A stretch of 64,000 nucleotides of DNA. It comes from Candidatus Methylomirabilota bacterium. GTDB taxonomy: Bacteria > Methylomirabilota > Methylomirabilia > Methylomirabilales > Methylomirabilaceae. Made by a program: the position numbers and the translations under genes. The stretch's first letter is position 1; every line of letters starts with the position of its first letter. Of the stretch, positions 1-64,000 are shown piece after piece. The notes beneath the pieces were generated by a model. That model was not told where the DNA came from. It ran no database searches and saw only the letters and a list, made by a program, of their open reading frames with translations. The stretch is from positions 1 through 64,000 of the forward strand of contig JAGWQH010000107.1 in the NCBI GenBank assembly GCA_028870115.1, read 5' to 3'.

Positions 1-554
1 AGTAGGAAGTTCGAAGGGGTCTTGGGTGTACGAGCTGAAAGTTCCTCTGAGGGCATCAAGCGAGCATCCGTACGCAGTCGGAACAGGTGCGGCTTCAACT
101 ATGAAGCTTGGTATTGAGATAGGAAAGTTCGAGTCGAAGGTCGGGCAAGGCGAGCGGCGTGGGGGAGGGATGCGCGGTGGTGGTTGGGGAAGACGCGGTA
201 CAGGATCCTCAGGGGGAGGAGCGCGTGAAGGGCGAGGGCCTGGCAGAGCGAGGGCTCGTGACGATCGGCCAGAGCCGCTGAGCTTCTGGGCGAAGGTGCA
301 ACTCTCACCCCCACCCACACAGTGAACAACTCAACGAGGGCTAGGCTCCTCGAGATATTACACAACGGAGAACGCATTGAAGGGGGTCTTGAATTTTCGG
401 ATCCGGACTCATCCCAAAAGCTACGTCTTGGAGCAACTGCTTCTATTCGAGCCGAGTCTGTATAGCGAGTTTTGAGACTGGCAGGAACGGTTCCGTGAAC
501 TTGACCGGCGTGCAATCGCCTGGAGATCGTGGTGATGTCCCGGTCCGGTGTGAC
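1..554. other. Left-end stretch with no recognisable gene
   Basis: I see no convincing gene here. The open frames on both strands are low-complexity (Gly/Arg-rich on plus, Pro/Ser/Arg-rich on minus), have no ribosome binding site and resemble no family I know. It could be the decayed remnant of a gene that starts outside the window. Confidence 0.5.
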
Positions 555-847
555 TCATCTCACTGTGGCCCTACGTTGGAGGTCACGGTAGAAATTCTCA
601 TGAGGACCAACGGCCAGAAATCGGATCTGCCGTTCTCGCACCGCCGATCGATAGGCCACCAGGTATTCCAACCCTTCGTGTATTAACTTGAAAACTCGCA
701 CTCCTTTTAACGCACCGACCTTCGGCGTGCCGATCAGGGGATCAGTGAGGATCATCCGGACTGCGGCATCGATAGCCTCTTGCAAGGACCTTGAGGCTTT
801 TTTCTTCCGCCGGTGGAAGAGGGGCTGACCACCGGCACCCAGGTCAC
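555..847 (-). pseudogene. RelE/ParE-family toxin, apparently frameshifted near its N-terminus
   Basis: The C-terminal three quarters read as a small RelE/ParE-fold toxin, with the family's late block GVRVFKLIHEG...LAYR-like...AVGPHENFYRDL. Toxins of this fold usually inhibit translation or gyrase. The expected N-terminus lies in a different frame: a GTG at 847 gives VTWVPVVSPS, which would continue into FHRRKKKASRSLQ only if one extra T were present around 817-820. That GTG overlaps the antitoxin stop as GTGA, the usual arrangement for coupled pairs. Restored, the protein would be about 97 residues, normal for the family. Without the repair, the downstream frame has only a distant ATG inside the antitoxin gene. 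It is either a natural one-base deletion or a sequencing/assembly error. Confidence 0.6.
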
Positions 848-1083
848 AGCACTCCCCAGGGGTACGGTTCCAGGAGCCCTTGCTTTGCCTGTTCATCTCC
901 CTCCAGGATGTCCTGGATCATGGAGAGTGGTAGATCCGGGTTCTCCTCTGCGATCATAGCCAGAAGGGCGTAGTAACGAACCTGTTCCGACACACTCCGC
1001 CCCTCAGCCTTGGCCTTGGCCTTGGCCGTGAGGCGTTTCTTCAGTACAGGGTCTAAGCGGATCGGGAGTACCGAGCCGGCCAT
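844..1083 (-). CDS. Ribbon-helix-helix-type antitoxin
   Basis: This 79-residue protein opens with a beta-strand followed by basic helices (SVLPIRLDPVLKKRL), as in RHH/ParD-like antitoxins, and has an acidic C-terminal half suited to wrapping a toxin. Start chosen at 1083 because GGAGG sits eight bases upstream; the longer frame has no such site. A (GCCAAG)3 hexanucleotide run encodes an AKAKAK stretch after the first strand, possibly a slippage expansion. It precedes and overlaps the toxin by four bases. It probably represses its own operon and neutralises the toxin; if the toxin is really broken, it is an orphan antitoxin. Confidence 0.7.
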   Translation of the reverse strand: MAGSVLPIRLDPVLKKRLTAKAKAKAEGRSVSEQVRYYALLAMIAEENPDLPLSMIQDILEGDEQAKQGLLEPYPWGVL

Positions 1084-1189
1084 CGAGCCCACCTCCTTTG
1101 TGCTATACATCGTAGAGCATAAGCGGAAAGGCGTCAAGTGTCGCTGAGGCGTGGCGTGTCGAGCCGCGCCACCGTCTGATTGGCGCTTA

Positions 1190-3883
1190 CTAACCGATCC
1201 GTTCGATGGCGACGGCGCAGACTTTGTATTCGGGGATCTTGGCGAGGGGATCGAGGGCCGAGTTGGTCAGGATGTTGGCGCCCGATTCGGCAAGCTTCAC
1301 GAATGGGATGAAAATCTCTCCAGGTCTGACGGCGTCGGTTGGCTGGGCGAACCCGGTCAGTTCGCCACGACGGGAGGTGAGTCGAACCGGCGTTCCCTCT
1401 TCGAGGCCGAGTCGCTGAGCATCCGCCGGGTTGATGGCGACTTCGAGTCGTGGCGCCAGTTCGAGTAGCCCTTGAACGCGGCGGGTGAGCGTCCCGCCGT
1501 GCCAGTGGTACAGGATGCGACCGGTGTTCAAGAGAAACGGGTAATCGCGGTCTGGTAGTTCGGCAGCCTCAGCCGTTTGCACCACGGGGACAAATTTCGC
1601 CTTTCCGATGGGGAACGACTCAGCATACAGCAAGCGGGTGCCCGGGTGGTCCGATGTAGGACAGGGCCATTGAATCCCTCCCTCGCGGTCCAATCGATCA
1701 TAGGAGATTCCAGCGAGAAACGGGACCAGCCTCGCCATCTCATCGAAGATCTCAGCCGGGTGAGTATAGTGAAATCCCGAACATGGCAGGCCGAGTTTAT
1801 CAGCAACCCGCCTGGCCAGCTCAGAGGTAATCCACCAATCCGGCCTGGCCTCTCCAGGTGGATCGAGCGCCTTTCTGACCCGCTGGACGCGCCGCTCCGA
1901 GTTGGTGAACGTTCCCTCCTTCTCGGCGAAGGCGGCTGTAGGTAGGAACACGTGGGCCAGTTCTGCGGTCTCGTGCAGGAACAGCTCCTGGACCACAAGG
2001 CAATCAAGGTTGGAGAGCGCCTTCTTCGCATGGTGAAGATCGGGTTCTGTGAGCAGGGGGTTCTCGCCGACCATATACATGGCGCGGATCGACCCATTCA
2101 GGCATCCTTCTATCATTTCAGTGAGGGCCATTCCCGCGCTGTCAGAAGGTCGGACGCCCCAGGCCGCCTCGTACTTGTCCAAGACCTCAGGGGTGTAAGT
2201 TTGGTAACCGGGAAGGTGCGTGGGAAGACATCCGGCGTCTCCGCACCCCTGGACATTGTTCTGGCCTCGAAGCGGCGAGATGCCGGAACCGGGAAATCCC
2301 ATCTGTCCGGCGACAAGGGAGAGGTTCAGCAGGGCATGGGCGTTGGCCGTCCCATTCGTATGCTGGGTGATCCCCATCCCCCAGAGCAGGCATGAGCCTG
2401 AGATGGCGGGCTTCGCGTACCAGCGGGCGGCCTGAACGATCTGCTCCTGCGGGACGCCGGTAACCTGTTCGGCGACCTGCAGTGTATACGGTTCCAGCGC
2501 CTTCCGCCACGCGTCGAACCCTTCGGTCCGGTTCCGCACAAACTCAAGGTTGGCCAATCCTTCATCGATGATCACCCGCGCCATCGCGTTAAAGAGGGTG
2601 ACGTCGGTCCCCGGCCGCTGCCGCAGCCAGAGGTCTGCCTGGCCGCACAGCTCGATCCGCTTCGGGTTCACGACGATGAGCCTGGCGCCACGGCTCACGG
2701 CCTGGCGAAGACGGATGGCGATCACCGGATGGTTCGACGACGGATCCGATCCGACGACCATGAGGCAGCCAGACCCCTCGTAATCGTCGTAGGAGTTTGA
2801 CGTAGCCCCAGAGCCCAATGAGCGCAGCATCGCCACGACCGAGGGCGAATGACAGAGGCGGGCGCAGTGATCAATGTTGTTGGTGCCTATCACCGTCCGA
2901 ACGAACTTCTGGACGATATAGCTCTCCTCGTTAGTTCCCTTCGCTGAGGCCAGTGCTCCGAAGCGTCCGCGATGTCTGACCAGGCCCTCCACCGCCGCAT
3001 CGAGCGCTTCGTCCCAGGATACCGGACGCCAGCTCCCATTGCGCCGCACCATGGGCCGAGTGATCCGGTCTGCAGCGTGGACGAACCCTGTCCCGAATCG
3101 CCCCTTGACACAGAGCATGCCGAGACTCGATCGATTCGTGGGGACGTCGTCGGCCATCAGCGCGAGGCGTCCGTCGGCGCGAACGCGAAGGCGTATGCCG
3201 CAGCCGACGCCGCAGTACGGGCAGGTCGTCTCGACTTCTCGCACGATAGACGTGGGTGCTTCCTTGGGCCGGAAGGCCCCCGTTGGACAGGTGGCGACGC
3301 ACTGCCCGCATGAGGTACAGACGGAGGAGGCGAGCGAGCCATCGCCGGAGACCCCCACCTTCATTCGGCTGCTGCGCCCCAACAGGGCGATAGCGCCGAT
3401 CTGCTGGACGTCATCGCAGGCGACGGTGCAGCGGCCGCAGAGGATGCAGGCGTCCCGATCGAGGACGAAGAACGATTTGGTATCGTCTACAGGCGCGTGT
3501 CGCCATGGCATATGGTGGCGGTGGAAGAGCCCGAGTCTGGCGCAGGCATCGGAGAGCTGACCAAACCCGGGCCGATCGAACGAGGGGGTCGCCATACCGC
3601 ACGTGAGGTCAAGGACCCCGCTTCGGATCCGTGTGAGAACGGGATCGTTGGTCGAGACCACCATCCCGTCGCGGGCAGGCAGGTGGCAGGAAGCGGGGAA
3701 GCCGCGCATCCCTTCGACCTTGACTAGGCAGGTCCGGCAGGCGCCGAGGGCAGGCCGATCCGGGTCCTTACATAGCTGTGGAAGCGGGATGCCAAGTCGG
3801 TTGACGGCGTCGAGGACTGTAGCGCCGGGTTGGACCGCTACCCTGGTTCCGTCGATGGTCAGGCTGACGACCGTATCGCCCAT
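1190..3883 (-). CDS. fdsA: NAD-dependent formate dehydrogenase, catalytic molybdopterin subunit
   Basis: This 897-residue protein oxidises formate to CO2 at a Mo/W-bis-pterin centre and passes electrons through Fe-S clusters to the NADH-forming partner encoded just upstream. Domains in order: an N-terminal 2Fe-2S domain (Cys 38, 49, 52, 66), two 4Fe-4S motifs (CILCGRCTVAC and CTSCGQCVATC, about residues 145-205), the molybdopterin-oxidoreductase 4Fe-4S motif CPYCGVGCG near 222, then the catalytic domains. The active-site motif reads CARLCHSP near residue 345, so Cys replaces the selenocysteine of E. coli FdhF. Start chosen at 3883, six bases after GGAAAGGG; an ATG at 3889 overlaps the upstream stop as ATGA but is too close to that site. 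The protein looks soluble: no twin-arginine signal is visible. Confidence 0.9.
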   Translation of the reverse strand: MGDTVVSLTIDGTRVAVQPGATVLDAVNRLGIPLPQLCKDPDRPALGACRTCLVKVEGMRGFPASCHLPARDGMVVSTNDPVLTRIRSGVLDLTCGMATPSFDRPGFGQLSDACARLGLFHRHHMPWRHAPVDDTKSFFVLDRDACILCGRCTVACDDVQQIGAIALLGRSSRMKVGVSGDGSLASSVCTSCGQCVATCPTGAFRPKEAPTSIVREVETTCPYCGVGCGIRLRVRADGRLALMADDVPTNRSSLGMLCVKGRFGTGFVHAADRITRPMVRRNGSWRPVSWDEALDAAVEGLVRHRGRFGALASAKGTNEESYIVQKFVRTVIGTNNIDHCARLCHSPSVVAMLRSLGSGATSNSYDDYEGSGCLMVVGSDPSSNHPVIAIRLRQAVSRGARLIVVNPKRIELCGQADLWLRQRPGTDVTLFNAMARVIIDEGLANLEFVRNRTEGFDAWRKALEPYTLQVAEQVTGVPQEQIVQAARWYAKPAISGSCLLWGMGITQHTNGTANAHALLNLSLVAGQMGFPGSGISPLRGQNNVQGCGDAGCLPTHLPGYQTYTPEVLDKYEAAWGVRPSDSAGMALTEMIEGCLNGSIRAMYMVGENPLLTEPDLHHAKKALSNLDCLVVQELFLHETAELAHVFLPTAAFAEKEGTFTNSERRVQRVRKALDPPGEARPDWWITSELARRVADKLGLPCSGFHYTHPAEIFDEMARLVPFLAGISYDRLDREGGIQWPCPTSDHPGTRLLYAESFPIGKAKFVPVVQTAEAAELPDRDYPFLLNTGRILYHWHGGTLTRRVQGLLELAPRLEVAINPADAQRLGLEEGTPVRLTSRRGELTGFAQPTDAVRPGEIFIPFVKLAESGANILTNSALDPLAKIPEYKVCAVAIERIG

Positions 3884-3885
3884 CT

Positions 3886-6111
3886 TCATCCCTTTCCAAT
3901 GATATCAGGCGGGGTTGAGAGCATCTCTTGAGGAAACTGATCAACCGCTGAGAGGAGGGACAGGGGCGCCGATTGACCGAGGCCGCACAGCGAGGCCAGC
4001 CGTACCACCTGGGCCAGTTCCTCGATCTCTTGCCGCTGGCCGGAGTTCTGAGGCTGCTGAAGGAGCGCGAGCAGGCGACCTGTTCCCTCTCGACATGGCG
4101 TGCATTTGCCGCACGACTCCCGCGCATTGAAGGCAAGGAGCGTCCGAGTGACATCGCCGATTGAAGCGCTCTCGCCGAGGGCGACCACACCCCCGCTTCC
4201 AGGCGAGATCGTTCCGCCTGGAACCAGCGGCTCATCGAACCGACTGGGGTGGACGATAACGCCGGATGGTCCACCGACGAGCGCCGCCTTCAGTGGTCGT
4301 CCATCTCCACTTCCTCCGCCAATCGCTTCACACAAATGACGGAGCGTGACGCCCATCGGCGCCTCCACGATCCCCGGTCGGGCGAGGTGGCCGGAGAGGC
4401 CGAACAGCTTAGTTCCCCGTCCTCCACCGATGGCGGCAAACCACGCGGCGCCTCGACTGACGATCAGCGGTACCGCTGCGAGGGTTTCCACGTTGTTGAT
4501 CACCGTCGGCTTCCCCCATAGCCCCGCCTCCACCGGGAACGGGGGCTTGGGGCGAGGCATGGCGCGCCTGCCTTCGATGGCTTCCATGAGCGCCGTCTCT
4601 TCCCCGAGGATAAAGCCGCCTGCACCACGACGAAGCTCCAGGTGAAAGGAGAAATCGCTTCCAAGGATTTGCTCGCCGAGCAGTCCGGCCGCCTCAGCCG
4701 ATCGAAGCGCGTTCTCCATTCGACGCGCTGCGAGGTCGGCCTCACCGTTGATGAAGAGTATGCCGCGGTTGACTCCGGAGGCGAAGGCCGCCAACAGGAT
4801 ACCTTCCAACAGCCGATGGGGATCACCCTCCATCAGGTGGCGGTCCTTGAAAATACCGGGCTCACCCTCTTCGCCGTTGATCACGAGATACTTGAGGGGT
4901 CCTGCCGCATTGCGGCAGGCCTCCCATTTATGCGCGGCTCCGAAGTACGCGCCACCCCGTCCGGCAAGGCCGGACGCTTTGACCTCGTTGATGACGGCGA
5001 CCGCGTCGCCCTGTTGGAGGGAGCGAGCGAATCCCGCATAGCTCCCGTGACGCAAGGCGTCGGCCAGATCGTTCGCATCGACCACTCCACAGCGGTCGAG
5101 AACAGCTCGATGCTGGCCGCTCAGGAACGGCTCGTGAGCGAGACCGGAGATCTCGCGCCAGGACGATTCCTGCCAGGCCACCGCATTAAGTCCTGTGGGG
5201 AGTCGATCCTCCTTCAGCGCCGAGACCAAGGGAATGACATTATCGACATTCATAGCCTTGAGCGTCATTCTCGGCCAGCCGGATCGGTACAGTTCTACAA
5301 CGGGAGCGGCATAGCACATGCCGTTGCAGCCGCCCTCCATGACGGTCGCGGACAGCCCTTGATGCTTTACCTCCTCTGTCAGCCTTTCCATAAGGAGGTC
5401 GGCCCCGACCGATGCGCTGCAACTCCCCACACCGACAATGAGCCTGAGTGCTGAAGGCTGACGGGTGAGCGATTGTGTGACAAGCTGTTCGAGGGCAGCT
5501 ACAGGAGTATCGCTGCTTGGCTTCAACAGGGCCGGGACGGAGACGAGCGATATCCGAGAAGCGGCAGGATCGAATAGTCTGTCGAGTTGATCTGTGCCGA
5601 CTCGTCCATAACAGCGATGATCTACCTCGACGACAGGGGCCATCGAACACCTGAAGAGGCAATCGGCCTCTTCGAGGGTGACGCTTTGATCCGGCGACGT
5701 CTCGCCGGCTCTAAGTCCAAGACGATCCTGCAGGGTGTGGAGCAGCGTCAGACCACCTTGAATGCGACAGCTCGTACCGGTACAGACGCGAATCAAGCGG
5801 GCGCCCGGCTTGACAAGGCGAAACTCCGGGTACTGGGTGGCAACTCCGTACACCTCGCTCTTGGGGACCCGGAGGTGGAGAGCCACCGCCACGAGGCTCT
5901 CCGGACTCAGCCAGCCCTCGGCCCCTTGCGCCGCTTGCAGTGCCGGCAGGAGCCACGTCCGCTCCCGTGGAAACTGTGCAATCAGTGCGCGAAGAGCATA
6001 TTGATCCGGCGGTATCACGGATACGCCTCCCACAGATTCATGTCGTGTAGCGGTGATAGAGTTGTCGTACCCGGACAGTCGCATGAAGACCGCCTTCATG
6101 TCAAGAGTCAT
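3886..6111 (-). CDS. fdsB: Fused NuoE/NuoF-like diaphorase subunit of formate dehydrogenase
   Basis: This 741-residue protein combines what FDS enzymes often split into gamma and beta subunits. Residues 30-170 are a NuoE-type thioredoxin-like 2Fe-2S domain (Cys 110, 115, 151, 155). A second thioredoxin-like segment with GGCNGMC follows near 260. Then comes the NuoF core, with the FMN/NADH site GLAGRGGAYFG and NGEEGEPG and a C-terminal 4Fe-4S motif ESCGKCTPCREG...C. It should accept electrons from the catalytic subunit and reduce NAD+. It is co-transcribed with that subunit (ATGA overlap). The frame is open further upstream but would then overlap the divergent Lrp-like gene. The ATG at 6111 has no Shine-Dalgarno but lies exactly where transcription from the adjacent promoter should begin. 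Confidence 0.85.
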   Translation of the reverse strand: MTLDMKAVFMRLSGYDNSITATRHESVGGVSVIPPDQYALRALIAQFPRERTWLLPALQAAQGAEGWLSPESLVAVALHLRVPKSEVYGVATQYPEFRLVKPGARLIRVCTGTSCRIQGGLTLLHTLQDRLGLRAGETSPDQSVTLEEADCLFRCSMAPVVEVDHRCYGRVGTDQLDRLFDPAASRISLVSVPALLKPSSDTPVAALEQLVTQSLTRQPSALRLIVGVGSCSASVGADLLMERLTEEVKHQGLSATVMEGGCNGMCYAAPVVELYRSGWPRMTLKAMNVDNVIPLVSALKEDRLPTGLNAVAWQESSWREISGLAHEPFLSGQHRAVLDRCGVVDANDLADALRHGSYAGFARSLQQGDAVAVINEVKASGLAGRGGAYFGAAHKWEACRNAAGPLKYLVINGEEGEPGIFKDRHLMEGDPHRLLEGILLAAFASGVNRGILFINGEADLAARRMENALRSAEAAGLLGEQILGSDFSFHLELRRGAGGFILGEETALMEAIEGRRAMPRPKPPFPVEAGLWGKPTVINNVETLAAVPLIVSRGAAWFAAIGGGRGTKLFGLSGHLARPGIVEAPMGVTLRHLCEAIGGGSGDGRPLKAALVGGPSGVIVHPSRFDEPLVPGGTISPGSGGVVALGESASIGDVTRTLLAFNARESCGKCTPCREGTGRLLALLQQPQNSGQRQEIEELAQVVRLASLCGLGQSAPLSLLSAVDQFPQEMLSTPPDIIGKG

Positions 6112-6117
6112 AGCGCT

Positions 6118-6147
6118 ATTGTATAGCGTGGAGTAGGGGGGCGACAA
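6118..6147 (-). promoter_or_regulatory. Candidate promoter for the formate dehydrogenase operon
   Basis: On the minus strand, TTGTCG (6142-6147) is followed after 18 bases by TACAAT (6118-6123). The expected start of transcription, seven bases on, coincides with the A of the ATG at 6111. No ribosome binding site is present, so the message may be leaderless. Confidence 0.4.
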
Positions 6148-6286
6148 AGTGTGCCGGACGGCATTTTTTTGTTGCAGTCTGGCTTGGAAGGTGCTAGATG
6201 AACTATAGGGGCGTAGGGATGTGTAGCTGCGCGTCCTATTCAGGCGAGGGTGTGATACCCATCGTCCCAAGCCAAGGAGGGTTAGA

Positions 6287-6520
6287 GTGGCGGTGTCCGC
6301 GTTCGTCTTCCTTGAGTGCTCGGCAGGTCGGTCCAAAGACGTGGCCAAGCAGTTATCCGGTATTCCCGGGGTAAAGCTCTCTCATGCCGTAACCGGTCCA
6401 CACGATGTCATTGCCTTTGTGGAGGGGCCGGATATCAACGCGTTGGGGATCACGATCATCTCAAAGATTCAGGCAGTTTCGGGGGTGCTCCGCACTACGA
6501 CCAACGTCGTCGTGGAGTAA
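6287..6520 (+). CDS. Stand-alone Lrp/AsnC effector-binding (RAM) domain protein
   Basis: This 77-residue protein consists only of the alpha/beta RAM domain that follows the HTH in Lrp/AsnC regulators: the opening AFVFLECSAG, the central GPHDVIAFVEG and the closing TTTNVVVE are typical. It has no DNA-binding domain, so it may bind an amino acid or modulate a full-length Lrp-type regulator by mixed oligomerisation. It starts with GTG six bases after AGGAGG. It is divergent from the formate dehydrogenase operon. Its partner and ligand cannot be told from the sequence. Confidence 0.8.
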   Translation: MAVSAFVFLECSAGRSKDVAKQLSGIPGVKLSHAVTGPHDVIAFVEGPDINALGITIISKIQAVSGVLRTTTNVVVE

Positions 6521-6779
6521 GACCTGCGCGATCGCCCTTGATGCAGTTTGTTGTGACCCATCTGTTCGAGTGGGCGGCCGTCTTGAATTTGTAGGCTAAA
6601 TTCGCGCAGCGATGGCCGGATTGTTAGAAAATACTTGACAAGGCCAATATTTGCCATTTAGAGTTACGCGCTGTGATGTCAAAGATAGATCGGGGTGGAC
6701 CCATTAACCAACAACTGCCAATGACGGCAGCGGCAGGCAACGGAGCCTGCGGAGTCAATCGATGAAGGGGGGACGGGGA

Positions 6780-6995
6780 ATGCAGAAGCAGGAGCGACGG
6801 CCAACGATCATGACCCTGGAGGAGGTCGCTCGCTTCCTCCGGCTCAACAAGTCGACGATCTACCGGATGGCGCGGGAAGGGACGCTCCCGGCTTGGAAAT
6901 TAGGAAACGTCTGGCGATTCAAGAAAGAGGCCATCGAGGACTGGATCGTCAACAGCCAGCGGGCGCACGAGCAGAAGCTTCATCGCAAATCCTAG
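6780..6995 (+). CDS. Excisionase/BldC-type helix-turn-helix DNA-binding protein
   Basis: This is a 71-residue protein built around the MerR-like winged-helix core of excisionase-family proteins: MTLEEVARFLRLNKSTIYRM, then a REGTLPAWKLGNVWRF wing and a final helix ending in a basic tail. It has no effector domain and should be a small DNA-binding regulator or architectural factor. An ATG lies 18 bases further upstream (6762) but lacks a binding site; the start at 6780 follows a G-rich site. No integrase or attachment site is visible nearby, so a chromosomal regulatory role is more likely than phage excision. Confidence 0.75.
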   Translation: MQKQERRPTIMTLEEVARFLRLNKSTIYRMAREGTLPAWKLGNVWRFKKEAIEDWIVNSQRAHEQKLHRKS

Positions 6996-7016
6996 GTTAC
7001 CGCGCAGGGCGGTAAC
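6996..7016 (+). terminator. 8-bp perfect hairpin after the HTH gene
   Basis: GTTACCGC (6996-7003) and GCGGTAAC (7009-7016) pair perfectly around a 5-base loop, directly after the stop codon. A T-run appears only about 13 bases later, so it may be a weak terminator or an mRNA 3' stabiliser. Confidence 0.4.
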
Positions 7017-7196
7017 AGCCCGCATTGTCCTTTTTACATCGCCGGCAGGTAGACTCGGAAGAATCCCCGGTGTTCTGACTCCTCGACGGGGCCGCGCTCA
7101 GGGGCCTCGGTCTATGCTCTCCTATCACCGCGTTCCTCTCGACCGCTTTGCTCATTCGACCAGTCAAGACCACGACATTACCAAAGAGGTTGCAGT

Positions 7197-8414
7197 ATGC
7201 CGGCGAGGTCTGAAAAACAGGCCAAACCCAGTGCGGCGGAGTGGAAAGAACTCAGGCGCCGTTGCGAGGAACTCAGTATCTCTATCGAGTCGATGCGGGC
7301 CTATTATGAGGATCTGCTGGGAAGCCTGCAAGACGGTATTATCATCGTCGAATCGGATGGACGTATCCGCTCAATCAATCAAGCAGCAGAGGAGCTGACC
7401 GGAGTGTCGGCGCAGGTATTGTACGGAAGGCCCTTTGAGCAGATATTTCCGAATGATCGCTCGCTGCAGGAGTTGGTACGGAAGACCATGGAGAGCGGCC
7501 GGACACATGCCGATTTCGATGCCAGACTGACGAGGCAGGACGGCTCGCAGGTGGTCATCAGCGCCGTGTCCTCCCTCATCAGCGATGGCACGGGTCAGGC
7601 GCGGGGCACCGTCCTGGTGCTCCGGGACCAGACCGGGATCAGGGAACTTGAGGAGCGTCTGCAGCGATCAGACCGCTTGGCGGCTCTCGGGACGGTAGCC
7701 GCAGGGGTGGCTCATGAGATCCGCAACCCGCTGGCCGGCCTCAGGGGGGCGGCGCAGTTACTCGAGGGCGAGCCTGACTTTCCTCCCGTTCTGAAAGAAT
7801 ACACTTTGGTGATTGTAAAAGAGGTTGATCGGCTCGGCGCGATTGTTGAGCGGCTGCTGTCTTTTGCCACACCTCGCGGTCCGGTCCTTCGCTCGTGTAA
7901 CCTGCACGAAATCCTCGATGATCTCTTCTTTTTAGAGCGGGCGCCGTTGGGCGCTGCCAATGTCACGGTTCAGCGTCAGTACGACCCGCAGCTCCCTGAA
8001 ATCCTCGCTGATCCCTCTGAAATCCGGCAACTGTTTCTGAACCTGATCCGTAATGGGGTCGAGGCGATGCCGGGCGGAGGAGATCTTACCGTTCGGACGC
8101 GGTATGAGCGATCTGCCAAACGCTGCGGGGGCCGGTCGGTGGCCGTGGCCGAGATTATCGATCAGGGGAGCGGGTTCGATCCCGAGATTGAGCGCCACCT
8201 GTTCACCCCGTTCTTCACCACAAAAGAAAGGGGGACCGGGTTGGGGCTGGCCATCTGCCTCCGGATTGTGGAAGACCATGGCGGAGCCATGGAGGCGACA
8301 AGCTCACCGGGCAGGGGCAGCAGGTTTCGAGTATGGCTGCCCCTTGCGAAACAACCCGAAGCGGTCTCATCTCACGATGAACCTCATCGGACTGCGCAGG
8401 ACTTCAGGGCATGA
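7197..8414 (+). CDS. NtrB-type PAS sensor histidine kinase
   Basis: This 405-residue cytoplasmic kinase has no membrane segment. It has a short N-terminal coiled helix, a PAS domain (about 35-150, with DGIIIVESDGRIRSIN near its start), a HisKA dimerisation box with the phospho-acceptor His in GVAHEIRNPLAG (about 175), and an HATPase domain with N box NLIRNGVEAMP, G1 DQGSGFD and G2 GTGLGLAI. This architecture matches NtrB/AtoS/ZraS-class kinases that phosphorylate a sigma-54 activator. The partner starts four bases inside its stop codon (ATGA). A GAGG site precedes the start at 7197. The stimulus is unknown, and its cytoplasmic location argues for an internal signal such as nitrogen or redox status. 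Confidence 0.9.
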   Translation: MPARSEKQAKPSAAEWKELRRRCEELSISIESMRAYYEDLLGSLQDGIIIVESDGRIRSINQAAEELTGVSAQVLYGRPFEQIFPNDRSLQELVRKTMESGRTHADFDARLTRQDGSQVVISAVSSLISDGTGQARGTVLVLRDQTGIRELEERLQRSDRLAALGTVAAGVAHEIRNPLAGLRGAAQLLEGEPDFPPVLKEYTLVIVKEVDRLGAIVERLLSFATPRGPVLRSCNLHEILDDLFFLERAPLGAANVTVQRQYDPQLPEILADPSEIRQLFLNLIRNGVEAMPGGGDLTVRTRYERSAKRCGGRSVAVAEIIDQGSGFDPEIERHLFTPFFTTKERGTGLGLAICLRIVEDHGGAMEATSSPGRGSRFRVWLPLAKQPEAVSSHDEPHRTAQDFRA

Positions 8415-9874
8415 TTCAGACACGACAGATCCTCGTCGTTGATGACGAAGAAAGCATCCGTTGGGCCCTCCGCAAGGCGCTTGAGCGCGAGGGGTATCGG
8501 GTTGTACTGGCCGCCGATGGGATCGAGGGGCTCAAGCTGGCTACAGACCCGGGCATCGACCTTGTCCTTATGGATATCAAGATGCCGGGCGCAGAGGGGC
8601 TGGAAACCCTCAGTAAGATTAAAGAGGCCCGTCCGGGGCTTCCCGTCATCATTATGACCGCATTCGGCACACTCCAGGCTGCGGTCCAGGCGATGAAGCG
8701 CGGGGCCTATGATTACATTACTAAGCCGTTTGACTTCGGCGAACTCACGATTCTGGTGCAGCGAGTCTTTGAGATCCGTGAGCTGACTGAGCGGGTGGCG
8801 CAGATGGAGGCCCTCGGCGGCCGGCCCTTTGACTTCGGAGGAGTGGTCGGCCTCTGTCCGGCCATGCAACAGATCTTCAAGCTGGTGGGGAAGATGGCCG
8901 CCAGCGACCTGACCGTTCTCGTCAGGGGCGAGAGCGGCACCGGGAAGGAACTGCTGGCGAAAGCGATTCATTACAACAGCCGGCGCTCTGCGCGTCCGTT
9001 TGTGGCCGTCAACTGCGCGGCCATCCCTCGTGAGCTGCTCGAGAGCGAGCTGTTCGGTCACGAGCGGGGCGCCTTTACAGGAGCCAGCGCCCTTCGGCGC
9101 GGCAAGTTCGAGCTCGCGGAGGGCGGGACGATCTTCCTCGATGAGATCGGAGATATGGATATCGGCCTGCAGGCCAAAATCCTGCGTGTGCTCCAAGAAC
9201 GGCAGTTTGAGCGGGTAGGGGGCGAACGGTCGCTCTCTGCCGATGTAAGGGTTATCGCCGCCACGAATCAAAAACTCGAAGCTGCCGTCGCACAGAAGAG
9301 CTTTCGAGAAGATCTCTACTATCGCCTGAACGTCGTCACCATCAATCTTCCGCCCCTTCGAGAGCGGATCGAAGATATCCCTTTGCTTGTGAACCACTTC
9401 CTGCATCGGTTTGCGGAAGAGCAGAGGCAGGAGCCAAAGACCCTGCCGCCAGAGACGCTTGAGCTGATGCTTGCGTATCGCTGGCCCGGAAATGTCCGCG
9501 AGCTGGAGAATGCTGTAAAAAGGGCTTGCGTGCTTGCTCCGACCTCTCTCATCCTGCCGGAGCATCTGCCTGCCGCTCTCCTGCACGCAGAGGAACTGGG
9601 CGCCGCTGGTGGCGGCTCCTCCTTCGAACGGTTGCTGTCTCAAGGGATTGCGGGCGAGCTGTTCCGTGTGCAACAGGAACGAGACGGGCAGATCTATGCG
9701 TACTTCCTCGCCGCGCTGGAGCGGCCTCTTCTTCTGCGCGTCCTGGAGAAGACCGGCGGGAACCAGCTTCGGGCGGCTGAGTTGCTCGGGATCAATCGCA
9801 ACACGCTCCGAAAGAAACTCCGTGAGCTCGGCATCACGCCTGCCCGCAGCGATGAAGAGAAAACGAAAGGGTGA
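8411..9874 (+). CDS. NtrC-family sigma-54-dependent response regulator
   Basis: This 487-residue protein has a receiver domain (phospho-acceptor Asp in VLMDIKMPG near 55, Lys in ITKPFD near 105) and an AAA+ sigma-54 activation domain. The AAA+ part has Walker A GESGTGKE near 175, the sigma-54 contact loop GAFTGA near 225 and Walker B TIFLDEIGDM. A Fis-type HTH (GGNQLRAAELLGINRNTL) lies at the C-terminus. It should be phosphorylated by the kinase encoded just upstream and drive open-complex formation at -24/-12 promoters. Three such promoters are proposed in this window. The linker between AAA+ and HTH is longer than in E. coli NtrC. The target set is unproven. Confidence 0.92.
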   Translation: MIQTRQILVVDDEESIRWALRKALEREGYRVVLAADGIEGLKLATDPGIDLVLMDIKMPGAEGLETLSKIKEARPGLPVIIMTAFGTLQAAVQAMKRGAYDYITKPFDFGELTILVQRVFEIRELTERVAQMEALGGRPFDFGGVVGLCPAMQQIFKLVGKMAASDLTVLVRGESGTGKELLAKAIHYNSRRSARPFVAVNCAAIPRELLESELFGHERGAFTGASALRRGKFELAEGGTIFLDEIGDMDIGLQAKILRVLQERQFERVGGERSLSADVRVIAATNQKLEAAVAQKSFREDLYYRLNVVTINLPPLRERIEDIPLLVNHFLHRFAEEQRQEPKTLPPETLELMLAYRWPGNVRELENAVKRACVLAPTSLILPEHLPAALLHAEELGAAGGGSSFERLLSQGIAGELFRVQQERDGQIYAYFLAALERPLLLRVLEKTGGNQLRAAELLGINRNTLRKKLRELGITPARSDEEKTKG

Positions 9875-9893
9875 AGGTCTTCCCCGGACCGCG

Positions 9894-9915
9894 AAATACC
9901 GCTCGCGCGGTAATT
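9894..9915. terminator. Convergent hairpin between response regulator and LysR genes
   Basis: TACCGC (9897-9902), loop TCGC, GCGGTA (9907-9912), extendable by A-T pairs on both sides to about 9894-9915. It lies exactly between two convergent genes and overlaps the first base of the LysR stop codon. It has the same TACCGC/GCGGTA core as the hairpin at 6996-7016. Confidence 0.45.
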
Positions 9916-10853
9916 CAGCGTCGCGTGCGACCTTTGATGGGATGCGGCTGACCTGGAGATGCCAATACCGCCTCGGCCGAGGTGAGGAGGAACGCTTTGA
10001 AGGCGATCGCCGCCCGACTGAGATGCTTGTCTTCGCGGTGGACCACGAACCACTGCCGCCGCAGGGGAAGCCCCTGAACATCCAGCACCACCAGGCGCTT
10101 GAGCGCCAGTTCCATACGTAGGACATGACGGGATAGAAGGGCAATCCCGAGCCCCGCGGCCACCGCCTCCTTCACAGCGCTGTTATCTCCCAGCTCCAAC
10201 CCAACCCTGAGCTTCACTCCTTGCTGGCGAAAAAATTCATCGGCATTGAGACGGGTTCCTGAGCCGACCTCGCGCGCGATAAAGACCTCTTGGGCCAGGC
10301 GATCCACCGGAATTCGCCTCGCTGTTGCGAGCGGATGAGATGGGGCGGCGACGACGACGATCTCGTCAGAGAGAAACGGCTCGGCGACATGCGGAACTTC
10401 CTCGGGAGGACGCCCCATGACGACGAGGTCAACCTCATTGTGCAAGAGGCGATCTCGTACCAGCGCGCGGTTGGTGACCTCCAGGTTGATACCGATGCCG
10501 GGGTGTCGCTTCTGAAATGCCCCGAGCAATGAAGGCAGGACATAGGCGCCCGCTGTGCTGACGGCGGCAAGGGCAATCCGTCCGCGCTTCAGGCCGTCGA
10601 GCTCTTGCATCGCCAGCCTGGCTTCGTCGGTCAGCGCGCAGATCCTTTCGGCGTAGGCCAGGAGTTCTTTGCCCGCCTCGGTCAAGACAATGGTCCGACC
10701 GACCCGTTCGAAGAAGGTCGCATCGAGGGCCCGCTCCAGCTCCCGAACCTGCGCCGAGACGGCGGGCTGGGACAGGAAAAGCTCCTCGGCCGCGCGGGAG
10801 TAGCTCTGGCGCCTGGCGACCGCCAGAAAGACGCGAAGCTGATGAAAGGTCAT
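9915..10853 (-). CDS. LysR-family transcriptional regulator, CbbR/CysB-like
   Basis: This is a 312-residue LysR protein: an N-terminal winged HTH (FHQLRVFLAVARRQSYSRAA, SQPAVSAQVRELE), a linker helix and a two-lobed periplasmic-binding-protein-fold effector domain. The N-terminus is closest in my reading to CbbR-type regulators of carbon metabolism, but no RuBisCO or other CBB gene is in the window, so its target is unknown. It is convergent with the NtrC-type gene and divergent from purC. No ribosome binding site precedes the ATG at 10853; instead a TATAAT lies at the distance expected for a leaderless message. An ATCTATAGAT palindrome just upstream could be its own operator. Confidence 0.88.
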   Translation of the reverse strand: MTFHQLRVFLAVARRQSYSRAAEELFLSQPAVSAQVRELERALDATFFERVGRTIVLTEAGKELLAYAERICALTDEARLAMQELDGLKRGRIALAAVSTAGAYVLPSLLGAFQKRHPGIGINLEVTNRALVRDRLLHNEVDLVVMGRPPEEVPHVAEPFLSDEIVVVAAPSHPLATARRIPVDRLAQEVFIAREVGSGTRLNADEFFRQQGVKLRVGLELGDNSAVKEAVAAGLGIALLSRHVLRMELALKRLVVLDVQGLPLRRQWFVVHREDKHLSRAAIAFKAFLLTSAEAVLASPGQPHPIKGRTRR

Positions 10854-10859
10854 GGTTAT

Positions 10860-10882
10860 ATTATAATGAAAAATCTATAGAT
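10860..10882 (-). promoter_or_regulatory. Candidate leaderless promoter and operator of the LysR gene
   Basis: On the minus strand TATAAT occupies 10860-10865, placing transcription start at about 10853, the first base of the LysR ATG. The perfect palindrome ATCTATAGAT (10873-10882) falls in the -10/-35 spacer, a good position for autorepression. No convincing -35 box is present. Confidence 0.4.
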
Positions 10883-11047
10883 ATTGGACACTTTTCTTAC
10901 TTAACTCTATTTGACATTATACCGAGACCGTTGCACACTGGGTCACATCGAAGCTGATAAGCGGAAGTCCCAACGATATCGGCTTGTGATCGACAGCCAT
11001 CCACACCAAAGCACCTTTCTATTAGGAGTGTGCCTCCTGAGCCAACT

Positions 11048-11974
11048 ATGAATACGCACGATATCTCGATTGATATGACCCAACCGGTTGTGCTGAAAAC
11101 AGAGTGTCCCGAACTCGCCCTTTACGCAAGGGGGAAGGTCCGGGATATCTACGACTTCGGCGATCGTCTGCTGCTGGTGGCCACAGATCGGATCTCAGCG
11201 TTCGACGTAGTCCTGCCAACGGGCATTCCGGGAAAGGGGAGGGTCCTTACAGCCCTCTCCGCGTTCTGGTTTCGCTTGACCGCGGACCTGGTGTGCAATC
11301 ACCTGCTCACCACCGAGGTGGATGCCTTCCCACCAGCGTGCCACCCCTACCGCGAGATGCTTCAGGGACGGAGCATGCTGGTCAAAAAGACGAAGCCTCT
11401 CCCCATCGAGTGCATTGTTCGCGGTTACCTTTCCGGCTCGGGCTGGGCGGAGTACCAAAAGACGGGGGCTGTTTCGGGTATCCCGCTTCCGGCGGGGTTA
11501 CCGGAGTCGTGCCGCCTCGATTCGCCCCTCTTCACCCCTTCAACGAAGGCGGAGCAGGGGGCACACGATGTCAACATCACGTTTGATGAGGCGTCTGCCC
11601 AGCTCGGTACGGAGTTGGGTGAGCGTGTCCGAGGGCTGAGTCTGGTGCTGTATGAGCGGGCCCGGGCGTATGCTGTGGAACGGGGAATTATTATCGCCGA
11701 CACGAAATTCGAGTTTGGGTTACTGGATGGCAATCTTATCCTGATCGACGAGGTTCTCACCCCTGACTCGTCCCGCTTCTGGCCATGCGATACCTATGCG
11801 CCGGGCCGATCCCAGCCGAGCTTCGATAAACAGTTTGTACGGGACTACCTGAAGTCGATCGCTTGGGGAATGCAGGAGCCGGGACCGGAGCTGCCTAAGG
11901 AGATCGTCGAACGAACTTATGCCAAGTACCAGGAAGCGTTGAGACGGCTGACCGGAGACGACTTGTTGTCATGA
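11048..11974 (+). CDS. purC: Phosphoribosylaminoimidazole-succinocarboxamide (SAICAR) synthase
   Basis: This enzyme performs the eighth step of purine biosynthesis, joining CAIR and aspartate with ATP. Signature blocks: [71 protein letters not shown] and the late [12 protein letters not shown]. About 300 residues is the normal length of the longer PurC class. Start is uncertain: GTG at 11030 sits only one base after AGGAG, ATG at 11048 is my choice, and ATG at 11075 is also possible. AGGAG (11024-11028) can pair with CTCCT (11034-11038), which would hide the binding site. No other purine genes are adjacent. Confidence 0.93.
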
Positions 11975-11990
11975 GGAGTGGCGTCGGCTG

Positions 11991-12260
11991 ATGCACGGTT
12001 TCATGATCAGCACTTTCAGACAGGCGAAGCGTGTCGTCGTTATCGTCGTGGGCTTCACTGTGCTGCTGATCGGTATCGTCCTCATTGTGCTCCCCGGACC
12101 CGCCACGCTCGTTATCCCGCTTGGTCTGGCAATCCTGGCCACAGAGTTCGTTTGGGCTAAGAGGTTGCTGGTTCGATTCCAGCATGAGACGAGACGGCTG
12201 AAGCAAACCATTTCCAGAAAAGTGCAGCGCAACGATCGTGAGCGGTCAGGACAGAAGTGA
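11991..12260 (+). CDS. PGPGW/TIGR02611-like small membrane protein
   Basis: This is an 89-residue protein with two closely spaced hydrophobic helices (VVVIVVGFTVLLIGIVLIVL and VIPLGLAILATEFVWA) joined by the PGPATLVIPLGL turn that characterises the PGPGW family. A basic amphipathic C-terminal tail follows. Function of the family is unknown. It follows purC by 16 bases and may share its transcript; GAGGAG lies upstream. A second in-frame ATG at 12003 is possible. Confidence 0.75.
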   Translation: MHGFMISTFRQAKRVVVIVVGFTVLLIGIVLIVLPGPATLVIPLGLAILATEFVWAKRLLVRFQHETRRLKQTISRKVQRNDRERSGQK

Positions 12261-12323
12261 TCGCATCGGCCCCTCCCTTCCGCTACCGGCAATATCGTTG
12301 AGTCGACGGCCCCCGCTCTTCTG

Positions 12324-12653
12324 TCAGGCGAGCGTGAGGATGATCTCGCCTCCTTCCACGCGAACCGGATAGGTCTGAACAGCGTAGTCCCCGTCAACCG
12401 ATGCCCCCGTCTTCAGATCGAACTGTCGGCCGTGAAGAGGGCAGATCACCTTCCCACCCCCGATGATGCCGTCTGCCAGCGGGCCCCCTCGATGCGGACA
12501 CGCGTTTTTCGTGGCGAATAGCTGCCCATCGCGCTGACGGAATACGGCGATGGGGCAGCCGTCTACGACGTAGGTACAGCCCTGGCCGAGCGGGATCGCA
12601 TCGACCGGACCAAGCGGCACAACGATCTCCAGTGAGGCGTGCTTCATCTCCAT
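12324..12653 (-). CDS. nirD: Nitrite reductase (NADH) small subunit, Rieske type
   Basis: This is a 109-residue Rieske-fold protein. The cluster ligands are visible as CPHRGGPL and, about 16 residues later, CPLHGRQFD. It matches NirD of assimilatory NADH-nitrite reductases. Its start lies just past the end of nirB, with GAGGTG upstream, so the two are translated together. NirD is thought to support electron transfer within the NirB complex. The enzyme reduces nitrite to ammonium in the cytoplasm. Confidence 0.88.
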   Translation of the reverse strand: MEMKHASLEIVVPLGPVDAIPLGQGCTYVVDGCPIAVFRQRDGQLFATKNACPHRGGPLADGIIGGGKVICPLHGRQFDLKTGASVDGDYAVQTYPVRVEGGEIILTLA

Positions 12654-12656
12654 GCT

Positions 12657-15077
12657 TCACCTCTTCAGTTCCACAAGTACGGGTCCGCCGAACTGGGCCG
12701 GGTACACAGGTGCATCCGCCTCGGCCCAGGGATCTGTGCGGGCCTCGACCGCCCGTTCGATCTCGGCATCCAACCGCGCACCGATCCCTTCCACATCCTT
12801 GACGAGCAGCTCGCGTAGCTCGTCAATGCCGACGCGTTCCACAAGTCCATACGCCCGCTCCATGTACTTGCCATGCTCGCGGTAGTACTGGATGAAACGG
12901 CCCATGTATGTCAGAACCTCTTCGTGAGTCTTCACTGTGCACAGGAGGTCTGCGGCGCGCACCCGGGTCCCGGCGCCGCCGCCCACGTAGACCTGCCAAC
13001 CGCCCTCGATGGCGACGGCTCCAAGGTCTTTGACGGTAGACTCGGCGCAGTTCCTCGGACAGCCCACCGCAGCGAGCTTCATCTTGTGCGGAGTCTCGAT
13101 ACCATGAAACCGCTTTTCGATCTTGATCCCCAGCGCGATGGAATCGCCGAGGCCGAATCGGCAAAAGAGCGATCCCACGCAAGTTTTACACGAACGGACC
13201 GCCTTGGTGTAGGCGTGACCGCTGGCCATTCCAAGATCTTTCCAGACGTGCGGAAGTTGCTCCTTCCTCACGCCCGCCAGCGCGATCCGCTGGCCACCGG
13301 TCAGCTTGATCGCCGGAACCTGGTACCTCTCCGCCACATCGGCGATGCGTCGAAGCTCCGCCGGCGAGGTGACGCCGCCGTAGATTCGCGGCACGACCGA
13401 GAACGTCCCGTCCTTCTGGATGTTGGCGTGGACCCGGTCGTTGATGAACCGCGCATCGCGTTCGTCTTCATACTCCCCGGCCCAGATGGTCTTGAGAAGC
13501 GACGCCAGGGCCGCTTTATGGCTCGGTTCCTCTCGTCCGCCGTTGAGCTCACGGAAGAGCGCGCTGACACTCTTGATGCCTTTGGCCTTGATGGCGGCCA
13601 CCAGCTCGGGCCTGGTCATCGGGAGACTCGGCACATACCAGTGTTCGGCGGGGTCGAGCGCCACCTCTCCGGCATAGACCTCGAGGAACTGCTCGAGGAG
13701 CTTCTTGCAGCCGCCGCAACTTGTGCCGGCCCTCGTGCTGGCCCCGATCTGCGAGACTGATCGGCACTTGCCGAACTCGATCGCCTCCTTGATCTGACCT
13801 TTGGTGACCCCGTGACAGTGACAGATCTGAGCGTGATCGGGCAGGTCAAACACCGAGAGGATCGGGGCGCCGGTGGAGGTGCCGAAGAGCAGGTCGGCCC
13901 GCCGATCCGGAAGTTCCGCGTTCAGCAGGAACATTTGGGTGAGCACCCCCGCCGTATCCGTCTCGCCAAGAAGGGTGGCGCCGGCGAGCCGGTTGTTGCG
14001 TATGATCATCTTCTTATAAACGCCCCGCGATGGCTCGACGTAGCTGACGACCTCGTCTTGAGGGTCAGATGGAATCGTGTCGCCCATCGAGACAAGCTGT
14101 ATGCCCATTACTTTCAGTTTGGTTATGGACCTTGAACCCTGGTAGCCGCCATTGGACAAGACGCCGGTCAGGTGCTCCGCCAGTACCCTGGCCTGGTCGT
14201 ACAGGGGCGCCACAAGACCATAGAGCTTGCCCCGATGCTGAGCGCACTCACCGACAGCGTAGATGTCCGGATCAGAGGTCTGCATCCGGTCATTCACGAC
14301 GATCCCCCGATCCACCGCGAGTCCGAATCTTTCGGCAAGCTCGGCGTTAGGCCGGATGCCGCAACTCATCACCACCATGTCGGTGTCGAGCGTCGTACCA
14401 TCCTGAAACTCCAGGCCTGTGAGCCGCTTGCCCCCGAGCGCCCGCGTCACGGTCTTCCCGAGAAGCGTCTGCACGCCCATCTGCTCCATCGACCGTTGCA
14501 GCAGCGCGCCTCCCTCGGCGTCCAATTGCTGTGCCATCAACCACGGCATCATTTCGACGACTGTGACCTGGAGCCCGAGGGAGAGCAGACCCCGCGCAGC
14601 CTCCAGACCCAGCAGACCGCCGCCCATGACGGCAGCCCTCCGACATCCTCTCGCATATGCTTCAATCGTCTGACAGTCATCGAGGGTTCGAAAGACGAAG
14701 ACGCCGATCTTCTCCAACGCCTTCACCGGGGGTACCAAGGCCCGGCTGCCGGTAGCGATGATCAGCGTATCGTATGATTCCTCTATGCCGCCTCCTCTTA
14801 CTATCTTGTTGTCGCGATCGATAGCGGTGGCCGGCATCCCTGCATGTAACGTGATGTTGTGATCGCGGTACCAGTCGAGGGAGTTCAAAAAGATCTGCTT
14901 GGCGTCCTTGGAACCGGTCAGTACATCCGAGAGGAGGGTGCGGTCGTAGTTGCCGTATGGCTCCGAGCCGAACATCACAACGTGAAACCGTTCACGATCC
15001 CGGGACAGGATCTCTTGAACAACCTTGGTCCCGGCCATGCCGTTGCCGATAACGACGAGCCTTGTTCGTCCGTCCAT
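12657..15077 (-). CDS. nirB: Nitrite reductase (NADH) large subunit
   Basis: This 806-residue protein reduces nitrite to ammonium with NADH. Domains in order: an FAD/NAD-binding pyridine nucleotide-disulphide oxidoreductase (GNGMAGTKVVQ at the N-terminus, second GxGxxG as GGGLLGLEAARG near 150); a BFD-like 2Fe-2S domain (CHCHGVTKGQI ... CGGCKK, about 415-460); a sulfite/nitrite reductase ferredoxin-like half domain; and the 4Fe-4S/siroheme domain with CKTCVGSLFC and GCPRNC. Length is slightly below the typical 830-850. It is preceded by an unusual 100-base leader and a -24/-12 promoter. No nitrate reductase or transporter gene is next to it. Confidence 0.93.
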   Translation of the reverse strand: MDGRTRLVVIGNGMAGTKVVQEILSRDRERFHVVMFGSEPYGNYDRTLLSDVLTGSKDAKQIFLNSLDWYRDHNITLHAGMPATAIDRDNKIVRGGGIEESYDTLIIATGSRALVPPVKALEKIGVFVFRTLDDCQTIEAYARGCRRAAVMGGGLLGLEAARGLLSLGLQVTVVEMMPWLMAQQLDAEGGALLQRSMEQMGVQTLLGKTVTRALGGKRLTGLEFQDGTTLDTDMVVMSCGIRPNAELAERFGLAVDRGIVVNDRMQTSDPDIYAVGECAQHRGKLYGLVAPLYDQARVLAEHLTGVLSNGGYQGSRSITKLKVMGIQLVSMGDTIPSDPQDEVVSYVEPSRGVYKKMIIRNNRLAGATLLGETDTAGVLTQMFLLNAELPDRRADLLFGTSTGAPILSVFDLPDHAQICHCHGVTKGQIKEAIEFGKCRSVSQIGASTRAGTSCGGCKKLLEQFLEVYAGEVALDPAEHWYVPSLPMTRPELVAAIKAKGIKSVSALFRELNGGREEPSHKAALASLLKTIWAGEYEDERDARFINDRVHANIQKDGTFSVVPRIYGGVTSPAELRRIADVAERYQVPAIKLTGGQRIALAGVRKEQLPHVWKDLGMASGHAYTKAVRSCKTCVGSLFCRFGLGDSIALGIKIEKRFHGIETPHKMKLAAVGCPRNCAESTVKDLGAVAIEGGWQVYVGGGAGTRVRAADLLCTVKTHEEVLTYMGRFIQYYREHGKYMERAYGLVERVGIDELRELLVKDVEGIGARLDAEIERAVEARTDPWAEADAPVYPAQFGGPVLVELKR

Positions 15078-15101
15078 CCTCTGCCTCCGCTGCTTAAGAA
15101 G

Positions 15102-15137
15102 AACGACGCCGGCCCCTCATGGGGAACCGGCGCCGTT
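15102..15137 (-). terminator. Attenuator-like hairpin in the nirB leader
   Basis: In the RNA sense AACGGCGCCGG pairs with CCGGCGTCGTT, and inside the loop CCCC pairs with GGGG, giving one long GC-rich hairpin followed by CTTCTT. It ends about 25 bases before the nirB start, so it must be passed for nirBD expression. Confidence 0.65.
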
Positions 15138-15150
15138 GCCGTCCTGAAGC

Positions 15151-15166
15151 CACCCAGCCTCGGGTG
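15151..15166 (-). promoter_or_regulatory. Hexaloop hairpin upstream of the nirB attenuator
   Basis: In the RNA sense CACCC-GAGGCT-GGGTG forms a 5-bp stem, extendable to about nine pairs with wobbles, and exposes a six-base loop with G at position 4. ANTAR antiterminators of the NasR/NasT type bind tandem hexaloop hairpins of this kind. The usual A at loop position 1 is G here. Confidence 0.4.
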
Positions 15167-15186
15167 ACCTGATGCTTGAAAGACTT

Positions 15187-15203
15187 CGCAATTACGATGC
15201 CAA
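15187..15203 (-). promoter_or_regulatory. Sigma-54-type -24/-12 promoter of nirBD
   Basis: The minus strand reads TTGGCATCGTAATTGCG. The -24 GG and -12 GC are separated by the required ten bases. Transcription would begin near 15176 and produce the hairpin-bearing leader described above. Confidence 0.65.
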
Positions 15204-15525
15204 CTGTTCGGACGACAGAGTCAAGGACGGTATAGGCCGTTAAATTAAGGAGTTAGGGCGCAACGTCAGGCCTCCGGTAGACGGCTGTGGCGAGAACGGC
15301 TGCACGATACAGAGGCAACGGGGTAAGAGGGGTGTGCATATGTTAAGCGCGTGGGCCATTCAAGGGTCTACTCTGCAGTTTTTGCTTTAGCGCGTCAGGA
15401 TGAGCGCATAGACCATATACGCCGAAATGCGTATTGACACCCCTGGGCTTCTATTACAGTCTTTGGCACAGAGTTGTTGAGGGGTCCAGCGTCGAAGGAC
15501 GCCCGACGCAGGCGAGAAAGGGGCG
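15204..15525. other. Upstream region of nirB and of the response regulator gene
   Basis: No gene seen. A TTGACA at 15433-15438 has no good -10 partner at 17 bases. TTTGGCACAGAGTTGTTG (about 15460-15477) resembles a -24/-12 promoter but has the wrong spacing. Activator sites for nirB would be expected here; I see no clear dyad. Confidence 0.4.
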
Positions 15526-15927
15526 ATGGTCAATCCGAGTCGGGATGACGGCCAACTGTTTCGGATCCTGATCGCAGGTGACAGCCCGGAGATCCGAGAG
15601 TTACTTTTTGAGGTCTTCAGCTCGATAGGGTACGCCGTAAGCTGTGCGCAAGACGGGTTGGAGGCGCTGGCCAGCTTGCAGGCCGAACGGTACGATCTCC
15701 TCATCACCGATTATCGTATGCCTCGTCTTGACGGGCTGGCCCTGCTCGGATGCCTGGATGCCGGGAGCAACCGCCCGCCGTCGATTCTGATCACGGCGCA
15801 GAGCGCGCCTAATCTCGCCGAAGAAGCCAAGCAGGCTGGCGCCACGCTCGTGCTTTTCAAGCCTTTTGCCATTCCGGACCTCGTTGCCCTTGTCGAAGCT
15901 ATCAAAGATTACCCGCCTGCTCGTTAG
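15526..15927 (+). CDS. Single-domain response regulator (CheY-like)
   Basis: This 133-residue receiver domain has no output domain: phospho-acceptor Asp in LLITDYRMP near 65, Thr/Ser at ILITAQS and Lys in VLFKPFA. It may act by protein-protein contact or as a phosphate sink for a distant kinase. AAAGGGG precedes the start. There is no kinase next to it. Confidence 0.85.
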   Translation: MVNPSRDDGQLFRILIAGDSPEIRELLFEVFSSIGYAVSCAQDGLEALASLQAERYDLLITDYRMPRLDGLALLGCLDAGSNRPPSILITAQSAPNLAEEAKQAGATLVLFKPFAIPDLVALVEAIKDYPPAR

Positions 15928-16068
15928 CGGTTGATCGGACTGCGGACCGCAAAAGAGAGGACCGTGCCGATTCTGATGGCTCGCCTGATGGCCCCGCACC
16001 ACCAAGGTAGGATATGGGGCTTGAAATTCCAAGTCTCGAGCGAATTGGTCCATGGTGCTGTCAGATAG

Positions 16069-17322
16069 TCATAGGTTGATGAGGTACGACGTAGCTTTTC
16101 TGTGCAGGGCGCTTAGCCAGTCCAGTGGCGGCTTCCCGGTACCGTGTCCCTCACCGAACCGTCCGATAAAGTCCTCGACGAGATGTATATGCGTGATGCG
16201 CCAGTCAAGCGGGATGACCTGAATGAGGGCGTTATACGCCTGCACGAGTCTTTCGTTACGCCTTCGCTCCAAAACGAATAATCGAATCTTCGAGGTCTGC
16301 CGGACGAATTCGATGAGATCCCGGAACGGTTTCGACATATACCCTCGCATACGCGGAAAGTAGGGGTCGTCGTCGTGGTCGATGCCCGCGGCGGCAAGCT
16401 GGAAGTGCATGAACGGGGTTTGCCCTCCCGTCTCCCCTAACTTTTGTTGAGGTTTGCCCCCCAGTTCCTCCACGCCTTCGAACACCACGCTGTTGGGGAA
16501 GGTGAAGAACAGGCGCACCCGGTTGAAGTAGGTCCCATAGTCGCAGTGCTCCCGCATCCGCTTGAGCACCGCAACGGCGCTCCGTGCGGCCTTCGCGGCG
16601 TTATTCAAATACTGAATCATCTCACTGACGATCGCCTCTTCTCCGAGATTCGGCAAAGAGGGCATCGAACCGTCGGGATCGCCGATGCGCGAGAGCAGGC
16701 AGGCTTTAAGCAGTTCCGGTATCGCGGGCGCAAATGCCGTTTCGACTGCTTGATGAATCCGTACGAACCACCGCTCATCCAGTGTTCCGGTGAAGGAGTG
16801 GATCAATTCAATATTCTCCAAGCTGACCGGCTTTTTGGGATCTTTGCGGTAGTAGTTCCAGAGGGCGTAGAGGCCATAGGACATCGTCGGTTCCATACCG
16901 ATCCGCCTTGAGGCGCGCCAGAGCGGCACCGCGAGTGGCGCAGGCAGGATCTTCGGACTCTGATCCTGCATCAGTTCCGATACATTGCCATAGGGGCATA
17001 TCTCTCGGAAGTAGGCGTGCGTGGACATGGCGTAGATCAACATCAGGCGACAGGCCACCGGCCATGGTAGATCCTCGAATGACCAGCAGGGAACCTCCAG
17101 CCGTCTGACTGAGTCAGCGACCGTCCGCTCGCTGATCGTCTGTTCGAGCAAATAGGCCATCGCGTCTAGCTGTATGAAATCGTTCGTCCGTTCAGCGTGA
17201 CCGGCATCCTCCGGCAGCCACCGCAAGGGCCGCTCTGCGAGAAACCCCGTCTCGAACGACACGCCATGCTGTTCCATGAGCCGTCTGACTTCGTTCTGGA
17301 GTATCGTAGAATCGTTTTTCAT
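16069..17322 (-). CDS. Indoleamine 2,3-dioxygenase-family haem protein
   Basis: This 417-residue, largely helical protein has no signal peptide. The blocks SYGLYALWNYY, LFFTFPNSVVFEGVEELGG, GGQTPFMHF and the C-terminal YMSKPFRDLIEFVRQ ... DWRITHIHLVEDFI follow the order seen in indoleamine 2,3-dioxygenases. The His in THIHLVEDFI is at the place of the proximal haem ligand (H346 of human IDO1). Family members cleave the indole ring of tryptophan, but bacterial IDO-like proteins are diverse and some have other roles (for example PrnB). No kynurenine pathway gene accompanies it, so the substrate is open. Divergent neighbours are a small peptide ORF and a CBS protein. Confidence 0.8.
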   Translation of the reverse strand: MKNDSTILQNEVRRLMEQHGVSFETGFLAERPLRWLPEDAGHAERTNDFIQLDAMAYLLEQTISERTVADSVRRLEVPCWSFEDLPWPVACRLMLIYAMSTHAYFREICPYGNVSELMQDQSPKILPAPLAVPLWRASRRIGMEPTMSYGLYALWNYYRKDPKKPVSLENIELIHSFTGTLDERWFVRIHQAVETAFAPAIPELLKACLLSRIGDPDGSMPSLPNLGEEAIVSEMIQYLNNAAKAARSAVAVLKRMREHCDYGTYFNRVRLFFTFPNSVVFEGVEELGGKPQQKLGETGGQTPFMHFQLAAAGIDHDDDPYFPRMRGYMSKPFRDLIEFVRQTSKIRLFVLERRRNERLVQAYNALIQVIPLDWRITHIHLVEDFIGRFGEGHGTGKPPLDWLSALHRKATSYLINL

Positions 17323-17516
17323 CGGTCACCCGCCCTTTGCTGATGTCTCGCGGTCATGAGAAGTTCGTTATGCCGACGCTACGTTCACGAACAATGTAGC
17401 ATGTTGTTAAGCTCGCAGGCTACACAGCCCGCTTCCTTGACATAAACGAGGCTGGTCATTACATTAAATGTGAAGGCGGCAATGTGCAAGCGTCCCCCAT
17501 GGAGAGGAGGTAGCCC
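17323..17516. other. Intergenic region upstream of the IDO-like gene
   Basis: No gene seen. It contains CCCATGG repeats flanking AGGAGG (17495-17520), which serve the small ORF below. I find no strong promoter for either direction. Confidence 0.35.
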
Positions 17517-17630
17517 ATGGGGGCAGTATGGGAAGTAGGAATGCCTGAATATTCGGATTCGCAAGAGGTCGAGGTACGTGTACAGCCCTTCAGGTCCTGC
17601 CGCCTGCCTGAAGGGCTGTACTGTTTCTGA
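17517..17630 (+). CDS. Possible 37-residue peptide ahead of the CBS gene
   Basis: An ATG at 17517 lies six to seven bases after a perfect AGGAGG and opens a 37-codon frame ending in TGA at 17628. The peptide is acidic in the middle and ends RSCRLPEGLYCF, with two Cys. Its last third is encoded by the perfect inverted repeat at 17581-17620, so it could be a leader peptide whose translation affects that hairpin. I recognise no homologue, and the alternative is a chance frame next to a chance Shine-Dalgarno. Confidence 0.35.
   Translation: MGAVWEVGMPEYSDSQEVEVRVQPFRSCRLPEGLYCF
17581..17620. repeat. 14-bp perfect inverted repeat
   Basis: TACAGCCCTTCAGG (17581-17594) and CCTGAAGGGCTGTA (17607-17620) flank a 12-base loop. 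No U-tract follows on either strand. It overlaps the end of the small ORF and lies 80 bases before the CBS gene. Confidence 0.7.
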
Positions 17631-17699
17631 GGCGGGGTGGTCGGAGGGGAAGAGACCGCCGTTTTTGTGTTATCCGACAGTTGCAAGGAGGGATATAAG

Positions 17700-18161
17700 A
17701 TGAAGGTGCGAGACGGCATGGTGACCGATCTGGTGACGGCTCTACCATGGGAGACCGCCGCCGAGGTCGCGCGTAAGATGCGTGACCACAGGGTAGGGTG
17801 CGTGTTGATCTCCAATGAGGGCAGACTTCTCGGCCTCATGACCGATCGGGAGATCACCATCAAGTGTGTCGCCGAGGGGTGGGACCCCAAGACCACTCGG
17901 ATCGAGGAGATCATGATCCGCAATCCGTACACGATCGCTCCCGATTTCGAGATGGCTGAGGCTGCGCGGCTCTTTGGCCAGCGTAAAGTCAGGCGCTTCC
18001 CTGTTGTCGAGAACGGCCAGAAACTGCTTGGCATCCTTTCTGTCGCCGATGTGGCTCCCGACTTTAAGACGTACTTTGACGGGATCTTCCACGAACTTAT
18101 CGAATGGCGCCATGAGGCAAAGGGCCAGCACGCCGGATGGGAGGGCACCTGCGCCCATTAG
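17700..18161 (+). CDS. Tandem CBS-domain protein
   Basis: This is a 153-residue protein made of one pair of CBS motifs: VRDGMVTDLVTALPWETAA ... GLMTDREI and IEEIMIRNPYTIAPDFEMAE ... GILSVADV. CBS pairs (Bateman modules) bind adenine nucleotides or NAD-like ligands and report energy status. AAGGAGG eight bases upstream fixes the start at 17700. No partner enzyme domain is attached. It is similar in plan to mycobacterial Hrp1 and to the three CBS proteins encoded at 38.8, 41.2 and 53.7 kb. Confidence 0.88.
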   Translation: MKVRDGMVTDLVTALPWETAAEVARKMRDHRVGCVLISNEGRLLGLMTDREITIKCVAEGWDPKTTRIEEIMIRNPYTIAPDFEMAEAARLFGQRKVRRFPVVENGQKLLGILSVADVAPDFKTYFDGIFHELIEWRHEAKGQHAGWEGTCAH

Positions 18162-18180
18162 GAGGTCTGAGGCGAAACGG

Positions 18181-18236
18181 AAAGCCGCTACCAGCCATAA
18201 GTTGCAGCTACGCTTGTTGCTGGTAGCGGCTTTTTT
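18181..18236. terminator. Bidirectional intrinsic terminator
   Basis: AAAGCCGCTACCAGC (18181-18195) pairs perfectly with GCTGGTAGCGGCTTT (18219-18233), flanked by A-run and T-run. It separates the CBS gene from the convergent flavoprotein gene and should work in both directions. Confidence 0.9.
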
Positions 18237-18780
18237 AGAGGAGTGGAAGATTACACTGGGCGTCCTGCTCCAGGAGCCGCCGCATGGTGGCGAGATCCTC
18301 CTGGGGTAACAGTTCCGGCAAGTGGTGGAGGCAGAGAGGGCTTTGGTTGGCCACGAGCTTTCCTTCGACGATGTCGGCCAGGTAAAAGAGGTGAGACCCG
18401 GCGTCAAATACTGTCCTGACTTCACACTCCAGATAGCCGACAGTCCCTATCAGGATGGGGCTGCCGGTCGTCCCGCGCTCAGAGGGGACTGCCGCAAACT
18501 TATCCATGGCTCGGCCGGACCGGAAGCCGAAGTGGGCCACCAATGGCCATTGATCCTTCCCGAGCAGGTTCAGTGCAAACTTTCTGCTAACCTCAATAAG
18601 TTCGCGGGTAAAGGTCGTCCGGCCAATCCCGACCAGAATGCGAGGGATCTGGGGGACGATGGTTGCCGGCACTACCCAGCACACAATCTGGCCACTGGAT
18701 CGGTCCTGATGGGCTGCCGTCAGGACAAAGATCTCATAATCCAGCTTACCGAGCACCGCTGCAACACTGTTTTCGTCCAT
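18235..18780 (-). CDS. Flavin reductase-like FMN-binding protein
   Basis: This 181-residue protein has the split-barrel flavin reductase fold: KLDYEIFVLTAAHQDRSSGQIVCWV at the start, then PRILVGIGRTTFTRELI and SRKFALNLLGKDQWPLVAHFG, as in FMN-binding domains of flavin reductases and of the C-terminal part of some flavodiiron-related proteins. It probably binds FMN and may reduce flavin or an unknown acceptor with NAD(P)H. It is monocistronic, ending inside the shared terminator. Substrate and partner are unknown. Confidence 0.78.
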   Translation of the reverse strand: MDENSVAAVLGKLDYEIFVLTAAHQDRSSGQIVCWVVPATIVPQIPRILVGIGRTTFTRELIEVSRKFALNLLGKDQWPLVAHFGFRSGRAMDKFAAVPSERGTTGSPILIGTVGYLECEVRTVFDAGSHLFYLADIVEGKLVANQSPLCLHHLPELLPQEDLATMRRLLEQDAQCNLPLL

Positions 18781-18890
18781 GGCACCTCCTCAAAGGTGGG
18801 AAGCCAGCCAACTCTAACACACGTCCTGTCAAGGGCCAAGTCTGGCCCCTAATCTCCGGCTAGCTCAGGATTAGGGTCGCATAGGTGGTG

Positions 18891-18919
18891 TTGACATGCT
18901 GAGATATAGGGAGTATTAA
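18891..18919 (+). promoter_or_regulatory. Strong sigma-70-type promoter of the first Cus operon
   Basis: TTGACA (18891-18896), a 17-base spacer, then TATTAA (18914-18919). The -10 is embedded in GTAT-TAAT-ATAC (18913-18924), a dyad that could be an operator and resembles the palindrome upstream of the second Cus operon. Confidence 0.7.
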
Positions 18920-18959
18920 TATACTGACAGTGACTGACTGCGTGTGGAGGCCAAGCCGG

Positions 18960-19259
18960 ATGCGACAATTCAGCAAGCTAAAAGCGGTGTTTTTAGTGGC
19001 GGCAGTAGTTGTGGCCATGGTTGCCGCCGTGTGTATCTGCCCTTTCGGCTTGATGGCGAATGCTCAGATGGCCACAATGATGGATCGCGATATGGGCGCA
19101 CAGACGACGGATGGAATGTGTCCGATGCTGTGCGGAGCCCCTCCGTACGCTGCTGGCGTTGAACCGAATGGCTTTGTCCTCGGGCTGCGTGCCGTTTACC
19201 CCGTTCTGAACCCTGCTTCCGCGGTTCGCCCCATCTTCCACCCTCCTACACTCGCCTGA
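18960..19259 (+). CDS. Small membrane-anchored protein heading the first Cus operon
   Basis: This 99-residue protein has a strong N-terminal hydrophobic helix (KAVFLVAAVVVAMVAAVCIC), then a Met/Cys segment with MATMMDRDMG and CPMLCG, and a C-terminus ending IFHPPTLA. It is secreted or anchored and could bind Cu(I)/Ag(I). GGAGG lies nine to ten bases upstream of the chosen ATG. The gene at 27896, in the same position ahead of the second operon, also ends in a PP-aromatic tail (LFKPPRFTFF). I do not recognise a named family. Confidence 0.65.
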   Translation: MRQFSKLKAVFLVAAVVVAMVAAVCICPFGLMANAQMATMMDRDMGAQTTDGMCPMLCGAPPYAAGVEPNGFVLGLRAVYPVLNPASAVRPIFHPPTLA

Positions 19260-19496
19260 CATCTTTCAACTCTCCCTAAACGAACTCGGTCATTACCACA
19301 CTTGATCCGGGCGCTCGACCCTTTGGCGCCAGACGCCTGTCTTTTCTCTTCGCAGGTCGGCCTCGTGCGTCAAGAGGCGCCTGACGCTTGCAGGAAGGCG
19401 GCGAAGGTTGGTTCCACGCGCTGCCCGTGCCCGGATTGTGGTGAGTGACCACTGGTAGCTTAGGCTGAATCTCTCCGACTATTCAGGGAGGAAACG

Positions 19497-20786
19497 ATGC
19501 ACTACAAGGGACATCTCGCAATCGGTGTCATGCTCGTGCTGTTGGCCGCAGCGCCGTGCGCTGCTGAGCAATCTCTGACTCTCACGTTAGAAGCGGGCAC
19601 CGATCTCGGCAAGTTGCTCGCGGAAGCACTCAGATCGAATCCCGAGATCCTGGCGGCGCGAAAAGCGGTTCAGGCCGCGCAGGCCAGGATCGTCCAGGCC
19701 CGCTCCCTTGATGATCCGGAGGTGGACATCGAGAGCTGGGCGATCCCATTTAAGCAGCCCACGAACGTGAACCAAGCCAGCACGCATATGGTAAACCTTC
19801 GCCAGCGACTCCCATTCCCAGGCAAGCTTCGACTCAGGGGTGACGTGGCCACCCAGGAGCAAGCCATGGCAGCGGCTCGCTACCGTGCCAAAGAGCGAGA
19901 GATCATTGCCGCCGTAAAGAAGGGATACGCTGATCTGTTTATGGCCGACCGCGAGATCCAGATCACCCAAGAGCAACTCGATCTCCTTGAGCGGATCCTT
20001 AAGACAGCCGAGGTCAGGTACGCGGTTGGCAAGGTCACGCAACAGGATGTGATGAAGGCCCAGGTCGAGCAGAGCGACCTTATCAATCGACTCATCACCG
20101 CGGAGCAGGCGAGGCAATCCGCTGAGGCCAAGCTCAACACAGTCCTGAACCGTCCAACCGATGCCCCCATCGGCCGAACGATCGAGCGGGAGCCCTCCAC
20201 CATGCCCTTTGAGCAGAAGGACCTCTACAAACTGACCATCGATTCGAGTCCAGAGCTTCAAGAGGCGTCCTCCGGCCTCAAGCGGGCAGAACTGTCTCAC
20301 GAACTCGCTATCAAAAATCAGAAATACCCAGACTTCACGGTCGGCCTCGGCTATTGGTATATCCCTCAAGGAAACTTCCACAATACCTATTCGGGATTGC
20401 TCACCCTCACGATCCCGTTCTTCTGGACGAACGCTAAGCACGACAAAGAGGTCGAAGAGGCATCGGCTCAGATCGCTCGGGCTGAGGCGAGCTACCGGGC
20501 GGCGAAAAACCTCGCGTTTCTCGAAGTCCGGGAGAATCTGATCAGAGCCACGGCAGCCCGGAAATCAGTGACCTTGTATCAGACTGGCCTGTTACCCCAG
20601 GCGGAGTTGTCATTGAAGTCGGCAGAGGCTGCTTACCGGACCGGCCGCCTTGAGTTTACCGGCCTCCTGGAGGCCGAGCGGGCGCTTCGCGATGTCCGCC
20701 TTGGCTACTATCGCGCCCTCGTGGCACTCGAGCAGAGCCTGGCTGATCTCGAGCGGGCCGTCGGCCGCGATATCTTGAGTGATTGA
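19497..20786 (+). CDS. cusC: Outer-membrane efflux channel (TolC/CusC family)
   Basis: This 429-residue protein has a cleavable signal peptide (HLAIGVMLVLLAAAPCAAEQ) and the two-fold repeated coiled-coil/beta architecture of TolC-like channels. Each half contains the long helices ending in LNTVLNRPTD and LIRATAARKSVTLYQTGLLPQAELS. It should form the outer-membrane exit of the RND pump encoded downstream. A GGGAGG site precedes it. Its paralogue at 28788 shares the same plan. It could equally serve Czc-type pumps; Cus is inferred from the pump gene. Confidence 0.85.
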   Translation: MHYKGHLAIGVMLVLLAAAPCAAEQSLTLTLEAGTDLGKLLAEALRSNPEILAARKAVQAAQARIVQARSLDDPEVDIESWAIPFKQPTNVNQASTHMVNLRQRLPFPGKLRLRGDVATQEQAMAAARYRAKEREIIAAVKKGYADLFMADREIQITQEQLDLLERILKTAEVRYAVGKVTQQDVMKAQVEQSDLINRLITAEQARQSAEAKLNTVLNRPTDAPIGRTIEREPSTMPFEQKDLYKLTIDSSPELQEASSGLKRAELSHELAIKNQKYPDFTVGLGYWYIPQGNFHNTYSGLLTLTIPFFWTNAKHDKEVEEASAQIARAEASYRAAKNLAFLEVRENLIRATAARKSVTLYQTGLLPQAELSLKSAEAAYRTGRLEFTGLLEAERALRDVRLGYYRALVALEQSLADLERAVGRDILSD

Positions 20787-20860
20787 GCGAAAAAGTGATG
20801 AAGTGACCGTGGGCGGCGAAGCCGTGCGCCCCATAACAATAGACTGGAAGGAACACATTA

Positions 20861-22462
20861 ATGATAAAGAACAGAAGAGACGCTCTCGTAGTCGTCGCGC
20901 TCATCCTGCTGAGCGCCGGCTGCAGTCAAGGCAATGCCCCGAGTGGCCAAGCTGCTCAGCAGGGACAGGACATGATGCCCGCTGAAAAGCCTATGGCTGC
21001 CAAGGAGATGCAGGGGATGCCCGGAATGCCCATGCCTTCAGGGGGGATCATGGTTGACCCGGTCAAGCAGCAGCTTATCGGTCTCAGAATAGCCGAAGCG
21101 ACTTATCAGCCTCTGGAGAAGACCATTCGGACGGTGGGGCGGATCGAGTATGACGAGCGAAAACTGAAGCAGATCAATACCAAGATCGAAGGGTGGATCG
21201 AACACCTCTATGTGGACTTTACCGGAAAGCTGGTGAAGAAAGGCGACCCGCTTTTCACTATCTACAGCCCGGAGTTGCTGTCAACCCAGGAAGAATACCT
21301 TCTCGCACTGCAAGCGAAGCAACAGATCGGCGGAAGCCCCTTTAGCCGGGTGGCTGCCGCGGGGAACTCGCTGCTCGAGGCGGCGCGGCGGCGTCTACTG
21401 CTGTGGGACATCACCTCAGAGCAGATCGCTGAGCTTGAGCAGAGCGGCAAACCGACCAAGACGCTGACCATCGTGTCCCCCATCGACGGCTTCGTCGTCG
21501 ACAAGATGGCGTTTGAAGGAATGCGAGTAGAGCCCTCGATGGTGCTGTATAAGATCGCCGATCTCTCCACGGTCTGGGTCTACGCCGACATCTACGAGTA
21601 TGAGCTTCCCCTTATCAAGGTCGGAGAACAGGCCTCGATCCGCCTCTCGTACTATCCCGGCCAGATATTCCGGGGACGGGTCATCTACCTCTATCCGTCC
21701 CTTGACAGTAAGACCAGAACGGCCAAGGTCCGGCTGGAACTCCCCAATACGGGTGCCGTGAGGCTCAAGCCGGGGATGTTTGCCGACATCGAATTGAAGG
21801 TGGCGCTTGGGCGACGGCTGGCGGTCCCCTCCGAGGCGATCCTCGATTCGGGGACGCGGCAGATCGTCTTTGTGGACAAGGGCGAAGGGCACTTCGAACC
21901 GAAGGAGGTCACCTTGGGCCTCAGGGTCAGTGACCGGCAGGAGATTCTCTCTGGTCTCACACCAGGCACCCGGGTGGTGGCCAGCGCCAACTTCTTCCTC
22001 GATTCTGAGAGCAAACTGCGGGAGTCGATGGGGGCCATGGCCGGGATGGCCGGCATGGAGCGGATGCGGATGGGAGGCATGGAGGGGATGCAAGGGATGG
22101 AGGGAATGCCGATGCCGGGTAAGGCGCCCGCTGGACCTCAGCAGCAAAAGGTGGGCGGTATTACCATCGCCCTGTCAACGGTCCCCAGCCCTACGAGGGT
22201 TGGCGCGAACACCCTCCAGGTTCGGCTGATCGATGAGAAGGGTCAGGCGATCACACATGCCAAGGTCTCCGTAAGTTACACCATGCCGATGCCGGGGATG
22301 AGTCCAGTACGGGTTGAGGCCCCGCTCTCCAGAGAGGGTTTCTACGAGGCGAAGGCGAACCTGGCGATGGGAGGCACCTGGGAGGTCACCGTGAAGGCTA
22401 CCATCCCCGGCAAGCCCGAGGTTAAAGCGACTTTTTCCGTGACGGCAGGAGGCGGGCAATGA
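20861..22462 (+). CDS. cusB: RND periplasmic adaptor (CusB-like) with fused YtkA-like domain
   Basis: This 533-residue protein has a lipoprotein signal (LILLSAGCSQG), a Met-rich N-terminal spacer (MQGMPGMPMP), and then the membrane-fusion core with barrel-sandwich and beta-barrel domains (KTIRTVGRIEYDERKL, LTIVSPIDGFVVDKMAFEG, GMFADIEL). A second Met-rich hinge follows near 395-425. An extra C-terminal 90-residue domain (VGGITIALSTVPSP ... GTWEVTVKA) has the immunoglobulin-like look of YtkA/FixH-type periplasmic domains. It bridges pump and channel and probably hands over Cu(I)/Ag(I). It overlaps the pump gene by four bases. The paralogue at 30073 lacks the extra domain. Confidence 0.85.
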   Translation: MIKNRRDALVVVALILLSAGCSQGNAPSGQAAQQGQDMMPAEKPMAAKEMQGMPGMPMPSGGIMVDPVKQQLIGLRIAEATYQPLEKTIRTVGRIEYDERKLKQINTKIEGWIEHLYVDFTGKLVKKGDPLFTIYSPELLSTQEEYLLALQAKQQIGGSPFSRVAAAGNSLLEAARRRLLLWDITSEQIAELEQSGKPTKTLTIVSPIDGFVVDKMAFEGMRVEPSMVLYKIADLSTVWVYADIYEYELPLIKVGEQASIRLSYYPGQIFRGRVIYLYPSLDSKTRTAKVRLELPNTGAVRLKPGMFADIELKVALGRRLAVPSEAILDSGTRQIVFVDKGEGHFEPKEVTLGLRVSDRQEILSGLTPGTRVVASANFFLDSESKLRESMGAMAGMAGMERMRMGGMEGMQGMEGMPMPGKAPAGPQQQKVGGITIALSTVPSPTRVGANTLQVRLIDEKGQAITHAKVSVSYTMPMPGMSPVRVEAPLSREGFYEAKANLAMGGTWEVTVKATIPGKPEVKATFSVTAGGGQ

Positions 22463-25400
22463 TCGAGCGTCTCATCGCCTGCAGCGCACGGAACCGCTTC
22501 TTGGTCTTCCTTGCGGTCATCTTTCTCTCTTTCTGGGGGATCTACGCCCTTCGAGGGGTCCCGCTGGATGCGATCCCGGACCTCTCCGATGTCCAGGTCA
22601 TCATCTTCACCGACTGGCCCGGCCGCAGCCCTGACTTGGTCGAGGATCAGATCACCTATCCCATCATCACCAAGCTCGTGTCTGCTCCCAGGGTCAAGTT
22701 CGTACGAGGTCAATCGTTCTTCGGCCTCTCGTTTGTCTATGTGATTTTTGAGGATGGTACCGACATCTACTGGGCCCGCAGCCGGGTCCTCGAGTACATG
22801 CAGGGGGTGGCGGGGAGGCTGCCGGCGGGGGTGGTTCCAACCCTGGGTCCCGATGCCACTGGCGTCGGGTGGGTGTACCAGTATGCCGTCATCGACCGAA
22901 GCGGCAGATATGATCTGGCCTTCCTCCGCAGCCTCCAGGACTGGCACCTTCGGTATGCGCTGGCCAGCGTTCCCGGAGTTGCCGAGGTGGCCAGCGTGGG
23001 GGGATTCGTCAAGCAGTACCAAGTGAATGTCAACCCGAATGCGCTGCTCGCCTATAACATCCCACTCAACTCCGTCATCGAAGCGATCCGCCGGAGCAAC
23101 AACGACGTGGGTGGCCGGGCCATCGAAGCCTCCGGCACCGAGTACATGGTACGTGGAAGAGGCTACATCCAGTCAGCGGCTGATCTGGAGAACGTCCCCC
23201 TGGGGGCAGGCGACCAGGGTACGCCGATTCTCCTGCGGGATATCGCAAGGGTCCAGATCGGCGCCGACATGCGGCGGGGTATCACCGACTATAACGGCGA
23301 GGGCGAGGCCGTTGGGGGCGTCATCGTCATGCGCTATGGTGAGAACGCCCTTGACGTGATCAACGGCGTCAAGGCCAAGATCGACGAGATCAAGCCATCC
23401 CTTCCCGATGGAATTGAGATCGTCTCAGTCTACGACCGCTCCAGCCTTATTCAGCGCGCCATCGCCACGCTCAAAGAGAAACTGATCGAGGAAAGCATCA
23501 TTGTCAGCCTGGTCTCCATCATCTTCCTGCTCCATTTTCGGAGCGCCCTGGTCGCGATCCTGATCCTCCCGATCGCCATCCTCCTGGCCTTCATCCCGAT
23601 GTACTACATGCGCCTCACTTCCAATATCATGTCGCTTGGTGGGATCGCCATCGCCATCGGCGCGATGGTCGATGCTGCCATCGTGATGATCGAGAATGCC
23701 CACAAGCGACTGGAGCGGTGGGAGCATGAGGGGAGGCCAGGCGATCGCGCCCAGGTCATCATCCAGGCGGCAAAGGAGGTTGGTAAGCCGCTTTTCTTCT
23801 CCCTGCTGGTCATCACGGTCTCCTTCATCCCGGTCTTCACCCTGGAGGCCCAGGAGGGGCGCCTCTTCAAGCCCCTGGCCTACACCAAAACCTTCGCGAT
23901 GTTCTTCGCCTCTCTCCTCTCAGTCACCCTGGCCCCGGCCCTTATGCTTCTCTTGATCCGGGGGCGGATCGCGGTGGAGTCGAAGAATCCCGTCAGTCGG
24001 TTCCTCATCAGACTCTATAATCCGGTGGTTCAGACGGTCCTGCGCTTCCGCAAGACGACTGTGGTTCTGGCGCTTGTGGTCCTGGCCGCAACCATCCCCG
24101 CCTTCCTTCGCCTTGGCTCCGAGTTCATGCCACCGCTGCATGAAGGGACGATCATCTACATGCCCTCGGCCCTGCCAGGGCTCTCCGTCACCCCGGCAGG
24201 CCAGATCCTCCATATCCAGGATAAGCTCCTCCGCCAGTTTCCCGAGGTGCAGTCGGTCTTTGGCAAGATCGGCAGGGTCGAGTCCCCGACCGATCCGGCC
24301 CCCATCATGATGGTCGAGACTCTGGTTGAGCTGAAGCCAGAGTCCGAGTGGCGCAAGGTCCGGCGGGATCGGTGGTACTCCCGCTGGGCCCCCGAGCCGG
24401 TAAAGACGCTGTTGCAGCCGGTCTGGCCGGAAGAGCGGACCAGAACCTTCGACGAACTCGTGGACGCCATGGATGCCCAGATGCGCTTTCCAGGGATGCC
24501 GAACGTCTGGTGGATGCCGATCCAGACCCGGACCGAGATGCTGGCCACAGGCTTCAGGAGTGTCCTTGGGCTTAAGATCTTCGGTCCTGACCTCCAGGTC
24601 ATCGACCGGATCGGACGGGAGATCGAGGCAGCCATAGGCATGGTCCCGGGAACCCGCAGCGTCCTCTCAGAGCGAACGACCGGCGGCTATTTCATCGACT
24701 TCAGGGTCCGTCGGCAGGAGGCGGCACGCTACGGCCTCCGGGTCGAGGATGTGGAAGATCTCATCGAGACCGCCATCGGGGGAAAAGAGATCTCAATGAC
24801 GATCGAAGGGCGGGAGCGGTATCCGATCCAGCTCCGGTATCCTCGGGAGTTACGTGACGATGTGGAGACGCTGAAGCGGGTCCTGGTCCCGACGCCGACA
24901 GGGGCCCAGGTTCCCATCGCCCAACTGGCCGACCTCCGGATCACGACAGGCCCTTCATCCATTCGAGACGAAGGCGGGGTCTTGGTAGGGTATGTCTTCA
25001 TCGATGTGACCGGTCGGGACCTGGTCGGCTACGTGCAAGAGGCCAAGAAGGTGATCGCCGAGCGCGTGCAGATCCCGAAGGGCTACTATCTGAGCTGGGC
25101 AGGGCAATTCCAGTACTTCGAACGCGCCAAGGCCCGTCTGATGATTGTCGTTCCGTTGACCCTGGCGATCATCTTCCTTCTCCTGTTCCTCAACTTCAAC
25201 TCGGTCGCCAAGACCCTCATCGTCCTTCTCTCCATCCCCTTCTCTCTGGTAGGCGGGATCTGGTTGCTCTATCTACTCGGCTATCACCTGAGCGTGGCGG
25301 TCTGGGTCGGGATCATTGCCCTGGCCGGGGTCGCCGCCGAGACCGGGGTGGTGATGATCGTCTATCTCGACGAGGTCTACGAGCGTCGGGCCGAGGAAGG

Positions 25401-25665
25401 CACCATGCGGGACGAGTCGGATCTTCACGACGCGATCATCGAAGGGGCTGTTCAGCGGGTGCGCCCCAAGATGATGACGGTAACAGCCATTATGGCGGGC
25501 TTGTTACCCATCATGTGGAGCCATGGGACCGGCGCCGATGTCATGAAGCCGATCGCCGCCCCTATGATCGGCGGCATGGTCACCTCGACGATCCTGACCT
25601 TGATGGTCATCCCGGCGATCTATGCCCTCTGGCGAAGCTGGCAACTGCGGCGGGGCACCAAATGA
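22459..25665 (+). CDS. cusA: Heavy-metal RND pump, monovalent-cation (CusA) type
   Basis: This 1068-residue inner-membrane proton antiporter has the RND plan: TM1, large periplasmic loop, six TMs, second loop, five TMs. The TM4 motif AIAIGAMVDAAIVMIENAHK is the form associated with Cu+/Ag+ exporters rather than Zn/Co/Cd exporters. Typical blocks include PLDAIPDLSDVQVIIFTDWP near the N-terminus, FMPPLHEGT after TM7 and VAVWVGIIALAGVAAETGVV near the C-terminus. It forms the tripartite complex with the adjacent adaptor and channel. It is very similar in sequence and order to the pump at 31414, suggesting an operon duplication. Confidence 0.9.
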   Translation: MIERLIACSARNRFLVFLAVIFLSFWGIYALRGVPLDAIPDLSDVQVIIFTDWPGRSPDLVEDQITYPIITKLVSAPRVKFVRGQSFFGLSFVYVIFEDGTDIYWARSRVLEYMQGVAGRLPAGVVPTLGPDATGVGWVYQYAVIDRSGRYDLAFLRSLQDWHLRYALASVPGVAEVASVGGFVKQYQVNVNPNALLAYNIPLNSVIEAIRRSNNDVGGRAIEASGTEYMVRGRGYIQSAADLENVPLGAGDQGTPILLRDIARVQIGADMRRGITDYNGEGEAVGGVIVMRYGENALDVINGVKAKIDEIKPSLPDGIEIVSVYDRSSLIQRAIATLKEKLIEESIIVSLVSIIFLLHFRSALVAILILPIAILLAFIPMYYMRLTSNIMSLGGIAIAIGAMVDAAIVMIENAHKRLERWEHEGRPGDRAQVIIQAAKEVGKPLFFSLLVITVSFIPVFTLEAQEGRLFKPLAYTKTFAMFFASLLSVTLAPALMLLLIRGRIAVESKNPVSRFLIRLYNPVVQTVLRFRKTTVVLALVVLAATIPAFLRLGSEFMPPLHEGTIIYMPSALPGLSVTPAGQILHIQDKLLRQFPEVQSVFGKIGRVESPTDPAPIMMVETLVELKPESEWRKVRRDRWYSRWAPEPVKTLLQPVWPEERTRTFDELVDAMDAQMRFPGMPNVWWMPIQTRTEMLATGFRSVLGLKIFGPDLQVIDRIGREIEAAIGMVPGTRSVLSERTTGGYFIDFRVRRQEAARYGLRVEDVEDLIETAIGGKEISMTIEGRERYPIQLRYPRELRDDVETLKRVLVPTPTGAQVPIAQLADLRITTGPSSIRDEGGVLVGYVFIDVTGRDLVGYVQEAKKVIAERVQIPKGYYLSWAGQFQYFERAKARLMIVVPLTLAIIFLLLFLNFNSVAKTLIVLLSIPFSLVGGIWLLYLLGYHLSVAVWVGIIALAGVAAETGVVMIVYLDEVYERRAEEGTMRDESDLHDAIIEGAVQRVRPKMMTVTAIMAGLLPIMWSHGTGADVMKPIAAPMIGGMVTSTILTLMVIPAIYALWRSWQLRRGTK

Positions 25666-26264
25666 ACTTTTTTCCTCGCCATTCGTTTTATATAGGTGAA
25701 GGCGTGATTCCGAGAGGTCGCCTGGCTTCAAAAGTCACTGGATTCGAGGAGGTGGCATTTCCGCATCTCCCGTTGCTGTACCGCGTCGCCTATCGTCTGA
25801 CCGGACAACGGGCCGATGCTGAAGATCTGGTCCAGGAGACGCTCTTCAAGGCCTTTCGGTCGTTCCATCAGTTTCAGGGAGGGACCAACTGTAAGGCTTG
25901 GTTGCTGACGATACTCAGACATACGCATCTAGACCATGTGCGGAAGACGGCGAAGGAGCCGCCGACCGAGCCTTGGGATGAGGCGGAGCCACTGGTTGAC
26001 GGCTCTCAACTCTCCGTTGAGCAGATCGAGCTTGCCCTCGAAAAGGCACTCCCGACCGAGGTCGAGCAGGCGTTGCAGGGTCTACCGTCCCAACAGCGGT
26101 TGACCGTGATTCTGGCCGACCTTGAAGAGATGCGCTACGAGGAGATCGCCAGGGTGCTCGACTGCCCCGTTGGAACGGTGAGATCCCGACTGCATCACGG
26201 CAGAGCGCTGCTCCGCCGGCGTCTGTGGGAATTCGCGAGGATGCGTGGATACATCAAGCCGTAG
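25662..26264 (+). CDS. ECF-type RNA polymerase sigma factor
   Basis: This 200-residue protein contains sigma region 2 (LLYRVAYRLTGQRADAEDLV, then ETLFKAFRSFHQF) and region 4 (LQGLPSQQRLTVILADLEEM and EIARVLDCPVGTVRSRLHHG), with no region 3. It overlaps the pump stop codon as ATGA; a GTG at 25704 with a better binding site is an alternative start. The next gene encodes its probable anti-sigma factor. Embedding in a metal efflux operon suggests it responds to metal or envelope stress. I cannot identify its target promoter. Confidence 0.88.
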   Translation: MNFFPRHSFYIGEGVIPRGRLASKVTGFEEVAFPHLPLLYRVAYRLTGQRADAEDLVQETLFKAFRSFHQFQGGTNCKAWLLTILRHTHLDHVRKTAKEPPTEPWDEAEPLVDGSQLSVEQIELALEKALPTEVEQALQGLPSQQRLTVILADLEEMRYEEIARVLDCPVGTVRSRLHHGRALLRRRLWEFARMRGYIKP

Positions 26265-26275
26265 GGAGAAGTACG

Positions 26276-27076
26276 ATGGAATGTCAGGAGATTCGGGTTT
26301 ACTTATCGGCCTCTATTGATGACGCCCTTACTGTGGACGAGCAGGAGGCGATTGCGCGGCATCTGAGCGCCTGCGAGAGCTGTTCGAAATTCCTTGCGCG
26401 GGAACTAAAGACCAAGCGTCTCCTACGGGAACGGCTGCCCCAGCCGCAGCTCCCTTCAGGCTTCCGTGAGAGGATCGTTCAGGGCCTTGCCGAAGCCGAA
26501 TCCGTGAGGCTGGAAGAACGATGGAGTTTCCCGTTGTGGCCTCGCAGGCCAGCGCCGATCCTGGCGATGGCCTGCGCATTCGTTCTTCTCCTTGCTCTCG
26601 CGATCTTTTATGCCGCCCCTCGCCCGACCCAGGCCTCGCCTTTCGTCAGGGATTCCGTGGAGGACCACGTGAAATGTCTCCTCGGTGAATATCCGATGGA
26701 GGTGAAGCTGGCCAATCCGGAGGAGCTGGCGCGTTGGCTCCAGGAGCGCCTGCGGTTTCCCGTTCGCCTCCCCCAGTTCACCCAACAGGAGCCGAGGCAA
26801 CTCTGGGAGGGGCGGGTCAGTCTCATGGGAGGCGAAAGGGCCGGTCAGCTCTTCTACCGCTGGAGGGGTCACACCCTTTCGCTCTTTATCCTGCCGGGGG
26901 AGAAGCTGGCGATGATGCCTGGGGAGAAGCAGATTCGATCTGGGCGGACCTTTCACATCAACCACCATGAAGGGTACACCAGCCTCATGTGGAAGACAGG
27001 GGACCTCACCTACTGCCTCGTCTCCGACCTTGCTGCTGAAGAGGTGATGGCCTTTGCTTCAGAAGAGCAAGTCTAA
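26276..27076 (+). CDS. Membrane anti-sigma factor with zinc-finger (ZAS) domain
   Basis: This 266-residue protein has an N-terminal ZAS domain with HLSACESCSKF (H-x3-C-x2-C), one membrane helix near 95-115 (APILAMACAFVLLLALAIFY) and a periplasmic domain of about 150 residues that contains INHHEGYTSLMWKTGDLTYC. It should hold the upstream ECF sigma factor inactive until a periplasmic signal arrives. The His/Met/Cys content of the outer domain would suit metal sensing, but that is inference. GGGAG precedes the ATG at 26276, 12 bases after the sigma gene. Confidence 0.82.
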   Translation: MECQEIRVYLSASIDDALTVDEQEAIARHLSACESCSKFLARELKTKRLLRERLPQPQLPSGFRERIVQGLAEAESVRLEERWSFPLWPRRPAPILAMACAFVLLLALAIFYAAPRPTQASPFVRDSVEDHVKCLLGEYPMEVKLANPEELARWLQERLRFPVRLPQFTQQEPRQLWEGRVSLMGGERAGQLFYRWRGHTLSLFILPGEKLAMMPGEKQIRSGRTFHINHHEGYTSLMWKTGDLTYCLVSDLAAEEVMAFASEEQV

Positions 27077-27177
27077 CTGATCTTCACGTGCCGAATTGAA
27101 CTCTTCCGAATACGCTATCGTTTTCACTGATAGAAGGCGATTGCGATGTCGCCTCGTCTTGGAAGGAGGCGGAAGTC

Positions 27178-27522
27178 ATGAGAAAGATCGCATGGCTAGG
27201 AATGGCATTGGCAGTCTGGGGCGTCGCCATGACCGCGCTTGATCCACCTGAAGCCCTCGCGACCCATGTGGTGATCCATAGGGGGGTGCTCCATGAGACG
27301 GTAACGACCGTCAGCGCTGGGGATCATGTCACCTGGATCAATGCCACGGGCGACCCCGCCGTCAGCGTTGTCTTCGAAGATCGAGCTCTGGGAGCCCCGG
27401 AGAGGACCAAGCTGTTTACGACGGAAGCATCCATCGAGTTTCCCCGTCCCGGTACCTTCCCCTACCATGTTCATGTCGGGGCTAGGGCGCTAACGCTAAG
27501 GGGGAAGATCGTGGTGAAGTAA
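27178..27522 (+). CDS. Secreted cupredoxin-like protein lacking the canonical Cys ligand
   Basis: This 114-residue protein has a signal peptide (to about residue 29) and a plastocyanin-like beta-sandwich: SAGDHVTWINATGDP, then FPRPGTFPYHVHVGARAL and RGKIVVK. In true type I copper proteins the late loop carries Cys-His-Met; here Cys is replaced (YHVHVG), so a blue copper site is unlikely. It may bind Cu(I)/Ag(I) through His/Met or act only structurally. AAGGAGG precedes the start. It closes the first Cus cluster and has a paralogue at 28289. Confidence 0.7.
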   Translation: MRKIAWLGMALAVWGVAMTALDPPEALATHVVIHRGVLHETVTTVSAGDHVTWINATGDPAVSVVFEDRALGAPERTKLFTTEASIEFPRPGTFPYHVHVGARALTLRGKIVVK

Positions 27523-27582
27523 GTGCGGAATGAAGCCTTTGCGTGGGGCAGAGCTGTCCCGTGAATCTACTGAGGGTTCATT

Positions 27583-27648
27583 CCCCGCGGCTTGCCGCGC
27601 AGATTTCTTTTTGCTCTGGTGTTTGATGCCCCGCAGCTTGCTGCGGGG
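27583..27648. repeat. Pair of inverted REP-like palindromes
   Basis: CGCGG-CTTG-CCGCG (27586-27599), followed by a T-rich stretch, and CCCCGCAG-CTTG-CTGCGGGG (27629-27648) are related hairpins with GTTCA at their outer ends in opposite orientation. The first may terminate the cupredoxin-like transcript. Confidence 0.65.
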
Positions 27649-27665
27649 TAGTTCACTGTGAACGC

Positions 27666-27681
27666 CCGTATAATTATACGG
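27666..27681. promoter_or_regulatory. 16-bp perfect palindrome, candidate activator site
   Basis: CCGTATAATTATACGG is perfectly symmetrical and lies about 165 bases upstream of a -24/-12 promoter, the usual distance for an enhancer bound by a sigma-54 activator. It shares GTAT-N4-ATAC with the promoter dyad at 18913-18924. Confidence 0.45.
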
Positions 27682-27830
27682 TTACATTGTTAAGAGGCAA
27701 TAACAGATGGTGCATGGATGCCCCATGTGTTCGCGCAGAACAGGAGGTTACGTAGCGGATAGATAAAACGGTATCGTGGATAGACTTATTTCCGGTGAGG
27801 GTATGTTGTTATGCGGCTCTGCACGGGGTG

Positions 27831-27850
27831 TTGGCATAACTCTTGCTTTT
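27831..27850 (+). promoter_or_regulatory. Sigma-54-type promoter of the second Cus operon
   Basis: TTGGCATAACTCTTGCTTTT has GG at 27833-27834 and GC at 27845-27846, with ten bases between, and a T-run after the -12. Expected start about 27858, some 38 bases before the small membrane-protein gene. Confidence 0.65.
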
Positions 27851-27895
27851 AATTATGGGTGAAACTTAAGATTGCGAGGAAAGAGAAGCGCGCGC

Positions 27896-28162
27896 ATGAG
27901 AGCGATAACCCATCAAAAGACCGGCATAAAGCTCGTTCTGATATTGATTCTCGCCGTGGGCCTGTGCATAACGTCGTGCGGTATGGCCGAACAACACGGA
28001 TCGACGGGTAGCCGGTCTATTCTGTGTACCGTTGATCTCCCCAAGGTCTTTCAGGTTGTAATTCTGATGAATGTGCTCCTCTTTGCCCTTTCAACGTTGG
28101 TCGTTGTGCCCCAGGCCCCCGCTTTCTCTCTCTTTAAACCCCCTCGATTTACCTTTTTCTAA
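27896..28162 (+). CDS. Small lipoprotein-like membrane protein heading the second Cus operon
   Basis: This 88-residue protein has an N-terminal signal helix ending in a possible lipobox (LCITSCGM), a second hydrophobic stretch (VFQVVILMNVLLFALSTLVV) and the C-terminus LFKPPRFTFF. It occupies the same position relative to its operon as the 99-residue protein at 18960, with the same membrane helix plus PP-aromatic tail. A TTG at 27872 is an alternative start. Function is unknown; a role in assembly or metal sensing of the pump is inferred only from position. Confidence 0.6.
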   Translation: MRAITHQKTGIKLVLILILAVGLCITSCGMAEQHGSTGSRSILCTVDLPKVFQVVILMNVLLFALSTLVVVPQAPAFSLFKPPRFTFF

Positions 28163-28288
28163 TCGACGACTCGCTGGACTCTGACTTTATCCATCAGGGC
28201 GGCGCATGACGTATCATGCCCTGAGGGATCTCTGTAGACGACTGCAAATTATAATCCGTAACGACTCGTCCGGAAGGAGGTGAACACC

Positions 28289-28624
28289 ATGACGATACGC
28301 CGCATCGCTGTTGTCACGATGAGCCTGTTGGTTCTGTTTCCGATGGCCCTCTCTCCAGCGTTTGCCACTGACAAGGAGGTTGTGGTGCTGCTGGGTTCCC
28401 TCAGGGAGGCCCACATTACCGTCGATCGAGGGGATCGTGTAATGTGGAGGAACGCCTCGGGGGAGAAGGCGCACTTGGCCTTTGTGCAGGACCCAGGCGT
28501 CCCCCATCCCGAGGTCTGGATTGAAGGGGCCGTAACGGTGACCTTTGAGCAGCCTGGAACCTATGAGTATCACGTCCATCAGCCCCACGCTAAGATCCTT
28601 CATGGGAGGGTCATAGTGAAGTAA
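28289..28624 (+). CDS. Second secreted cupredoxin-like protein, His-rich, no Cys ligand
   Basis: This is a 111-residue paralogue of the protein at 27178. It has a signal peptide ending near FATDKE, then DRGDRVMWRNASGEKAHLAF and the late loop FEQPGTYEYHVHQPHAKIL. The loop carries four His but no Cys or Met, so it could bind Cu(II) or Ag(I) by His. GGAGG is eight bases upstream of the chosen ATG. It sits between the small membrane protein and the channel gene, where Cus systems often carry a periplasmic metal chaperone (CusF). Confidence 0.7.
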   Translation: MTIRRIAVVTMSLLVLFPMALSPAFATDKEVVVLLGSLREAHITVDRGDRVMWRNASGEKAHLAFVQDPGVPHPEVWIEGAVTVTFEQPGTYEYHVHQPHAKILHGRVIVK

Positions 28625-28639
28625 CGAAGCACCCATCAA

Positions 28640-28661
28640 CGAGAGACAACGGCGTCTCTCG
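28640..28661 (+). terminator. 8-bp perfect hairpin after the second cupredoxin-like gene
   Basis: CGAGAGAC-AACGGC-GTCTCTCG. No U-tract follows, so partial termination or mRNA stabilisation inside the operon is more likely than a full stop. Confidence 0.4.
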
Positions 28662-28787
28662 CGTCATTATCGTAATCATAATGGGATACGCTCGAAACAT
28701 TAGACATTACTTGACGTCGGATCATTCGAACTTGTCGGGCAGGCGGAAGGATTGTACGTGACAATCAATAAGGAGATGGAGGTGACT

Positions 28788-30062
28788 ATGGTCCTGAAAA
28801 GCGGTGTACTCATCCTTATTGCCAGCATTGCAGCCGTTAGGATGGGAGAAGCGGCGGCTGGGGCGGAGGAGACGCTCCGTCTTCAGCCGCTCGTCCAGGA
28901 GGCCCTCGCTGCGAATCCGGAGATCAGGGCTGAAGAGAGGAAATGGGATGCAGCGCGAGAACGTCCTTCCCAGGAAGGGTCGCTTGACGACCCGATGCTG
29001 AGCTTTGAGATTGAAAACCTCCCCACCCGCTCTTTCGGCTTTACCCAGGACGATATGACGATGAAGAAGCTCAGCATCTCTCAGGCGCTTCCCTTCTTTG
29101 GGAAGCTCGACCTGCGAAGCGAGGTTGCCCAACGGGAGGCCAACGCGATTGGCCTGGTGTATCGGGATAAACGAAACGAGATTGTGCGGCGGGTCAAAGA
29201 GGTCTTCTACGGACTGTACGCCATCGACCGCTCACTGGAGATTGTAGAGAAAAACCGTGAGCTACTGAGAGAATTCGTCAAAATCGCTGAGACGAAATAC
29301 AGTGTAGGCAAGGGGATTCAGCAGGATGTCCTGAAGGCCCAGGTAGAGCTGTCGAAGTTACTGGACGAGCAGATCCGGTTGGAACAGAGCCGTCAGGCTG
29401 CTTGCGCCAGGCTGAATGCGATCCTCAACCGCCCCCCCCAAACGCCGCTCGGTCGGACTGAGGAGGTGGCGAAGGGCGAACTGCCGATGGAGCTTGCGGA
29501 ACTCCAGGCCAGAGCCGTGGAGAACCGGCCGCTACTCAAGGGGCTTCAGGAGGAGATCGAGCGGAGCAAGGCGGCCAATGCGCTTGCCAGGAAGCGATAC
29601 TTCCCGGATCTTACGATGAGCCTGGGCTACGCCTTCCGGGAAGACTCCGCTATCGTCAGGCGATCTGACTTCTTCTCAGCGGGGTTTTCAATCAACATCC
29701 CCCTATACTTCAGAACCAAACAGGACAGGCAGGTTGCAGAGACCTCGGCCTTGATCAATTCGGCCAGGGAACAGCATCAGGCCGCTAAAAACGAGGTGGT
29801 CTCGATGGTGAAGGAATTGGTGGCTGATATCGAGAAGGGACACAAGCTCATTGATCTGCTGGAGACCGGCCTGATTCCGCAGGCCCGACTCTCCCTGGAT
29901 TCTGCCGTTGCCGGCTATCAGGTGGGTAAGGTGGATTTTCTCACCCTGTTGGATAGCCGACTGACGCTCTTCAATTTTGAGAAGGAGTACTATCGGACGC
30001 TGGGAGAGTACCAGACAAGCCTGGCGAAGTTGGAGTGGGTCGTCGGCGCCTCGGGATACTGA
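28788..30062 (+). CDS. cusC: Outer-membrane efflux channel (TolC/CusC family), second copy
   Basis: This 424-residue TolC-like protein has a signal peptide (VLILIASIAAVRMGEAAAGA), a helix pair with FFGKLDLRSEVAQREANAIG, then the mid-protein LNAILNRPPQTPLG that matches LNTVLNRPTDAPIG of the first copy, and a C-terminal repeat with VDFLTLLDSRLTLFNFEKEY. GGAGGTGACT before the ATG at 28788 fixes the start; upstream GTG/ATG codons are less well placed. The adaptor gene begins 11 bases later. Confidence 0.85.
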   Translation: MVLKSGVLILIASIAAVRMGEAAAGAEETLRLQPLVQEALAANPEIRAEERKWDAARERPSQEGSLDDPMLSFEIENLPTRSFGFTQDDMTMKKLSISQALPFFGKLDLRSEVAQREANAIGLVYRDKRNEIVRRVKEVFYGLYAIDRSLEIVEKNRELLREFVKIAETKYSVGKGIQQDVLKAQVELSKLLDEQIRLEQSRQAACARLNAILNRPPQTPLGRTEEVAKGELPMELAELQARAVENRPLLKGLQEEIERSKAANALARKRYFPDLTMSLGYAFREDSAIVRRSDFFSAGFSINIPLYFRTKQDRQVAETSALINSAREQHQAAKNEVVSMVKELVADIEKGHKLIDLLETGLIPQARLSLDSAVAGYQVGKVDFLTLLDSRLTLFNFEKEYYRTLGEYQTSLAKLEWVVGASGY

Positions 30063-30072
30063 GGAGGACTCC

Positions 30073-31362
30073 GTGGGAGAACAGATGCGACGGATGAGGT
30101 GGGTCATTGCCTGGAGTGTCTTGATCGCCGCGTCCGCGGCGATCGTCGTGGTCTGGTATGGCGGCGGCCTTCGGTCCAACGCCCCGGTCGTGGGTGGCTC
30201 ACCAGCGCCTCGGGAGCCGATCACTCAGACCGTACGCAATGAGGATCATGCCGGACATGAAGCGGCATCGACCCCTGCTGTGCAGGGCAAGCCGCCGGTT
30301 GCGTCCGAGATGCAGATGGCCCCTGGAGCGGTAATGGTCAGTCCGGAACGTCAGCAGTTAATCGGGCTGAAGACCGGCGTAGTCGAATACCGGTCGATTG
30401 AGCGGACGATCCGGACGGTCGGGGTGGTGGAGTTCGACGAACGACGCCTGGCCGACATTAATATCAAGATCGAGGGGTGGATCGAGAGCCTGCTGGTGAA
30501 CTTTACCGGGGAGCCCGTGAAGAAGGGGCAGCCGCTCCTCACCATTTACAGTCCGGATCTGGTCTCGACTCAGGAGGAGTACCTGCAGGCGTTGCGGGCG
30601 AGGCAGACGCTCGGCAAAAGCCGCTTCCCCGACATCGCGTCTGGGGGCGATACGCTCCTCAATGCATCAAGGCGGCGCCTGCAGTACTGGGACATCAGCG
30701 ACGAGGAGATCGCCGATCTTGAGCGAACAGGGACGCCACGCAAGAGTATGACGATTTACTCGCCCATCAATGGGGTCGTGATCGAAAAGATGGCTGTTCG
30801 CGGGAAGAAGGTGATGCCCGGTGAGAACCTGTACAAGGTGGCCGATCTTTCCACCGTCTGGGTCCAGGGTGAGATCTACGAATACGAGGTTCCAGTGGTC
30901 AAGCTTGGCCAGGCGGCGAGCGTGACACTCGCCGCCTACCCCGGAGAGCTCTTTCGCGGTAAGGTGAGTTACATCTACCCGGTCCTACAAGAAAAGACGC
31001 GGACGGTGAAGGTGCGCTTTGAGTTTCCCAACACGAAAGACTGGAAACTGAAACCCCAGATGTACGCCAATGTGGAACTGAAGATTCCCTTTGGCAAGCG
31101 TCTCGTTGTGCCCGATGAGGCGATCCTGGATAGTGGAACACAACAGCTCGTCTTTATCGACAAGGGGCAGGGGACCTTCGCGCCGCGAGAGGTCAAGGTT
31201 GGTGCGCGGGCGGATGGTTACACCGAGATCCTGACCGGTCTTTCGGCTGGCGAGCGAGTGGTGACCTCCGCGAATTTCCTGATCGACTCCGAGAGCCAGC
31301 TCAAGACTGCCGTCGGTGGGGTAGGGGGCATGTCCGGCATGGGGATGGCTCCGAAAAAGTAG
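30073..31362 (+). CDS. cusB: RND periplasmic adaptor (CusB-like), second copy
   Basis: This 429-residue membrane-fusion protein has one N-terminal membrane helix (WVIAWSVLIAASAAIVVVWY), a His-containing linker (EDHAGHEAAS), then the same core blocks as the first copy: TIRTVGVVEFDERRL, MTIYSPINGVVIEKMAV, DLSTVWVQGEIYEYEVP. It ends in a short GGMSGMGM tail and has no YtkA-like domain. The GTG at 30073 follows GAGGAGG by five bases; an ATG at 30085 is possible. A REP-like hairpin separates it from the pump gene. Confidence 0.85.
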   Translation: MGEQMRRMRWVIAWSVLIAASAAIVVVWYGGGLRSNAPVVGGSPAPREPITQTVRNEDHAGHEAASTPAVQGKPPVASEMQMAPGAVMVSPERQQLIGLKTGVVEYRSIERTIRTVGVVEFDERRLADINIKIEGWIESLLVNFTGEPVKKGQPLLTIYSPDLVSTQEEYLQALRARQTLGKSRFPDIASGGDTLLNASRRRLQYWDISDEEIADLERTGTPRKSMTIYSPINGVVIEKMAVRGKKVMPGENLYKVADLSTVWVQGEIYEYEVPVVKLGQAASVTLAAYPGELFRGKVSYIYPVLQEKTRTVKVRFEFPNTKDWKLKPQMYANVELKIPFGKRLVVPDEAILDSGTQQLVFIDKGQGTFAPREVKVGARADGYTEILTGLSAGERVVTSANFLIDSESQLKTAVGGVGGMSGMGMAPKK

Positions 31363-31383
31363 GGGCGACCCGCCGGGTCGCCC
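31363..31383. repeat. REP-like palindrome between adaptor and pump genes
   Basis: GGGCGACCC-GCC-GGGTCGCCC, a perfect 9-bp hairpin starting immediately after the TAG of the adaptor. Similar GGGCGACC...GGTCGCCC repeats occur in intergenic DNA of many bacteria. Within an operon it may lower downstream expression. Confidence 0.7.
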
Positions 31384-31413
31384 GTACGGGGTGCGGAGCG
31401 CGGAGGTAATCCG

Positions 31414-34400
31414 ATGATTTCTAGATTGATCGAGTGGAGCGCCATCAATCGATTCATCATCGGCCTCTTCACCTTCTTCGCTGTCGCCTGGGGGATCTGG
31501 GCGCTTCGAAACACGCCACTGGATGCCATCCCCGACTTGTCCGACGTCCAGGTCATCGTCCAAACGGAGTGGGCAGAGCGGAGCCCCACGCTCGTGGAAG
31601 ATCAGATCACCTACCCGATTGTGGTCGCGTTCCTCTCAGCCCCGAACGTCAAGGTGGTCCGTGGCTTCTCCTTTTTCGGCCTCTCTTTCGTCTATATCAT
31701 CTTCGAGGATGGTACGAATCTCTACTGGGCCAGGAGCCGCGTGCTCGAATATATGCAGGGCGTGCAGGACAGGTTGCCCAAGGGCGTGACCCCGGTCCTG
31801 GGTCCGGATGCGACCGGCGTGGGCTGGGGGTTTGAATATGCGCTTGTAGACGAGACCGGCCGGCACGATCTGGCCCAACTTCGGACGCTGAACGACTGGT
31901 ACGTTCATCACTGGCTCCTGTCAGTCCCCGGCGTAGCTGAGGTGGCGCGGGTTGGCGGCTTCGTCAAGCAGTATCAGGTCTCTATCGATCCTGCTACCCT
32001 TCTCGGATTCAAGCTCCCCCTGGAACGAGTGATCGAGGCGATCCGAAAGGGGAACAACGATACCGGAGGTCGGGTGGTGGAGTTTACCGGACGCGAGTAC
32101 ATGGTCCGTGGCCTCGGCTACATCAAGTCCGTCGAGGACATCGAGACGATTGTCGTCGGGACTGACGAACGCGGGACCCCAATCCAGGTCCGGGACATCG
32201 GTCGGGTCGGTCTTGGACCCGACATCCGTCGTGGCGCCGCGGAGTTGAACGGCCAGGGCGACGTAGCCGGCGGAATCGTTGTGATTCGGTATGGTGTGAA
32301 CAGCCTGGAGGTCATCCAGCGGGTCAAGGACAAGATCAAGGAGATCACCCCATCGCTTCCCGAGGGGGTCAAGATCATTCCTACCTACGATCGATCCGAC
32401 CTGATCTATCGGTCCATCGCTACCCTCAAGGAGAAGCTGATCGAGGAGAGCATCATCGTCAGCCTGGTGAGTATCCTCTTCCTCTTCCACTTCCGCAGCG
32501 CCCTCGTGGCGATCCTCACCCTGCCAATCGCTATCCTCATGTCGTTCGTTACGATGTACTACATCGGCCTCGGCTCCAATATCATGTCGTTGGGCGGAAT
32601 CGCGATCGCCATCGGCGCCATGATCGATGCGGCCATCGTGATGATCGAGAATGCCCACAAGCGCCTGGAACACGCCGCGCCAGGCGAGGACCGGAACCGA
32701 ATCCTCATCGAGGCGGCCATGGAGGTAGGTAAGCCGCTTTTCTACTCGCTCCTGATCATTACCGTTTCTTTCATTCCTGTTTTTACCCTAGAGGCGCAGG
32801 AGGGCCGACTCTTCCGGCCGCTTGCCTTGACCAAGACTTTTGCCATGTTCTTTTCATCCCTGCTCTCGGTGACCCTCGTGCCCCTCCTCATGGTCCTCCT
32901 TATCCGCGGGAAGATCCATCCGGAGCACAAAAACCCGGTCAGCCGGTTTCTCATTTGGGTGTACAACCCGATTGTTCATGCCGTACTCAGATGGCGGAAG
33001 ACCACGATCGCCGCCGCTCTCCTCTCGCTGCTCCTCACTATTCCGGCCTTCATGAAGCTGGGAAGCGAGTTCATGCCACCGATGTATGAGGGGACGCTCC
33101 TCTACATGCCGACGGCATTACCAGGCGCCTCGATCACGCAGGTCTCCCAGCTCCTCCAGATCCAGGATCGGATCATCAAGCACTTTCCGGAGGTTGAGTC
33201 GGTCTTCGCCAAAGGGGGCCGCTCCACCAGCGCCACCGACCCCGCGCCTCTGGAGATGATCGAGACGGTCATCAACCTGAAGCCTGAAGAGCGGTGGCGG
33301 CGGGGGATGACCGTTAAGAAGCTGGTCGACGAACTGGACCAGGCGCTCCGGGTTCCGGGGGTGACCAACGCCTGGACGATGCCGATCAAGGCCAGGACCG
33401 ACATGCTCAGCACCGGGATCCGGACCCCCGTCGGGATCAAGGTGCTTGGCCCGAAGCTGGAGACGATCCAGCGGATAGGGCAGGAGATCGAGACTGCGCT
33501 CAAGCCTGTGCCGGGGACACGGAACGTCTTTGCTGAGCGTGTGGCCGGTGGCTACTACCTCGATTTCGAGATCAAGCGGGACGAGATCGCCCGTTATGGC
33601 CTCACCGTGACCGACGTCGAAAACGTCATCGAGACCGCCATCGGCGGCAGCACCATCACGACAACGATCGAGGGGCGTGAGCGGTTCCCGGTCAATGTCC
33701 GGTATTTCAGGGGGCTCCGCGACAGCCTGGACGGTCTGAGGCGCGTATTAGTGTCGACCCCGATGGGCGCCCAGATCCCGATTACGCAACTCGTTGATCT
33801 CAGGCTGTCAAGCGGCACCACCCTGATCCGGAGCGAGGCGGCCGAGCTGGTCGGCTACGTCTATGTCGATGTTGTCGGGCGGGATATCGGCGGCTATGTC
33901 GCTGAGGCCCAGCGAGTCGTGGCGGAGAAGGTGAAACCCCCCCAAGGGTATCACCTCATCTGGAGCGGTCAGTTCGAGTATATGGAGCGAGCGAAGGAGC
34001 GGCTCAAATACGTCATCCCCTTGACATTACTCGTCATTTTCGTTCTGCTCTATTTTAACTTTGGTTCGCTGGCCAAATGTCTGATTGTGCTGCTGTCGGT
34101 TCCATTCTCGCTGGTGGGCGGCATTTGGCTGCTGTATCTCCTGGGCTATAATCTGAGTGTGGCGGTATGGGTTGGGATCATTGCGCTGGCCGGGGTGGCG
34201 GCAGAGACCGGCGTCGTCATGATCGTCTATCTGGATGAGGTCTATGAGCGGCGCGCGCGAGAGGGGAAGATGAGCAGTAGTCGGGATCTGTATGAGGCGA
34301 TTATCGAGGGAGCGGTCATGCGGGTGCGCCCCAAGATGATGACGGTGATGGCCATCATGGCCGGCCTCCTGCCCATCATGTGGAGTCATGGGGCGGGGGC

Positions 34401-34521
34401 TGATGTCATGAAGCGGATTGCTGCCCCGATGATCGGCGGGATGGTGACCTCGACCATCCTGACCTTGGTCATTATCCCTGTGATCTACGAGATGTGGCGC
34501 GGCCGAACAGTTCGCCAATAA
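31414..34521 (+). CDS. cusA: Heavy-metal RND pump, monovalent-cation (CusA) type, second copy
   Basis: This 1035-residue RND proton antiporter has the same topology as the pump at 22459. The TM4 motif AIAIGAMIDAAIVMIENAHK again indicates Cu+/Ag+. It is about 33 residues shorter; the main difference is a missing insert after the FMPPMYEGT block, in the second periplasmic loop. Met-containing stretches around NAWTMPIKARTDMLSTG are where CusA has its metal-binding Met residues. The two pumps may differ in affinity or regulation rather than in metal. Confidence 0.9.
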   Translation: MISRLIEWSAINRFIIGLFTFFAVAWGIWALRNTPLDAIPDLSDVQVIVQTEWAERSPTLVEDQITYPIVVAFLSAPNVKVVRGFSFFGLSFVYIIFEDGTNLYWARSRVLEYMQGVQDRLPKGVTPVLGPDATGVGWGFEYALVDETGRHDLAQLRTLNDWYVHHWLLSVPGVAEVARVGGFVKQYQVSIDPATLLGFKLPLERVIEAIRKGNNDTGGRVVEFTGREYMVRGLGYIKSVEDIETIVVGTDERGTPIQVRDIGRVGLGPDIRRGAAELNGQGDVAGGIVVIRYGVNSLEVIQRVKDKIKEITPSLPEGVKIIPTYDRSDLIYRSIATLKEKLIEESIIVSLVSILFLFHFRSALVAILTLPIAILMSFVTMYYIGLGSNIMSLGGIAIAIGAMIDAAIVMIENAHKRLEHAAPGEDRNRILIEAAMEVGKPLFYSLLIITVSFIPVFTLEAQEGRLFRPLALTKTFAMFFSSLLSVTLVPLLMVLLIRGKIHPEHKNPVSRFLIWVYNPIVHAVLRWRKTTIAAALLSLLLTIPAFMKLGSEFMPPMYEGTLLYMPTALPGASITQVSQLLQIQDRIIKHFPEVESVFAKGGRSTSATDPAPLEMIETVINLKPEERWRRGMTVKKLVDELDQALRVPGVTNAWTMPIKARTDMLSTGIRTPVGIKVLGPKLETIQRIGQEIETALKPVPGTRNVFAERVAGGYYLDFEIKRDEIARYGLTVTDVENVIETAIGGSTITTTIEGRERFPVNVRYFRGLRDSLDGLRRVLVSTPMGAQIPITQLVDLRLSSGTTLIRSEAAELVGYVYVDVVGRDIGGYVAEAQRVVAEKVKPPQGYHLIWSGQFEYMERAKERLKYVIPLTLLVIFVLLYFNFGSLAKCLIVLLSVPFSLVGGIWLLYLLGYNLSVAVWVGIIALAGVAAETGVVMIVYLDEVYERRAREGKMSSSRDLYEAIIEGAVMRVRPKMMTVMAIMAGLLPIMWSHGAGADVMKRIAAPMIGGMVTSTILTLVIIPVIYEMWRGRTVRQ

Positions 34522-34687
34522 TCCGCGCTCTGACGTCATGGAGCGTAAGATAACTCGGCGTCTGCAGGAGTGTGGCTACGTTAGAGCGATCTCGTGGTAG
34601 AATTGCAAAGACCGCGGTACGTGGTGGGCAGACTCCCTGTCTGGAGTAGTGTGTGCGAAAACCCTTTCGGAAAAAGGAGGAACCAGC

Positions 34688-35077
34688 ATGAATCGTGTGA
34701 CGTGTGCAGGTGTGTTGGTGTCAGCCATGGTGTTGACAACGGGAGGGTCTGCGCCGGCGCAACAGCCTCAGCCGTGCGCGATGATGAAGGACCACCAAAT
34801 GGGTGGCATGGAGCAGCAGGGGATGCCGGGTATGGGTAAGGGCATGATGAAGCAGGATAAGGATAAACAGATGGGCGGGATGCAGGGCTGTATGATGATG
34901 GACGATATGAAGAAACAGCAGCAGCTCATGCTGGAGATGAAGAAGCATATGCGGATGATGGACGAGATGATGGAGATGATGATGCAGCGCCAGCAGGGGA
35001 TGACACCGCCACAGGGCATGACACCCAAGGGAGGCGGGCCGGAACAGCAGGAACACCATCCTAAACAGAGCCAGTAG
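34688..35077 (+). CDS. Methionine-rich secreted protein
   Basis: This 129-residue protein has a signal peptide (to about SAPAQQ) followed by a low-complexity mature part with 28 Met by my count, in patterns such as MGGMEQQGMPGMGKGMM and MMDEMMEMMMQ, plus several His and two Cys. Such Met clusters bind Cu(I) and Ag(I). Position directly after the pump suggests a periplasmic metal sponge or chaperone. Perfect AGGAGG precedes the ATG at 34688. The mid-section is probably a charged helix. No named family recognised. Confidence 0.75.
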   Translation: MNRVTCAGVLVSAMVLTTGGSAPAQQPQPCAMMKDHQMGGMEQQGMPGMGKGMMKQDKDKQMGGMQGCMMMDDMKKQQQLMLEMKKHMRMMDEMMEMMMQRQQGMTPPQGMTPKGGGPEQQEHHPKQSQ

Positions 35078-35110
35078 TCCGGAATAGAGCAGGTCTTAGA
35101 GACGAGCGCG

Positions 35111-36967
35111 ATGGAAAAGAAGCAGTGGCAGTTTGCGCTTTGGTACTTCGTAGCCGCTTTCTTTCTTGTGCTGGCCGTTCACGATTTCCTGATAGCGCGC
35201 CACACCGAGACGCTATCGTACAGCGATTTCAAACTGCTCCTGAAATCCGGCAAGGTGGAAGACCTGACCCTCGGGACGCATGTCATCTCCGGGCGGCTGA
35301 AACGGGAGGGGCTGGAAGGACTCCTCTCCAAAGAGAAGGTGGAGGCGATTCAACGGTTGGCCGGCGGGGAGAATCGCTTCGTGACCATTCGGGTCAACGA
35401 TCCGACCCTGATCCAGGAGTTGGAGGCGTTGAAGGTGCGTTTTGCCGGCGAGGTAGAAAGCACATGGTTTACCACGCTGCTCTCCTGGGTACTTCCTGCC
35501 CTGGTCTTCGTTGGTGTATGGGCGTTTCTCATGAAGCGGGTTGGAGGACCGGCGAGCGGTCTGATGGCGATCGGCAAGAGCAAGGCTAAAGTATACATGG
35601 AGAAAGAGACCGGCGTGACCTTTGCAGATGTAGCTGGGATCGACGAGGCGCGCGCAGAGCTGATGGAGATTGTCGAATTTCTGAAGACGCCAGAACGGTA
35701 TCGCCGGCTGGGGGGGAAGATCCCCAAAGGGGTGCTGATTGTCGGGGCCCCAGGGACCGGGAAGACGCTACTGGCCAAAGCGGTAGCCGGGGAGGCAGGG
35801 GTCCCATTCTTCAGCCTCAGCGGGTCGGATTTCGTTGAGATGTTCGTGGGGGTCGGGGCGGCTCGTGTACGGGATCTCTTCGCCCAGGCTCAGGAAAAAG
35901 CCCCTTGCATCATCTTCATCGACGAGCTGGATGCTCTTGGGAAGGCTCGTGGACTCAATCCTATTGGCGGACATGATGAACGCGAGCAGACTCTCAACCA
36001 ACTGCTGGTGGAGATGGACGGCTTCGATACGAACAAAGGTGTGATCATCATGGCCGCAACGAACCGTCCGGAGATCCTCGATCCGGCCTTGCTCCGTCCC
36101 GGACGTTTCGACCGACAGGTGGCCCTCGATCGCCCCGATATCAGGGGTCGAGAGAAGATCCTCCAGGTGCATGCCAAGCCGGTCAAGCTCTCACCGGAGG
36201 TTGACCTCTCGGCTATCGCCGCGAGGACTCCGGGATTCGTCGGCGCCGATCTGGCCAACCTGGTGAACGAGGCGGCGCTGCTTGCCGCGCGGAAAGGCAA
36301 GGATGCGGTGGAGATGGCGGATTTCGATGAGGCGATCGACCGGATCGTAGCCGGTCTCGAGAAAAAGACCCGGGTGATGAATCCCGCGGAGAAGGAGACT
36401 GTCGCGTACCACGAGGCTGGCCATGCCTTGGTGGCGGAGTCCCGCCCTCACGCCGACCGTGTCTCGAAGATCTCCATCATTCCTCGCGGGGTGGCCGCGC
36501 TCGGCTACACGCAACAGTCGCCCACGGAGGATCGGTACCTGCTCAAAAGGGCCGAGATCCTTGATCGACTTGACGTGCTCCTGGGGGGGCGGGTGGCCGA
36601 AGAGATCGTCTTCGGGGACGTCTCCACCGGGGCCCAGGATGACCTCCAGCGGGCTACCGATATGGCCCGCCTCATGGTCACCCAGTACGGGATGAGCGAA
36701 CGGCTGGGATTAGCGACATTCGAAGAGCCGCGCACCCCCATTTTCCTCAACATTCAGAAACCGCAAAGGGTACGGGAGTATAGCGAACGAACTGCTCAAG
36801 CAATTGATGAGGAGATCGGAAAGCTCCTGGCCGATGCCCACACTCGAGTCGAGCAGACACTGGCTACCAGGCGCAGTGACCTGGACGCACTGGCCAAGCT
36901 GTTGTTGGAAAAAGAGGTGATCGATCGGGAGGCTCTGACGCAACTGCTTCAGCCCAGGCAGACCTAG
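35111..36967 (+). CDS. ftsH: ATP-dependent zinc metalloprotease FtsH
   Basis: This 618-residue membrane protease has two N-terminal membrane helices (about 8-28 and 118-138) around a periplasmic domain, then AAA+ with Walker A GAPGTGKT, Walker [12 protein letters not shown] and the second region of homology ([20 protein letters not shown]). The M41 protease domain has zinc motif HEAGH near 437. It degrades misfolded membrane proteins and regulatory substrates. This may be an accessory copy, since it sits 34 bases after the Met-rich protein gene, between metal efflux and stress genes. Confidence 0.95.
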
Positions 36968-37226
36968 GGACCAGGACCACAGATTCCCTTATCGTCTTCC
37001 GCCACCGGGACATTCGGCTTCCTCGTGGGGCATGCGTGTCCCACAGATCCTTTCTCGAGTTTTCAGATAGTTACCCCACTTCTCTGATTCCGCGATGGGG
37101 CAGTTCCTCCCAGACTCATGCAGAGACGCCAGGGTGCCTCTTCAGATGTCGGAGATTTTTGTGAAGGAGTGCTCATTGTTTCATAAAGTTAGGCGAACTG
37201 CCGGAACCGCAGTACTCGTGGGATTA
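36968..37226 (+). other. Gap between ftsH and the redox-stress block
   Basis: No gene supported. A short hydrophobic frame (about 37176-37340) overlaps the next gene and the promoter below, and is probably chance. No strong terminator after ftsH is visible. Confidence 0.4.
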
Positions 37227-37245
37227 TTGGCATCGGCATTGCTCC
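37227..37245 (+). promoter_or_regulatory. Sigma-54-type promoter of the 37-kb block
   Basis: TTGGCATCGGCATTGCTCC has GG at 37229-37230 and GC at 37241-37242, ten bases apart. Transcription would begin near 37254, 28 bases before the response regulator gene that opens the block. Confidence 0.6.
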
Positions 37246-37281
37246 TGGAGGAAGGCAAAAGGGGTTGCCAGGTAGGCCATT

Positions 37282-37725
37282 ATGAGCGACCAACGGAAGA
37301 TTGTGATTGTTACGCCGGAGTTATCGATCAGGCAGCAGATCTTCAGTCGCGTGGCGGCGAAGGGGTACCCGGCTGTTGCTGTCGAAAGAGGGTACGATGC
37401 CTTGTTGACCGTTGTCGAGCAGAACGTCGGGCTGGTGATTCTCGACCTCTCGATCGACGAGTCCGCGGGCGTAAAGACCGTAGAGATCCTGCGAAAGATT
37501 CGACCTCGTTTGCCCCTGGTGGTCATGTCCGGTGATCGGTCGCTTGAAGCGGGTCGCGAAGTCCTTCAGCATGGCGTCTTCTATTACCTGCTCAAGCCTT
37601 TTGATCTTGAGGAGCTTGATCAGATTGTGGAGAGCGCCTTGACCTCGAATAGGCAACGGGCCGCAGGAATGGAAAAGAGGGTGTACGAATGCAGGCCGGC
37701 GGGCGAGAGGGGAGGGGCGGCATGA
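37282..37725 (+). CDS. Response regulator receiver protein
   Basis: This 147-residue protein is a receiver domain with phospho-acceptor Asp in LVILDLSID near 55, VVMSGDR and Lys in YLLKPFD near 108. A 30-residue Arg-rich tail follows, with no recognisable output domain. It resembles the isolated receivers found next to multi-domain hybrid kinases; the kinase at 42272 is a possible partner. Its stop overlaps the start of the beta-propeller gene (ATGA). Confidence 0.82.
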   Translation: MSDQRKIVIVTPELSIRQQIFSRVAAKGYPAVAVERGYDALLTVVEQNVGLVILDLSIDESAGVKTVEILRKIRPRLPLVVMSGDRSLEAGREVLQHGVFYYLLKPFDLEELDQIVESALTSNRQRAAGMEKRVYECRPAGERGGAA

Positions 37726-38831
37726 CGGCAGTCCGTCGTACGGTGAGTATCGGTATCTTGGCGATGGCGTCGCTGCTGATCGTTCGCTCGACTGCGCTGG
37801 CGCACGGGGCAGGTGTGCGCGGCACGCAGGCGCTGTATGTCGCGAATGAGGGCTCGGATACGGTCTCGGTGATCGATATCGGGGCAATGAAGGTGACCGG
37901 CACCATGGCTGTGAGCTCCGGCCCGGAGCATGTCGCAATCAGTCCGGATCGACATTATGCCTTTATCGTATGTGGCCATTCAACCGAGGTCTGGATTCTG
38001 GCTTTGCCCGCGCGCACTGTCGTCGCCGCGGTGGCCAATGCGACGGGCCCGGGAGGCCGGACTGTGTTTGGAGCCGGCGCGACCTACGCCTATGTCACCA
38101 ACAGTCTATACAGCCGAGTGACGGTGATTGAGCCTGCCACCGGAAAGAAGGTGGCGATGATCCCGGTGGGAGAAGCGGCGACCAAGATCAGCATCTCTCC
38201 GGATGGGAGTCATGCCTATGTTCCCAGCGAGCGGTCCCATTCCGTCGCGGTGCTGAACCTTTCGCTGAACGTCGTCGCGGCGGAGCTGCCGATCGCTGTG
38301 AAGCCTTATGCCGTCGAGATCTCTCCTGATGGTAAATACCTGTTGGTCTCCAGTCCTGATTCAAACAGCGTCACCGTCATAGAGGCTGCAACCCTGGTGT
38401 CGCTGCGCAGAATCCCCGTCGGTGACGACCCCCATCACGTAGTGTTCGGTCCCGGTGGGGCCTTCGCATATATTCTAAATAGGGGCTCGGATAGCCTGAG
38501 CGTGATCCAGATGGCGAATCAACAGGTGGTAGCGACTATCCCCGTGGGGAGGGAGCCGAGCGACGCCGACATTACGCCGTCCGGCCACTATATCTATGTG
38601 ACCAACATGGGGAGCGGCGACGTGTCGGTCATTTCAACACAGACCGGCGCCGTGGTAGGGACGATCCCGGTAGGAACCCGTCCCCACGATATCGTCATCT
38701 CAGGGGACGGGCGGTACGCCTTCGTGGCCAACACCGGATCGAATGACATCTCCGTGATCAACCTGCTGTCCCAGACAACGGTAGGGCGGGTGCCGGTCGG
38801 CAAACGTCCCAGTGGGATGGCTCTGTGGTAG
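37722..38831 (+). CDS. Secreted YVTN-type beta-propeller protein
   Basis: This 369-residue protein has a signal peptide ending near ALAHGAG and about seven repeats of the YVTN/NHL-like blade, e.g. ALYVANEGSDTVSVIDI, YIYVTNMGSGDVSVIST and YAFVANTGSNDISVINL, each followed by a G-xx-I/V-PVG turn. Such propellers are exported scaffolds; some bind metals or haem d1-like cofactors, but I see no residue pattern for that. It is translationally coupled to the response regulator. Function unknown. Confidence 0.82.
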   Translation: MTAVRRTVSIGILAMASLLIVRSTALAHGAGVRGTQALYVANEGSDTVSVIDIGAMKVTGTMAVSSGPEHVAISPDRHYAFIVCGHSTEVWILALPARTVVAAVANATGPGGRTVFGAGATYAYVTNSLYSRVTVIEPATGKKVAMIPVGEAATKISISPDGSHAYVPSERSHSVAVLNLSLNVVAAELPIAVKPYAVEISPDGKYLLVSSPDSNSVTVIEAATLVSLRRIPVGDDPHHVVFGPGGAFAYILNRGSDSLSVIQMANQQVVATIPVGREPSDADITPSGHYIYVTNMGSGDVSVISTQTGAVVGTIPVGTRPHDIVISGDGRYAFVANTGSNDISVINLLSQTTVGRVPVGKRPSGMALW

Positions 38832-38841
38832 GCTGCAACAG

Positions 38842-39258
38842 ATGACGCAGCTTTCGGAGATCATGAATCGAGCGCTGATTACCGTAGACACGTCCGCCTC
38901 GCTACGCAGGGCTCAACAAATGCTGGATCAGCATAACATCCGCCATCTGTTTGTGGTGGACGGCAGACGCCTGGTTGGGATCGTTACCGATCGCGATCTT
39001 CGAAAGGCGGCTCCCTCTTCCAAGTCGCCGTTGACGGCCCATGAACGCGAGGAGTTTATGGACGAATTGAAGGTGGTGGAGATCATGTCGCGCAAGCTGA
39101 TCACGGCCTCTCCGACGACGACGGTGCGGGAGGCGGCGAAGGTCATGGTTGGAGAAAAGATCGGCTGCCTGCCGGTCGTGGATCGCAAGACACTGGTTGG
39201 AATCGTGACCGAGACCGATCTGCTCGAGATACTGGTCCGGGGAAAGGAGGCGTCATGA
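38842..39258 (+). CDS. Tandem CBS-domain protein ahead of the PFOR gene
   Basis: This 138-residue CBS pair reads LSEIMNRALITVDTSASL ... GIVTDRDLRKAAPS and VVEIMSRKLITASPTTTV ... GIVTETDLLEIL. It is closely similar to the first 130 residues of the CBS-ACT protein at 53711, including the DRD-KKAAPS stretch. It overlaps the 2-oxoacid oxidoreductase gene by four bases, so it may sense adenylate charge and control that enzyme directly. An earlier ATG at 38812 lies inside the propeller gene. Confidence 0.85.
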   Translation: MTQLSEIMNRALITVDTSASLRRAQQMLDQHNIRHLFVVDGRRLVGIVTDRDLRKAAPSSKSPLTAHEREEFMDELKVVEIMSRKLITASPTTTVREAAKVMVGEKIGCLPVVDRKTLVGIVTETDLLEILVRGKEAS

Positions 39259-41213
39259 CCGGCGAACGGTTTCCTTTTCCTGGCATTGCGGCGACAGCGG
39301 ATGGCTCGGCGGCAGTCGTGTGGGTCGACTCGCACATTACGCAAGGCGCCTGCGCCTATCCGATTACCCCCTCCACCAATATGGGAACCGGATACCAGGT
39401 AGAGGTTGCAAACGGGACACGCAACCTCTGGGGTGAGCCGCTCTTTTTCATCGAGCCCGAGTCGGAGCATAGCTCCGCATCCGCGTGTGAAGGGTTTGCG
39501 CTGGCAGGGGGGCGGGTCTCGAACTTTACCTCCGGTCAGGGGCTGGTGCTGATGAAGGAGGTGCTCTACACTATCGCAGGGAAGCGGCTCCCGGCGGTCT
39601 TCCACATCGGCGCCCGCGCGCTGACCTCCCAGGCCCTGAATGTCCACGCTGGACATGACGACGTGATGGCCGTAGCGGATGTCGGCTGGGGCATGCTCTT
39701 TGCGAAGAACGCCCAGGATGCGGCCGATCTGTCGCTCATCGCCCGCCGCGCCGCCGAAGAGGGCGAGACCCCCTTCATGACTGTGCAGGACGGCTTCCTC
39801 ACCACCCACACCATTGAGAACCTCCTGCTTCCGGAGCCTGAGCTGATGAAGGAGTTTATCGGGGACCCGCATGGCGGCACGCGCCTGCGCAACCTCATGA
39901 ACCCTTTGCAGCCGATCATGAGCGGGGTTGTGCAGAATCAGGACAGTTACATGAAAGGCAAGATCGCCCAGCGGTTCTTCTATGATCGTCTGCCGACGAT
40001 TGTCGAGGGGGTGATGGAGCGGTTCTATACCCTGACAGGCCGCCGGTATGGCCTGGTGGAGGCGTACCGGATGGAGGATGCCGACTACGCCATTGTGGGG
40101 ATGGGGGGGATGGTCGAGACCGCCATGGCGACCGTCGATTACCTGCGACAGCACCGCGGGGTTCGAGCAGGCGCCCTTCATGTGACCTGTTTCCGCCCAT
40201 TTCCGGGTCGGCAGATCGTCGAGGCGACGAAGCACCTGAAAGCGATGGCGGTAATTGAACGGATGGATAATCCGCTGGCCGAATCGAATCCCCTTACTGC
40301 TGAGATCAAGGCGGCGCTTGCCGATGCGCTGACGGGCGCGCCGGGGTTCCTGTCGATAGGGCGGATGCCGATCATCTATTCCGGCTCTGCCGGGCTGGGC
40401 AGCCGGGATATCCGTCCAGGCGACCTGGCGGCCGCGATAGACAATATGCGGCGCGACGATGGCGGGTCTCGCTACTTTGTCGTGGGAATCAAGCATGACC
40501 TGGCGCTCGTGCCCACCGAAGATCCGGACGTTCGGCCGGCCGGCACCTTCTCAATGCGCGGCCATTCGGTCGGCGGATTCGGATCGGTCACGACCAACAA
40601 GGTGATCGCCACGATTGTCGGCGACCTCTTCGGCCTGAAGGTCCAGGCCTACCCCAAGTACGGGTCCGAGAAGAAGGGGCTGCCTACGACCTACTATCTG
40701 ACGGTTGCCAGGGAGCGAATCCGCACCCATTGCGAGCTGACACAGGTCGATTTCGTGCCCCTCAACGATGTCAATGCCTTCAATCTCGGCAACCCGTTGG
40801 CCGGCCTGGCGACAGGCGGCATGGTTTTTATCCAGACCGACAAAAAGACACCGGAGGAGGTCTGGACACGAATCCCTGACTATGCGAAGCGTATCATCCG
40901 CGAGCGAAATATTCGGGTTCTGGCCTTGGACACTGTGAAGATTGCGCGCGAGGTCGCCAGCTCTGCCGACCTGGAGCAACGGATGCAGGGGATTGTGCTG
41001 TTAGGGATCTTTCTCCGCTGTACGTCGTTTCTGCGCGAACAGCGTCTCGACGAGGAGCAGGTCTTCTCGGCGGTGGAGCGGTCGCTGCGGAAGTACTTTG
41101 GCAAGCGGGGCGAACAGGTGGTTCGGGACAACCTGGCGGCTGTGAGGCGGGGCTATACCGAGGTCTTCGAGGTCCCAGCGGAGACGATCGCGGGAGTAGG
41201 GTTGGTCGGCTGA
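39255..41213 (+). CDS. porA: Pyruvate:ferredoxin oxidoreductase, fused alpha and gamma parts
   Basis: This 652-residue protein is the first half of a 2-oxoacid:ferredoxin oxidoreductase. Residues 1 to about 400 are the alpha (pyrimidine-binding) part with AYPITPSTNMG, FIEPESEHSS, NFTSGQGLVLMKE. Residues about 415-640 are the gamma part with GHSVGGFGSVTTNKV. The thiamine-diphosphate and ferredoxin parts are on the separate protein at 44878. Together they cover the domains of NifJ-type enzymes, which interconvert pyruvate + CoA with acetyl-CoA + CO2. GGAGG inside the CBS gene end serves its start. Pyruvate is the likely substrate by similarity to NifJ, but other 2-oxoacids are possible. Confidence 0.87.
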   Translation: MTGERFPFPGIAATADGSAAVVWVDSHITQGACAYPITPSTNMGTGYQVEVANGTRNLWGEPLFFIEPESEHSSASACEGFALAGGRVSNFTSGQGLVLMKEVLYTIAGKRLPAVFHIGARALTSQALNVHAGHDDVMAVADVGWGMLFAKNAQDAADLSLIARRAAEEGETPFMTVQDGFLTTHTIENLLLPEPELMKEFIGDPHGGTRLRNLMNPLQPIMSGVVQNQDSYMKGKIAQRFFYDRLPTIVEGVMERFYTLTGRRYGLVEAYRMEDADYAIVGMGGMVETAMATVDYLRQHRGVRAGALHVTCFRPFPGRQIVEATKHLKAMAVIERMDNPLAESNPLTAEIKAALADALTGAPGFLSIGRMPIIYSGSAGLGSRDIRPGDLAAAIDNMRRDDGGSRYFVVGIKHDLALVPTEDPDVRPAGTFSMRGHSVGGFGSVTTNKVIATIVGDLFGLKVQAYPKYGSEKKGLPTTYYLTVARERIRTHCELTQVDFVPLNDVNAFNLGNPLAGLATGGMVFIQTDKKTPEEVWTRIPDYAKRIIRERNIRVLALDTVKIAREVASSADLEQRMQGIVLLGIFLRCTSFLREQRLDEEQVFSAVERSLRKYFGKRGEQVVRDNLAAVRRGYTEVFEVPAETIAGVGLVG

Positions 41214-41230
41214 GAAGAGAGAGGACGGCG

Positions 41231-41626
41231 ATGGCGGAGGAGCTGGTCAGAGACTGGATGCACCGGGGTGTGATCACCTGCGGACCTGAGACGTCCATCC
41301 AGGCGGTGGCCGACGCGATGAAGACGCACGATATCAGCGCGTTGGTGGTGGTGGACGAGGGTGGGGACGCGGTCGGCGTGATCTCCCGTACCGATCTCGT
41401 CAACGCGCGGTTTGTCGAGCCGTATCTTAAGCACTGGCGCGGCCTGACCGCCAAGCATCTGATGACCTCCCCCGTCATCAGCGTCTCTGATACCACCCCG
41501 CTTGCCGAGGCGGCGGCGCGGCTTCGCGACAGGAAGATCCACCGGCTGGTGGTGATCGAGAGACACGGACCGCATGAGAAGCCGATCGGCATCCTCTCGG
41601 TGACCGATCTGGCAGGGACATTGTGA
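41231..41626 (+). CDS. Tandem CBS-domain protein
   Basis: This 131-residue CBS pair reads VRDWMHRGVITCGPETSI ... GVISRTDLVNARF and AKHLMTSPVISVSDTTPL ... GILSVTDLAGTL. It follows the PFOR alpha/gamma gene by 17 bases with its own GAGAGG site. It is a probable nucleotide sensor acting on nearby enzymes. The DUF559 element begins directly after its stop. Confidence 0.85.
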   Translation: MAEELVRDWMHRGVITCGPETSIQAVADAMKTHDISALVVVDEGGDAVGVISRTDLVNARFVEPYLKHWRGLTAKHLMTSPVISVSDTTPLAEAAARLRDRKIHRLVVIERHGPHEKPIGILSVTDLAGTL

Positions 41627-41638
41627 CGGCAATGTAGG

Positions 41639-41740
41639 TATTATTATGGGTCCTTCCGGAATGAACGTAGGTAGAGGTCGAGACTTCAGTGCTGGTCACG
41701 GGGACACCCCCTTTGGAAAAGGGGGCAGCGGGGGTTTCTC
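41639..41740 (+). repeat. Left inverted repeat of the DUF559 element
   Basis: An outer segment with CTTCCGGAATGA (41653-41664) and an inner segment CCCCCTTTGGAAAAGGGGG followed by GGGGGTTTCTC (41707-41740) recur in inverted orientation at 42101-42222. The nuclease ATG follows directly. Confidence 0.65.
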
Positions 41741-42091
41741 ATGATCCTGGCCTACAATAAGAACCTTAAAGGTTTTGCTCGCTCCCTGCGAAATAACATG
41801 ACCGATGCCGAGCGAACACTGTGGTCCATGATCAGACGAAAGCAAGCGAAAGGGCGTCTCTTTTCGCGTCAGAAGACAATTGACAATTACATTGTAGATT
41901 TTTACTGCGCTTCAGCCTCGCTCGTCATCGAACTTGATGGCGGACAACATTATACGTCGGATGGTCGCGAGAAGGACCAGCGGCGCGATGCTGACTTGGC
42001 GGCGCGGGGGTTGAACGTGTTAAGGTTTTCTGATCGGGACGTACTGACAAATATTGAAGGAGTACGAGAAGAGATCTGGAAACATCTGTGA
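41741..42091 (+). CDS. DUF559-family (Vsr-like) endonuclease-fold protein
   Basis: This 116-residue protein has the DUF559 plan, related to very-short-patch repair nucleases: LRNNMTDAERTLWSMIRRKQ, then FSRQKTIDNYIVDFYC (catalytic Asp), LVIELDGGQHY (Glu/Asp) and LNVLRFSDRDVLTNIEGV. The biochemical role of the family is unproven. No ribosome binding site is visible; the start abuts the left repeat. It is flanked by inverted repeats and lies between genes that belong together, so it looks like an inserted unit. Confidence 0.8.
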   Translation: MILAYNKNLKGFARSLRNNMTDAERTLWSMIRRKQAKGRLFSRQKTIDNYIVDFYCASASLVIELDGGQHYTSDGREKDQRRDADLAARGLNVLRFSDRDVLTNIEGVREEIWKHL

Positions 42092-42100
42092 GGGGAACGG

Positions 42101-42222
42101 AGGGAGAAACCCCCTTCGATCCCCCTTTGCCAAAGGGGGAGGGGATTGCCGATGCCTACTTGCCCGTGCGTGTCTATACGTAGACAGGTTCACCCACGCT
42201 CATTCCGGAAGAACCTTATTAT
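42101..42222 (-). repeat. Right inverted repeat of the DUF559 element
   Basis: GAGAAACCCCC and CCCCCTTTGCCAAAGGGGG (42103-42139) are the inverted counterpart of 41707-41740. ACGCTCATTCCGGAAGAACC (42196-42215) mirrors the left outer end, 18 of 21 positions by my alignment. Confidence 0.65.
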
Positions 42223-42271
42223 CAAGTTTCCCTCACCCCCTAATCGGGGGTAAGGAGCAACAAAACAGACT

Positions 42272-44773
42272 ATGGAAGATCGAATTCGCATACTCTACGC
42301 GGAGGATGATCCGAGCGACGCGGCGTTGACCATGAGGCGCTTTGCCCTGGATGCGCCCGAGTGTGACCTGGACATCGTAGGCACGGGGCGCGCCTGCTTG
42401 GACGGCCTGGCACAGCACGACTATGACCTGCTGCTGCTCGACTATCATCTTCCGGATATGGACGGCCTTGACGTCATGCAAACGGCGACGCGGCAGGGGT
42501 ATACACTGCCCGTCGTGCTGATAACCGGAGCGGGCAATGAAGACCTGGTGGTCCAGGCGATCCGCTTGGGCGTGACCGACTATGTGACGAAGCGAGGCGA
42601 TTATCTCACCGCCTTGCCTCAGACGTTGCGCAGGATCGCAGGGGCGCATCGCAAGAAGGGGGCCATCGGACACTTACTCGTACCGAGTCGGCCGCGCATC
42701 CTCTACGTGGAACACCACGCATCCGATGTTGAGCTGTTGTTGCGTCATTTCGGGCAGGCTGCGCCGCACCTGACTGTGCAACTGGCGTACTCCTGTCGGA
42801 ACGCCTTGGACCTGTTGCGAGAGGCCCAGGATTCGCGTGAGGCCGCTCCCTACGATCTGGTGCTGATCGACCTGCGCATGCCGGAAATGAGCGGACTGGA
42901 TCTGTTGCGCGAGACCAAAGATCGTGGGATATCGCTGCCGTTCGTCATCGTGACCGGCCAGAGAGATGAAGAGGTGGCGGTTGCTGCGCTGAGATTGGGC
43001 GCCTACGATTACATCGTCAAACGCGAGGGGTATCTGACCCAGTTGCCGCATGTCATCGACAACGCCATCGCCCGCTTTCATCTGAATCAGGCGGCCGGCC
43101 GTTTACAGGCAGAGTTGGGAGTGCTCAACCGTTTGCTGGAACACAGGGTGCGAGAGCGGACGGCGGCACTTGAACAGGAGATCACTGAGCGCAAACAGGC
43201 CGAGCACGCGCTTGCCGCGTCGGAACGCCTGCGGCGATCGATCCTGGACTCGATCGAAGAAGGGGTTTACGGACTGGATCTCGACGGGCGTATCATCTTC
43301 GAAAATCCGGCGGCACTGAAGATATTCGGATGGCAGGCGCACGAGATACTCGGGCAGCATTCCCATACGCTCATGCACCATCACCGTGCGGATGGTAGCG
43401 TCTATCCGGTTGAGGACTGCCCGACCTACCACACCTTACATGACGGGCAGATCCGGCATGTGCACAATGAGGTCTTCTTCCGCAAAGACGGGACCAGTTT
43501 TCCTGTCGAGTACACCGCGTCGGCGCTGCGAGACGATGCCGGCGTCATCACCGGTGTGGTCGTCAGCTTTCGCGACATCACCGAGTTCAAACAGTTGCAG
43601 GAGCAGTTCGTGCAATCCCAGAAGCTGGAGGCGATCGGGGTGCTGGCGGGCGGCATCGCCCACGATTTCAACAATAACCTCTCCGCCATTCTCGGTTTCA
43701 GCGATCTGGCCCTGGAGAAACTCCGTCCGGATGACCCGGTGGGCCGCTACCTCGAACAGGTCAAGAAAGCGGGGGAGCAGTCCGCCGCGCTGACACGCCA
43801 GTTGCTGGCCTTCAGCCGCAAACAGCTCCTGCAGCCCAGGGTGCTCGAGCTGAATGCGCTGATCGCCGAGGATACGACGATGCTGAAGCGGCTGATCGGC
43901 GAGGAGATCGACCTGCACAGGCAACTCGATCCTGAGCTGGGCCACATCAGGGCCGACCCGGCGCAGCTCGAACAGGTCCTCATGAACCTGGTCGTCAATG
44001 CCCGCGACGCCATGCCGCAGGGCGGTACGCTGACGATCGAGACCGGCAATGTCGAACTCGACAAGCCCTATGCCTGTGTCTGCGGGCCCATCGCCATTCC
44101 ATCGGGGCGCTACGTGCGGCTGGCCGTGATCGATACCGGGTGCGGGATGGATGCGGTCACCCGAGCCCGCATCTTCGAGCCGTTCTTTACCACGAAGGAG
44201 TTGGGCAAAGGAACGGGCCTCGGTCTCTCAACCGCTTACGGGATCGTCAAGCAAAGCGGCGGCTACATCTGTGTCTACAGTACGCCGGGGCAGGGCGCCA
44301 CTTTTGAGATCTATCTGCCGCAGGTCGACGCGCCCCTGGAGGCGGGGCCCCTCCGCGAGTTCGTTACGCCCTTGCGGCCCGGTGCCGCCACCGTACTGCT
44401 GGTGGACGACGACGAGCTGGTTCGCACCATCGCGCGTGAGACGCTGCAAGTGCAGGGCTACACCGTCCTCGAGGCGATGAATGGCGGCGGCGCCTTGCTC
44501 ATCAGCGAGCGGTACCAGGGGCCGATCGATCTGCTGTTGACCGATGTCGTGATGCCGTATATGAGCGGGTCGGAACTGGCGCAGCGGCTGACGGCGCAGC
44601 GTCCGGCGACGCGCGTGCTCTACATGTCGGGCTATACGGACGACACGCTCGCGCCGCACGGCGTCTTAGCGCCGGGTACGATGTTGTTGGCCAAACCGTT
44701 GACCCCGGAGAACCTGCTGCGCACGGTACAAGAGGCGCTCGTGGTGTCGGGTCATAGTGCGGGAGGGGCTTGA
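42272..44773 (+). CDS. Hybrid histidine kinase: receiver-receiver-PAS-kinase-receiver
   Basis: This 833-residue cytoplasmic protein has two receivers at the N-terminus (Asp in LLLLDYHLPD near 54 and in LVLIDLRMPE near 200). A coiled coil follows near 280-315, then PAS (about 320-440), HisKA with GGIAHDFNNNLSAILG, HATPase with NLVVNARDAMPQGG and GTGLGLSTAYGIV, and a C-terminal receiver (LLLTDVVMPYMSG). The HDFNN form of the H-box is typical of this hybrid class. No membrane segment or DNA-binding domain is present, so the signal is internal and output is through phosphotransfer. It lies between the two halves of the PFOR system. Confidence 0.9.
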   Translation: MEDRIRILYAEDDPSDAALTMRRFALDAPECDLDIVGTGRACLDGLAQHDYDLLLLDYHLPDMDGLDVMQTATRQGYTLPVVLITGAGNEDLVVQAIRLGVTDYVTKRGDYLTALPQTLRRIAGAHRKKGAIGHLLVPSRPRILYVEHHASDVELLLRHFGQAAPHLTVQLAYSCRNALDLLREAQDSREAAPYDLVLIDLRMPEMSGLDLLRETKDRGISLPFVIVTGQRDEEVAVAALRLGAYDYIVKREGYLTQLPHVIDNAIARFHLNQAAGRLQAELGVLNRLLEHRVRERTAALEQEITERKQAEHALAASERLRRSILDSIEEGVYGLDLDGRIIFENPAALKIFGWQAHEILGQHSHTLMHHHRADGSVYPVEDCPTYHTLHDGQIRHVHNEVFFRKDGTSFPVEYTASALRDDAGVITGVVVSFRDITEFKQLQEQFVQSQKLEAIGVLAGGIAHDFNNNLSAILGFSDLALEKLRPDDPVGRYLEQVKKAGEQSAALTRQLLAFSRKQLLQPRVLELNALIAEDTTMLKRLIGEEIDLHRQLDPELGHIRADPAQLEQVLMNLVVNARDAMPQGGTLTIETGNVELDKPYACVCGPIAIPSGRYVRLAVIDTGCGMDAVTRARIFEPFFTTKELGKGTGLGLSTAYGIVKQSGGYICVYSTPGQGATFEIYLPQVDAPLEAGPLREFVTPLRPGAATVLLVDDDELVRTIARETLQVQGYTVLEAMNGGGALLISERYQGPIDLLLTDVVMPYMSGSELAQRLTAQRPATRVLYMSGYTDDTLAPHGVLAPGTMLLAKPLTPENLLRTVQEALVVSGHSAGGA

Positions 44774-44877
44774 CAGTGATGGCAATGCCGGGCGTGATGT
44801 TGCGGTTTTGTAGGCGATAGGGAGAGGGAAGAACAAAGTTGCCTACACAAGAATCGGGAGGGTAGAAAGGTTCAGCC

Positions 44878-46560
44878 ATGGCGGATTGCAAGCCGGTCTA
44901 TAACCCACTGGATGAGGAGCACGTCGCACAGGTCGCCGGGACCAAGCCTCGTGGGCTTGAGAAGGAGATCCACGAGAGCGCCTTGCCACCGACCGGGGTG
45001 TTGGAGCTTGATCTTGAGCGGTACGTGGGCGACTTCAATGAGCGGATCGTCGGCGCGTATGCGGCCGGAACCGGAGAACAGGCGCTTCCGGCCGATGTCG
45101 GGGTGGCCCGGAGTCTGATCCCGCCGGGGACCGGTGCTTTGCGCGACTTCAGTTATATTGCGCCCGAGATCCCCCGGTTCAACCGGGACAAGTGCGTCGG
45201 CTGCATGGCCTGTGTCACCGAGTGTCCCGACACCGCCATCCTGGGGAAGGCGATCCCGAGATCGCACCTGGAAGCCGAACTCAACCTCATTGCGGACGAT
45301 CAGGCGCGTGAGTCGATCCGGGCGCAGTGGGCCGTGACAAGGAAATACGACGAGGTCTACGAGAAGAAGGGCGAGGAGGGCGCGCTGTTCGGTATCTTTG
45401 TTGATCCGACCAAGTGCAAGGGTTGCGCCGAGTGTGTCGAGGTCTGCGGCTCCCTCGGCTACCATGCCCTCACAATGGTCAAGAAGGACGAGCAGACGAT
45501 TCCCCGCTACCGGGATTACTTTAACTTCTTTCGACAGGTCGGCCAGACCCCGCGCGCCTATATCAACGAGCGGGCGCTGGCGGACATGATGCTGTCCGAG
45601 GAGGCGCTCCTGTACGTCGGCGGCGCCGGCTCGTGCATGGGGTGCGGCGAGGCGACGGCGATCCGGATGATGCTGGCGGCCACCGGATTCGTGCACGGCG
45701 CGCAAGCTATCGGGATCGTGGCGGCGACCGGGTGCAATACGGTCTACGGCTCGACCTATCCCTACAACCCGTTTCTGGTTCCGTGGACCAACTCCCTGTT
45801 CGAGAACGCCCCTGCCGTGGCGATGGGGATTCGCGGTAAGTGGGACCAACAGGGATGGCAGGCGAAGAAGCTCTGGGTCATTGGAGGCGACGGGGCGATG
45901 TACGACATCGGCTTTCAGGCACTGTCGCGGATGCTGGCCTCCGGGATGGATATCAACGTGCTGATCCTGGATACGCAGGTCTACTCGAACACGGGAGGAC
46001 AGGCCTCCACGGCGACCTATACCGGGCAGGATGCCAAGATGGCCGTGATCGGTAAGGCGGTGCCCGGCAAGCGGGAGCGGCGCAAAGAGCTGGCGCTCAT
46101 CGCCATGATGCACCCGGATACGTTTGTGGCCCAGACGACGGCAGCCCATATCAATCATTTTTACCGGGCTATCATGGCCGCCAATGAGTACCCCGGCCCG
46201 GCTGTGGTCAACGTCTACACGACCTGTGAGCCCGAGCACGGCGTGGCGGACGACCGGTCCTCGTGTCAAGCGAAGCTGGCGGTCGATTCTCGGGCTTTCC
46301 CCCTTTTTGTGTACGATCCGCGCAAAGGAGAGCGAATCAAGGAGCGACTCAGCCTGGCCGGTAACCCGGCGATTGGCGACGACTGGTACAGACTGCCCCA
46401 TACAGGGGAGGCGGTGGACTTTGTCGCGTTTGCCGGGACGGAGGGCCGGTTTGCAAAACAGTTCGACGCTGAAGGCCATCCCTCTGAGACGCTACTCTCC
46501 GCTCAGGCCGAGCGACTCCAGTACTGGCGACGCCTGCAAGAGCTGGCCGGCGTGCGATAA
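44878..46560 (+). CDS. porB: Pyruvate:ferredoxin oxidoreductase, fused ferredoxin and beta parts
   Basis: This 560-residue protein has a short N-terminal extension, two 4Fe-4S ferredoxin motifs (CVGCMACVTECPD near 106 and CKGCAECVEVCG near 180), then the thiamine-diphosphate-binding beta part with GSCMGCGEA, GDGAMYDIGFQALSRM and DTQVYSNTGGQAS. It complements the alpha/gamma protein at 39255. In NifJ enzymes all these domains are in one chain; here they are on two chains whose genes lie 3.7 kb apart. A GAGGGTAGAAAGG stretch precedes the start. Confidence 0.87.
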   Translation: MADCKPVYNPLDEEHVAQVAGTKPRGLEKEIHESALPPTGVLELDLERYVGDFNERIVGAYAAGTGEQALPADVGVARSLIPPGTGALRDFSYIAPEIPRFNRDKCVGCMACVTECPDTAILGKAIPRSHLEAELNLIADDQARESIRAQWAVTRKYDEVYEKKGEEGALFGIFVDPTKCKGCAECVEVCGSLGYHALTMVKKDEQTIPRYRDYFNFFRQVGQTPRAYINERALADMMLSEEALLYVGGAGSCMGCGEATAIRMMLAATGFVHGAQAIGIVAATGCNTVYGSTYPYNPFLVPWTNSLFENAPAVAMGIRGKWDQQGWQAKKLWVIGGDGAMYDIGFQALSRMLASGMDINVLILDTQVYSNTGGQASTATYTGQDAKMAVIGKAVPGKRERRKELALIAMMHPDTFVAQTTAAHINHFYRAIMAANEYPGPAVVNVYTTCEPEHGVADDRSSCQAKLAVDSRAFPLFVYDPRKGERIKERLSLAGNPAIGDDWYRLPHTGEAVDFVAFAGTEGRFAKQFDAEGHPSETLLSAQAERLQYWRRLQELAGVR

Positions 46561-46614
46561 AGCGAGAAACACTTCCGTTTTCCCGCGGCTGGCGGGTGGC
46601 GAAAGGAGGTTCCA

Positions 46615-47121
46615 ATGATTACACTCAAGAATATTCTGGTACCGACGGACTTTAGCGAGACCTCAAAGGTGGCGGTCGCGTACGCTCGGGAGCTCGCCTC
46701 CACGTACCACGGCTCGGTACATCTCCTGCACGTGTTGCCGGATGCCTCGGTGCAGCCGTGGGCGTTCGGGGTCGAGACCGAGACTATGGGACTTTCAACC
46801 CCAGAGCGGGTGAAGCGGTGGGAGCAGAGGGCCAATGAGCAGATGAAGAATCTATTGTCGGAGGCGGAGCGGAAGGAAGTCGAGGTGCGACTGGTGACGC
46901 AGGTGGGCCATCCCGTCCGACAGATCCTTCAGTACGCCAAAGACCAGGGGATTGATCTCATTGTGATGGGAACGCTCGGTCGAGGCGCCCCTACGCCCAC
47001 ATCGGGCAGGGCGTTCCCATGGAACGTCCCGATGGGCAGTGTCGCCGAGCGAGTGGTTCGCCAAGCCCCGTGTCCGGTTCTCACTGTTCGACATCCGGAG
47101 CATGAGTTCGTAACGCCCTAG
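46615..47121 (+). CDS. Universal stress protein, single domain
   Basis: This 168-residue UspA-fold protein opens ILVPTDFSETSKVAVAYA and ends MGSVAERVVRQAPCPVLTV. The ATP-loop G-x2-G-x9-G is interrupted: after VMGTLGRGAP there are about 13 extra residues (TPTSGRAFPWNVP) before MGSVAERV. Nucleotide binding may therefore be altered. AAAGGAGG is eight bases upstream. It sits 54 bases after the PFOR beta gene and probably shares its transcript. Confidence 0.88.
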   Translation: MITLKNILVPTDFSETSKVAVAYARELASTYHGSVHLLHVLPDASVQPWAFGVETETMGLSTPERVKRWEQRANEQMKNLLSEAERKEVEVRLVTQVGHPVRQILQYAKDQGIDLIVMGTLGRGAPTPTSGRAFPWNVPMGSVAERVVRQAPCPVLTVRHPEHEFVTP

Positions 47122-47459
47122 ACGTCTTACGTAACGCGTGAGCGGCTGGCGCCGGCCCACTAATCCGGCGCCAGCGCAGGGCGAAATCGGGATGTCCCTG
47201 ATGGTCGGCAACACTACACTGACTTTTCCCGAATTGATTGGCCTGGTCGTGGGGCCGGTTCCGCAATCAGAACGATTCGGTTCGACTCCGTGGTATGCAA
47301 CGTATTGATATGCTATGCTTAGATGAGTATTGCTCCCCTATTGTGGAGGAGCCCAGCGAGTGAAGATCATGAATCGACCGATCCGGAGTCGGATGAGCGA
47401 GGCTCGGACCAGGGTCCGGGTGGGAAAGAGGTCAGGCAGTAGTTTGCCGAAGGAGGGGT
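47122..47459 (+). other. Intergenic gap with no long gene
   Basis: A GTG at 47360 after GGAGGAG opens a 41-codon frame that overlaps the radical SAM gene by 26 bases; I do not consider it established. A possible -10 TATGCT lies at 47312-47317. No terminator is obvious after the stress protein gene. Confidence 0.35.
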
Positions 47460-48575
47460 ATGCATCCTGTTATTACCGGATTTGATCACTTAGTGTTTGC
47501 CGAGGCGCCTAAGCTGATCTATTGGGAACTGACGCGGGCCTGCGACCTGGTATGCACGCATTGTCGCGCTGAGGCTATTGCGGCGCGCGACCCGTTTGAA
47601 CTGAGCACGGAAGAAGCAAAGACACTGCTTGGGGAGCTTCGTCGGTTCGGGGATCCGCCCCCGCAACTGGTCATGACCGGAGGCGACCCACTGAAGCGTC
47701 CGGATTTCTTCGAACTGGTGCGGTACGGTAGAAGCATTGGGATGCCGATATCCGTGGCGCCGAGCGGCACCCCGCTGCTCACACCGGAGGCGATCTCGGC
47801 TCTGGCGGACAACGGGGTCATGAGTATGTCGCTGAGTGTCGACGGCGCAACGGCCGAGAGCCACGATCGGTTCCGCGGGGTAGCAGGTTGCTTCGAGACC
47901 ACCATGCGCGCGATCCAGGCTGTTCGGGCGGCAGCGATCCCGCTGCAGATCAACACCCTCGTGACCCCTGAAACCATGGTGGAACTGCCCGGCGTATTCC
48001 GGTTGCTCAAGGACCTGGGGATTATGCGGTGGAGTCTCTTCTATCTGATCGCCACGGGGCGCGGTCGTGCCCTTCGCGAGATCAGACCCAGCGAGGCCGA
48101 GGCGCTTCATAATTGGATTTACGATATCGTTAAGACGGCCCCGTTCGCCATTAAGGCGACGGAGGCCCCCCACTTTCGTCGCGTGGCCTACATGCGTATG
48201 CGGCTGGAAGGCCTGGATGACGCCACGATCAGGCAGACGCCTATCGGGCGGGGATTCGGAATCCGCGACGGAAACGGCATCATGTTTATCTCGCATATCG
48301 GGGATGTTTTTCCATCCGGGTTCCTGCCGGTGACAGCCGGGAACGTACGCCGGCAGAGTGCTGTGTCGATATACCGTCATTCGGAGATTTTTACGCGCCT
48401 CCGCGACGCCGATCAGTATGCCGGCAAGTGCGGCCTCTGCGAATTTCGCTGGGTGTGCGGCGGGTCGCGGGCCCGCGCGTTTGCCGAGACCGGTGATCCC
48501 AACGGGAGCGATCCCCTGTGCGCCTACAGGCCGGAGGCCGCGCTGGTGGGGGCGGCGGACGGCGATCGAGGATAG
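47460..48575 (+). CDS. Radical SAM/SPASM protein of the TIGR04053 (haem-maturase-like) group
   Basis: This 371-residue enzyme has the radical SAM cluster motif CDLVCTHC in the block LIYWELTRACDLVCTHCRAE, then LVMTGGDPLKRPD, LSLSVDGATAESHD and LFYLIATGRGRAL. The C-terminal SPASM-like auxiliary cluster region is CGLCEFRWVCGGSRARAF ... C. The order matches TIGR04053-type proteins, relatives of NirJ/AhbC/AhbD that modify haem precursors; peptide maturation is an alternative. Perfect GGAGG precedes the ATG. It stands alone between two stress protein genes, with no other haem d1 or alternative haem gene nearby. Confidence 0.85.
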   Translation: MHPVITGFDHLVFAEAPKLIYWELTRACDLVCTHCRAEAIAARDPFELSTEEAKTLLGELRRFGDPPPQLVMTGGDPLKRPDFFELVRYGRSIGMPISVAPSGTPLLTPEAISALADNGVMSMSLSVDGATAESHDRFRGVAGCFETTMRAIQAVRAAAIPLQINTLVTPETMVELPGVFRLLKDLGIMRWSLFYLIATGRGRALREIRPSEAEALHNWIYDIVKTAPFAIKATEAPHFRRVAYMRMRLEGLDDATIRQTPIGRGFGIRDGNGIMFISHIGDVFPSGFLPVTAGNVRRQSAVSIYRHSEIFTRLRDADQYAGKCGLCEFRWVCGGSRARAFAETGDPNGSDPLCAYRPEAALVGAADGDRG

Positions 48576-48908
48576 GCGCGCCGGGCACCATCAGGACCGG
48601 TTGCGCGATTCTCATACGATACGTGTATCGACCTCTGAGAGGTGGGGTACCGGTGCGTCATCAACGTAGCCTTCAACAGTGGTCAGCTATAGCGGTTGAC
48701 CGAAAACCTCGCTTATTCCCTCAATCGACCCAATTTGGTATTCAGATGCTCTAGCCGATTGGTGATATCGGGCATAAATTGTGTGTAGGAGATGTGGCGC
48801 TATAAGCATCAGGGCGATAGTGCGTAAGGAGCTTATGGCGCATCTGTAGGGACGGAAGATCACGTATTGCAGCCGACCCGAAGGCGGCGCGGCCGACAGG
48901 AGGGACGA
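48576..48908 (+). other. Intergenic gap with small hairpins
   Basis: No gene seen. CGATACGTGTATCG (48617-48630) and ACCTC-TGA-GAGGT (48631-48643) are adjacent dyads just after the radical SAM gene and may act as a terminator, though no U-tract follows. Confidence 0.4.
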
Positions 48909-49367
48909 ATGCAGATTTCGCGGATCCTTTTTCCGACCGACTTCTCCCATGATGCCGAACACGCATTTCAGTATGCGCTTACCTTTGCTCGCAAGTTCGG
49001 CGCCGAACTCCACCTGCTTCACGTCATCTATTTCCCCCCCCAAACGCCTGAGTACGACATTGGACAGGTCATCGACGGCCTGGTCAAGAGCGCCGAGGAC
49101 AGCTTAAGAAAGCTGGTCGAGACTGTCAACGAGCCGAAACCGATCTTTCACCTGGACGTGCAGGTCGGGGTGGAACACGCCGAGATCACGAAGTTCGCTG
49201 AGAGGGAAAAGATCGATCTCATCGTCATGGGGACCCGCGGACGCACCGGGCTGGTTCATGTCTTTCTGGGCAGTGTCGCCGAGCGGGTGGTTCGTCACGC
49301 CCCCTGCCCGGTCCTGACCGTCAAGCTCCCGGCGCGGAAAGGCGGAGAGGCGGCGAAAGAGGGGTAA
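48909..49367 (+). CDS. Universal stress protein, single domain
   Basis: This 152-residue UspA-fold protein reads ISRILFPTDFSHDAEHAF at the start and has the complete ATP-binding loop VMGTRGRTGLVHVFLGSVAE followed by RVVRHAPCPVLTV. AGGAGG lies before the ATG at 48909; an earlier ATG at 48867 gives an Arg-rich extension without support. The APH-like gene begins five bases after its stop. Confidence 0.9.
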   Translation: MQISRILFPTDFSHDAEHAFQYALTFARKFGAELHLLHVIYFPPQTPEYDIGQVIDGLVKSAEDSLRKLVETVNEPKPIFHLDVQVGVEHAEITKFAEREKIDLIVMGTRGRTGLVHVFLGSVAERVVRHAPCPVLTVKLPARKGGEAAKEG

Positions 49368-49372
49368 GCGAC

Positions 49373-50491
49373 ATGACCGTGCAGCACGAGGCGTTGGCCC
49401 ACTATCTCGAAGCGGTCCTCGGCGGCGTTGTACAGGTGCAGGCCGTTCGGCCGCTCACGGGTGATGAATCTCCCATCGCTGGGAAGGATCTCGGAGTTTT
49501 GCGGGGTCGCGATCTGAAGGCGTTCGGCTACGGCCGGCCGATCCAGATCGACCTGCTCCTGAACGGAACCCCTCGCTCCTACGTGCTGTCCACGATGCGG
49601 AGCGGTCCGGGCTTTGGCCACGATCACATGGCTGATAGGGCAGGCGCCTTGATCTGGGCGCATGACGCCTACGGGAAACTGGCGCGCCACGTGGAGAGCG
49701 TTGACGTCGGCTTCTTCACGCGCGAAGGGCAGTTGCAATCGGCCGGAGGCGCAGACGAGTACTTCCTCCTTGTGGAGAAGATTGAGGGGGCCACGTATCG
49801 GCTTGATCTGGAGCGGATTCGAACAGAGGGGAAGGCGACCGATCTGGATTTCGACCGGGCCAGGGCGTTGTCGGAATATCTGGCGAAGATCCACGCGGAG
49901 AAGGGTCGGGATGAACAACTGTACTTCCGTCGGATCCGCGATCTGATCGGCCATGGCGAGGGGATCATGGGGATTCTTGATGGGTATCCGCATGAGTATC
50001 CGCTCCTCCCTTGCAAACAGCAATACGTCGTAGAGAGCGGATGTGTGGCCTGGCGACAGTACCTGAAAGAGAAGACCACGCGCCTGAGCATCGTTCATGG
50101 GGACTTTCATCCCTGGAACATCCTCTTTCGAGAGGGCACCGATTTCACGCTGCTCGACCGGAGTCGTGGGGAGTGGGGGGAGCCGGCCGACGACATCGCA
50201 GCCCTCAGCATCAATTTCCTCTTCTTCTCGCTCTTGCGGTCGGGTCGCATGGAGGGGCCGTTCCGTGAGCTGTTTGATCTCTTCTACGGCGCATACCTTG
50301 AGCGGACCCGCGATCTGGAGCTGAACTCTGTAATCCCGCCCTTCTATGTCTTCCGGGCTCTGGTCATCGCGAGCCCGCGCTGGTACCCTGACCTTCCGGA
50401 GGAGGTGCGTGTCAAGTTGTTCCGGTTCGTCCGGACGATGCTCCGGGTCGACCAGTTCGATCACAAGGATCTCAATCGGTATCTGATGTGA
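49373..50491 (+). CDS. APH-like phosphotransferase of unknown substrate
   Basis: This 372-residue protein has the aminoglycoside-phosphotransferase/choline-kinase C-lobe: catalytic loop LSIVHGDFHPWNILF and metal-binding Asp in FTLLDRSRGEWGEPADD. The N-lobe is divergent, with no clear nucleotide-loop motif that I can place. It is unlikely to be a drug-resistance enzyme in this context. It is followed after seven bases by a CysC-like P-loop kinase, and the pair resembles in plan the APH + P-loop fusion Rv2004c of the mycobacterial DosR regulon. The substrate could be a small sugar or alcohol. Confidence 0.75.
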   Translation: MTVQHEALAHYLEAVLGGVVQVQAVRPLTGDESPIAGKDLGVLRGRDLKAFGYGRPIQIDLLLNGTPRSYVLSTMRSGPGFGHDHMADRAGALIWAHDAYGKLARHVESVDVGFFTREGQLQSAGGADEYFLLVEKIEGATYRLDLERIRTEGKATDLDFDRARALSEYLAKIHAEKGRDEQLYFRRIRDLIGHGEGIMGILDGYPHEYPLLPCKQQYVVESGCVAWRQYLKEKTTRLSIVHGDFHPWNILFREGTDFTLLDRSRGEWGEPADDIAALSINFLFFSLLRSGRMEGPFRELFDLFYGAYLERTRDLELNSVIPPFYVFRALVIASPRWYPDLPEEVRVKLFRFVRTMLRVDQFDHKDLNRYLM

Positions 50492-50498
50492 GGCGATC

Positions 50499-51071
50499 GT
50501 GATGGCGTGGGTAGCGTGGTTCACCGGACTTCCAGGAAGCGGCAAGAGCAGCGTGGCCCGCGAGGCCGCCCGGCGCCTCGAGGCGCGCGGAATCCGGGTG
50601 CGGGTGTTGGAGCTTGACGAGATCCGACGGGTGGTCACCCCTTCGCCAAGCTACACAGCCCAGGAACGCGAGGTCGTATATCGCGCCCTGGCCTATATGG
50701 CGTGGCTTCTCTACCACGAAGGGATAAGTGTGATCATCGATGCGACCGCCCACAGGCGATGGTTTCGCGATGTCGCCCGCGCGCTGATTCCTGCATTTGC
50801 TGAGATCTATCTTCGCGCGTCGCTGCCGACGTGCCGCGCGCGGGCGGGGCATCGGTATGGCGGCTACGCCCCCGCCGATGTCTACGGGCAAGCGGGCCGC
50901 GAGGGTTCGACTGTTCCCGGCGTCGATGAGATGTATGAGCCGCCGCATCATCCTGAGCTGGTGCTTGATACCGAGGCGCTTCACGTGACGGACGCTGCAG
51001 AACAGGCGGTGAGGTTTCTTGAAGCATTTCAGGTCGGCCGGGCGACCAGTCTTATTGAATACGGATCGTGA
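50499..51071 (+). CDS. CysC-like P-loop kinase (adenylylsulfate kinase family)
   Basis: This 190-residue protein has Walker A GLPGSGKSSVA, then LELDEIRRVVTPSPSYTAQE where APS kinases have LDGDNVR...GFS, and VIIDATAHRRWFRDVAR where they have the FISP segment. The family resemblance is clear, but the FISP substrate motif is replaced, so APS may not be the substrate. No other sulfate-assimilation gene is present. The start is GTG at 50499 or ATG at 50502. It pairs with the APH-like gene upstream. Confidence 0.78.
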   Translation: MMAWVAWFTGLPGSGKSSVAREAARRLEARGIRVRVLELDEIRRVVTPSPSYTAQEREVVYRALAYMAWLLYHEGISVIIDATAHRRWFRDVARALIPAFAEIYLRASLPTCRARAGHRYGGYAPADVYGQAGREGSTVPGVDEMYEPPHHPELVLDTEALHVTDAAEQAVRFLEAFQVGRATSLIEYGS

Positions 51072-51098
51072 GGACAGGCTGACCGCGGAGGAAGGGCC

Positions 51099-51371
51099 AT
51101 GAGCGTGCTGGCGAACCGATGGAGGTTGGATTGCGTGGCTGAGCCCGATGAGCGAAGCGAGGCGTGCCCCTATTTGAAACGAGCCGTTCTGACGTCCCGA
51201 TACCCAATCGAGGGATACTGTGTGGCGCACCCTCATGGCAGGCTTCGGGTCGTGACGATTGCGGAATTTCGTGAGTTGTGTACGACAGCCGGGTACGTGC
51301 AGTGTCAACTGTATCGCGAGTTGCACGATCTTGGCCAGGCCGAGGAAGATTCGGAGTGTGGGGCCGGCTGA
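51099..51371 (+). CDS. Small Cys-containing protein of unknown function
   Basis: This is a 90-residue soluble protein with six Cys in a spaced pattern (C12, C23, C41, then CTTAGYVQC and a final CGAG). The block ACPYLKRAVLTSRYPIEGYC ... HGRLRVVTIAEFRELC looks like a small zinc- or cluster-binding fold. GGAGGAAGGGCC precedes the start. It lies between the kinase pair and hsp20. No family recognised. Confidence 0.6.
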   Translation: MSVLANRWRLDCVAEPDERSEACPYLKRAVLTSRYPIEGYCVAHPHGRLRVVTIAEFRELCTTAGYVQCQLYRELHDLGQAEEDSECGAG

Positions 51372-51396
51372 CACAGGAGCAGCAAAAAAGACCACC

Positions 51397-51445
51397 CTCA
51401 CCCCAACCATCTCCCTCTCGAAGGGAGCGGGGAGGAGAAGGTGAG
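51397..51445. repeat. Intergenic palindromic repeat (CTCACC...GGTGAG)
   Basis: CTCACC and GGTGAG bracket an inner CTCCCT-CTCGA-AGGGAG hairpin. The same class of repeat occurs at 58441-58538. Confidence 0.6.
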
Positions 51446-51499
51446 CCACACGAGTTTCGGGTGAGTTCTTGGCGAGTAAGACAGGAAGGAGGGACGACC

Positions 51500-51943
51500 A
51501 TGGCGCTCGTAAAGTGGACACCATTCGGCGATCTGACCACGTTCAGGCGAGAGATGGACCGAGTGTTCGAGCGGTTTTTCGGCGAACTGCCTCGTCTGGA
51601 CCTGTCCGGAGCGGGATGGACTCCGCACCTGGACATGACCGAAACCAAGGACCGCGTGATTGTGAAGGCTGAGCTTCCCGGACTGGAGGCCAAAGACCTG
51701 GATATTACCATCTCCGGGAACACGCTGAGCCTGAAGGGGGAGAAGCAACACGTCAAAGAGGAACATGACGAACACCATCACCTGCTTGAGCGCTCCTATG
51801 GGGCCTTTACTCGGACGGTCGAACTCCCGGCGCCGGTAGCCGCCGATAAGATCAAAGCGGCCTTCAAAAACGGTGTGCTGACTATCACCCTCCCGAAGAC
51901 GGAGGAAGCCAAGCGAAAGGCGATCCCGATTCAGATTGAATGA
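51500..51943 (+). CDS. hsp20: Small heat-shock protein, Hsp20/alpha-crystallin family
   Basis: This 147-residue protein has an N-terminal region (PFGDLTTFRREMDRVFERFF) followed by the alpha-crystallin domain: PHLDMTETKDRVIVKAELPG, DITISGNTLSLKGEK, YGAFTRTVELP, FKNGVLTITLPK, ending in the IPIQIE tail (I-x-I motif). It is an ATP-independent holdase. AAGGAGG precedes the ATG at 51500. The following BCAM0308-like gene starts ten bases after its stop, so they form an operon. Confidence 0.95.
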   Translation: MALVKWTPFGDLTTFRREMDRVFERFFGELPRLDLSGAGWTPHLDMTETKDRVIVKAELPGLEAKDLDITISGNTLSLKGEKQHVKEEHDEHHHLLERSYGAFTRTVELPAPVAADKIKAAFKNGVLTITLPKTEEAKRKAIPIQIE

Positions 51944-51953
51944 GGAGAGAGCG

Positions 51954-52475
51954 ATGAAGACACCCATTGTTGGACGCAGACGCTACGATACTGCTTCGTC
52001 CAAGAAGAGCGTGGGTTCCGAGACCGATTCTTACCTGGCCAAGGGAGCGCCCGGTAAGATGGTGGTATGTCACGGGTGCCATGCCATCTCGACGGGGAGA
52101 CGATGGTATCAGGATGAGGAGGTCTACGCAAAGCTCCTCAAAGCAGAAACGTTGAGAGAGGTGTATTGTCCGGCGTGTGAAAAGATTCGTGACGGCTACC
52201 CGAGCGGGCAGGTGACGCTGAAGGGAGAGTTCCTGGCCGAGCATCAGGATGAGATCCTGCGTATCATTAGCAACGAGGAGAAACGGGCCAGGGGGCTTAA
52301 CCCGCTTCACCGGATCATGAGCCTCCGCGAGGAGAACGGGCAGCTTGAGATTACGACAACCGATGAGAAGCTGGCGCAGCGGATCGGACGGGAGCTCCGC
52401 AAGGCCTGCGGGGGGACCGTCGCGTACGGCTGGTCGCATGATAACAAATTCCTCCGGGTGCAGTGGGAGCGTTGA
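51954..52475 (+). CDS. BCAM0308-like zinc-ribbon protein
   Basis: This 173-residue protein has two CxxC pairs (CHGCHAI near 40 and CPACEKI near 72) forming a zinc ribbon. An alpha/beta C-terminal half follows with ENGQLEITTTDEKLAQRIG and FLRVQWER. The layout matches BCAM0308-family proteins, a group with NMD3-like zinc features found beside Hsp20 and stress genes; function is unproven, possibly ribosome- or RNA-associated. GGAGAG precedes the ATG at 51954. Confidence 0.7.
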   Translation: MKTPIVGRRRYDTASSKKSVGSETDSYLAKGAPGKMVVCHGCHAISTGRRWYQDEEVYAKLLKAETLREVYCPACEKIRDGYPSGQVTLKGEFLAEHQDEILRIISNEEKRARGLNPLHRIMSLREENGQLEITTTDEKLAQRIGRELRKACGGTVAYGWSHDNKFLRVQWER

Positions 52476-52486
52476 GGGGCAGATCG

Positions 52487-53689
52487 ATGTCGCAGGCGCT
52501 TGTTCAACGGTTACAGCAGCCGCCCATCGGCGAGCAGCGAGTCGAGATTGTCGAGCGGAAAGGGTTGGGTCATCCCGACTCGATCTGCGACGCTGTAATG
52601 GAGGAGATCGCGCGGGCCATCAACGCCGAATATCAACAACGTTTCGGCCGGGTCCTTCATAACAATATCGACAAGGGACTCCTGGTGGCGGGACGGGTGC
52701 GCCGGCGGCTCGGCGGCGGGCGCGTGCTGCAACCGATGGAGCTGGTGATCGGCGACCGTGCGACGTATCGCGTCGGGAGGGTCCGCGTCCCAATCAAGGA
52801 GATCGCGGTGGAGGCGGCTAAAGAGTGGTTGCGCAAGTCGCTGCGCCACCTGAATCCGGACAAGCACCTGCGATACCGGGTTGTGCTCGCGGAGGGCTCC
52901 GACGAATTGGCCGATATCTTCAGGCGCGAGGGGGTCAGAGAAGCCAATGACACCTCGGCGGCCGTCGGCTACGCGCCCCTGAGCGAGACCGAACAGATGG
53001 TTCTCTGGGTGGAGCGGCATCTGAACTCTACCGGCTTCAAGACGGTATTTCCTGAAACAGGGGAGGATGTGAAGGTCATGGGGGTCCGCGCGGACCGGGA
53101 GCTGAATCTGACGGTTGCCATGCCGCTCCTGTGCGAGGCGATTGCGTCTGAAGCGGCCTATTTCCGCAGGAAGACGGAGATTGTGCAGGCCCTGCGTCAG
53201 GCGTTACCGTTCTCGCCAGGCTTGGATAAGATCGGCCTGGTCTTGAATCCGCTGGATCGAGAGGGTCGCGGGCTGGGCGGCATGTACCTCTCGCTGCTCG
53301 GGACCTCTGCGGAGGACGCCGATTCCGGGCAGGTAGGACGGGGCAATCGTGTCAATGGGGTGATTCCGCTGAACCGGCCGGTAGGCGGCGAGGCGGCGGC
53401 CGGGAAGAACCCGGTCAGCCATATCGGTAAGATCTACACGGTTCTGTCGCACCGGATGGCCGATCAGATCTACCAGCGGGTCAATGGAGTGCGCGAGGTC
53501 TATGTCTGGCTTGTGGGTCAGATCGGTCAACCGGTCGATCAGCCGTGGGTGGCGGTCCAACTGATCCAGGCGTCTGATGCGGAGTATGAGCGGATCAGGC
53601 AAGAGTCTCAGATGGTAATCGATGGGGAACTGAACCGCTTGACCGATTTTTGCAGTGAGTTGACCGAGGGGAGGTATCCGGTTTGTTGA
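52487..53689 (+). CDS. mat: S-adenosylmethionine synthetase, archaeal type
   Basis: This is a 400-residue enzyme of the archaeal MAT family (COG1812), which makes S-adenosylmethionine from ATP and methionine and has little overall similarity to bacterial MetK. Visible blocks: ERKGLGHPDSICDAVMEE at the N-terminus, HNNIDKGLLVAGR, GSDELADIF, ANDTSAAVGYAPLSETE, GRGNRVNGVIPLNRP and GKNPVSHIGKIY. A GAGGGG site precedes the ATG at 52487. Whether a regular metK exists elsewhere cannot be judged here. It could feed the radical SAM enzyme or serve as a low-energy alternative; that is speculation. Confidence 0.92.
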   Translation: MSQALVQRLQQPPIGEQRVEIVERKGLGHPDSICDAVMEEIARAINAEYQQRFGRVLHNNIDKGLLVAGRVRRRLGGGRVLQPMELVIGDRATYRVGRVRVPIKEIAVEAAKEWLRKSLRHLNPDKHLRYRVVLAEGSDELADIFRREGVREANDTSAAVGYAPLSETEQMVLWVERHLNSTGFKTVFPETGEDVKVMGVRADRELNLTVAMPLLCEAIASEAAYFRRKTEIVQALRQALPFSPGLDKIGLVLNPLDREGRGLGGMYLSLLGTSAEDADSGQVGRGNRVNGVIPLNRPVGGEAAAGKNPVSHIGKIYTVLSHRMADQIYQRVNGVREVYVWLVGQIGQPVDQPWVAVQLIQASDAEYERIRQESQMVIDGELNRLTDFCSELTEGRYPVC

Positions 53690-53710
53690 GGCCAAGGAAA
53701 GGAGTCGACG

Positions 53711-54355
53711 ATGCGAGTTAAGGATCGAATGAGGCGCTCGCTGGTCAGTGTCGCACAGACCGACACGTTGGATCACGCGCTGACGACGTTGAAGCGGTTC
53801 AACATTCGCCACCTGCCGGTGGTCAAGGGGGACCGTGTAGTGGGGATTGTGTCGGATCGGGATGTCAAGAAGGCCGCCCCCTCTCCCTTCGACTATCCGA
53901 CCGCGGAGGAGTTTCGGGCCTTTACGTCCGCGGTGACCGTCAAGGAGATCATGACGAAGGAGGTCGTCACGGTCGCTCCGCTCACCCCCATCGAGGAGGC
54001 GGCCAGCCTGATGAGTCAGAAGCGGATCGGCGCGCTGCCGGTCGTTCAGGAGGGAAGGCTGGTCGGGATGATCACGGAGACCGATGTCCTTGGTGTCATG
54101 ACCGAGATGATGGGGGCTACGCAGACCGCGTCTCGCATCGAGATCGAGATTCCGGCGAGCCCAGGAACGCTCACCGAGGTCATCGGGATCGTCGAGGGAC
54201 AGCAGGTGGAGATTGCCAGTCTCGTGACCCTGCCGGCTCGTGAAGGGGCGAGGCGTCTTGTGATCTTGAGGCTTCGGACCATCAATCCGGACCCCGTCGT
54301 CAGAGCGTTGGAGGAGCGCGGCTATCCGCAGGTTGTGGGCGAGTTCGTACACTAG
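53711..54355 (+). CDS. CBS-ACT domain protein, AcuB-like
   Basis: This 214-residue protein has a CBS pair (VKDRMRRSLVSVAQTDTL ... DRDVKKAAPS; VKEIMTKEVVTVAPLTPI ... GMITETDVLGVM) followed by an ACT-like domain (IEIEIPASPGTLTEVIGIVE ... LVILRLRTINPD). This is the AcuB arrangement, associated in Bacillus with control of acetyl-CoA synthetase/acetoin use. Here it may report nucleotide and amino-acid status. GGAAAGGAG precedes the start. It is closely related to the CBS protein at 38842. Confidence 0.87.
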   Translation: MRVKDRMRRSLVSVAQTDTLDHALTTLKRFNIRHLPVVKGDRVVGIVSDRDVKKAAPSPFDYPTAEEFRAFTSAVTVKEIMTKEVVTVAPLTPIEEAASLMSQKRIGALPVVQEGRLVGMITETDVLGVMTEMMGATQTASRIEIEIPASPGTLTEVIGIVEGQQVEIASLVTLPAREGARRLVILRLRTINPDPVVRALEERGYPQVVGEFVH

Positions 54356-54385
54356 CGTCCTGTTTCTTCGGCGCGTTTACCCATT

Positions 54386-54456
54386 CCGGTCACCCTGAGC
54401 TTGTCGAAGGGTGCGCAAACAGGGCTTCGACGGGCTCAGCCTGAACGGGTTCAGTG
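54386..54456. repeat. Inverted palindromic repeat pair (CTGAGCTTGTCGAAGG type)
   Basis: CACCCTGAGCTTGTCGAAGG with its closing GTG (54391-54413) and GGGCTTCGACGGGCTCAGCC (54423-54442) are two related repeats in opposite orientation, of a type found in intergenic DNA of many Gram-negative genomes. Confidence 0.7.
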
Positions 54457-54491
54457 TCGAGTGAGTGGCGGACCATTATACCGGTGCTGTG

Positions 54492-55304
54492 ATGCAGAAG
54501 ATCCTGATGATGGTGGACGGCTCGTTCGCCGCGGAGGCGGGCGCGCGCTATGCGCTCGCTCTGGCCAAGGCCTGCGAAGCGGAACTCGATTTGCTCTTTG
54601 TCGCGGCGGATCAATCGGCGTCTGCGATGAAACGCGCCGAGGAGTCGCTGCTGCGCCTGCTTCGGCAGGCGCATACTCTTGGTCTGAAGGCGCGCAGCGT
54701 GACGGAGATCGGTGATCCCGTCCGGGTCATGCGGGCATACGTGGCGCGCGAGGGGATTACTTTGGCCATGGCCTCCGTGACAGGACCGGAGGTTGCGCGG
54801 CACCTCTTGCGCGAGGTTTCCTGCGCCATGCTGCTGGTGCGGGTGGTCCATCCGGGACGGATGGCGTCGCCACACGAGATTCTGGTCCCGGTCTACGGCG
54901 GTGAGTTCGAAGGCGGCGGCTTCGAGGCGGCGGCCGATCTCCTGGCCAACCTTGGAGTGTACTGGCACGCCCAAATCGTCCTTTTCCAGTTGAGACAGCC
55001 GTTGACGCGACTGTTCGATCGCCGGCGCGTTGGAGAGGAGACATTGGAACAGGCGGAACGCAAGCTGCACGGATTCATCGCCGCGCTCTCCCGCAGGGGT
55101 CTGGCGCCGGGGACGCGGGTCTCGTGGGGTCGTCGCCACGGCCCTGGCATTACGGCTGAGGCGGCGGCCAGGCGTCATGATCTCATCTTTGTGGGCACGA
55201 AGGGGCCGAAGCGCTTTCTGCAGTGGTTACGTATCGGAACCGTTGACCACCTGGTGCGGAAGAGCCCGTGCGACCTGATGCTCTTCCGTCCTGCCGCCGC
55301 CTGA
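54492..55304 (+). CDS. Universal stress protein, two tandem domains
   Basis: This 270-residue protein has two UspA-like domains: QKILMMVDGSFAAEAGARYA ... CAMLLVRVV, then HEILVPVYGGEFEGGGFEAA ... SPCDLMLFRP. The second ends with GTKGPKRFLQWLRIGTVDHL, a modified ATP loop; the first lacks a complete loop. A GTG at 54465 is an alternative start; neither has a good ribosome binding site. The ATPase gene follows after 34 bases. Confidence 0.82.
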   Translation: MQKILMMVDGSFAAEAGARYALALAKACEAELDLLFVAADQSASAMKRAEESLLRLLRQAHTLGLKARSVTEIGDPVRVMRAYVAREGITLAMASVTGPEVARHLLREVSCAMLLVRVVHPGRMASPHEILVPVYGGEFEGGGFEAAADLLANLGVYWHAQIVLFQLRQPLTRLFDRRRVGEETLEQAERKLHGFIAALSRRGLAPGTRVSWGRRHGPGITAEAAARRHDLIFVGTKGPKRFLQWLRIGTVDHLVRKSPCDLMLFRPAAA

Positions 55305-55338
55305 GATCTTAGATCTCACAGGCGGGCGATGAGCGACC

Positions 55339-58095
55339 ATGCAGATTCACCGGCTGTCAGTCGAGGAGGCGCTGAAGGCCCTTGGAACCACCGACCAGGG
55401 GTTGAACGAGGCCGAGGCAGCGAGGCGTCTCAGCGAATTCGGCCTCAACGAACTTCAGGCCGTAGACAAAATACCGGTCCTCGCCATGCTGGGGCGGCAG
55501 TGTACGCACTTTCTGGCGCTCCTGCTGTGGGCGGCGGCGGCGCTGGCGTTCGTGGCGGACTGGATGAAACCCGGGGAGGGGATGGATCTGCTCGCCTGGG
55601 CCATTATCGGGGCGATTGGAGTGAATGCCCTCTTCTCCTTTGCGCAGGAGTATAAGGCAGAGCGGGCGATCAAGGCCTTAAGGCGCCTCCTGCCGATGCG
55701 CGTGAAGGTTGTTCGAACCGGCGAGATTACGGAGGTTCCGGCATCCGATCTGGCGCCCGGTGATCTCGCGATCCTGGCTGAGGGCGATCGAGTGCCTGCC
55801 GATGGGCGGGTGACCGCTGCGGTCCAGTTCCGGGTCGACAATGCGTCGCTGACGGGCGAATCGGTGCCCAAGAGTCGCACTGCTGAGGCCGCGACAGAGG
55901 GGCCGCTCGTGGAGAGCGCCAATATCGTTTTTGCCGGCACCACTGTCTTATCGGGGACGGCGAGGGTAGTCATCTTTGCGACAGGGATGAACACGGAGTT
56001 CGGCAAGATCGCTCATCTGACTTCCGGGATCGAGGCCGAAATGAGTCCGCTGCAGGAGGAGATCCGAAAACTCACCCGACTGATCGCGGCGGTCTCTACG
56101 GGCATCGGGCTCGCCTTCTTTGGGTTCGGGGTGCTGATCGGTCGGAGCTTCTGGGAGAATTTTGTCTTTGCGGTAGGAGTCCTGGTAGCCAACGTCCCGG
56201 AAGGCCTGCTCCCGACGGTGACACTGGCATTGGCGGTGGGCGGGCAGCGGATGGCCAAACGGAAGGCGCTCGTGAAGAACCTGGTATCGGTAGAGACACT
56301 GGGATGCGCCACAGTGATCTGTACCGACAAGACCGGGACCCTCACGGAGAATCGGATGACTGTGACGCGCATCTACATCGACGGCCGCGAGATTCGAGTC
56401 TCGGGCAGTTCCGTGACCACAGAGGCAGGTGAACCGGTGGCCCCTGAATTGCTGAGGCAGTGGGCGTTGCTTTTCGCCATCGCAGTCGGGTGCAACAATG
56501 CCAGCCGCCGCCACGACCGGGATGGCTCAGAATCGACGTTCGTCGGTGACCCAACGGAGATCGCCTTGCTGCAGTGTGCGGGCGCGTTGTTGCCGAAGGG
56601 ACCAGACGTGTTGCCTCGAATTGGGGAGTTCTCGTTTGATGCCGACCGGAAGCGGATGACTACGATTCACGCGGCGTCGTCGGCGAGCAAGGTGGCCTAC
56701 GTAAAAGGCGCTCCGGAGACGGTGCTGCCCATCTGTCGCTCGCTCCTGCACGATGGACGCGCGGTTCCTCTGGAAGAGGTCGATCGTAAAGCGATCATGG
56801 AGCGGCTGAACGTGTTTGCCGGATCGGCCCTGCGCGTATTGGCCTTGGCGTACCGGGAGTTGCCGGAGGCCGATCGGCTGCCGTTGATGGAAGAGGCGGA
56901 GCGGGATTTGACCTTCGTCGGCCTGGTGGCCATGTTCGATCCGCCAAGGCCGGAGGTTCCCGAGGCGGTGGCGAGATGCGAGCGGGCCGGGATTAAGCCG
57001 ATCATGATCACCGGGGACAACAGCCGCACTGCCCTGGCGATCGCGCGAGCCATCGGGATGGTCCGGAACGAGCAGGTGTCGGTTCTGGAGGGGAACCGGA
57101 TCGAACGGATGCAGGACGAGGAACTGAAGGCCGCCCTTGCCGGTCCGGAGATCCTCTTTGCCAGGATGACCCCCACACAGAAGATGCGCGTCGTGATGCT
57201 CCTGAAGGAGATGGGCGAGGTAGTGGCTGTCACAGGTGACGGGGTGAATGACGCGCCGGCCTTGAAGAAGGCCGACATCGGCATTGCTATGGGGATCACC
57301 GGGACCGACGTCGCCAAGGAGGCGGCCGACATCATCCTGCTCGATGACAACTTCGCCACCATCGTCAACGCGGTCGAAGAGGGTCGGGCGGTCTACGAGA
57401 ATATCCGCAAGTTTCTCAATTACATTCTGGCCCACACGCTGCCCGAGTTGGTCCCGTATCTGGCCTCGGTGGTCTTCCGGCTCCCGCTCCTGCTTACGGT
57501 GATCCAGATCCTCGGGGTTGATCTGGGGACCGATCTGCTCCCGGCTCTGGGTCTCGGGGCCGAGCCGCCGGATGCGAATACGATGAATCGCCCGCCGAGG
57601 TCCAGAGACGAGCGTCTTTTGAATGTCCCTTCGCTGGTCAGATCGTATCTGTTTCTCGGACCGATCGAGGCGGCTGCGGCCATGACTGCCGGGCTCTGGT
57701 ATCTCACGAGTGGCGGATGGGAGTGGGGCATCGACCTGCCGGCCGCAAGCCCGCTCTACAGGCAAGCGACAACGGTGGCGTTCGCTGCGATCGTCGTGTG
57801 TCAAGTAGCGAATGTCTACGCGTGTCGGAGTCCGAGGGGATCAGTCCTCTCCATGGGTATCTTCACAAATCGACTCATCGTCTGGGGTATTGGGGTCGAG
57901 CTCTCCATCCTCGGCCTGATTGTCTACAGCCCGATTGGCCATCGGATCTTCGGGACCGACGCTTTTCTGGGAGGGTTCTGGTGGCTTCTGATCGGCTGCG
58001 CGACGCTGCTGCTGCTTCTGGAAGAGGCGAGGAAGAGGATCGTTCGCCGCTTCGACCTGGTGAAAGGACTTCGTTATCAGGAGGGGACCGCATGA
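55339..58095 (+). CDS. Type II cation-translocating P-type ATPase
   Basis: This 918-residue ion pump has a cation-ATPase N-terminal domain, the A domain with SLTGESVPKS, the M4 ion-site motif NVPEGLLPTVTLALAVGG, phosphorylation site ICTDKTGTLTENRMTV, an N domain with VKGAPETV, the hinge GDGVNDAPALKKADIGIAMG, and six C-terminal helices. The M6 segment reads LGVDLGTDLLPALGLGAEPP: LGTD as in Na+/K+- and H+/K+-type pumps rather than SERCA's VTDG. Na+, K+ or H+ transport is therefore as likely as Ca2+. It uses ATP to maintain ion balance across the inner membrane. The next gene overlaps by four bases. Confidence 0.9.
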   Translation: MQIHRLSVEEALKALGTTDQGLNEAEAARRLSEFGLNELQAVDKIPVLAMLGRQCTHFLALLLWAAAALAFVADWMKPGEGMDLLAWAIIGAIGVNALFSFAQEYKAERAIKALRRLLPMRVKVVRTGEITEVPASDLAPGDLAILAEGDRVPADGRVTAAVQFRVDNASLTGESVPKSRTAEAATEGPLVESANIVFAGTTVLSGTARVVIFATGMNTEFGKIAHLTSGIEAEMSPLQEEIRKLTRLIAAVSTGIGLAFFGFGVLIGRSFWENFVFAVGVLVANVPEGLLPTVTLALAVGGQRMAKRKALVKNLVSVETLGCATVICTDKTGTLTENRMTVTRIYIDGREIRVSGSSVTTEAGEPVAPELLRQWALLFAIAVGCNNASRRHDRDGSESTFVGDPTEIALLQCAGALLPKGPDVLPRIGEFSFDADRKRMTTIHAASSASKVAYVKGAPETVLPICRSLLHDGRAVPLEEVDRKAIMERLNVFAGSALRVLALAYRELPEADRLPLMEEAERDLTFVGLVAMFDPPRPEVPEAVARCERAGIKPIMITGDNSRTALAIARAIGMVRNEQVSVLEGNRIERMQDEELKAALAGPEILFARMTPTQKMRVVMLLKEMGEVVAVTGDGVNDAPALKKADIGIAMGITGTDVAKEAADIILLDDNFATIVNAVEEGRAVYENIRKFLNYILAHTLPELVPYLASVVFRLPLLLTVIQILGVDLGTDLLPALGLGAEPPDANTMNRPPRSRDERLLNVPSLVRSYLFLGPIEAAAAMTAGLWYLTSGGWEWGIDLPAASPLYRQATTVAFAAIVVCQVANVYACRSPRGSVLSMGIFTNRLIVWGIGVELSILGLIVYSPIGHRIFGTDAFLGGFWWLLIGCATLLLLLEEARKRIVRRFDLVKGLRYQEGTA

Positions 58096-58424
58096 GACCA
58101 AAGGCTGGACCATCGCTTCGAAAGGGCACAGGGCGGACGCAAAAGCGGCGGAAGCGATCGACAGAGGCCGAACTGGTGAAGGAGGATCTCGGGGTAGAGG
58201 TCGAGAGGCCGCTTGATGCCGAGGATGTAGCGTTAGCCTCGCTGGAAGCGCAGGTGCGGGCAAAAGAGGCGCGGGCGGATCTGGGTTCGACAGCGCCGAA
58301 CACAGTGGTGGCCGTCCGCCTTTCGAGCGCGGTGATCTCCCGGCTTGAGACAGAGGCCGCAAGGCGTTGCATTACGCCGTCAGAGCTGATCACGCGGGCC
58401 CTCATGCAGTATCTACGGACATGA
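58092..58424 (+). CDS. Small protein with C-terminal ribbon-helix-helix-like domain
   Basis: This 110-residue protein starts on the ATGA overlap with the ATPase gene. Residues 1-70 are basic then charged and probably disordered. Residues 72-110 (TVVAVRLSSAVISRLETEAA, then RRCITPSELITRALMQYL) look like an RHH DNA-binding unit. It may regulate the operon or bind the pump's neighbours. No toxin partner is seen. Confidence 0.6.
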   Translation: MRPKAGPSLRKGTGRTQKRRKRSTEAELVKEDLGVEVERPLDAEDVALASLEAQVRAKEARADLGSTAPNTVVAVRLSSAVISRLETEAARRCITPSELITRALMQYLRT

Positions 58425-58440
58425 ACATCGATGCCTTACA

Positions 58441-58538
58441 CCCCTCTCACCTTTATCCTCTCTCTCCAGGGGAGGGAGAGGAGATTTTTCTTGGTCCTAC
58501 TCGCCCCCGATTGGAGGAGAGGGCGGGGGTGAGGGGGA
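58441..58538 (+). terminator. Palindromic repeat containing an intrinsic terminator
   Basis: CCTCTCTCTCC-AGG-GGAGGGAGAGG (58457-58481) followed by AGATTTTTC forms a good terminator after the ATPase operon. The outer arms CCCCTCTCACC and GGGGGTGAGGGGG pair as well, making the whole a REP-like repeat related to 51397-51445. Confidence 0.7.
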
Positions 58539-58573
58539 TTTGCTAACTACTACACCGTAAAGGAGGCTCTCTC

Positions 58574-59137
58574 ATGCTGGCCGGGTTTCCAAAGCAGGTC
58601 ACACTTCAGACCGGAACGATCGTGACGATTCGCCCAATGGTCAAAGAGGATGCGGCAAGGCTCCATGAATTTTTCTGTAGAGTTCCGCGCGAAGACCGTC
58701 TCTTTCTGCGGGACGATGTCTCCCTGCGGGAGGTGATCGATGCGTGGGCGGAAGAGCTCGACTACGAGAAGGTCCTGCCGCTTGTGGCAGAGGTGGACGA
58801 CACCATCGTGGCGGATGTCACTTTGCATCGTCGTAAATTCGGCTGGACCAGCCATGTGGGCAAGGTGCGCCTGGTCGTCGATGGAGAGTATCGGGCGAAG
58901 GGCCTCGGGACGCTCATGCTCGAGGCGCTGATCGAGACCGCCAGGAAGGCGGGCCTTGAAATTCTCGTCGCCGAAATCATGGGAGGCCAGACAGAGGCGC
59001 TGAAAATCCTCAAGCGGCTGGGATTCACAAAAGAGGCGGTCTTCTACAACTATGTCAAGGACCAGATCGGGGAGGAGCACGACCTCGTGGTGATGATGAA
59101 GAACCTGCAGATTGAGCCGGCCATGGTTCCCTTTTAA
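58574..59137 (+). CDS. GNAT-family N-acetyltransferase
   Basis: This 187-residue protein has the GNAT fold: TIRPMVKEDAARLHEFF at the start, KVRLVVDGEYRAKGLGTLML with the acetyl-CoA pyrophosphate loop (R-A-K-G-L-G), and ALKILKRLGFTKEAVFYNYV. It may acetylate a protein lysine; similar GNATs in stress loci regulate acetyl-CoA synthetases, but the substrate is not evident here. Perfect AAAGGAGG lies upstream. Confidence 0.85.
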   Translation: MLAGFPKQVTLQTGTIVTIRPMVKEDAARLHEFFCRVPREDRLFLRDDVSLREVIDAWAEELDYEKVLPLVAEVDDTIVADVTLHRRKFGWTSHVGKVRLVVDGEYRAKGLGTLMLEALIETARKAGLEILVAEIMGGQTEALKILKRLGFTKEAVFYNYVKDQIGEEHDLVVMMKNLQIEPAMVPF

Positions 59138-59159
59138 TCGGGACTATGAGGCGTGACCC

Positions 59160-59303
59160 ATGAAACTTGCGATCAAGGTAAAGCCGAAGAGACGGGTTCC
59201 CCATCGGCCGACAAAGGTGGAGCCGCAGCGGGTTCGCTATGATCGGAAACGGGCCAGGCAGTCCGTTCGAGAAGAGTTGAAGGCGGAGGGGAAGGCCGAC
59301 TGA
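59160..59303 (+). CDS. 47-residue highly basic small protein
   Basis: The ATG at 59160, eight bases after GAGG, opens a 47-codon frame (KLAIKVKPKRRVPHRPTK at the start, EGKAD at the end) with about 18 Arg/Lys. It fits neatly between the GNAT gene (22 bases) and the Lon-like gene (41 bases) on the same strand. It could be a nucleic-acid-binding or ribosome-associated peptide. I recognise no family. Confidence 0.5.
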   Translation: MKLAIKVKPKRRVPHRPTKVEPQRVRYDRKRARQSVREELKAEGKAD

Positions 59304-59344
59304 GGTAGATATACCACAACACGACGAGAGTGAAGAGTGAGACA

Positions 59345-61789
59345 ATGACCAGCCCGTTGAAACCTGAGGCATTGCGTAAAGTCTGCTCGCCGGAAAGTCT
59401 CCCCTTCGAAGGGACGGATGAGCTCAAGCCCCTGGAGGAAGTCGTATCCCAAGAACGCGCCGTCGAGGCCATCACGTTCGGCGTTGGTATTAAGAGCGAG
59501 GGGTTTAATCTCTTCGTCCTCGGACCTGCCGGAACCGGCAAGACCACGGCGATCAAGCGCTTCCTGGCCAGCGAGGCGGCGAAGCTCCCGACTCCTCCAG
59601 ATTGGTGTTACGTCAATAACTTTGCCGATCCGCAACGCCCCCGCGGGCTCTGCCTGCCGCCAGGTCGCGCCCGCGTCTTCCAGACCGACTGCGAGCGGCT
59701 GCTGGAGGAGCTGAAGACGGGCGTCCCCAGAGCCTTTGAGTCCGAAGCATATGAGCAGAACCGACAGACGATCCTGGAGGATTTGCAGAGACAGACAAGC
59801 GACGAGTTGGAGGCGCTGCGCAAGCGCGCGGATGCGTTTGGGTTCGGGCTGGCTAAAACGGCCAGCGGCTTCATGATCATCCCCATGCTTCGAGGCAAGC
59901 CGTTGAAACCGGAAGGGTTTGAAGGCCTCGATGAGGAGACCAAGCAGCAGGTTAACCTGAGGATGGAGGAGGTACAGAAGGATCTGGCCGCGACACGCCG
60001 CCGGATCCGCGATCTCGAACGGGAGGCGAAGAACCGGCTCGACGGGATAGACCGGGAGGTCGCCACCTCGGCGGTTGATCACCTGATCGAGGAGGTTAAG
60101 GATGGGTATGCGGATCACGCCGAGGTGCAGGCGCACCTTGAGGCGATCCGCGAGGACGTCATCGCCAATGTGGATCTGTTTCGCCGGGATCAAAGCGGAG
60201 CGCAGAACCCGCCGGACCCGACGGCGATGCTGCGGCAAGGGATGGACCCCTTCGACCGGTATCGCGTCAATGTCCTGATCGAACATGGGGAAAACGGCGG
60301 CGCGCCGGTCGTCGTCGAACCGCACCCGACCTGTCAGAACCTGCTGGGGCGGGTCGAACATCAGGTTCACATGGGCGCCCTCTACACCAACTTCCTGATG
60401 GCCAAAGCGGGCGCCTTGCACCGGGCCAATGGGGGCTTCCTGGTCGTGGAAGCGATGGAGTTGCTCAAGCAGTTCTTTGCGTGGGACCAACTGAAGCGGA
60501 CACTGAAGAACCGCCGGATCAGGATCGAAGAGCCAGGGGAGCAGTTCCGCCTCTATAGCACGGTGACGCTTGAGCCCGAGCCGATCCCCCTCAACGTGAA
60601 GGTGGTCCTCATCGGCAGCCCCTGGCTCTACTATCTGCTGCACGCTTATGACCCGGAGTTTCAGGAGCTGTTTAAGGTCCAGGCCGAGTTCAGCGATCGC
60701 GTAGCCCGGACGCCCGACACGATCCTGACCTTCGCCCGCCTGTTATCTACCTGTTGCGGGGCCGAGGGACTCAAACCGTTCGACCGTGGCGCCGTGGCGA
60801 AGCTGGTGGAGCACAGCTCGCGCCTGGTGGAGGATCAGGAAAAACTTGCCACGACGTTCAACCATCTCCTGGATGTAGCCCGCGAGGCCTGCTTCCTGGC
60901 CCAGCAGAACGGACATCAGCGGGTCATGGCGGAGGACGTGCGGCGGGCCATCCACGCCAAGATCCGGCGCGCCAACCGGCTGGAGGAGCAGTTGCAGGAA
61001 CTGGTCCTTGACCGGACCCTGCTGGTTGATACCGAGGGGGCCGTGGTTGGTCAAGTAAACGGGATCGCGGTGATCCCGCTTGGTGAGTATCACTTCGGCA
61101 AGCCGAGCCGCATTACGGCGCGCACCTTCCTTGGGCGCGGCGGCATCGTCGATATCGAACGCGAGGCCCGGATGGGCGGCCGCATTCACAGCAAAGGCGT
61201 GTTGATCCTGTCGGGCTATCTGGGCGGCCGCTATGTGCAGCAGACGCCCCTGGCCCTGTCGGCGAGTCTTGCCTTCGAACAGGTGTATGAAGAGGTGGAG
61301 GGCGACAGCGCCTCTTCAGCGGAGTTATACGCGATCCTTTCAAGCCTGTCCGGGTTACCGATCAAACAGGGGTTTGCAGTCACAGGGTCGGTCAATCAGC
61401 GGGGCGAGGTCCAGGCTATCGGGGCCGTGAATGCCAAGATTGAGGGGTTTTTTGATGTGTGCCGCGCAAGGGGCTTGACGGGAGAGCAGGGGGTGCTGAT
61501 CCCAGCGAGCAATGTGCGGCATCTGATGCTCAGAGAGGATGTGGTGGAGGCGGTCGCCGCGAGGCAGTTTCAGATCTATCCTGTCGAGACCATTGATGAG
61601 GGGATTGCCTTGCTGACCGGGCAGGAGGCGGGAGATCGCGGTCCGGATGGGAGTTTTCCTGAAGGTAGCGTGAATGGGCTGGTGCAGGCGCGGCTGCGCG
61701 AGATGGCGGAGCAGGCGAAGGCGTACGGCGCCGAGAGTCAGATGTCGTCCAGCTCAGACCGCCATGACGAGCACGAGGCCACGCCGTGA
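59345..61789 (+). CDS. Lon-like (S16) protease with AAA_32-type ATPase domain
   Basis: This 814-residue protein has the plan of the Lon-related YcbZ/AAA_32 group: an N-terminal ATPase core with Walker A GPAGTGKTTA near 65, a long inserted coiled coil (about 150-250), a second ATPase block (GGFLVVEAMELLKQF), then the S16 protease domain. The catalytic Ser is in GDSASSAELYA near 657 and the Lys in AVNAKIEGFFDV near 700. It degrades or remodels proteins under stress. GTG at 59330 is an alternative start. No substrate-binding LAN domain as in classical Lon is present. Confidence 0.88.
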   Translation: MTSPLKPEALRKVCSPESLPFEGTDELKPLEEVVSQERAVEAITFGVGIKSEGFNLFVLGPAGTGKTTAIKRFLASEAAKLPTPPDWCYVNNFADPQRPRGLCLPPGRARVFQTDCERLLEELKTGVPRAFESEAYEQNRQTILEDLQRQTSDELEALRKRADAFGFGLAKTASGFMIIPMLRGKPLKPEGFEGLDEETKQQVNLRMEEVQKDLAATRRRIRDLEREAKNRLDGIDREVATSAVDHLIEEVKDGYADHAEVQAHLEAIREDVIANVDLFRRDQSGAQNPPDPTAMLRQGMDPFDRYRVNVLIEHGENGGAPVVVEPHPTCQNLLGRVEHQVHMGALYTNFLMAKAGALHRANGGFLVVEAMELLKQFFAWDQLKRTLKNRRIRIEEPGEQFRLYSTVTLEPEPIPLNVKVVLIGSPWLYYLLHAYDPEFQELFKVQAEFSDRVARTPDTILTFARLLSTCCGAEGLKPFDRGAVAKLVEHSSRLVEDQEKLATTFNHLLDVAREACFLAQQNGHQRVMAEDVRRAIHAKIRRANRLEEQLQELVLDRTLLVDTEGAVVGQVNGIAVIPLGEYHFGKPSRITARTFLGRGGIVDIEREARMGGRIHSKGVLILSGYLGGRYVQQTPLALSASLAFEQVYEEVEGDSASSAELYAILSSLSGLPIKQGFAVTGSVNQRGEVQAIGAVNAKIEGFFDVCRARGLTGEQGVLIPASNVRHLMLREDVVEAVAARQFQIYPVETIDEGIALLTGQEAGDRGPDGSFPEGSVNGLVQARLREMAEQAKAYGAESQMSSSSDRHDEHEATP

Positions 61790-61847
61790 GCCATGTTAAA
61801 TCTTAAATCGTAGATCGAGGATCCAAGATCGTTTTCGGAGCAATTGT

Positions 61848-62855
61848 ATGTCGGAGTTCAGACAGGATAAGGCGACGCGGGAGTGGATCGTGATCGCCAC
61901 TGAACGGGCCAGACGCCCGGACGATTTCCGAGTGGAGCGGAGCCCGAGAGATCCGACTTTACCCGAAGAGTCTTGCGCATTCTGCCCTGGTAACGAAGCC
62001 ATGACACCGCCGGAGTTTATGGCCTACCGCCACGGAGGCGAGGCGAATGGCTCGGGCTGGTGGATCCGGGTGGTGCCGAACAAGTACCCCGCCCTCACCC
62101 CGCAGGGAAGTCCGGATCGGTGGATGGCCGAAGGGTTCTTTCGGAAGATGGACGGCGTCGGACGACACGAAGTGATCATCGACGGTCCACGTCACGACCG
62201 CCCTCTTCCACTGATGGACGACCAGCAGGCGGAGGAGATCCTCTGGGTCTATCGGGAACGCTTTCTGGTGCTGCAACAGGATGCTCGGATCAAGCTGATC
62301 ATCATTTTCAAGAATCACGGCCTGGCGGCCGGCAGCTCAATCCAACACCCGCATTCGCAGATCATCGCAACCTCGGTGGTCCCGCTCAATATTCGTAACA
62401 AGCTGTACGAGGCGGCCCGCTACTACGACGAACATGGGCGGTGTGTCTACTGCGATATGGTGCGTGAGGAACTGCAGGACGGCAAGCGGATCGTGATGGA
62501 GAATGAGGCGTTCGTCGTGTACCACCCATTTGCGTCGCGAGTGCCGTTTGAAACCTGGATCGTCCCGAAGGCCCACGAGGCGTGCTTTGCCCTGATTCCG
62601 CCTCATGAATCGAAAGTGTTTGCGCGTACTCTAAAGAGCGCATGGGCGGGGCTCCATTCGGCGCTGAACGATCCGGATCTCAACTATGTGCTCCATACCC
62701 GGCGCAGTGTGCACGAGGTGAGCGAGTCGTATCACTGGCACCTGCAGATCATGCCTCGTTTTACCACTGCGGCCGGGTTCGAGCTGGGGTCGGGAATCTA
62801 TATCAATACAGCGTTACCTGAGGAGACAGCGGCATTCTTACGCGAGTACGAGTAG
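61848..62855 (+). CDS. galT: Galactose-1-phosphate uridylyltransferase homologue
   Basis: This 335-residue protein of the HIT superfamily has zinc ligands CAFCPGN near 45 and CVYCDMV near 202, and the nucleotidylated active-site motif QHPHSQIIA near 166. The late block YHWHLQIMPRFT is also typical. It transfers UMP between glucose-1-phosphate and galactose-1-phosphate, though such homologues in stress loci may act on other sugar phosphates (ADP-glucose phosphorylase-like). GGAG lies upstream. It lies 91 bases before the PEP synthase gene. Confidence 0.87.
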   Translation: MSEFRQDKATREWIVIATERARRPDDFRVERSPRDPTLPEESCAFCPGNEAMTPPEFMAYRHGGEANGSGWWIRVVPNKYPALTPQGSPDRWMAEGFFRKMDGVGRHEVIIDGPRHDRPLPLMDDQQAEEILWVYRERFLVLQQDARIKLIIIFKNHGLAAGSSIQHPHSQIIATSVVPLNIRNKLYEAARYYDEHGRCVYCDMVREELQDGKRIVMENEAFVVYHPFASRVPFETWIVPKAHEACFALIPPHESKVFARTLKSAWAGLHSALNDPDLNYVLHTRRSVHEVSESYHWHLQIMPRFTTAAGFELGSGIYINTALPEETAAFLREYE

Positions 62856-62946
62856 AAGGATCGAGCAGGCTGTGTCTCGGCGTCATACCCTGGCAATGAC
62901 ACGTTCACGAAGGCGATTCTACGATATCTGGTCGAGAGGATAGGCG

Positions 62947-64000
62947 ATGCAGGCGGAGACGTTAGTATGCTGGTTTGATGCGATCGATCTCGCCGACATC
63001 CCGACGGTAGGCGGCAAGAATGCGTCGCTCGGCGAGATGTATCAACACCTCAAGGCGCTTGGCGTTCGGGTTCCCTACGGGTTCGCCATTACAGCCGCCG
63101 CCTATCGGCGCTTCCTTGGAGAGAGTGGTTGCGAGGCGAAGATCAGGGCGCAACTGAAAGAGCTGAATACGGCTGACATCCTGAATCTACGCGCCCGTGG
63201 AGAGGCGATCCGGACGATCATCCTCGAGGCTTCGCTGTCGCTTGTACTTCAGAACGAGATCGTAGCCGCCTATGAGAGATTGTGCGCGGAGTATGGGCCG
63301 AACACCGACGTGGCAGTGCGGAGCAGTGCCACCGCCGAGGATCTGCCAGATGCCAGCTTTGCCGGTCAGCAGGAGACCTATCTGAATGTCCATGGGATCC
63401 CAAGTCTGCTGGAGGCCTGCCGGAAGTGCTTCGCCTCGCTCTTTACCGATCGCGCGATCGCCTATCGTGAAGAGAAGAGATTTGACCATCTGAGCGTGGC
63501 CCTTTCCATCGGGGTGCAGAAGATGGTCCGTTCAGACCTTGGGGCAGCCGGCGTCATGTTCACCGTCGATACGGAAACCGGTTTCCGCGATTGTATCCTC
63601 ATCAATGCCTCATATGGCCTTGGCGAGAGTGTGGTCCAGGGCTCGGTAACGCCGGATGAGATGTACGTGTTCAAGCCCACGCTGCTCAAGGGTTTCCGCC
63701 CGATCCTCCAGCGGACGCTGGGGAGCAAAGAATGGAAGCTGGTGTACGATGAGGGAGGAAGCAAACAGACCAGGAATGTCCCAGTTCCTCGTGAGGATCG
63801 TCAGCGCTTCGCTATTGACGACGACGAGATCCTCCAACTCGCCCGCTGGGGGTGCGCCATCGAGGCGCATTACACCCGGAAGAGCGGCAAGTATACGCCG
63901 ATGGACATCGAGTGGGCCAAGGATGGCCGGAGCGGTGAACTGTTCATCCTGCAAGCCCGCCCGGAAACGGTGCAATCGGTCAAACGAATCGATCTATTGC
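62947..64000 (+). CDS. ppsA: Phosphoenolpyruvate synthase, N-terminal part (cut by the window end)
   Basis: The first 351 residues of a PEP synthase are present: PTVGGKNASLGEMYQHL at the start, VAVRSSATAEDLPDASFAGQ, LINASYGLGESVVQGSVTPD and DIEWAKDG...FILQARPETVQS, all from the ATP/pyruvate-binding domain. The swivelling His domain and PEP-binding domain would lie beyond the window. The enzyme makes PEP from pyruvate with ATP, supporting gluconeogenesis from the acetyl-CoA/pyruvate made by PFOR. AGAGGATAGGCG precedes the ATG. Confidence 0.93.
   Translation, partial: MQAETLVCWFDAIDLADIPTVGGKNASLGEMYQHLKALGVRVPYGFAITAAAYRRFLGESGCEAKIRAQLKELNTADILNLRARGEAIRTIILEASLSLVLQNEIVAAYERLCAEYGPNTDVAVRSSATAEDLPDASFAGQQETYLNVHGIPSLLEACRKCFASLFTDRAIAYREEKRFDHLSVALSIGVQKMVRSDLGAAGVMFTVDTETGFRDCILINASYGLGESVVQGSVTPDEMYVFKPTLLKGFRPILQRTLGSKEWKLVYDEGGSKQTRNVPVPREDRQRFAIDDDEILQLARWGCAIEAHYTRKSGKYTPMDIEWAKDGRSGELFILQARPETVQSVKRIDLL

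Follow-up and report, generated by a model that had tools for sequence, protein, structure and literature searches.

A probable ANTAR-controlled transcription attenuator downstream of a sigma-54-type promoter for nirBD in Candidatus Methylomirabilis

The EutV-controlled eutP leader of Enterococcus faecalis (Ramesh 2012, PMC3369931; structure PMC8934654) provides a framework for understanding how ANTAR proteins act on nascent RNA, with two hexaloop hairpins (P1 and P2) separated by a short linker, a P2 that overlaps a terminator, and a receiver-ANTAR protein as regulator. An A at loop position 1 and a G at position 4 (A1 and G4) form a hexaloop signature that matters for both NasR and EutV, and mutating the base at position 1 of the P1 loop impaired EutV control (PMC3369931); the same authors list nitrite reductase, ammonium transporter and PII genes under ANTAR control (PMC3369931). 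Nitrate and nitrite assimilation is the target of the receiver-ANTAR protein of the NasS-NasT system of Paracoccus, which also involves leader hairpins (PMC3795266), and of the NIT-ANTAR protein NasR of Klebsiella, where a hexaloop hairpin and a terminator lie ahead of the assimilation genes in the nasF leader. In the AmiC-AmiR system of Pseudomonas, the ANTAR domain of AmiR is joined to a non-phosphorylated pseudo-receiver (PMC3369936). The nirBD leader described here resembles each of these in part. It shares the layout of the eutP leader and a receiver-ANTAR regulator, but differs in a receiver that lacks the phospho-accepting Asp, a G at position 1 of the P1 loop, a target in nitrite reduction instead of ethanolamine, and a sigma-54 promoter. 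Its target and leader hairpins recall NasS-NasT and NasR-nasF, whereas a NasS-type sensor was not found, the regulator gene is linked to amt/glnK or to an amino-acid permease, and the regulator is a receiver-ANTAR rather than a NIT-ANTAR protein. The receiver resembles that of AmiR, which serves a different target. The combination of a sigma-54 promoter with ANTAR-type attenuation at nirBD is well supported, and we consider it very probable that the leader is an ANTAR-controlled transcription attenuator downstream of that promoter.

The window analysed is a 64 kb stretch from a Candidatus Methylomirabilis genome (phylum Methylomirabilota, NC10) of 2.8 Mb in 122 contigs. The regulated gene, nirB, encodes the nitrite reductase large subunit (12657-15077, minus strand; TIGR02374, 880 bits, cut-off 578), carries a GGAGG Shine-Dalgarno sequence at 15084-15088 (minus strand), and is followed by nirD for the small subunit (12324-12653, minus strand; TIGR02378, 76.8 bits, cut-off 74.65). 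Among named genomes the best matches to its NirB come from Methylomirabilis and Methylomirabilota MAGs at 84-89% identity, and the closest NirB outside the genus, at 56% identity, belongs to an Omnitrophota MAG. In that MAG a GAF-GAF-ANTAR gene lies directly upstream of nirB (locus L005, 40-1416), with two strong tandem terminator-like hairpins between the two genes. Elsewhere on the minus strand, positions 16069-17322 encode an indoleamine 2,3-dioxygenase-family protein (PF01231).

Upstream of the leader, a sigma-54-type -24/-12 site (TTGGCATCGTAATTGCG; 15187-15203, minus strand) places GG at 15201-15200 and GC at 15189-15188, from which a transcription start near 15176 is predicted. The window contains TTGGCAYNNNNNTTGC three times, where shuffles give an expectation of 0.04. 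All seven relatives read have a TTGG-N8-TTGC site upstream of P1, at a near-equal distance from it in five (G021, G024, G025, G026, G032) and further upstream in G031 and G034. The genome also encodes rpoN, so that the -24 GG, the -12 GC and the RpoN that together define a sigma-54-dependent promoter are all present, and the sigma-54-like promoter that the original prediction placed ahead of nirBD is borne out. Two more sigma-54-like sites of the form TTGGCAY-N5-TTGC lie in the window at 27831-27846 and 37227-37242 (both plus strand). A candidate activator of the nirBD promoter, an NtrC-like sigma-54 activator, is encoded at 8411-9874 (plus strand; TIGR01818, 544 bits, below the cut-off of 558.6), beside an NtrB-like PAS histidine kinase at 7197-8414 (plus strand). 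Simple patterns found no NtrC-type half-sites upstream of the nirBD promoter. The stretch upstream of the sigma-54 site (15207-15355, minus strand) has blocks in common with relatives (TAACATATG, TTGCCT..TATCGTGCAG and CCTAACTCCTTAATTTA), and these conserved blocks are possible activator sites.

Between the promoter and nirB, the leader holds three hairpins, all on the minus strand. P1, the putative recruitment hairpin (15147-15170), has a 9-bp stem and the hexaloop GAGGCU (15161-15156), with G4 in place but a G where A1 would be; in the minimum-energy fold a G-U pair forms across this loop. The last hairpin is a predicted, GC-rich terminator of 15 pairs (AACGGCGCCGGUUCC-CCAUGA-GGGGCCGGCGUCGUU; 15102-15137), which ends 24 nt before the nirB ATG and is followed by an interrupted U tract (CUUCUUAA; 15094-15101). 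These two, at 15170-15147 and 15137-15102, are the hexaloop hairpin and the strong GC-rich hairpin just before nirB that had been predicted from the sequence; the decisive element, overlooked in that prediction, lies between them. This is P2 (15128-15141; CGGC-AACGGC-GCCG), a candidate antiterminator whose hexaloop (15137-15132) has both A1 and G4. The loop and 3' arm of P2 are also the first bases of the 5' arm of the terminator, with 15137-15128 shared, and because of this overlap the two hairpins are mutually exclusive. The leader thus has the P2 that overlaps and excludes an intrinsic terminator by which an antitermination leader is defined, with the terminator being predicted and its U tract weak. 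At -49 kcal/mol the leader is more stable than its shuffled versions (mean -40.2, z -2.3); enforcing P2 leaves it at -38.3 versus -49.0 kcal/mol. In folds of the growing transcript P2 is present from about 53 to 71 nt and, from about 74 nt onwards, gives way to the terminator hairpin.

How far this leader conforms to the known ANTAR targets depends on the definition applied. Two hexaloop hairpins of at least 3 bp with a short linker are found, P1 with 9 bp and P2 with 4 bp at a distance of about 5 nt, and the P2 loop AACGGC fits the A1 and G4 that the strict dual-hexaloop definition places in both loops, whereas the P1 loop GAGGCU has G1. The single-hexaloop ANTAR definition, with its conserved positions 1 and 4, is satisfied through P2. 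As P1 fails the test for a strict A1, we call the leader a variant of the dual-hexaloop ANTAR target that fits the single-hexaloop definition via P2. A scan for a P1 loop [AG]xxGxx and a P2 loop AxxGxx separated by a gap of -2 to 16, with an overlapping hairpin of at least 8 bp and at least 5 U, returned this place alone on both strands of the 64 kb, against an average of 0.075 in 40 dinucleotide shuffles, a figure that describes rarity rather than an unbiased test, as the thresholds were set after the leader had been seen. Rfam returned nothing for the leader at gathering or relaxed thresholds. A mechanical terminator scan left the hairpin at 15137-15102 uncalled, because its tail has four T in eight bases where five are required. 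The single-hairpin pattern GGCAANGNNGCC proved too common for a genome-wide search (62 occurrences versus 41 in the control); combined with a terminator arm it marks five places in the genome, the nirB leader being the only one established.

Comparison with relatives strengthens the case for P2. Leaders with P1, P2 and a terminator precede nirB in six of them (G021, G024, G026, G031, G032, G034), and in relatives belonging to four Methylomirabilota families P2 is preserved through compensatory changes. In 13 Methylomirabilota sequences its inner three pairs never vary, and in Aromatoleum a single compensating change gives A-U; the outer pair takes the forms C-G, A-U, U-A or U-G among the 13, always without mismatch; and A1 and G4 of its loop are invariant in 14 sequences. 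Across the aligned rows, two of which represent more than one genome and some of which are closely related, so that the counts are not independent events, 89.7% of P2 helix cells are paired against a shuffled mean of 76.6% (0 of 500 shuffles as high; slid versions at most 57.4%), and the covariation score is 0.323 against 0.109 in shuffles and at most 0.075 in slid versions. Since the terminator does not include the 5' arm of P2, this covariation is evidence for P2 itself, and the conservation of that arm requires a reason of its own. Among 11 aligned leaders, P2 and the terminator aligned well and P1 poorly, and for that reason P1 covariation was counted in five close relatives alone, where it is weak, with one double change and several one-sided changes. 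The P1 loops read GAGG[CU][UCG] in these five, GAAGAA in G031, AGAAAG in G034 and GCUGAC in G023, and AGUGAC, AGUGCG and AACGCG in the further genomes G029, G001 and G003, respectively; position 1 is a purine in all of them, position 4 is G in all except G034, and in G029, G001 and G003 both loops carry A1 and G4. The hairpin equivalent to the terminator is followed by CUUUCUUUUU in G031, and the equivalents in G001, G003, G008 and G012 have long U-rich tracts. Beyond the phylum, two Aromatoleum nirB leaders (L007, L008) have a P2 of the form GGAC-AACGGC-GUCC that likewise overlaps a terminator ahead of nirB, and differ in their stems and in a longer terminator. In the G024 leader, a stretch of some 200 nt that contains inverted repeats (L002, about 3783-3985) separates the terminator from nirB; it is absent from the other leaders.

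Exactly one ANTAR domain is encoded in the genome, in a 223-aa receiver-ANTAR protein. Its gene is on contig C36 and is therefore unlinked to nirB (contig C107); its neighbours encode a Ser/Thr kinase, a PP2C phosphatase, an amino-acid permease and a porin-like protein. At this cluster (L075, 8966-13329, minus strand) the ANTAR gene follows the Ser/Thr kinase and PP2C phosphatase genes, and a permease takes the place of the amt of relatives. In those relatives the same ANTAR gene occurs in porin-amt-ANTAR-DUF2231-NADH dehydrogenase clusters, and it lies 5-14 kb from nirB in G021, G026, G031 and G034. The ANTAR domain keeps the residues aligned with EutV R142, K143, K149, E160 and M172, with Y164 replaced by Phe; the RNA-binding roles of these EutV residues have been described (PMC8934654). 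In the receiver, by contrast with EutV, the position aligned with the phospho-accepting D54 is Ala, as it is in every Methylomirabilota receiver-ANTAR protein read (e.g. L001, L048, L054-L074) in a survey that applied a permissive pattern to fetched loci and covered part of the ANTAR hits of the class. A receiver without the phospho-accepting Asp makes switching by phosphorylation unlikely, and by analogy with AmiR and NasT it is probably a partner protein or a ligand that switches the regulator.

In relatives, this RNA is also found next to ANTAR genes. The P2-terminator core lies directly beside an ANTAR gene in eight genomes from four families (G001, G003, G008, G009, G012, G016, G023, G029). 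Each of these genomes contains the core pattern 1-15 times, which puts the probability of a chance adjacency within 1 kb well below 1% per genome. The genes downstream of the core include nirA with an nrt transporter and a nasA-like reductase (G029), glnK-amt (G008, G012) and a porin-like gene (G003). A dual hexaloop was found neither at the ANTAR/permease cluster of the genome studied here nor at the amt loci fetched. UrtA/AmiC-like Peripla_BP_5 proteins are present in the genus. With P2 covarying around an invariant A1 and G4, its core beside ANTAR genes in eight relatives, and one ANTAR protein encoded in the genome, the resemblance of the leader to ANTAR targets that the original prediction had noted, and the ANTAR gene it would call for, are both upheld.

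The signal appears to be another matter. That prediction had proposed nitrate- or nitrite-dependent antitermination through NasR- or NasT-NasS-type control, and this part is not supported. A search for the NasS-type family PF13379 returned no protein from this genome, the sole ANTAR protein has a receiver with Ala at the phospho-Asp position, and a NIT domain fused to ANTAR was not found. A classical arrangement, in which nitrate or nitrite causes a nitrate sensor to release or activate the ANTAR protein, has in its favour that the target is a nitrite reductase gene, that in G029 the same RNA precedes nirA-nrt-nas, that NasT-type regulators act on such leaders (PMC3795266), and that a NIT-domain protein is encoded elsewhere in the genome. 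The last of these (G000:C104:6943-7452, plus strand; open frame of 649 aa), unfused to ANTAR, is a possible nitrate/nitrite sensor. We nevertheless regard the classical arrangement as unlikely, given that PF13379 proteins occur in three of 15 genus genomes (that of G029 belonging to the transporter of its nas operon) and are absent from the other 12, and that genes linked to this ANTAR lineage include amt, glnK and glnA, with the RNA itself preceding glnK-amt. Given this linkage, nitrogen status is a likelier guess than nitrate, and the recurrence of the linkage across the phylum suggests that nitrogen or ammonium status is the signal, with nitrate or nitrite as a possible one. A broader model, which we put forward only tentatively and hold to be improbable, is a phylum-wide ANTAR system in which an unphosphorylatable receiver encoded with Amt, GlnK and GlnA relays ammonium/PII status, instead of nitrate or the output of a histidine kinase, to the leaders of nirBD, nirA-nrt-nas, glnK-amt and a porin gene.

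Whichever signal applies, ANTAR-controlled attenuation would operate as follows. The sigma-54 promoter, probably driven by the NtrC-like activator, would yield a leader of about 100 nt. By default, as the predicted folds have it, P1 would form, P2 would form briefly, and the terminator would then take the loop and 3' arm of P2, stopping polymerase before nirB. An active ANTAR protein, in the manner of EutV, NasR and AmiR, would bind P1 and then P2 and hold P2 in place, so that polymerase passes and nirBD is transcribed. Counted against this reading are the G1 of P1, the interrupted U tract, the unlinked ANTAR gene, the lack of an Rfam match and a loss in M. oxyfera. In the nirB leader of G025, by inference M. 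oxyfera (L018, 3936-4011, minus strand), a deletion removes the 3' arm of P2 and the 5' arm of the terminator and leaves the sigma-54 site intact; nirBD is accordingly predicted to be unattenuated in that organism, where the switch, lost by deletion, is dispensable. The same deletion, together with the non-canonical P1 and the unlinked ANTAR gene, could mean that the leader is a decayed, non-functional remnant inherited with nirBD and that sigma-54 and NtrC control act alone. P2, the terminator and their spacing are intact here and in six relatives, with changes that preserve pairs, and of the readings weighed we give this one the least credence. Scarcely more probable is a plain attenuator or terminator unrelated to ANTAR, for example one controlled by ribosomes or a leader peptide or a constitutive dampener, for which the terminator hairpin as the most stable element and the base at P1 loop position 1 could be cited; it does not account for the covariation between the 3' arm of P2 and a 5' arm that is no part of the terminator, for the invariance of the P2 loop signature, or for the same RNA adjoining ANTAR genes in eight genomes. 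ANTAR control thus remains our strongly preferred reading of the leader.

In summary, what is new here is an ANTAR system in Methylomirabilota, a P1 loop that departs from A1, and an Ala-bearing receiver linked to Amt/GlnK; in the open-licence literature searched we found no paper on ANTAR control in Methylomirabilis. The receiver-ANTAR proteins read from this phylum have lost the phospho-residue and show the Amt/GlnK linkage, which raises the question of which signal they read. Methylomirabilis couples methane oxidation to nitrite reduction, and the decision to convert nitrite to ammonium for growth bears on how this bacterium partitions nitrite, its main electron acceptor. If the proposed switch is true, sigma-54 control of the nitrite-assimilation genes is followed by a second gate at the level of RNA, one that would act after transcription has begun.

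Follow-up and report, generated by a model that had tools for sequence, protein, structure and literature searches.

Results

Gene content of the block

The window, which is the whole stretch of 64,000 nucleotides analysed here, contains a block of genes at 37282-64000 that the original prediction regarded as a dormancy/low-oxygen survival regulon. Pfam and NCBIfam profiles confirmed nearly every gene listed in that prediction, all of them on the + strand. The features are the following:

37227-37243, +: sigma-54 type -24/-12 promoter TTGGCATCGGCATTGCT, exact consensus
37282-37725, +: stand-alone response-regulator (RR) receiver domain (PF00072)
37689-38831, +: exported beta-propeller, YVTN/lactonase type (PF10282, TIGR02276)
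38812-39258, +: CBS pair protein 1 (PF00571 x2)
39255-41213, +: 2-oxoacid (pyruvate):ferredoxin oxidoreductase, alpha-gamma fusion (POR_N, PFOR_II, POR)
41231-41626, +: CBS pair protein 2 (PF00571 x2)
41741-44773, +: DUF559 nuclease-like gene and hybrid histidine kinase (Pfam), private insertion
44878-46560, +: 2-oxoacid:ferredoxin oxidoreductase beta subunit with Fe-S domain (TPP_enzyme_C, Fer4)
46615-47121, +: universal stress protein 1 (USP1; PF00582)
47460-48575, +: TIGR04053 radical SAM/SPASM enzyme (462.7 bits, cut-off 395)
48867-49367, +: universal stress protein 2 (USP2; PF00582)
49373-50491, +: APH-like kinase, Rv2004c N-half type (PF01636)
50499-51071, +: APS-kinase-like P-loop kinase, Rv2004c C-half type (PF01583/PF13671)
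51500-51943, +: Hsp20 chaperone (PF00011)
51954-52475, +: BCAM0308-family protein, zinc ribbon and NMD3 eL22-like domain (NF040826, NMD3 homology)
52487-53689, +: archaeal-type methionine adenosyltransferase (MAT; NF003363, 586.8 bits, cut-off 557)
53711-54355, +: CBS-CBS-ACT protein (CBS3), AcuB-like (PF00571 x2)
54465-55304, +: tandem universal stress protein 3 (PF00582 x2)
55339-58095, +: type II cation P-type ATPase (profile matches)
58574-59137, +: GNAT acetyltransferase (PF00583)
59330-61789, +: LonB/LonC-like ATP-dependent protease (PF13654, PF20436, PF20437)
61848-62855, +: galactose-1-phosphate uridylyltransferase (GalT; PF01087)
62947-64000, +: PEP synthase (PPDK_N, PEP-utilizers), running on to contig position 65379

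The gene for the APH-like kinase starts 5 nt past the end of USP2 and is followed after 7 nt by that for the P-loop kinase. As judged from the start of its orthologues and a Shine-Dalgarno sequence, Hsp20 begins near 51500 and not at 51278; the corrected start of the BCAM0308-family gene is 51954, and that of the archaeal-type MAT is probably 52487. An ORF at 57717-58424, which overlaps the ATPase gene and belongs to no family, was rejected as a gene. Past position 64000, the block goes on with a second Hsp20, phosphoglucomutase, glycogen phosphorylase and G6PDH. FtsH and GalT either flank the block or are part of it. No Rfam elements were found.

The CBS proteins had been compared with mycobacterial Hrp1. 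The PDB relatives of CBS pair protein 1 do include Rv2626c/Hrp1, among many CBS proteins, but CBS3 is AcuB-like rather than Hrp1-like because of a C-terminal ACT domain, itself a weak match under the cut-off. Since a bacterial MetK is encoded on contig C105 of the same genome, the archaeal-type MAT was rejected as the sole SAM synthetase and is regarded as accessory.

The whole genome holds 8 USP and 12 CBS genes. Finding three USP or three CBS genes in 26.7 kb has single-family p values of 4.6e-5 and 1.8e-4, respectively, and three of each within 27 kb were obtained in 0 of 200,000 random placements.

Transcription units and promoters

Gaps of 200-480 nt divide the block at several places, and this gene spacing indicates about five transcription units instead of one operon. 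The sole strong conserved promoter found precedes the first unit and is of the sigma-54 type, with GG and GC elements at -24 and -12 and fixed spacing. The consensus has just 4 exact matches in the genome (2.8 Mb), of which this is one, and the site is aligned at the same gene in 7/7 genomes keeping the downstream RR gene. Upstream of the beta-propeller, no exact match was found in G004, G007 or G070, the first two of which lack the RR gene. A sigma-54 response regulator and kinase at 7197-9874 were rejected as a dedicated regulator of the island, because relatives encode the orthologue at a distance from the island, and because G002 has no close orthologue yet keeps the promoter.

With as many as 3 mismatches allowed, the window gave 0 matches to the DosR box, nor was a DosR-type regulator noticed among the genes of the block. 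FNR-like palindromes numbered 66 versus 52.7 +/- 8.2 in shuffled sequences, an excess that is not significant, and the block holds no exact FNR-like site. Low-oxygen control of the island is hypothetical. Since NC10 bacteria are anaerobes, the block may instead respond to starvation, to oxygen or to nitrosative stress. A literature search for this locus found no paper.

Conservation of gene order in relatives

A lack of conserved co-localisation among relatives was one of the refuting conditions set for the original prediction. Within the host genus, Methylomirabilis (NC10), it passed this test: about 10 genomes (G002-G008, G044, G045 and G070, with G033 in part) keep the order rSAM–USP–APH–P-loop kinase–Hsp20–BCAM0308–MAT–CBS–USP–P-type ATPase–GNAT–Lon, despite a divergence of 10-20% between orthologues. 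G002 has lost Hsp20, BCAM0308 and MAT while retaining the remainder, which indicates that this unit is dispensable. The DUF559 gene and the hybrid kinase were absent from every relative examined, where POR beta directly follows POR/CBS2; the hybrid kinase, originally counted in the combination, was therefore rejected as an island component.

Beyond the genus, co-localisation holds only partly within the order and phylum. Shuffled subsets of the gene set occur elsewhere in the phylum, and families f4 and f6 have re-clustered the same gene types in a different order. Neighbourhoods of archaeal MAT elsewhere in the phylum contained 9 USP genes versus 2 in twice as much control DNA (p 8e-4), and 10 CBS genes versus 0 in control regions (p 9e-6). 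In contrast, family f5 of the order and most of the non-NC10 genomes tested have BCAM0308 without USP or Hsp20 neighbours. On an Azospirillum plasmid, Hsp20 adjoins BCAM0308 together with PPS, a P-type ATPase and two USPs, and in Burkholderia stagnalis FtsH was the only window family present around BCAM0308. A search of plasmids for APH gave no match. Neighbourhoods anchored on Lon in 77 distant genomes had no such gene set in common, and Lon is therefore not useful as an anchor.

The BCAM0308-family protein and NMD3

The BCAM0308-family protein of the window scored 135.5 bits with NF040826 (cut-off 100) and 30.6 bits with Pfam NMD3 (PF04981; cut-off 24.9), and 17/25 family members matched the latter at E<=1e-3. 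When the genome was scanned in six frames at the threshold of that scan, the window copy was not listed as NMD3; for single sequences, the match therefore lies close to the limit. In place of single-sequence comparison, a profile of 31 archaeal NMD3 sequences was aligned with the BCAM0308 profile by hhalign, giving a probability of 95.4%, P 1.9e-8 and a score of 61. Scores were <=19 for 60 column-shuffled NMD3 profiles (probability <=1%) and <=23 for 14 unrelated families. The alignment spans template positions 142-237 of 380, that is, the eL22-like part only. The AlphaFold model has a core pLDDT of about 90, and Foldseek recovered with it the NMD3 chains 5t62, 7z34, 6lu8, 8hfr, 5t6r and 5h4p, with weak E-values (best NMD3 match 9e-3). 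When the BCAM0308 profile was searched against PDB sequences, only chance matches and no NMD3 chain came up.

Ahead of the eL22-like part, BCAM0308 and NMD3 have in common a CxxC...CxxC zinc finger, with ligands C45, C48, C78 and C81 in the window protein (numbered from a start at 51936). The ligands are kept in 23-25 of 25 members, two of which carry His at the last one. From the full NMD3 set (two zinc fingers, eL31-like, eL22-like, SH3 and OB domains), BCAM0308 retains only the second zinc finger, a treble clef, together with the eL22-like domain, whereas the first zinc finger and the eL31-like and SH3/OB domains are missing. These profile and structure comparisons identify the BCAM0308 family as a remote homologue of the archaeal/eukaryotic large-subunit factor NMD3. 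This relationship is our main new result, for a protein previously known by number alone.

The eL22-like domain of NMD3 lies in the P site/peptidyl-transferase centre of the large subunit (PMC6579518, PMC6393466), and we infer from this that BCAM0308 is a candidate ribosome-parking factor. With several NMD3 domains missing, BCAM0308 may no longer bind the ribosome, or may do so in another way. The eIF6 and Lsg1 partners are, to our knowledge, also absent from bacteria, which points the same way.

Discussion

In our interpretation, the island is a survival module of the same kind as lxa and DosR, and we give a probability of roughly 0.6 to a vertically kept survival island in which BCAM0308 is an NMD3-derived ribosome parker. 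Within the order Methylomirabilales, the island would have been passed on vertically, the window's genus having preserved it best, and its approximately 20 genes would be induced together and serve survival of energy or redox stress. The USP and CBS proteins may act as nucleotide sensors, Hsp20, Lon and FtsH in protein quality, and PFOR, PEP synthase and the glycogen enzymes in re-routing of carbon and energy; the P-type ATPase would be a cation pump, GNAT would acetylate proteins and the archaeal MAT would be a second SAM synthetase. BCAM0308, in the unit Hsp20–BCAM0308–MAT–CBS–USP–ATPase, is a shortened NMD3 relative. Most likely, it would take the site of NMD3 on the bacterial 50S under stress, parking or protecting ribosomes that stand idle, with Hsp20 meanwhile holding unfolded proteins. 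It is possible, although we propose it tentatively, that the whole family is an unrecognised bacterial ribosome-hibernation factor derived from the P-site/PTC domain of NMD3, found in NC10, Pseudomonadota, Chloroflexota, Geobacteraceae and some others, with several members in stress islands. That BCAM0308 is a mere structural cousin of the eL22-like fold, which serves in chaperoning as a partner of Hsp20 or binds RNA outside any ribosomal context, seems somewhat unlikely: it adjoins Hsp20 in two phyla and the profile match is confined to the eL22-like part, but this match is specific to NMD3 with clean controls and the preceding zinc finger is also common to NMD3.

A strict low-oxygen regulon, in which one oxygen-sensing regulator comparable to DosR or FNR/FixK switches the whole block, is improbable in our opinion. 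The composition of the block overlaps with the DosR genes USP, CtpF, Rv2004c, hspX and hrp1 (PMC4090907), with the lxa locus (six USPs, alpha-crystallin) and with a Bradyrhizobium microoxia-induced set (USP, CBS, PPS, Hsp20, PFK). However, the results for the DosR box and the FNR-like palindromes, the division into several units with a sigma-54 type as the one conserved promoter found, and the lack of conservation of the hybrid kinase argue against it. The kind of system originally proposed is nevertheless supported by the comparable mixtures on the Azospirillum plasmid, in the lxa locus and in the Bradyrhizobium set (PMC6127331, PMC6515984), while the terms 'regulon' and 'low-oxygen' found no support in the sequence. 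We likewise see little chance that the block consists of independent small stress operons, adjacent by descent in a young genus and without joint function. The gaps between units, the isolated BCAM0308 genes of f5 and most outgroups and the Lon neighbourhoods would fit such an origin; against it stand the re-clustering in f4 and f6, the enrichment of USP and CBS near MAT, the improbable density of both families and the order kept in divergent genomes.

If our reading of a vertically kept survival island is right, the anaerobic, methane-oxidising NC10 bacteria possess an island of the lxa/DosR type, conserved in a form of its own, in a setting where its signal can be tested. The hypoxia-locus protein BCAM0308 gains a testable molecular hypothesis, namely that a piece of NMD3 possibly sits in the catalytic centre of the ribosome during dormancy; if true, archaeal/eukaryotic ribosome assembly factors would be linked to bacterial dormancy.

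Comparison with known systems

Dri and HibA are archaeal CBS ribosome-hibernation factors (PMC13324472). The CBS proteins of the island match chain 9e6q, a CBS protein that is probably Dri, among other CBS proteins; they are two-CBS proteins without the HPF/RaiA domain, and we regard the similarity as generic and claim no membership. The microoxia-induced set of the alphaproteobacterium Bradyrhizobium diazoefficiens is controlled by FixK2. Its induced genes resemble those of the island in including USP, CBS, PEP synthase, phosphofructokinase, Hsp20 and GNAT, whereas archaeal MAT and TIGR04053 are not seen in the available part of its description (PMC6515984). With DosR of Mycobacterium tuberculosis the island has in common USPs, a CBS protein (Hrp1), HspX, the cation ATPase CtpF and the APH/kinase Rv2004c, but DosR is a dispersed regulon defined by its regulator and by a box not found in the window. 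Rv2004c is one protein, whereas its counterpart in the island is encoded by two adjacent genes.

The lxa locus of Burkholderia is a large cluster for which persistence under anoxia has been published. The island differs in adding archaeal MAT, TIGR04053, the APH/P-loop kinase pair, split PFOR and a LonC-like protease, and in having a sigma-54 site. Both clusters contain several USPs, alpha-crystallin/Hsp20 and BCAM0308, and in the window a BCAM0308-family protein is accompanied by three USPs and Hsp20 within 9 kb.

Gene content and conservation of the island

The window covers positions 1-64000 of a contig of 73,569 bases, in a genome of 2.8 Mb that is closest to assemblies of Ca. Methylomirabilis and other members of the Methylomirabilota (NC10). 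In the island, the plus-strand block that starts at 37282, nearly all the gene names of the original prediction were borne out by Pfam and NCBIfam scans, the strongest identifications being BCAM0308 (51954..52475; NF040826, 135.5 bits versus a cut-off of 100), archaeal methionine adenosyltransferase (MAT; NF003363, 586.8 versus 557) and TIGR04053 (462.7 versus 395). Past position 64000, the block goes on with PEP synthase, a second Hsp20, a small unclassified ORF, phosphoglucomutase, glycogen phosphorylase and G6PDH. An ORF of 180 aa after this Hsp20 (4044-4586, +, on L009, the stretch holding the continuation) has no Pfam or NCBIfam match; its frame is aligned in most genus genomes, though its composition would fit a shadow frame of another gene. 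Since bacterial MetK is present in 19 of the 20 genomes checked, the window's genome included, the archaeal MAT is a second SAM synthetase. A second, divergent MetK was observed in three genus genomes (G004:C48, G006:C10 and G008:C1:931834-932271), which have three SAM synthetases: MetK, divergent MetK and archaeal MAT. Elsewhere in the window, 16069-17322 (-) encodes an indoleamine 2,3-dioxygenase (PF01231, E 8e-48), unusual for an anaerobic NC10 genome.

It had been proposed to check co-localisation in relatives and, within the Methylomirabilis genus, the order was found to be kept in ten genomes (G002-G008, G044, G045 and G070), to the extent that their contigs cover it, and over most of its length in G033. 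This order, from a stand-alone response-regulator receiver gene (RR) to the second Hsp20, is RR–beta-propeller–CBS–POR–(CBS)–POR beta–(USP)–radical SAM–USP–APH–P-loop kinase–Hsp20–BCAM0308–MAT–CBS–USP–P-type ATPase–GNAT–Lon–(GalT)–(PPS)–Hsp20. G002 has lost Hsp20, BCAM0308 and MAT, and a MAT remnant of 34 residues is left. The hybrid kinase that had been counted in the combination does not belong to this conserved order, being found, like a DUF559 gene, in the window's genome only.

The genome has 8 USP and 12 CBS genes. Single-family p values for three in 26.7 kb were 4.6e-5 (USP) and 1.8e-4 (CBS), and no window with three of each was obtained in 200,000 random gene placements; these figures are an upper measure of surprise, because genes are treated as independently placed and tandem duplication is ignored.

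Transcription units and regulatory sites

Judged from gene spacing, the island would comprise about five units.

Predicted transcription units and the site in front of the first
37227..37243 (+): sigma-54 type site, TTGGCATCGGCATTGCT
Unit 1 (+): RR (37282..37725) to USP1
Unit 2 (+): radical SAM
Unit 3 (+): USP2–APH–kinase
Unit 4 (+): Hsp20–BCAM0308–MAT–CBS3–USP3–ATPase
Unit 5 (+): GNAT and Lon–GalT–PPS

The site upstream of unit 1 is a perfect match to the sigma-54 promoter, of which the genome has only 4 exact matches, and it is aligned in 7/7 genomes retaining the RR gene; in G003, the -24 and -12 elements are aligned and the exact consensus is not retained. In G004 and G007, which lack RR, and in G070, the region upstream of the beta-propeller contains no exact match. 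Another exact match (27831-27847, +) precedes a small unclassified ORF adjoining an RND efflux cluster, and G003 has a near copy, TTGGCATACCTCTTGCT, close to the same efflux genes. The window also encodes a sigma-54 response regulator (8411-9874) with a PAS histidine kinase, the pair spanning 7197-9874 (+); both are kept in the genus but are not linked to the island in these relatives. A search of the window for a DosR box found none, and FNR-like sites were not significantly enriched. Inverted repeats, pyrimidine-rich/purine-rich (CCCTCACCCC...GGGGAGG type), in the intergenic gaps 51390-51450 and 58440-58540 are not conserved in relatives and look like dispersed intergenic repeats.

Pieces of the island outside the genus

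In one other family (f4), APH–kinase–MAT–GNAT has genes for POR, a P-type ATPase, CBS and USPs in its vicinity, and a separate locus reads GNAT–CBS–USP–CBS–CBS–USP–GNAT–Hsp20–BCAM0308. In another (f6), archaeal MAT stands beside GalT, CBS and USP genes, or beside P-type ATPase, USP and Lon. In genomes beyond the genus, the 148 kb surrounding archaeal MAT genes contained 9 USP (p 8e-4) and 10 CBS (p 9e-6) genes, versus 2 and 0 in 328 kb of control regions, which were few and hand-picked by coordinate. Enrichment around BCAM0308 in such genomes was weaker and mostly due to two f4 genomes. Within the phylum, BCAM0308 is confined to the order Methylomirabilales (21/95 genomes).

BCAM0308 is related to NMD3

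The Pfam model of NMD3 (PF04981), an archaeal/eukaryotic large-subunit factor, matched the window's BCAM0308 protein with 30.6 bits, above the cut-off of 24.9, and reached E<=1e-3 in 17/25 members of the family, the best value being 1.2e-10. Among 14 control genomes, it matched in the four archaea only. When the BCAM0308 profile was aligned with one built from 31 archaeal NMD3 sequences, hhalign gave a probability of 95.4% (P 1.9e-8, residues 74-166) and a score of 61, versus at most 19 for 60 column-shuffled NMD3 profiles and at most 23 for 14 unrelated families. An AlphaFold model built from three sequences has a confident core (pLDDT ~90), and its Foldseek matches include the NMD3 chains 5t62, 6lu8, 7z34, 8hfr, 5t6r and 5h4p, with weak E-values. 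The BCAM0308 family is remotely related to NMD3.

NMD3 consists of two treble-clef zinc fingers, the second split by an eL31-like domain and followed by an eL22-like domain that reaches into the peptidyl-transferase centre, and of SH3 and OB domains (PMC6579518, PMC6393466). Of these, BCAM0308 keeps only two parts, the second finger, which carries a short insertion, and the eL22-like domain; the zinc ligands are retained in 23-25 of the 25 members, the fourth being His in two. By analogy, BCAM0308 might occupy the same site on the bacterial 50S as the eL22-like domain of NMD3. A literature search found no paper linking BCAM0308 to NMD3, nor any on the island locus.

The island as a survival cluster

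NC10 bacteria are anaerobes that derive some oxygen from nitric oxide, so the island's signal is as likely to be starvation, exposure to oxygen or nitrosative stress as low oxygen. On an Azospirillum plasmid, comparable genes, P-type ATPase–ppsA–Hsp20–BCAM0308, are accompanied by two USPs and by genes for a Crp/Fnr regulator and a histidine kinase. The recurrence of the island's gene types in known hypoxia/dormancy sets, part of the original prediction, agrees with the published DosR regulon of Mycobacterium tuberculosis (PMC4090907) and with reports on the Burkholderia lxa locus (PMC6127331, PMC9733578, PMC9060813); the Bradyrhizobium microoxia set (PMC6515984) also matches. Given these matches and the Azospirillum plasmid, the island is best called its own variant of the lxa, DosR or Bradyrhizobium-microoxia kind of survival cluster.
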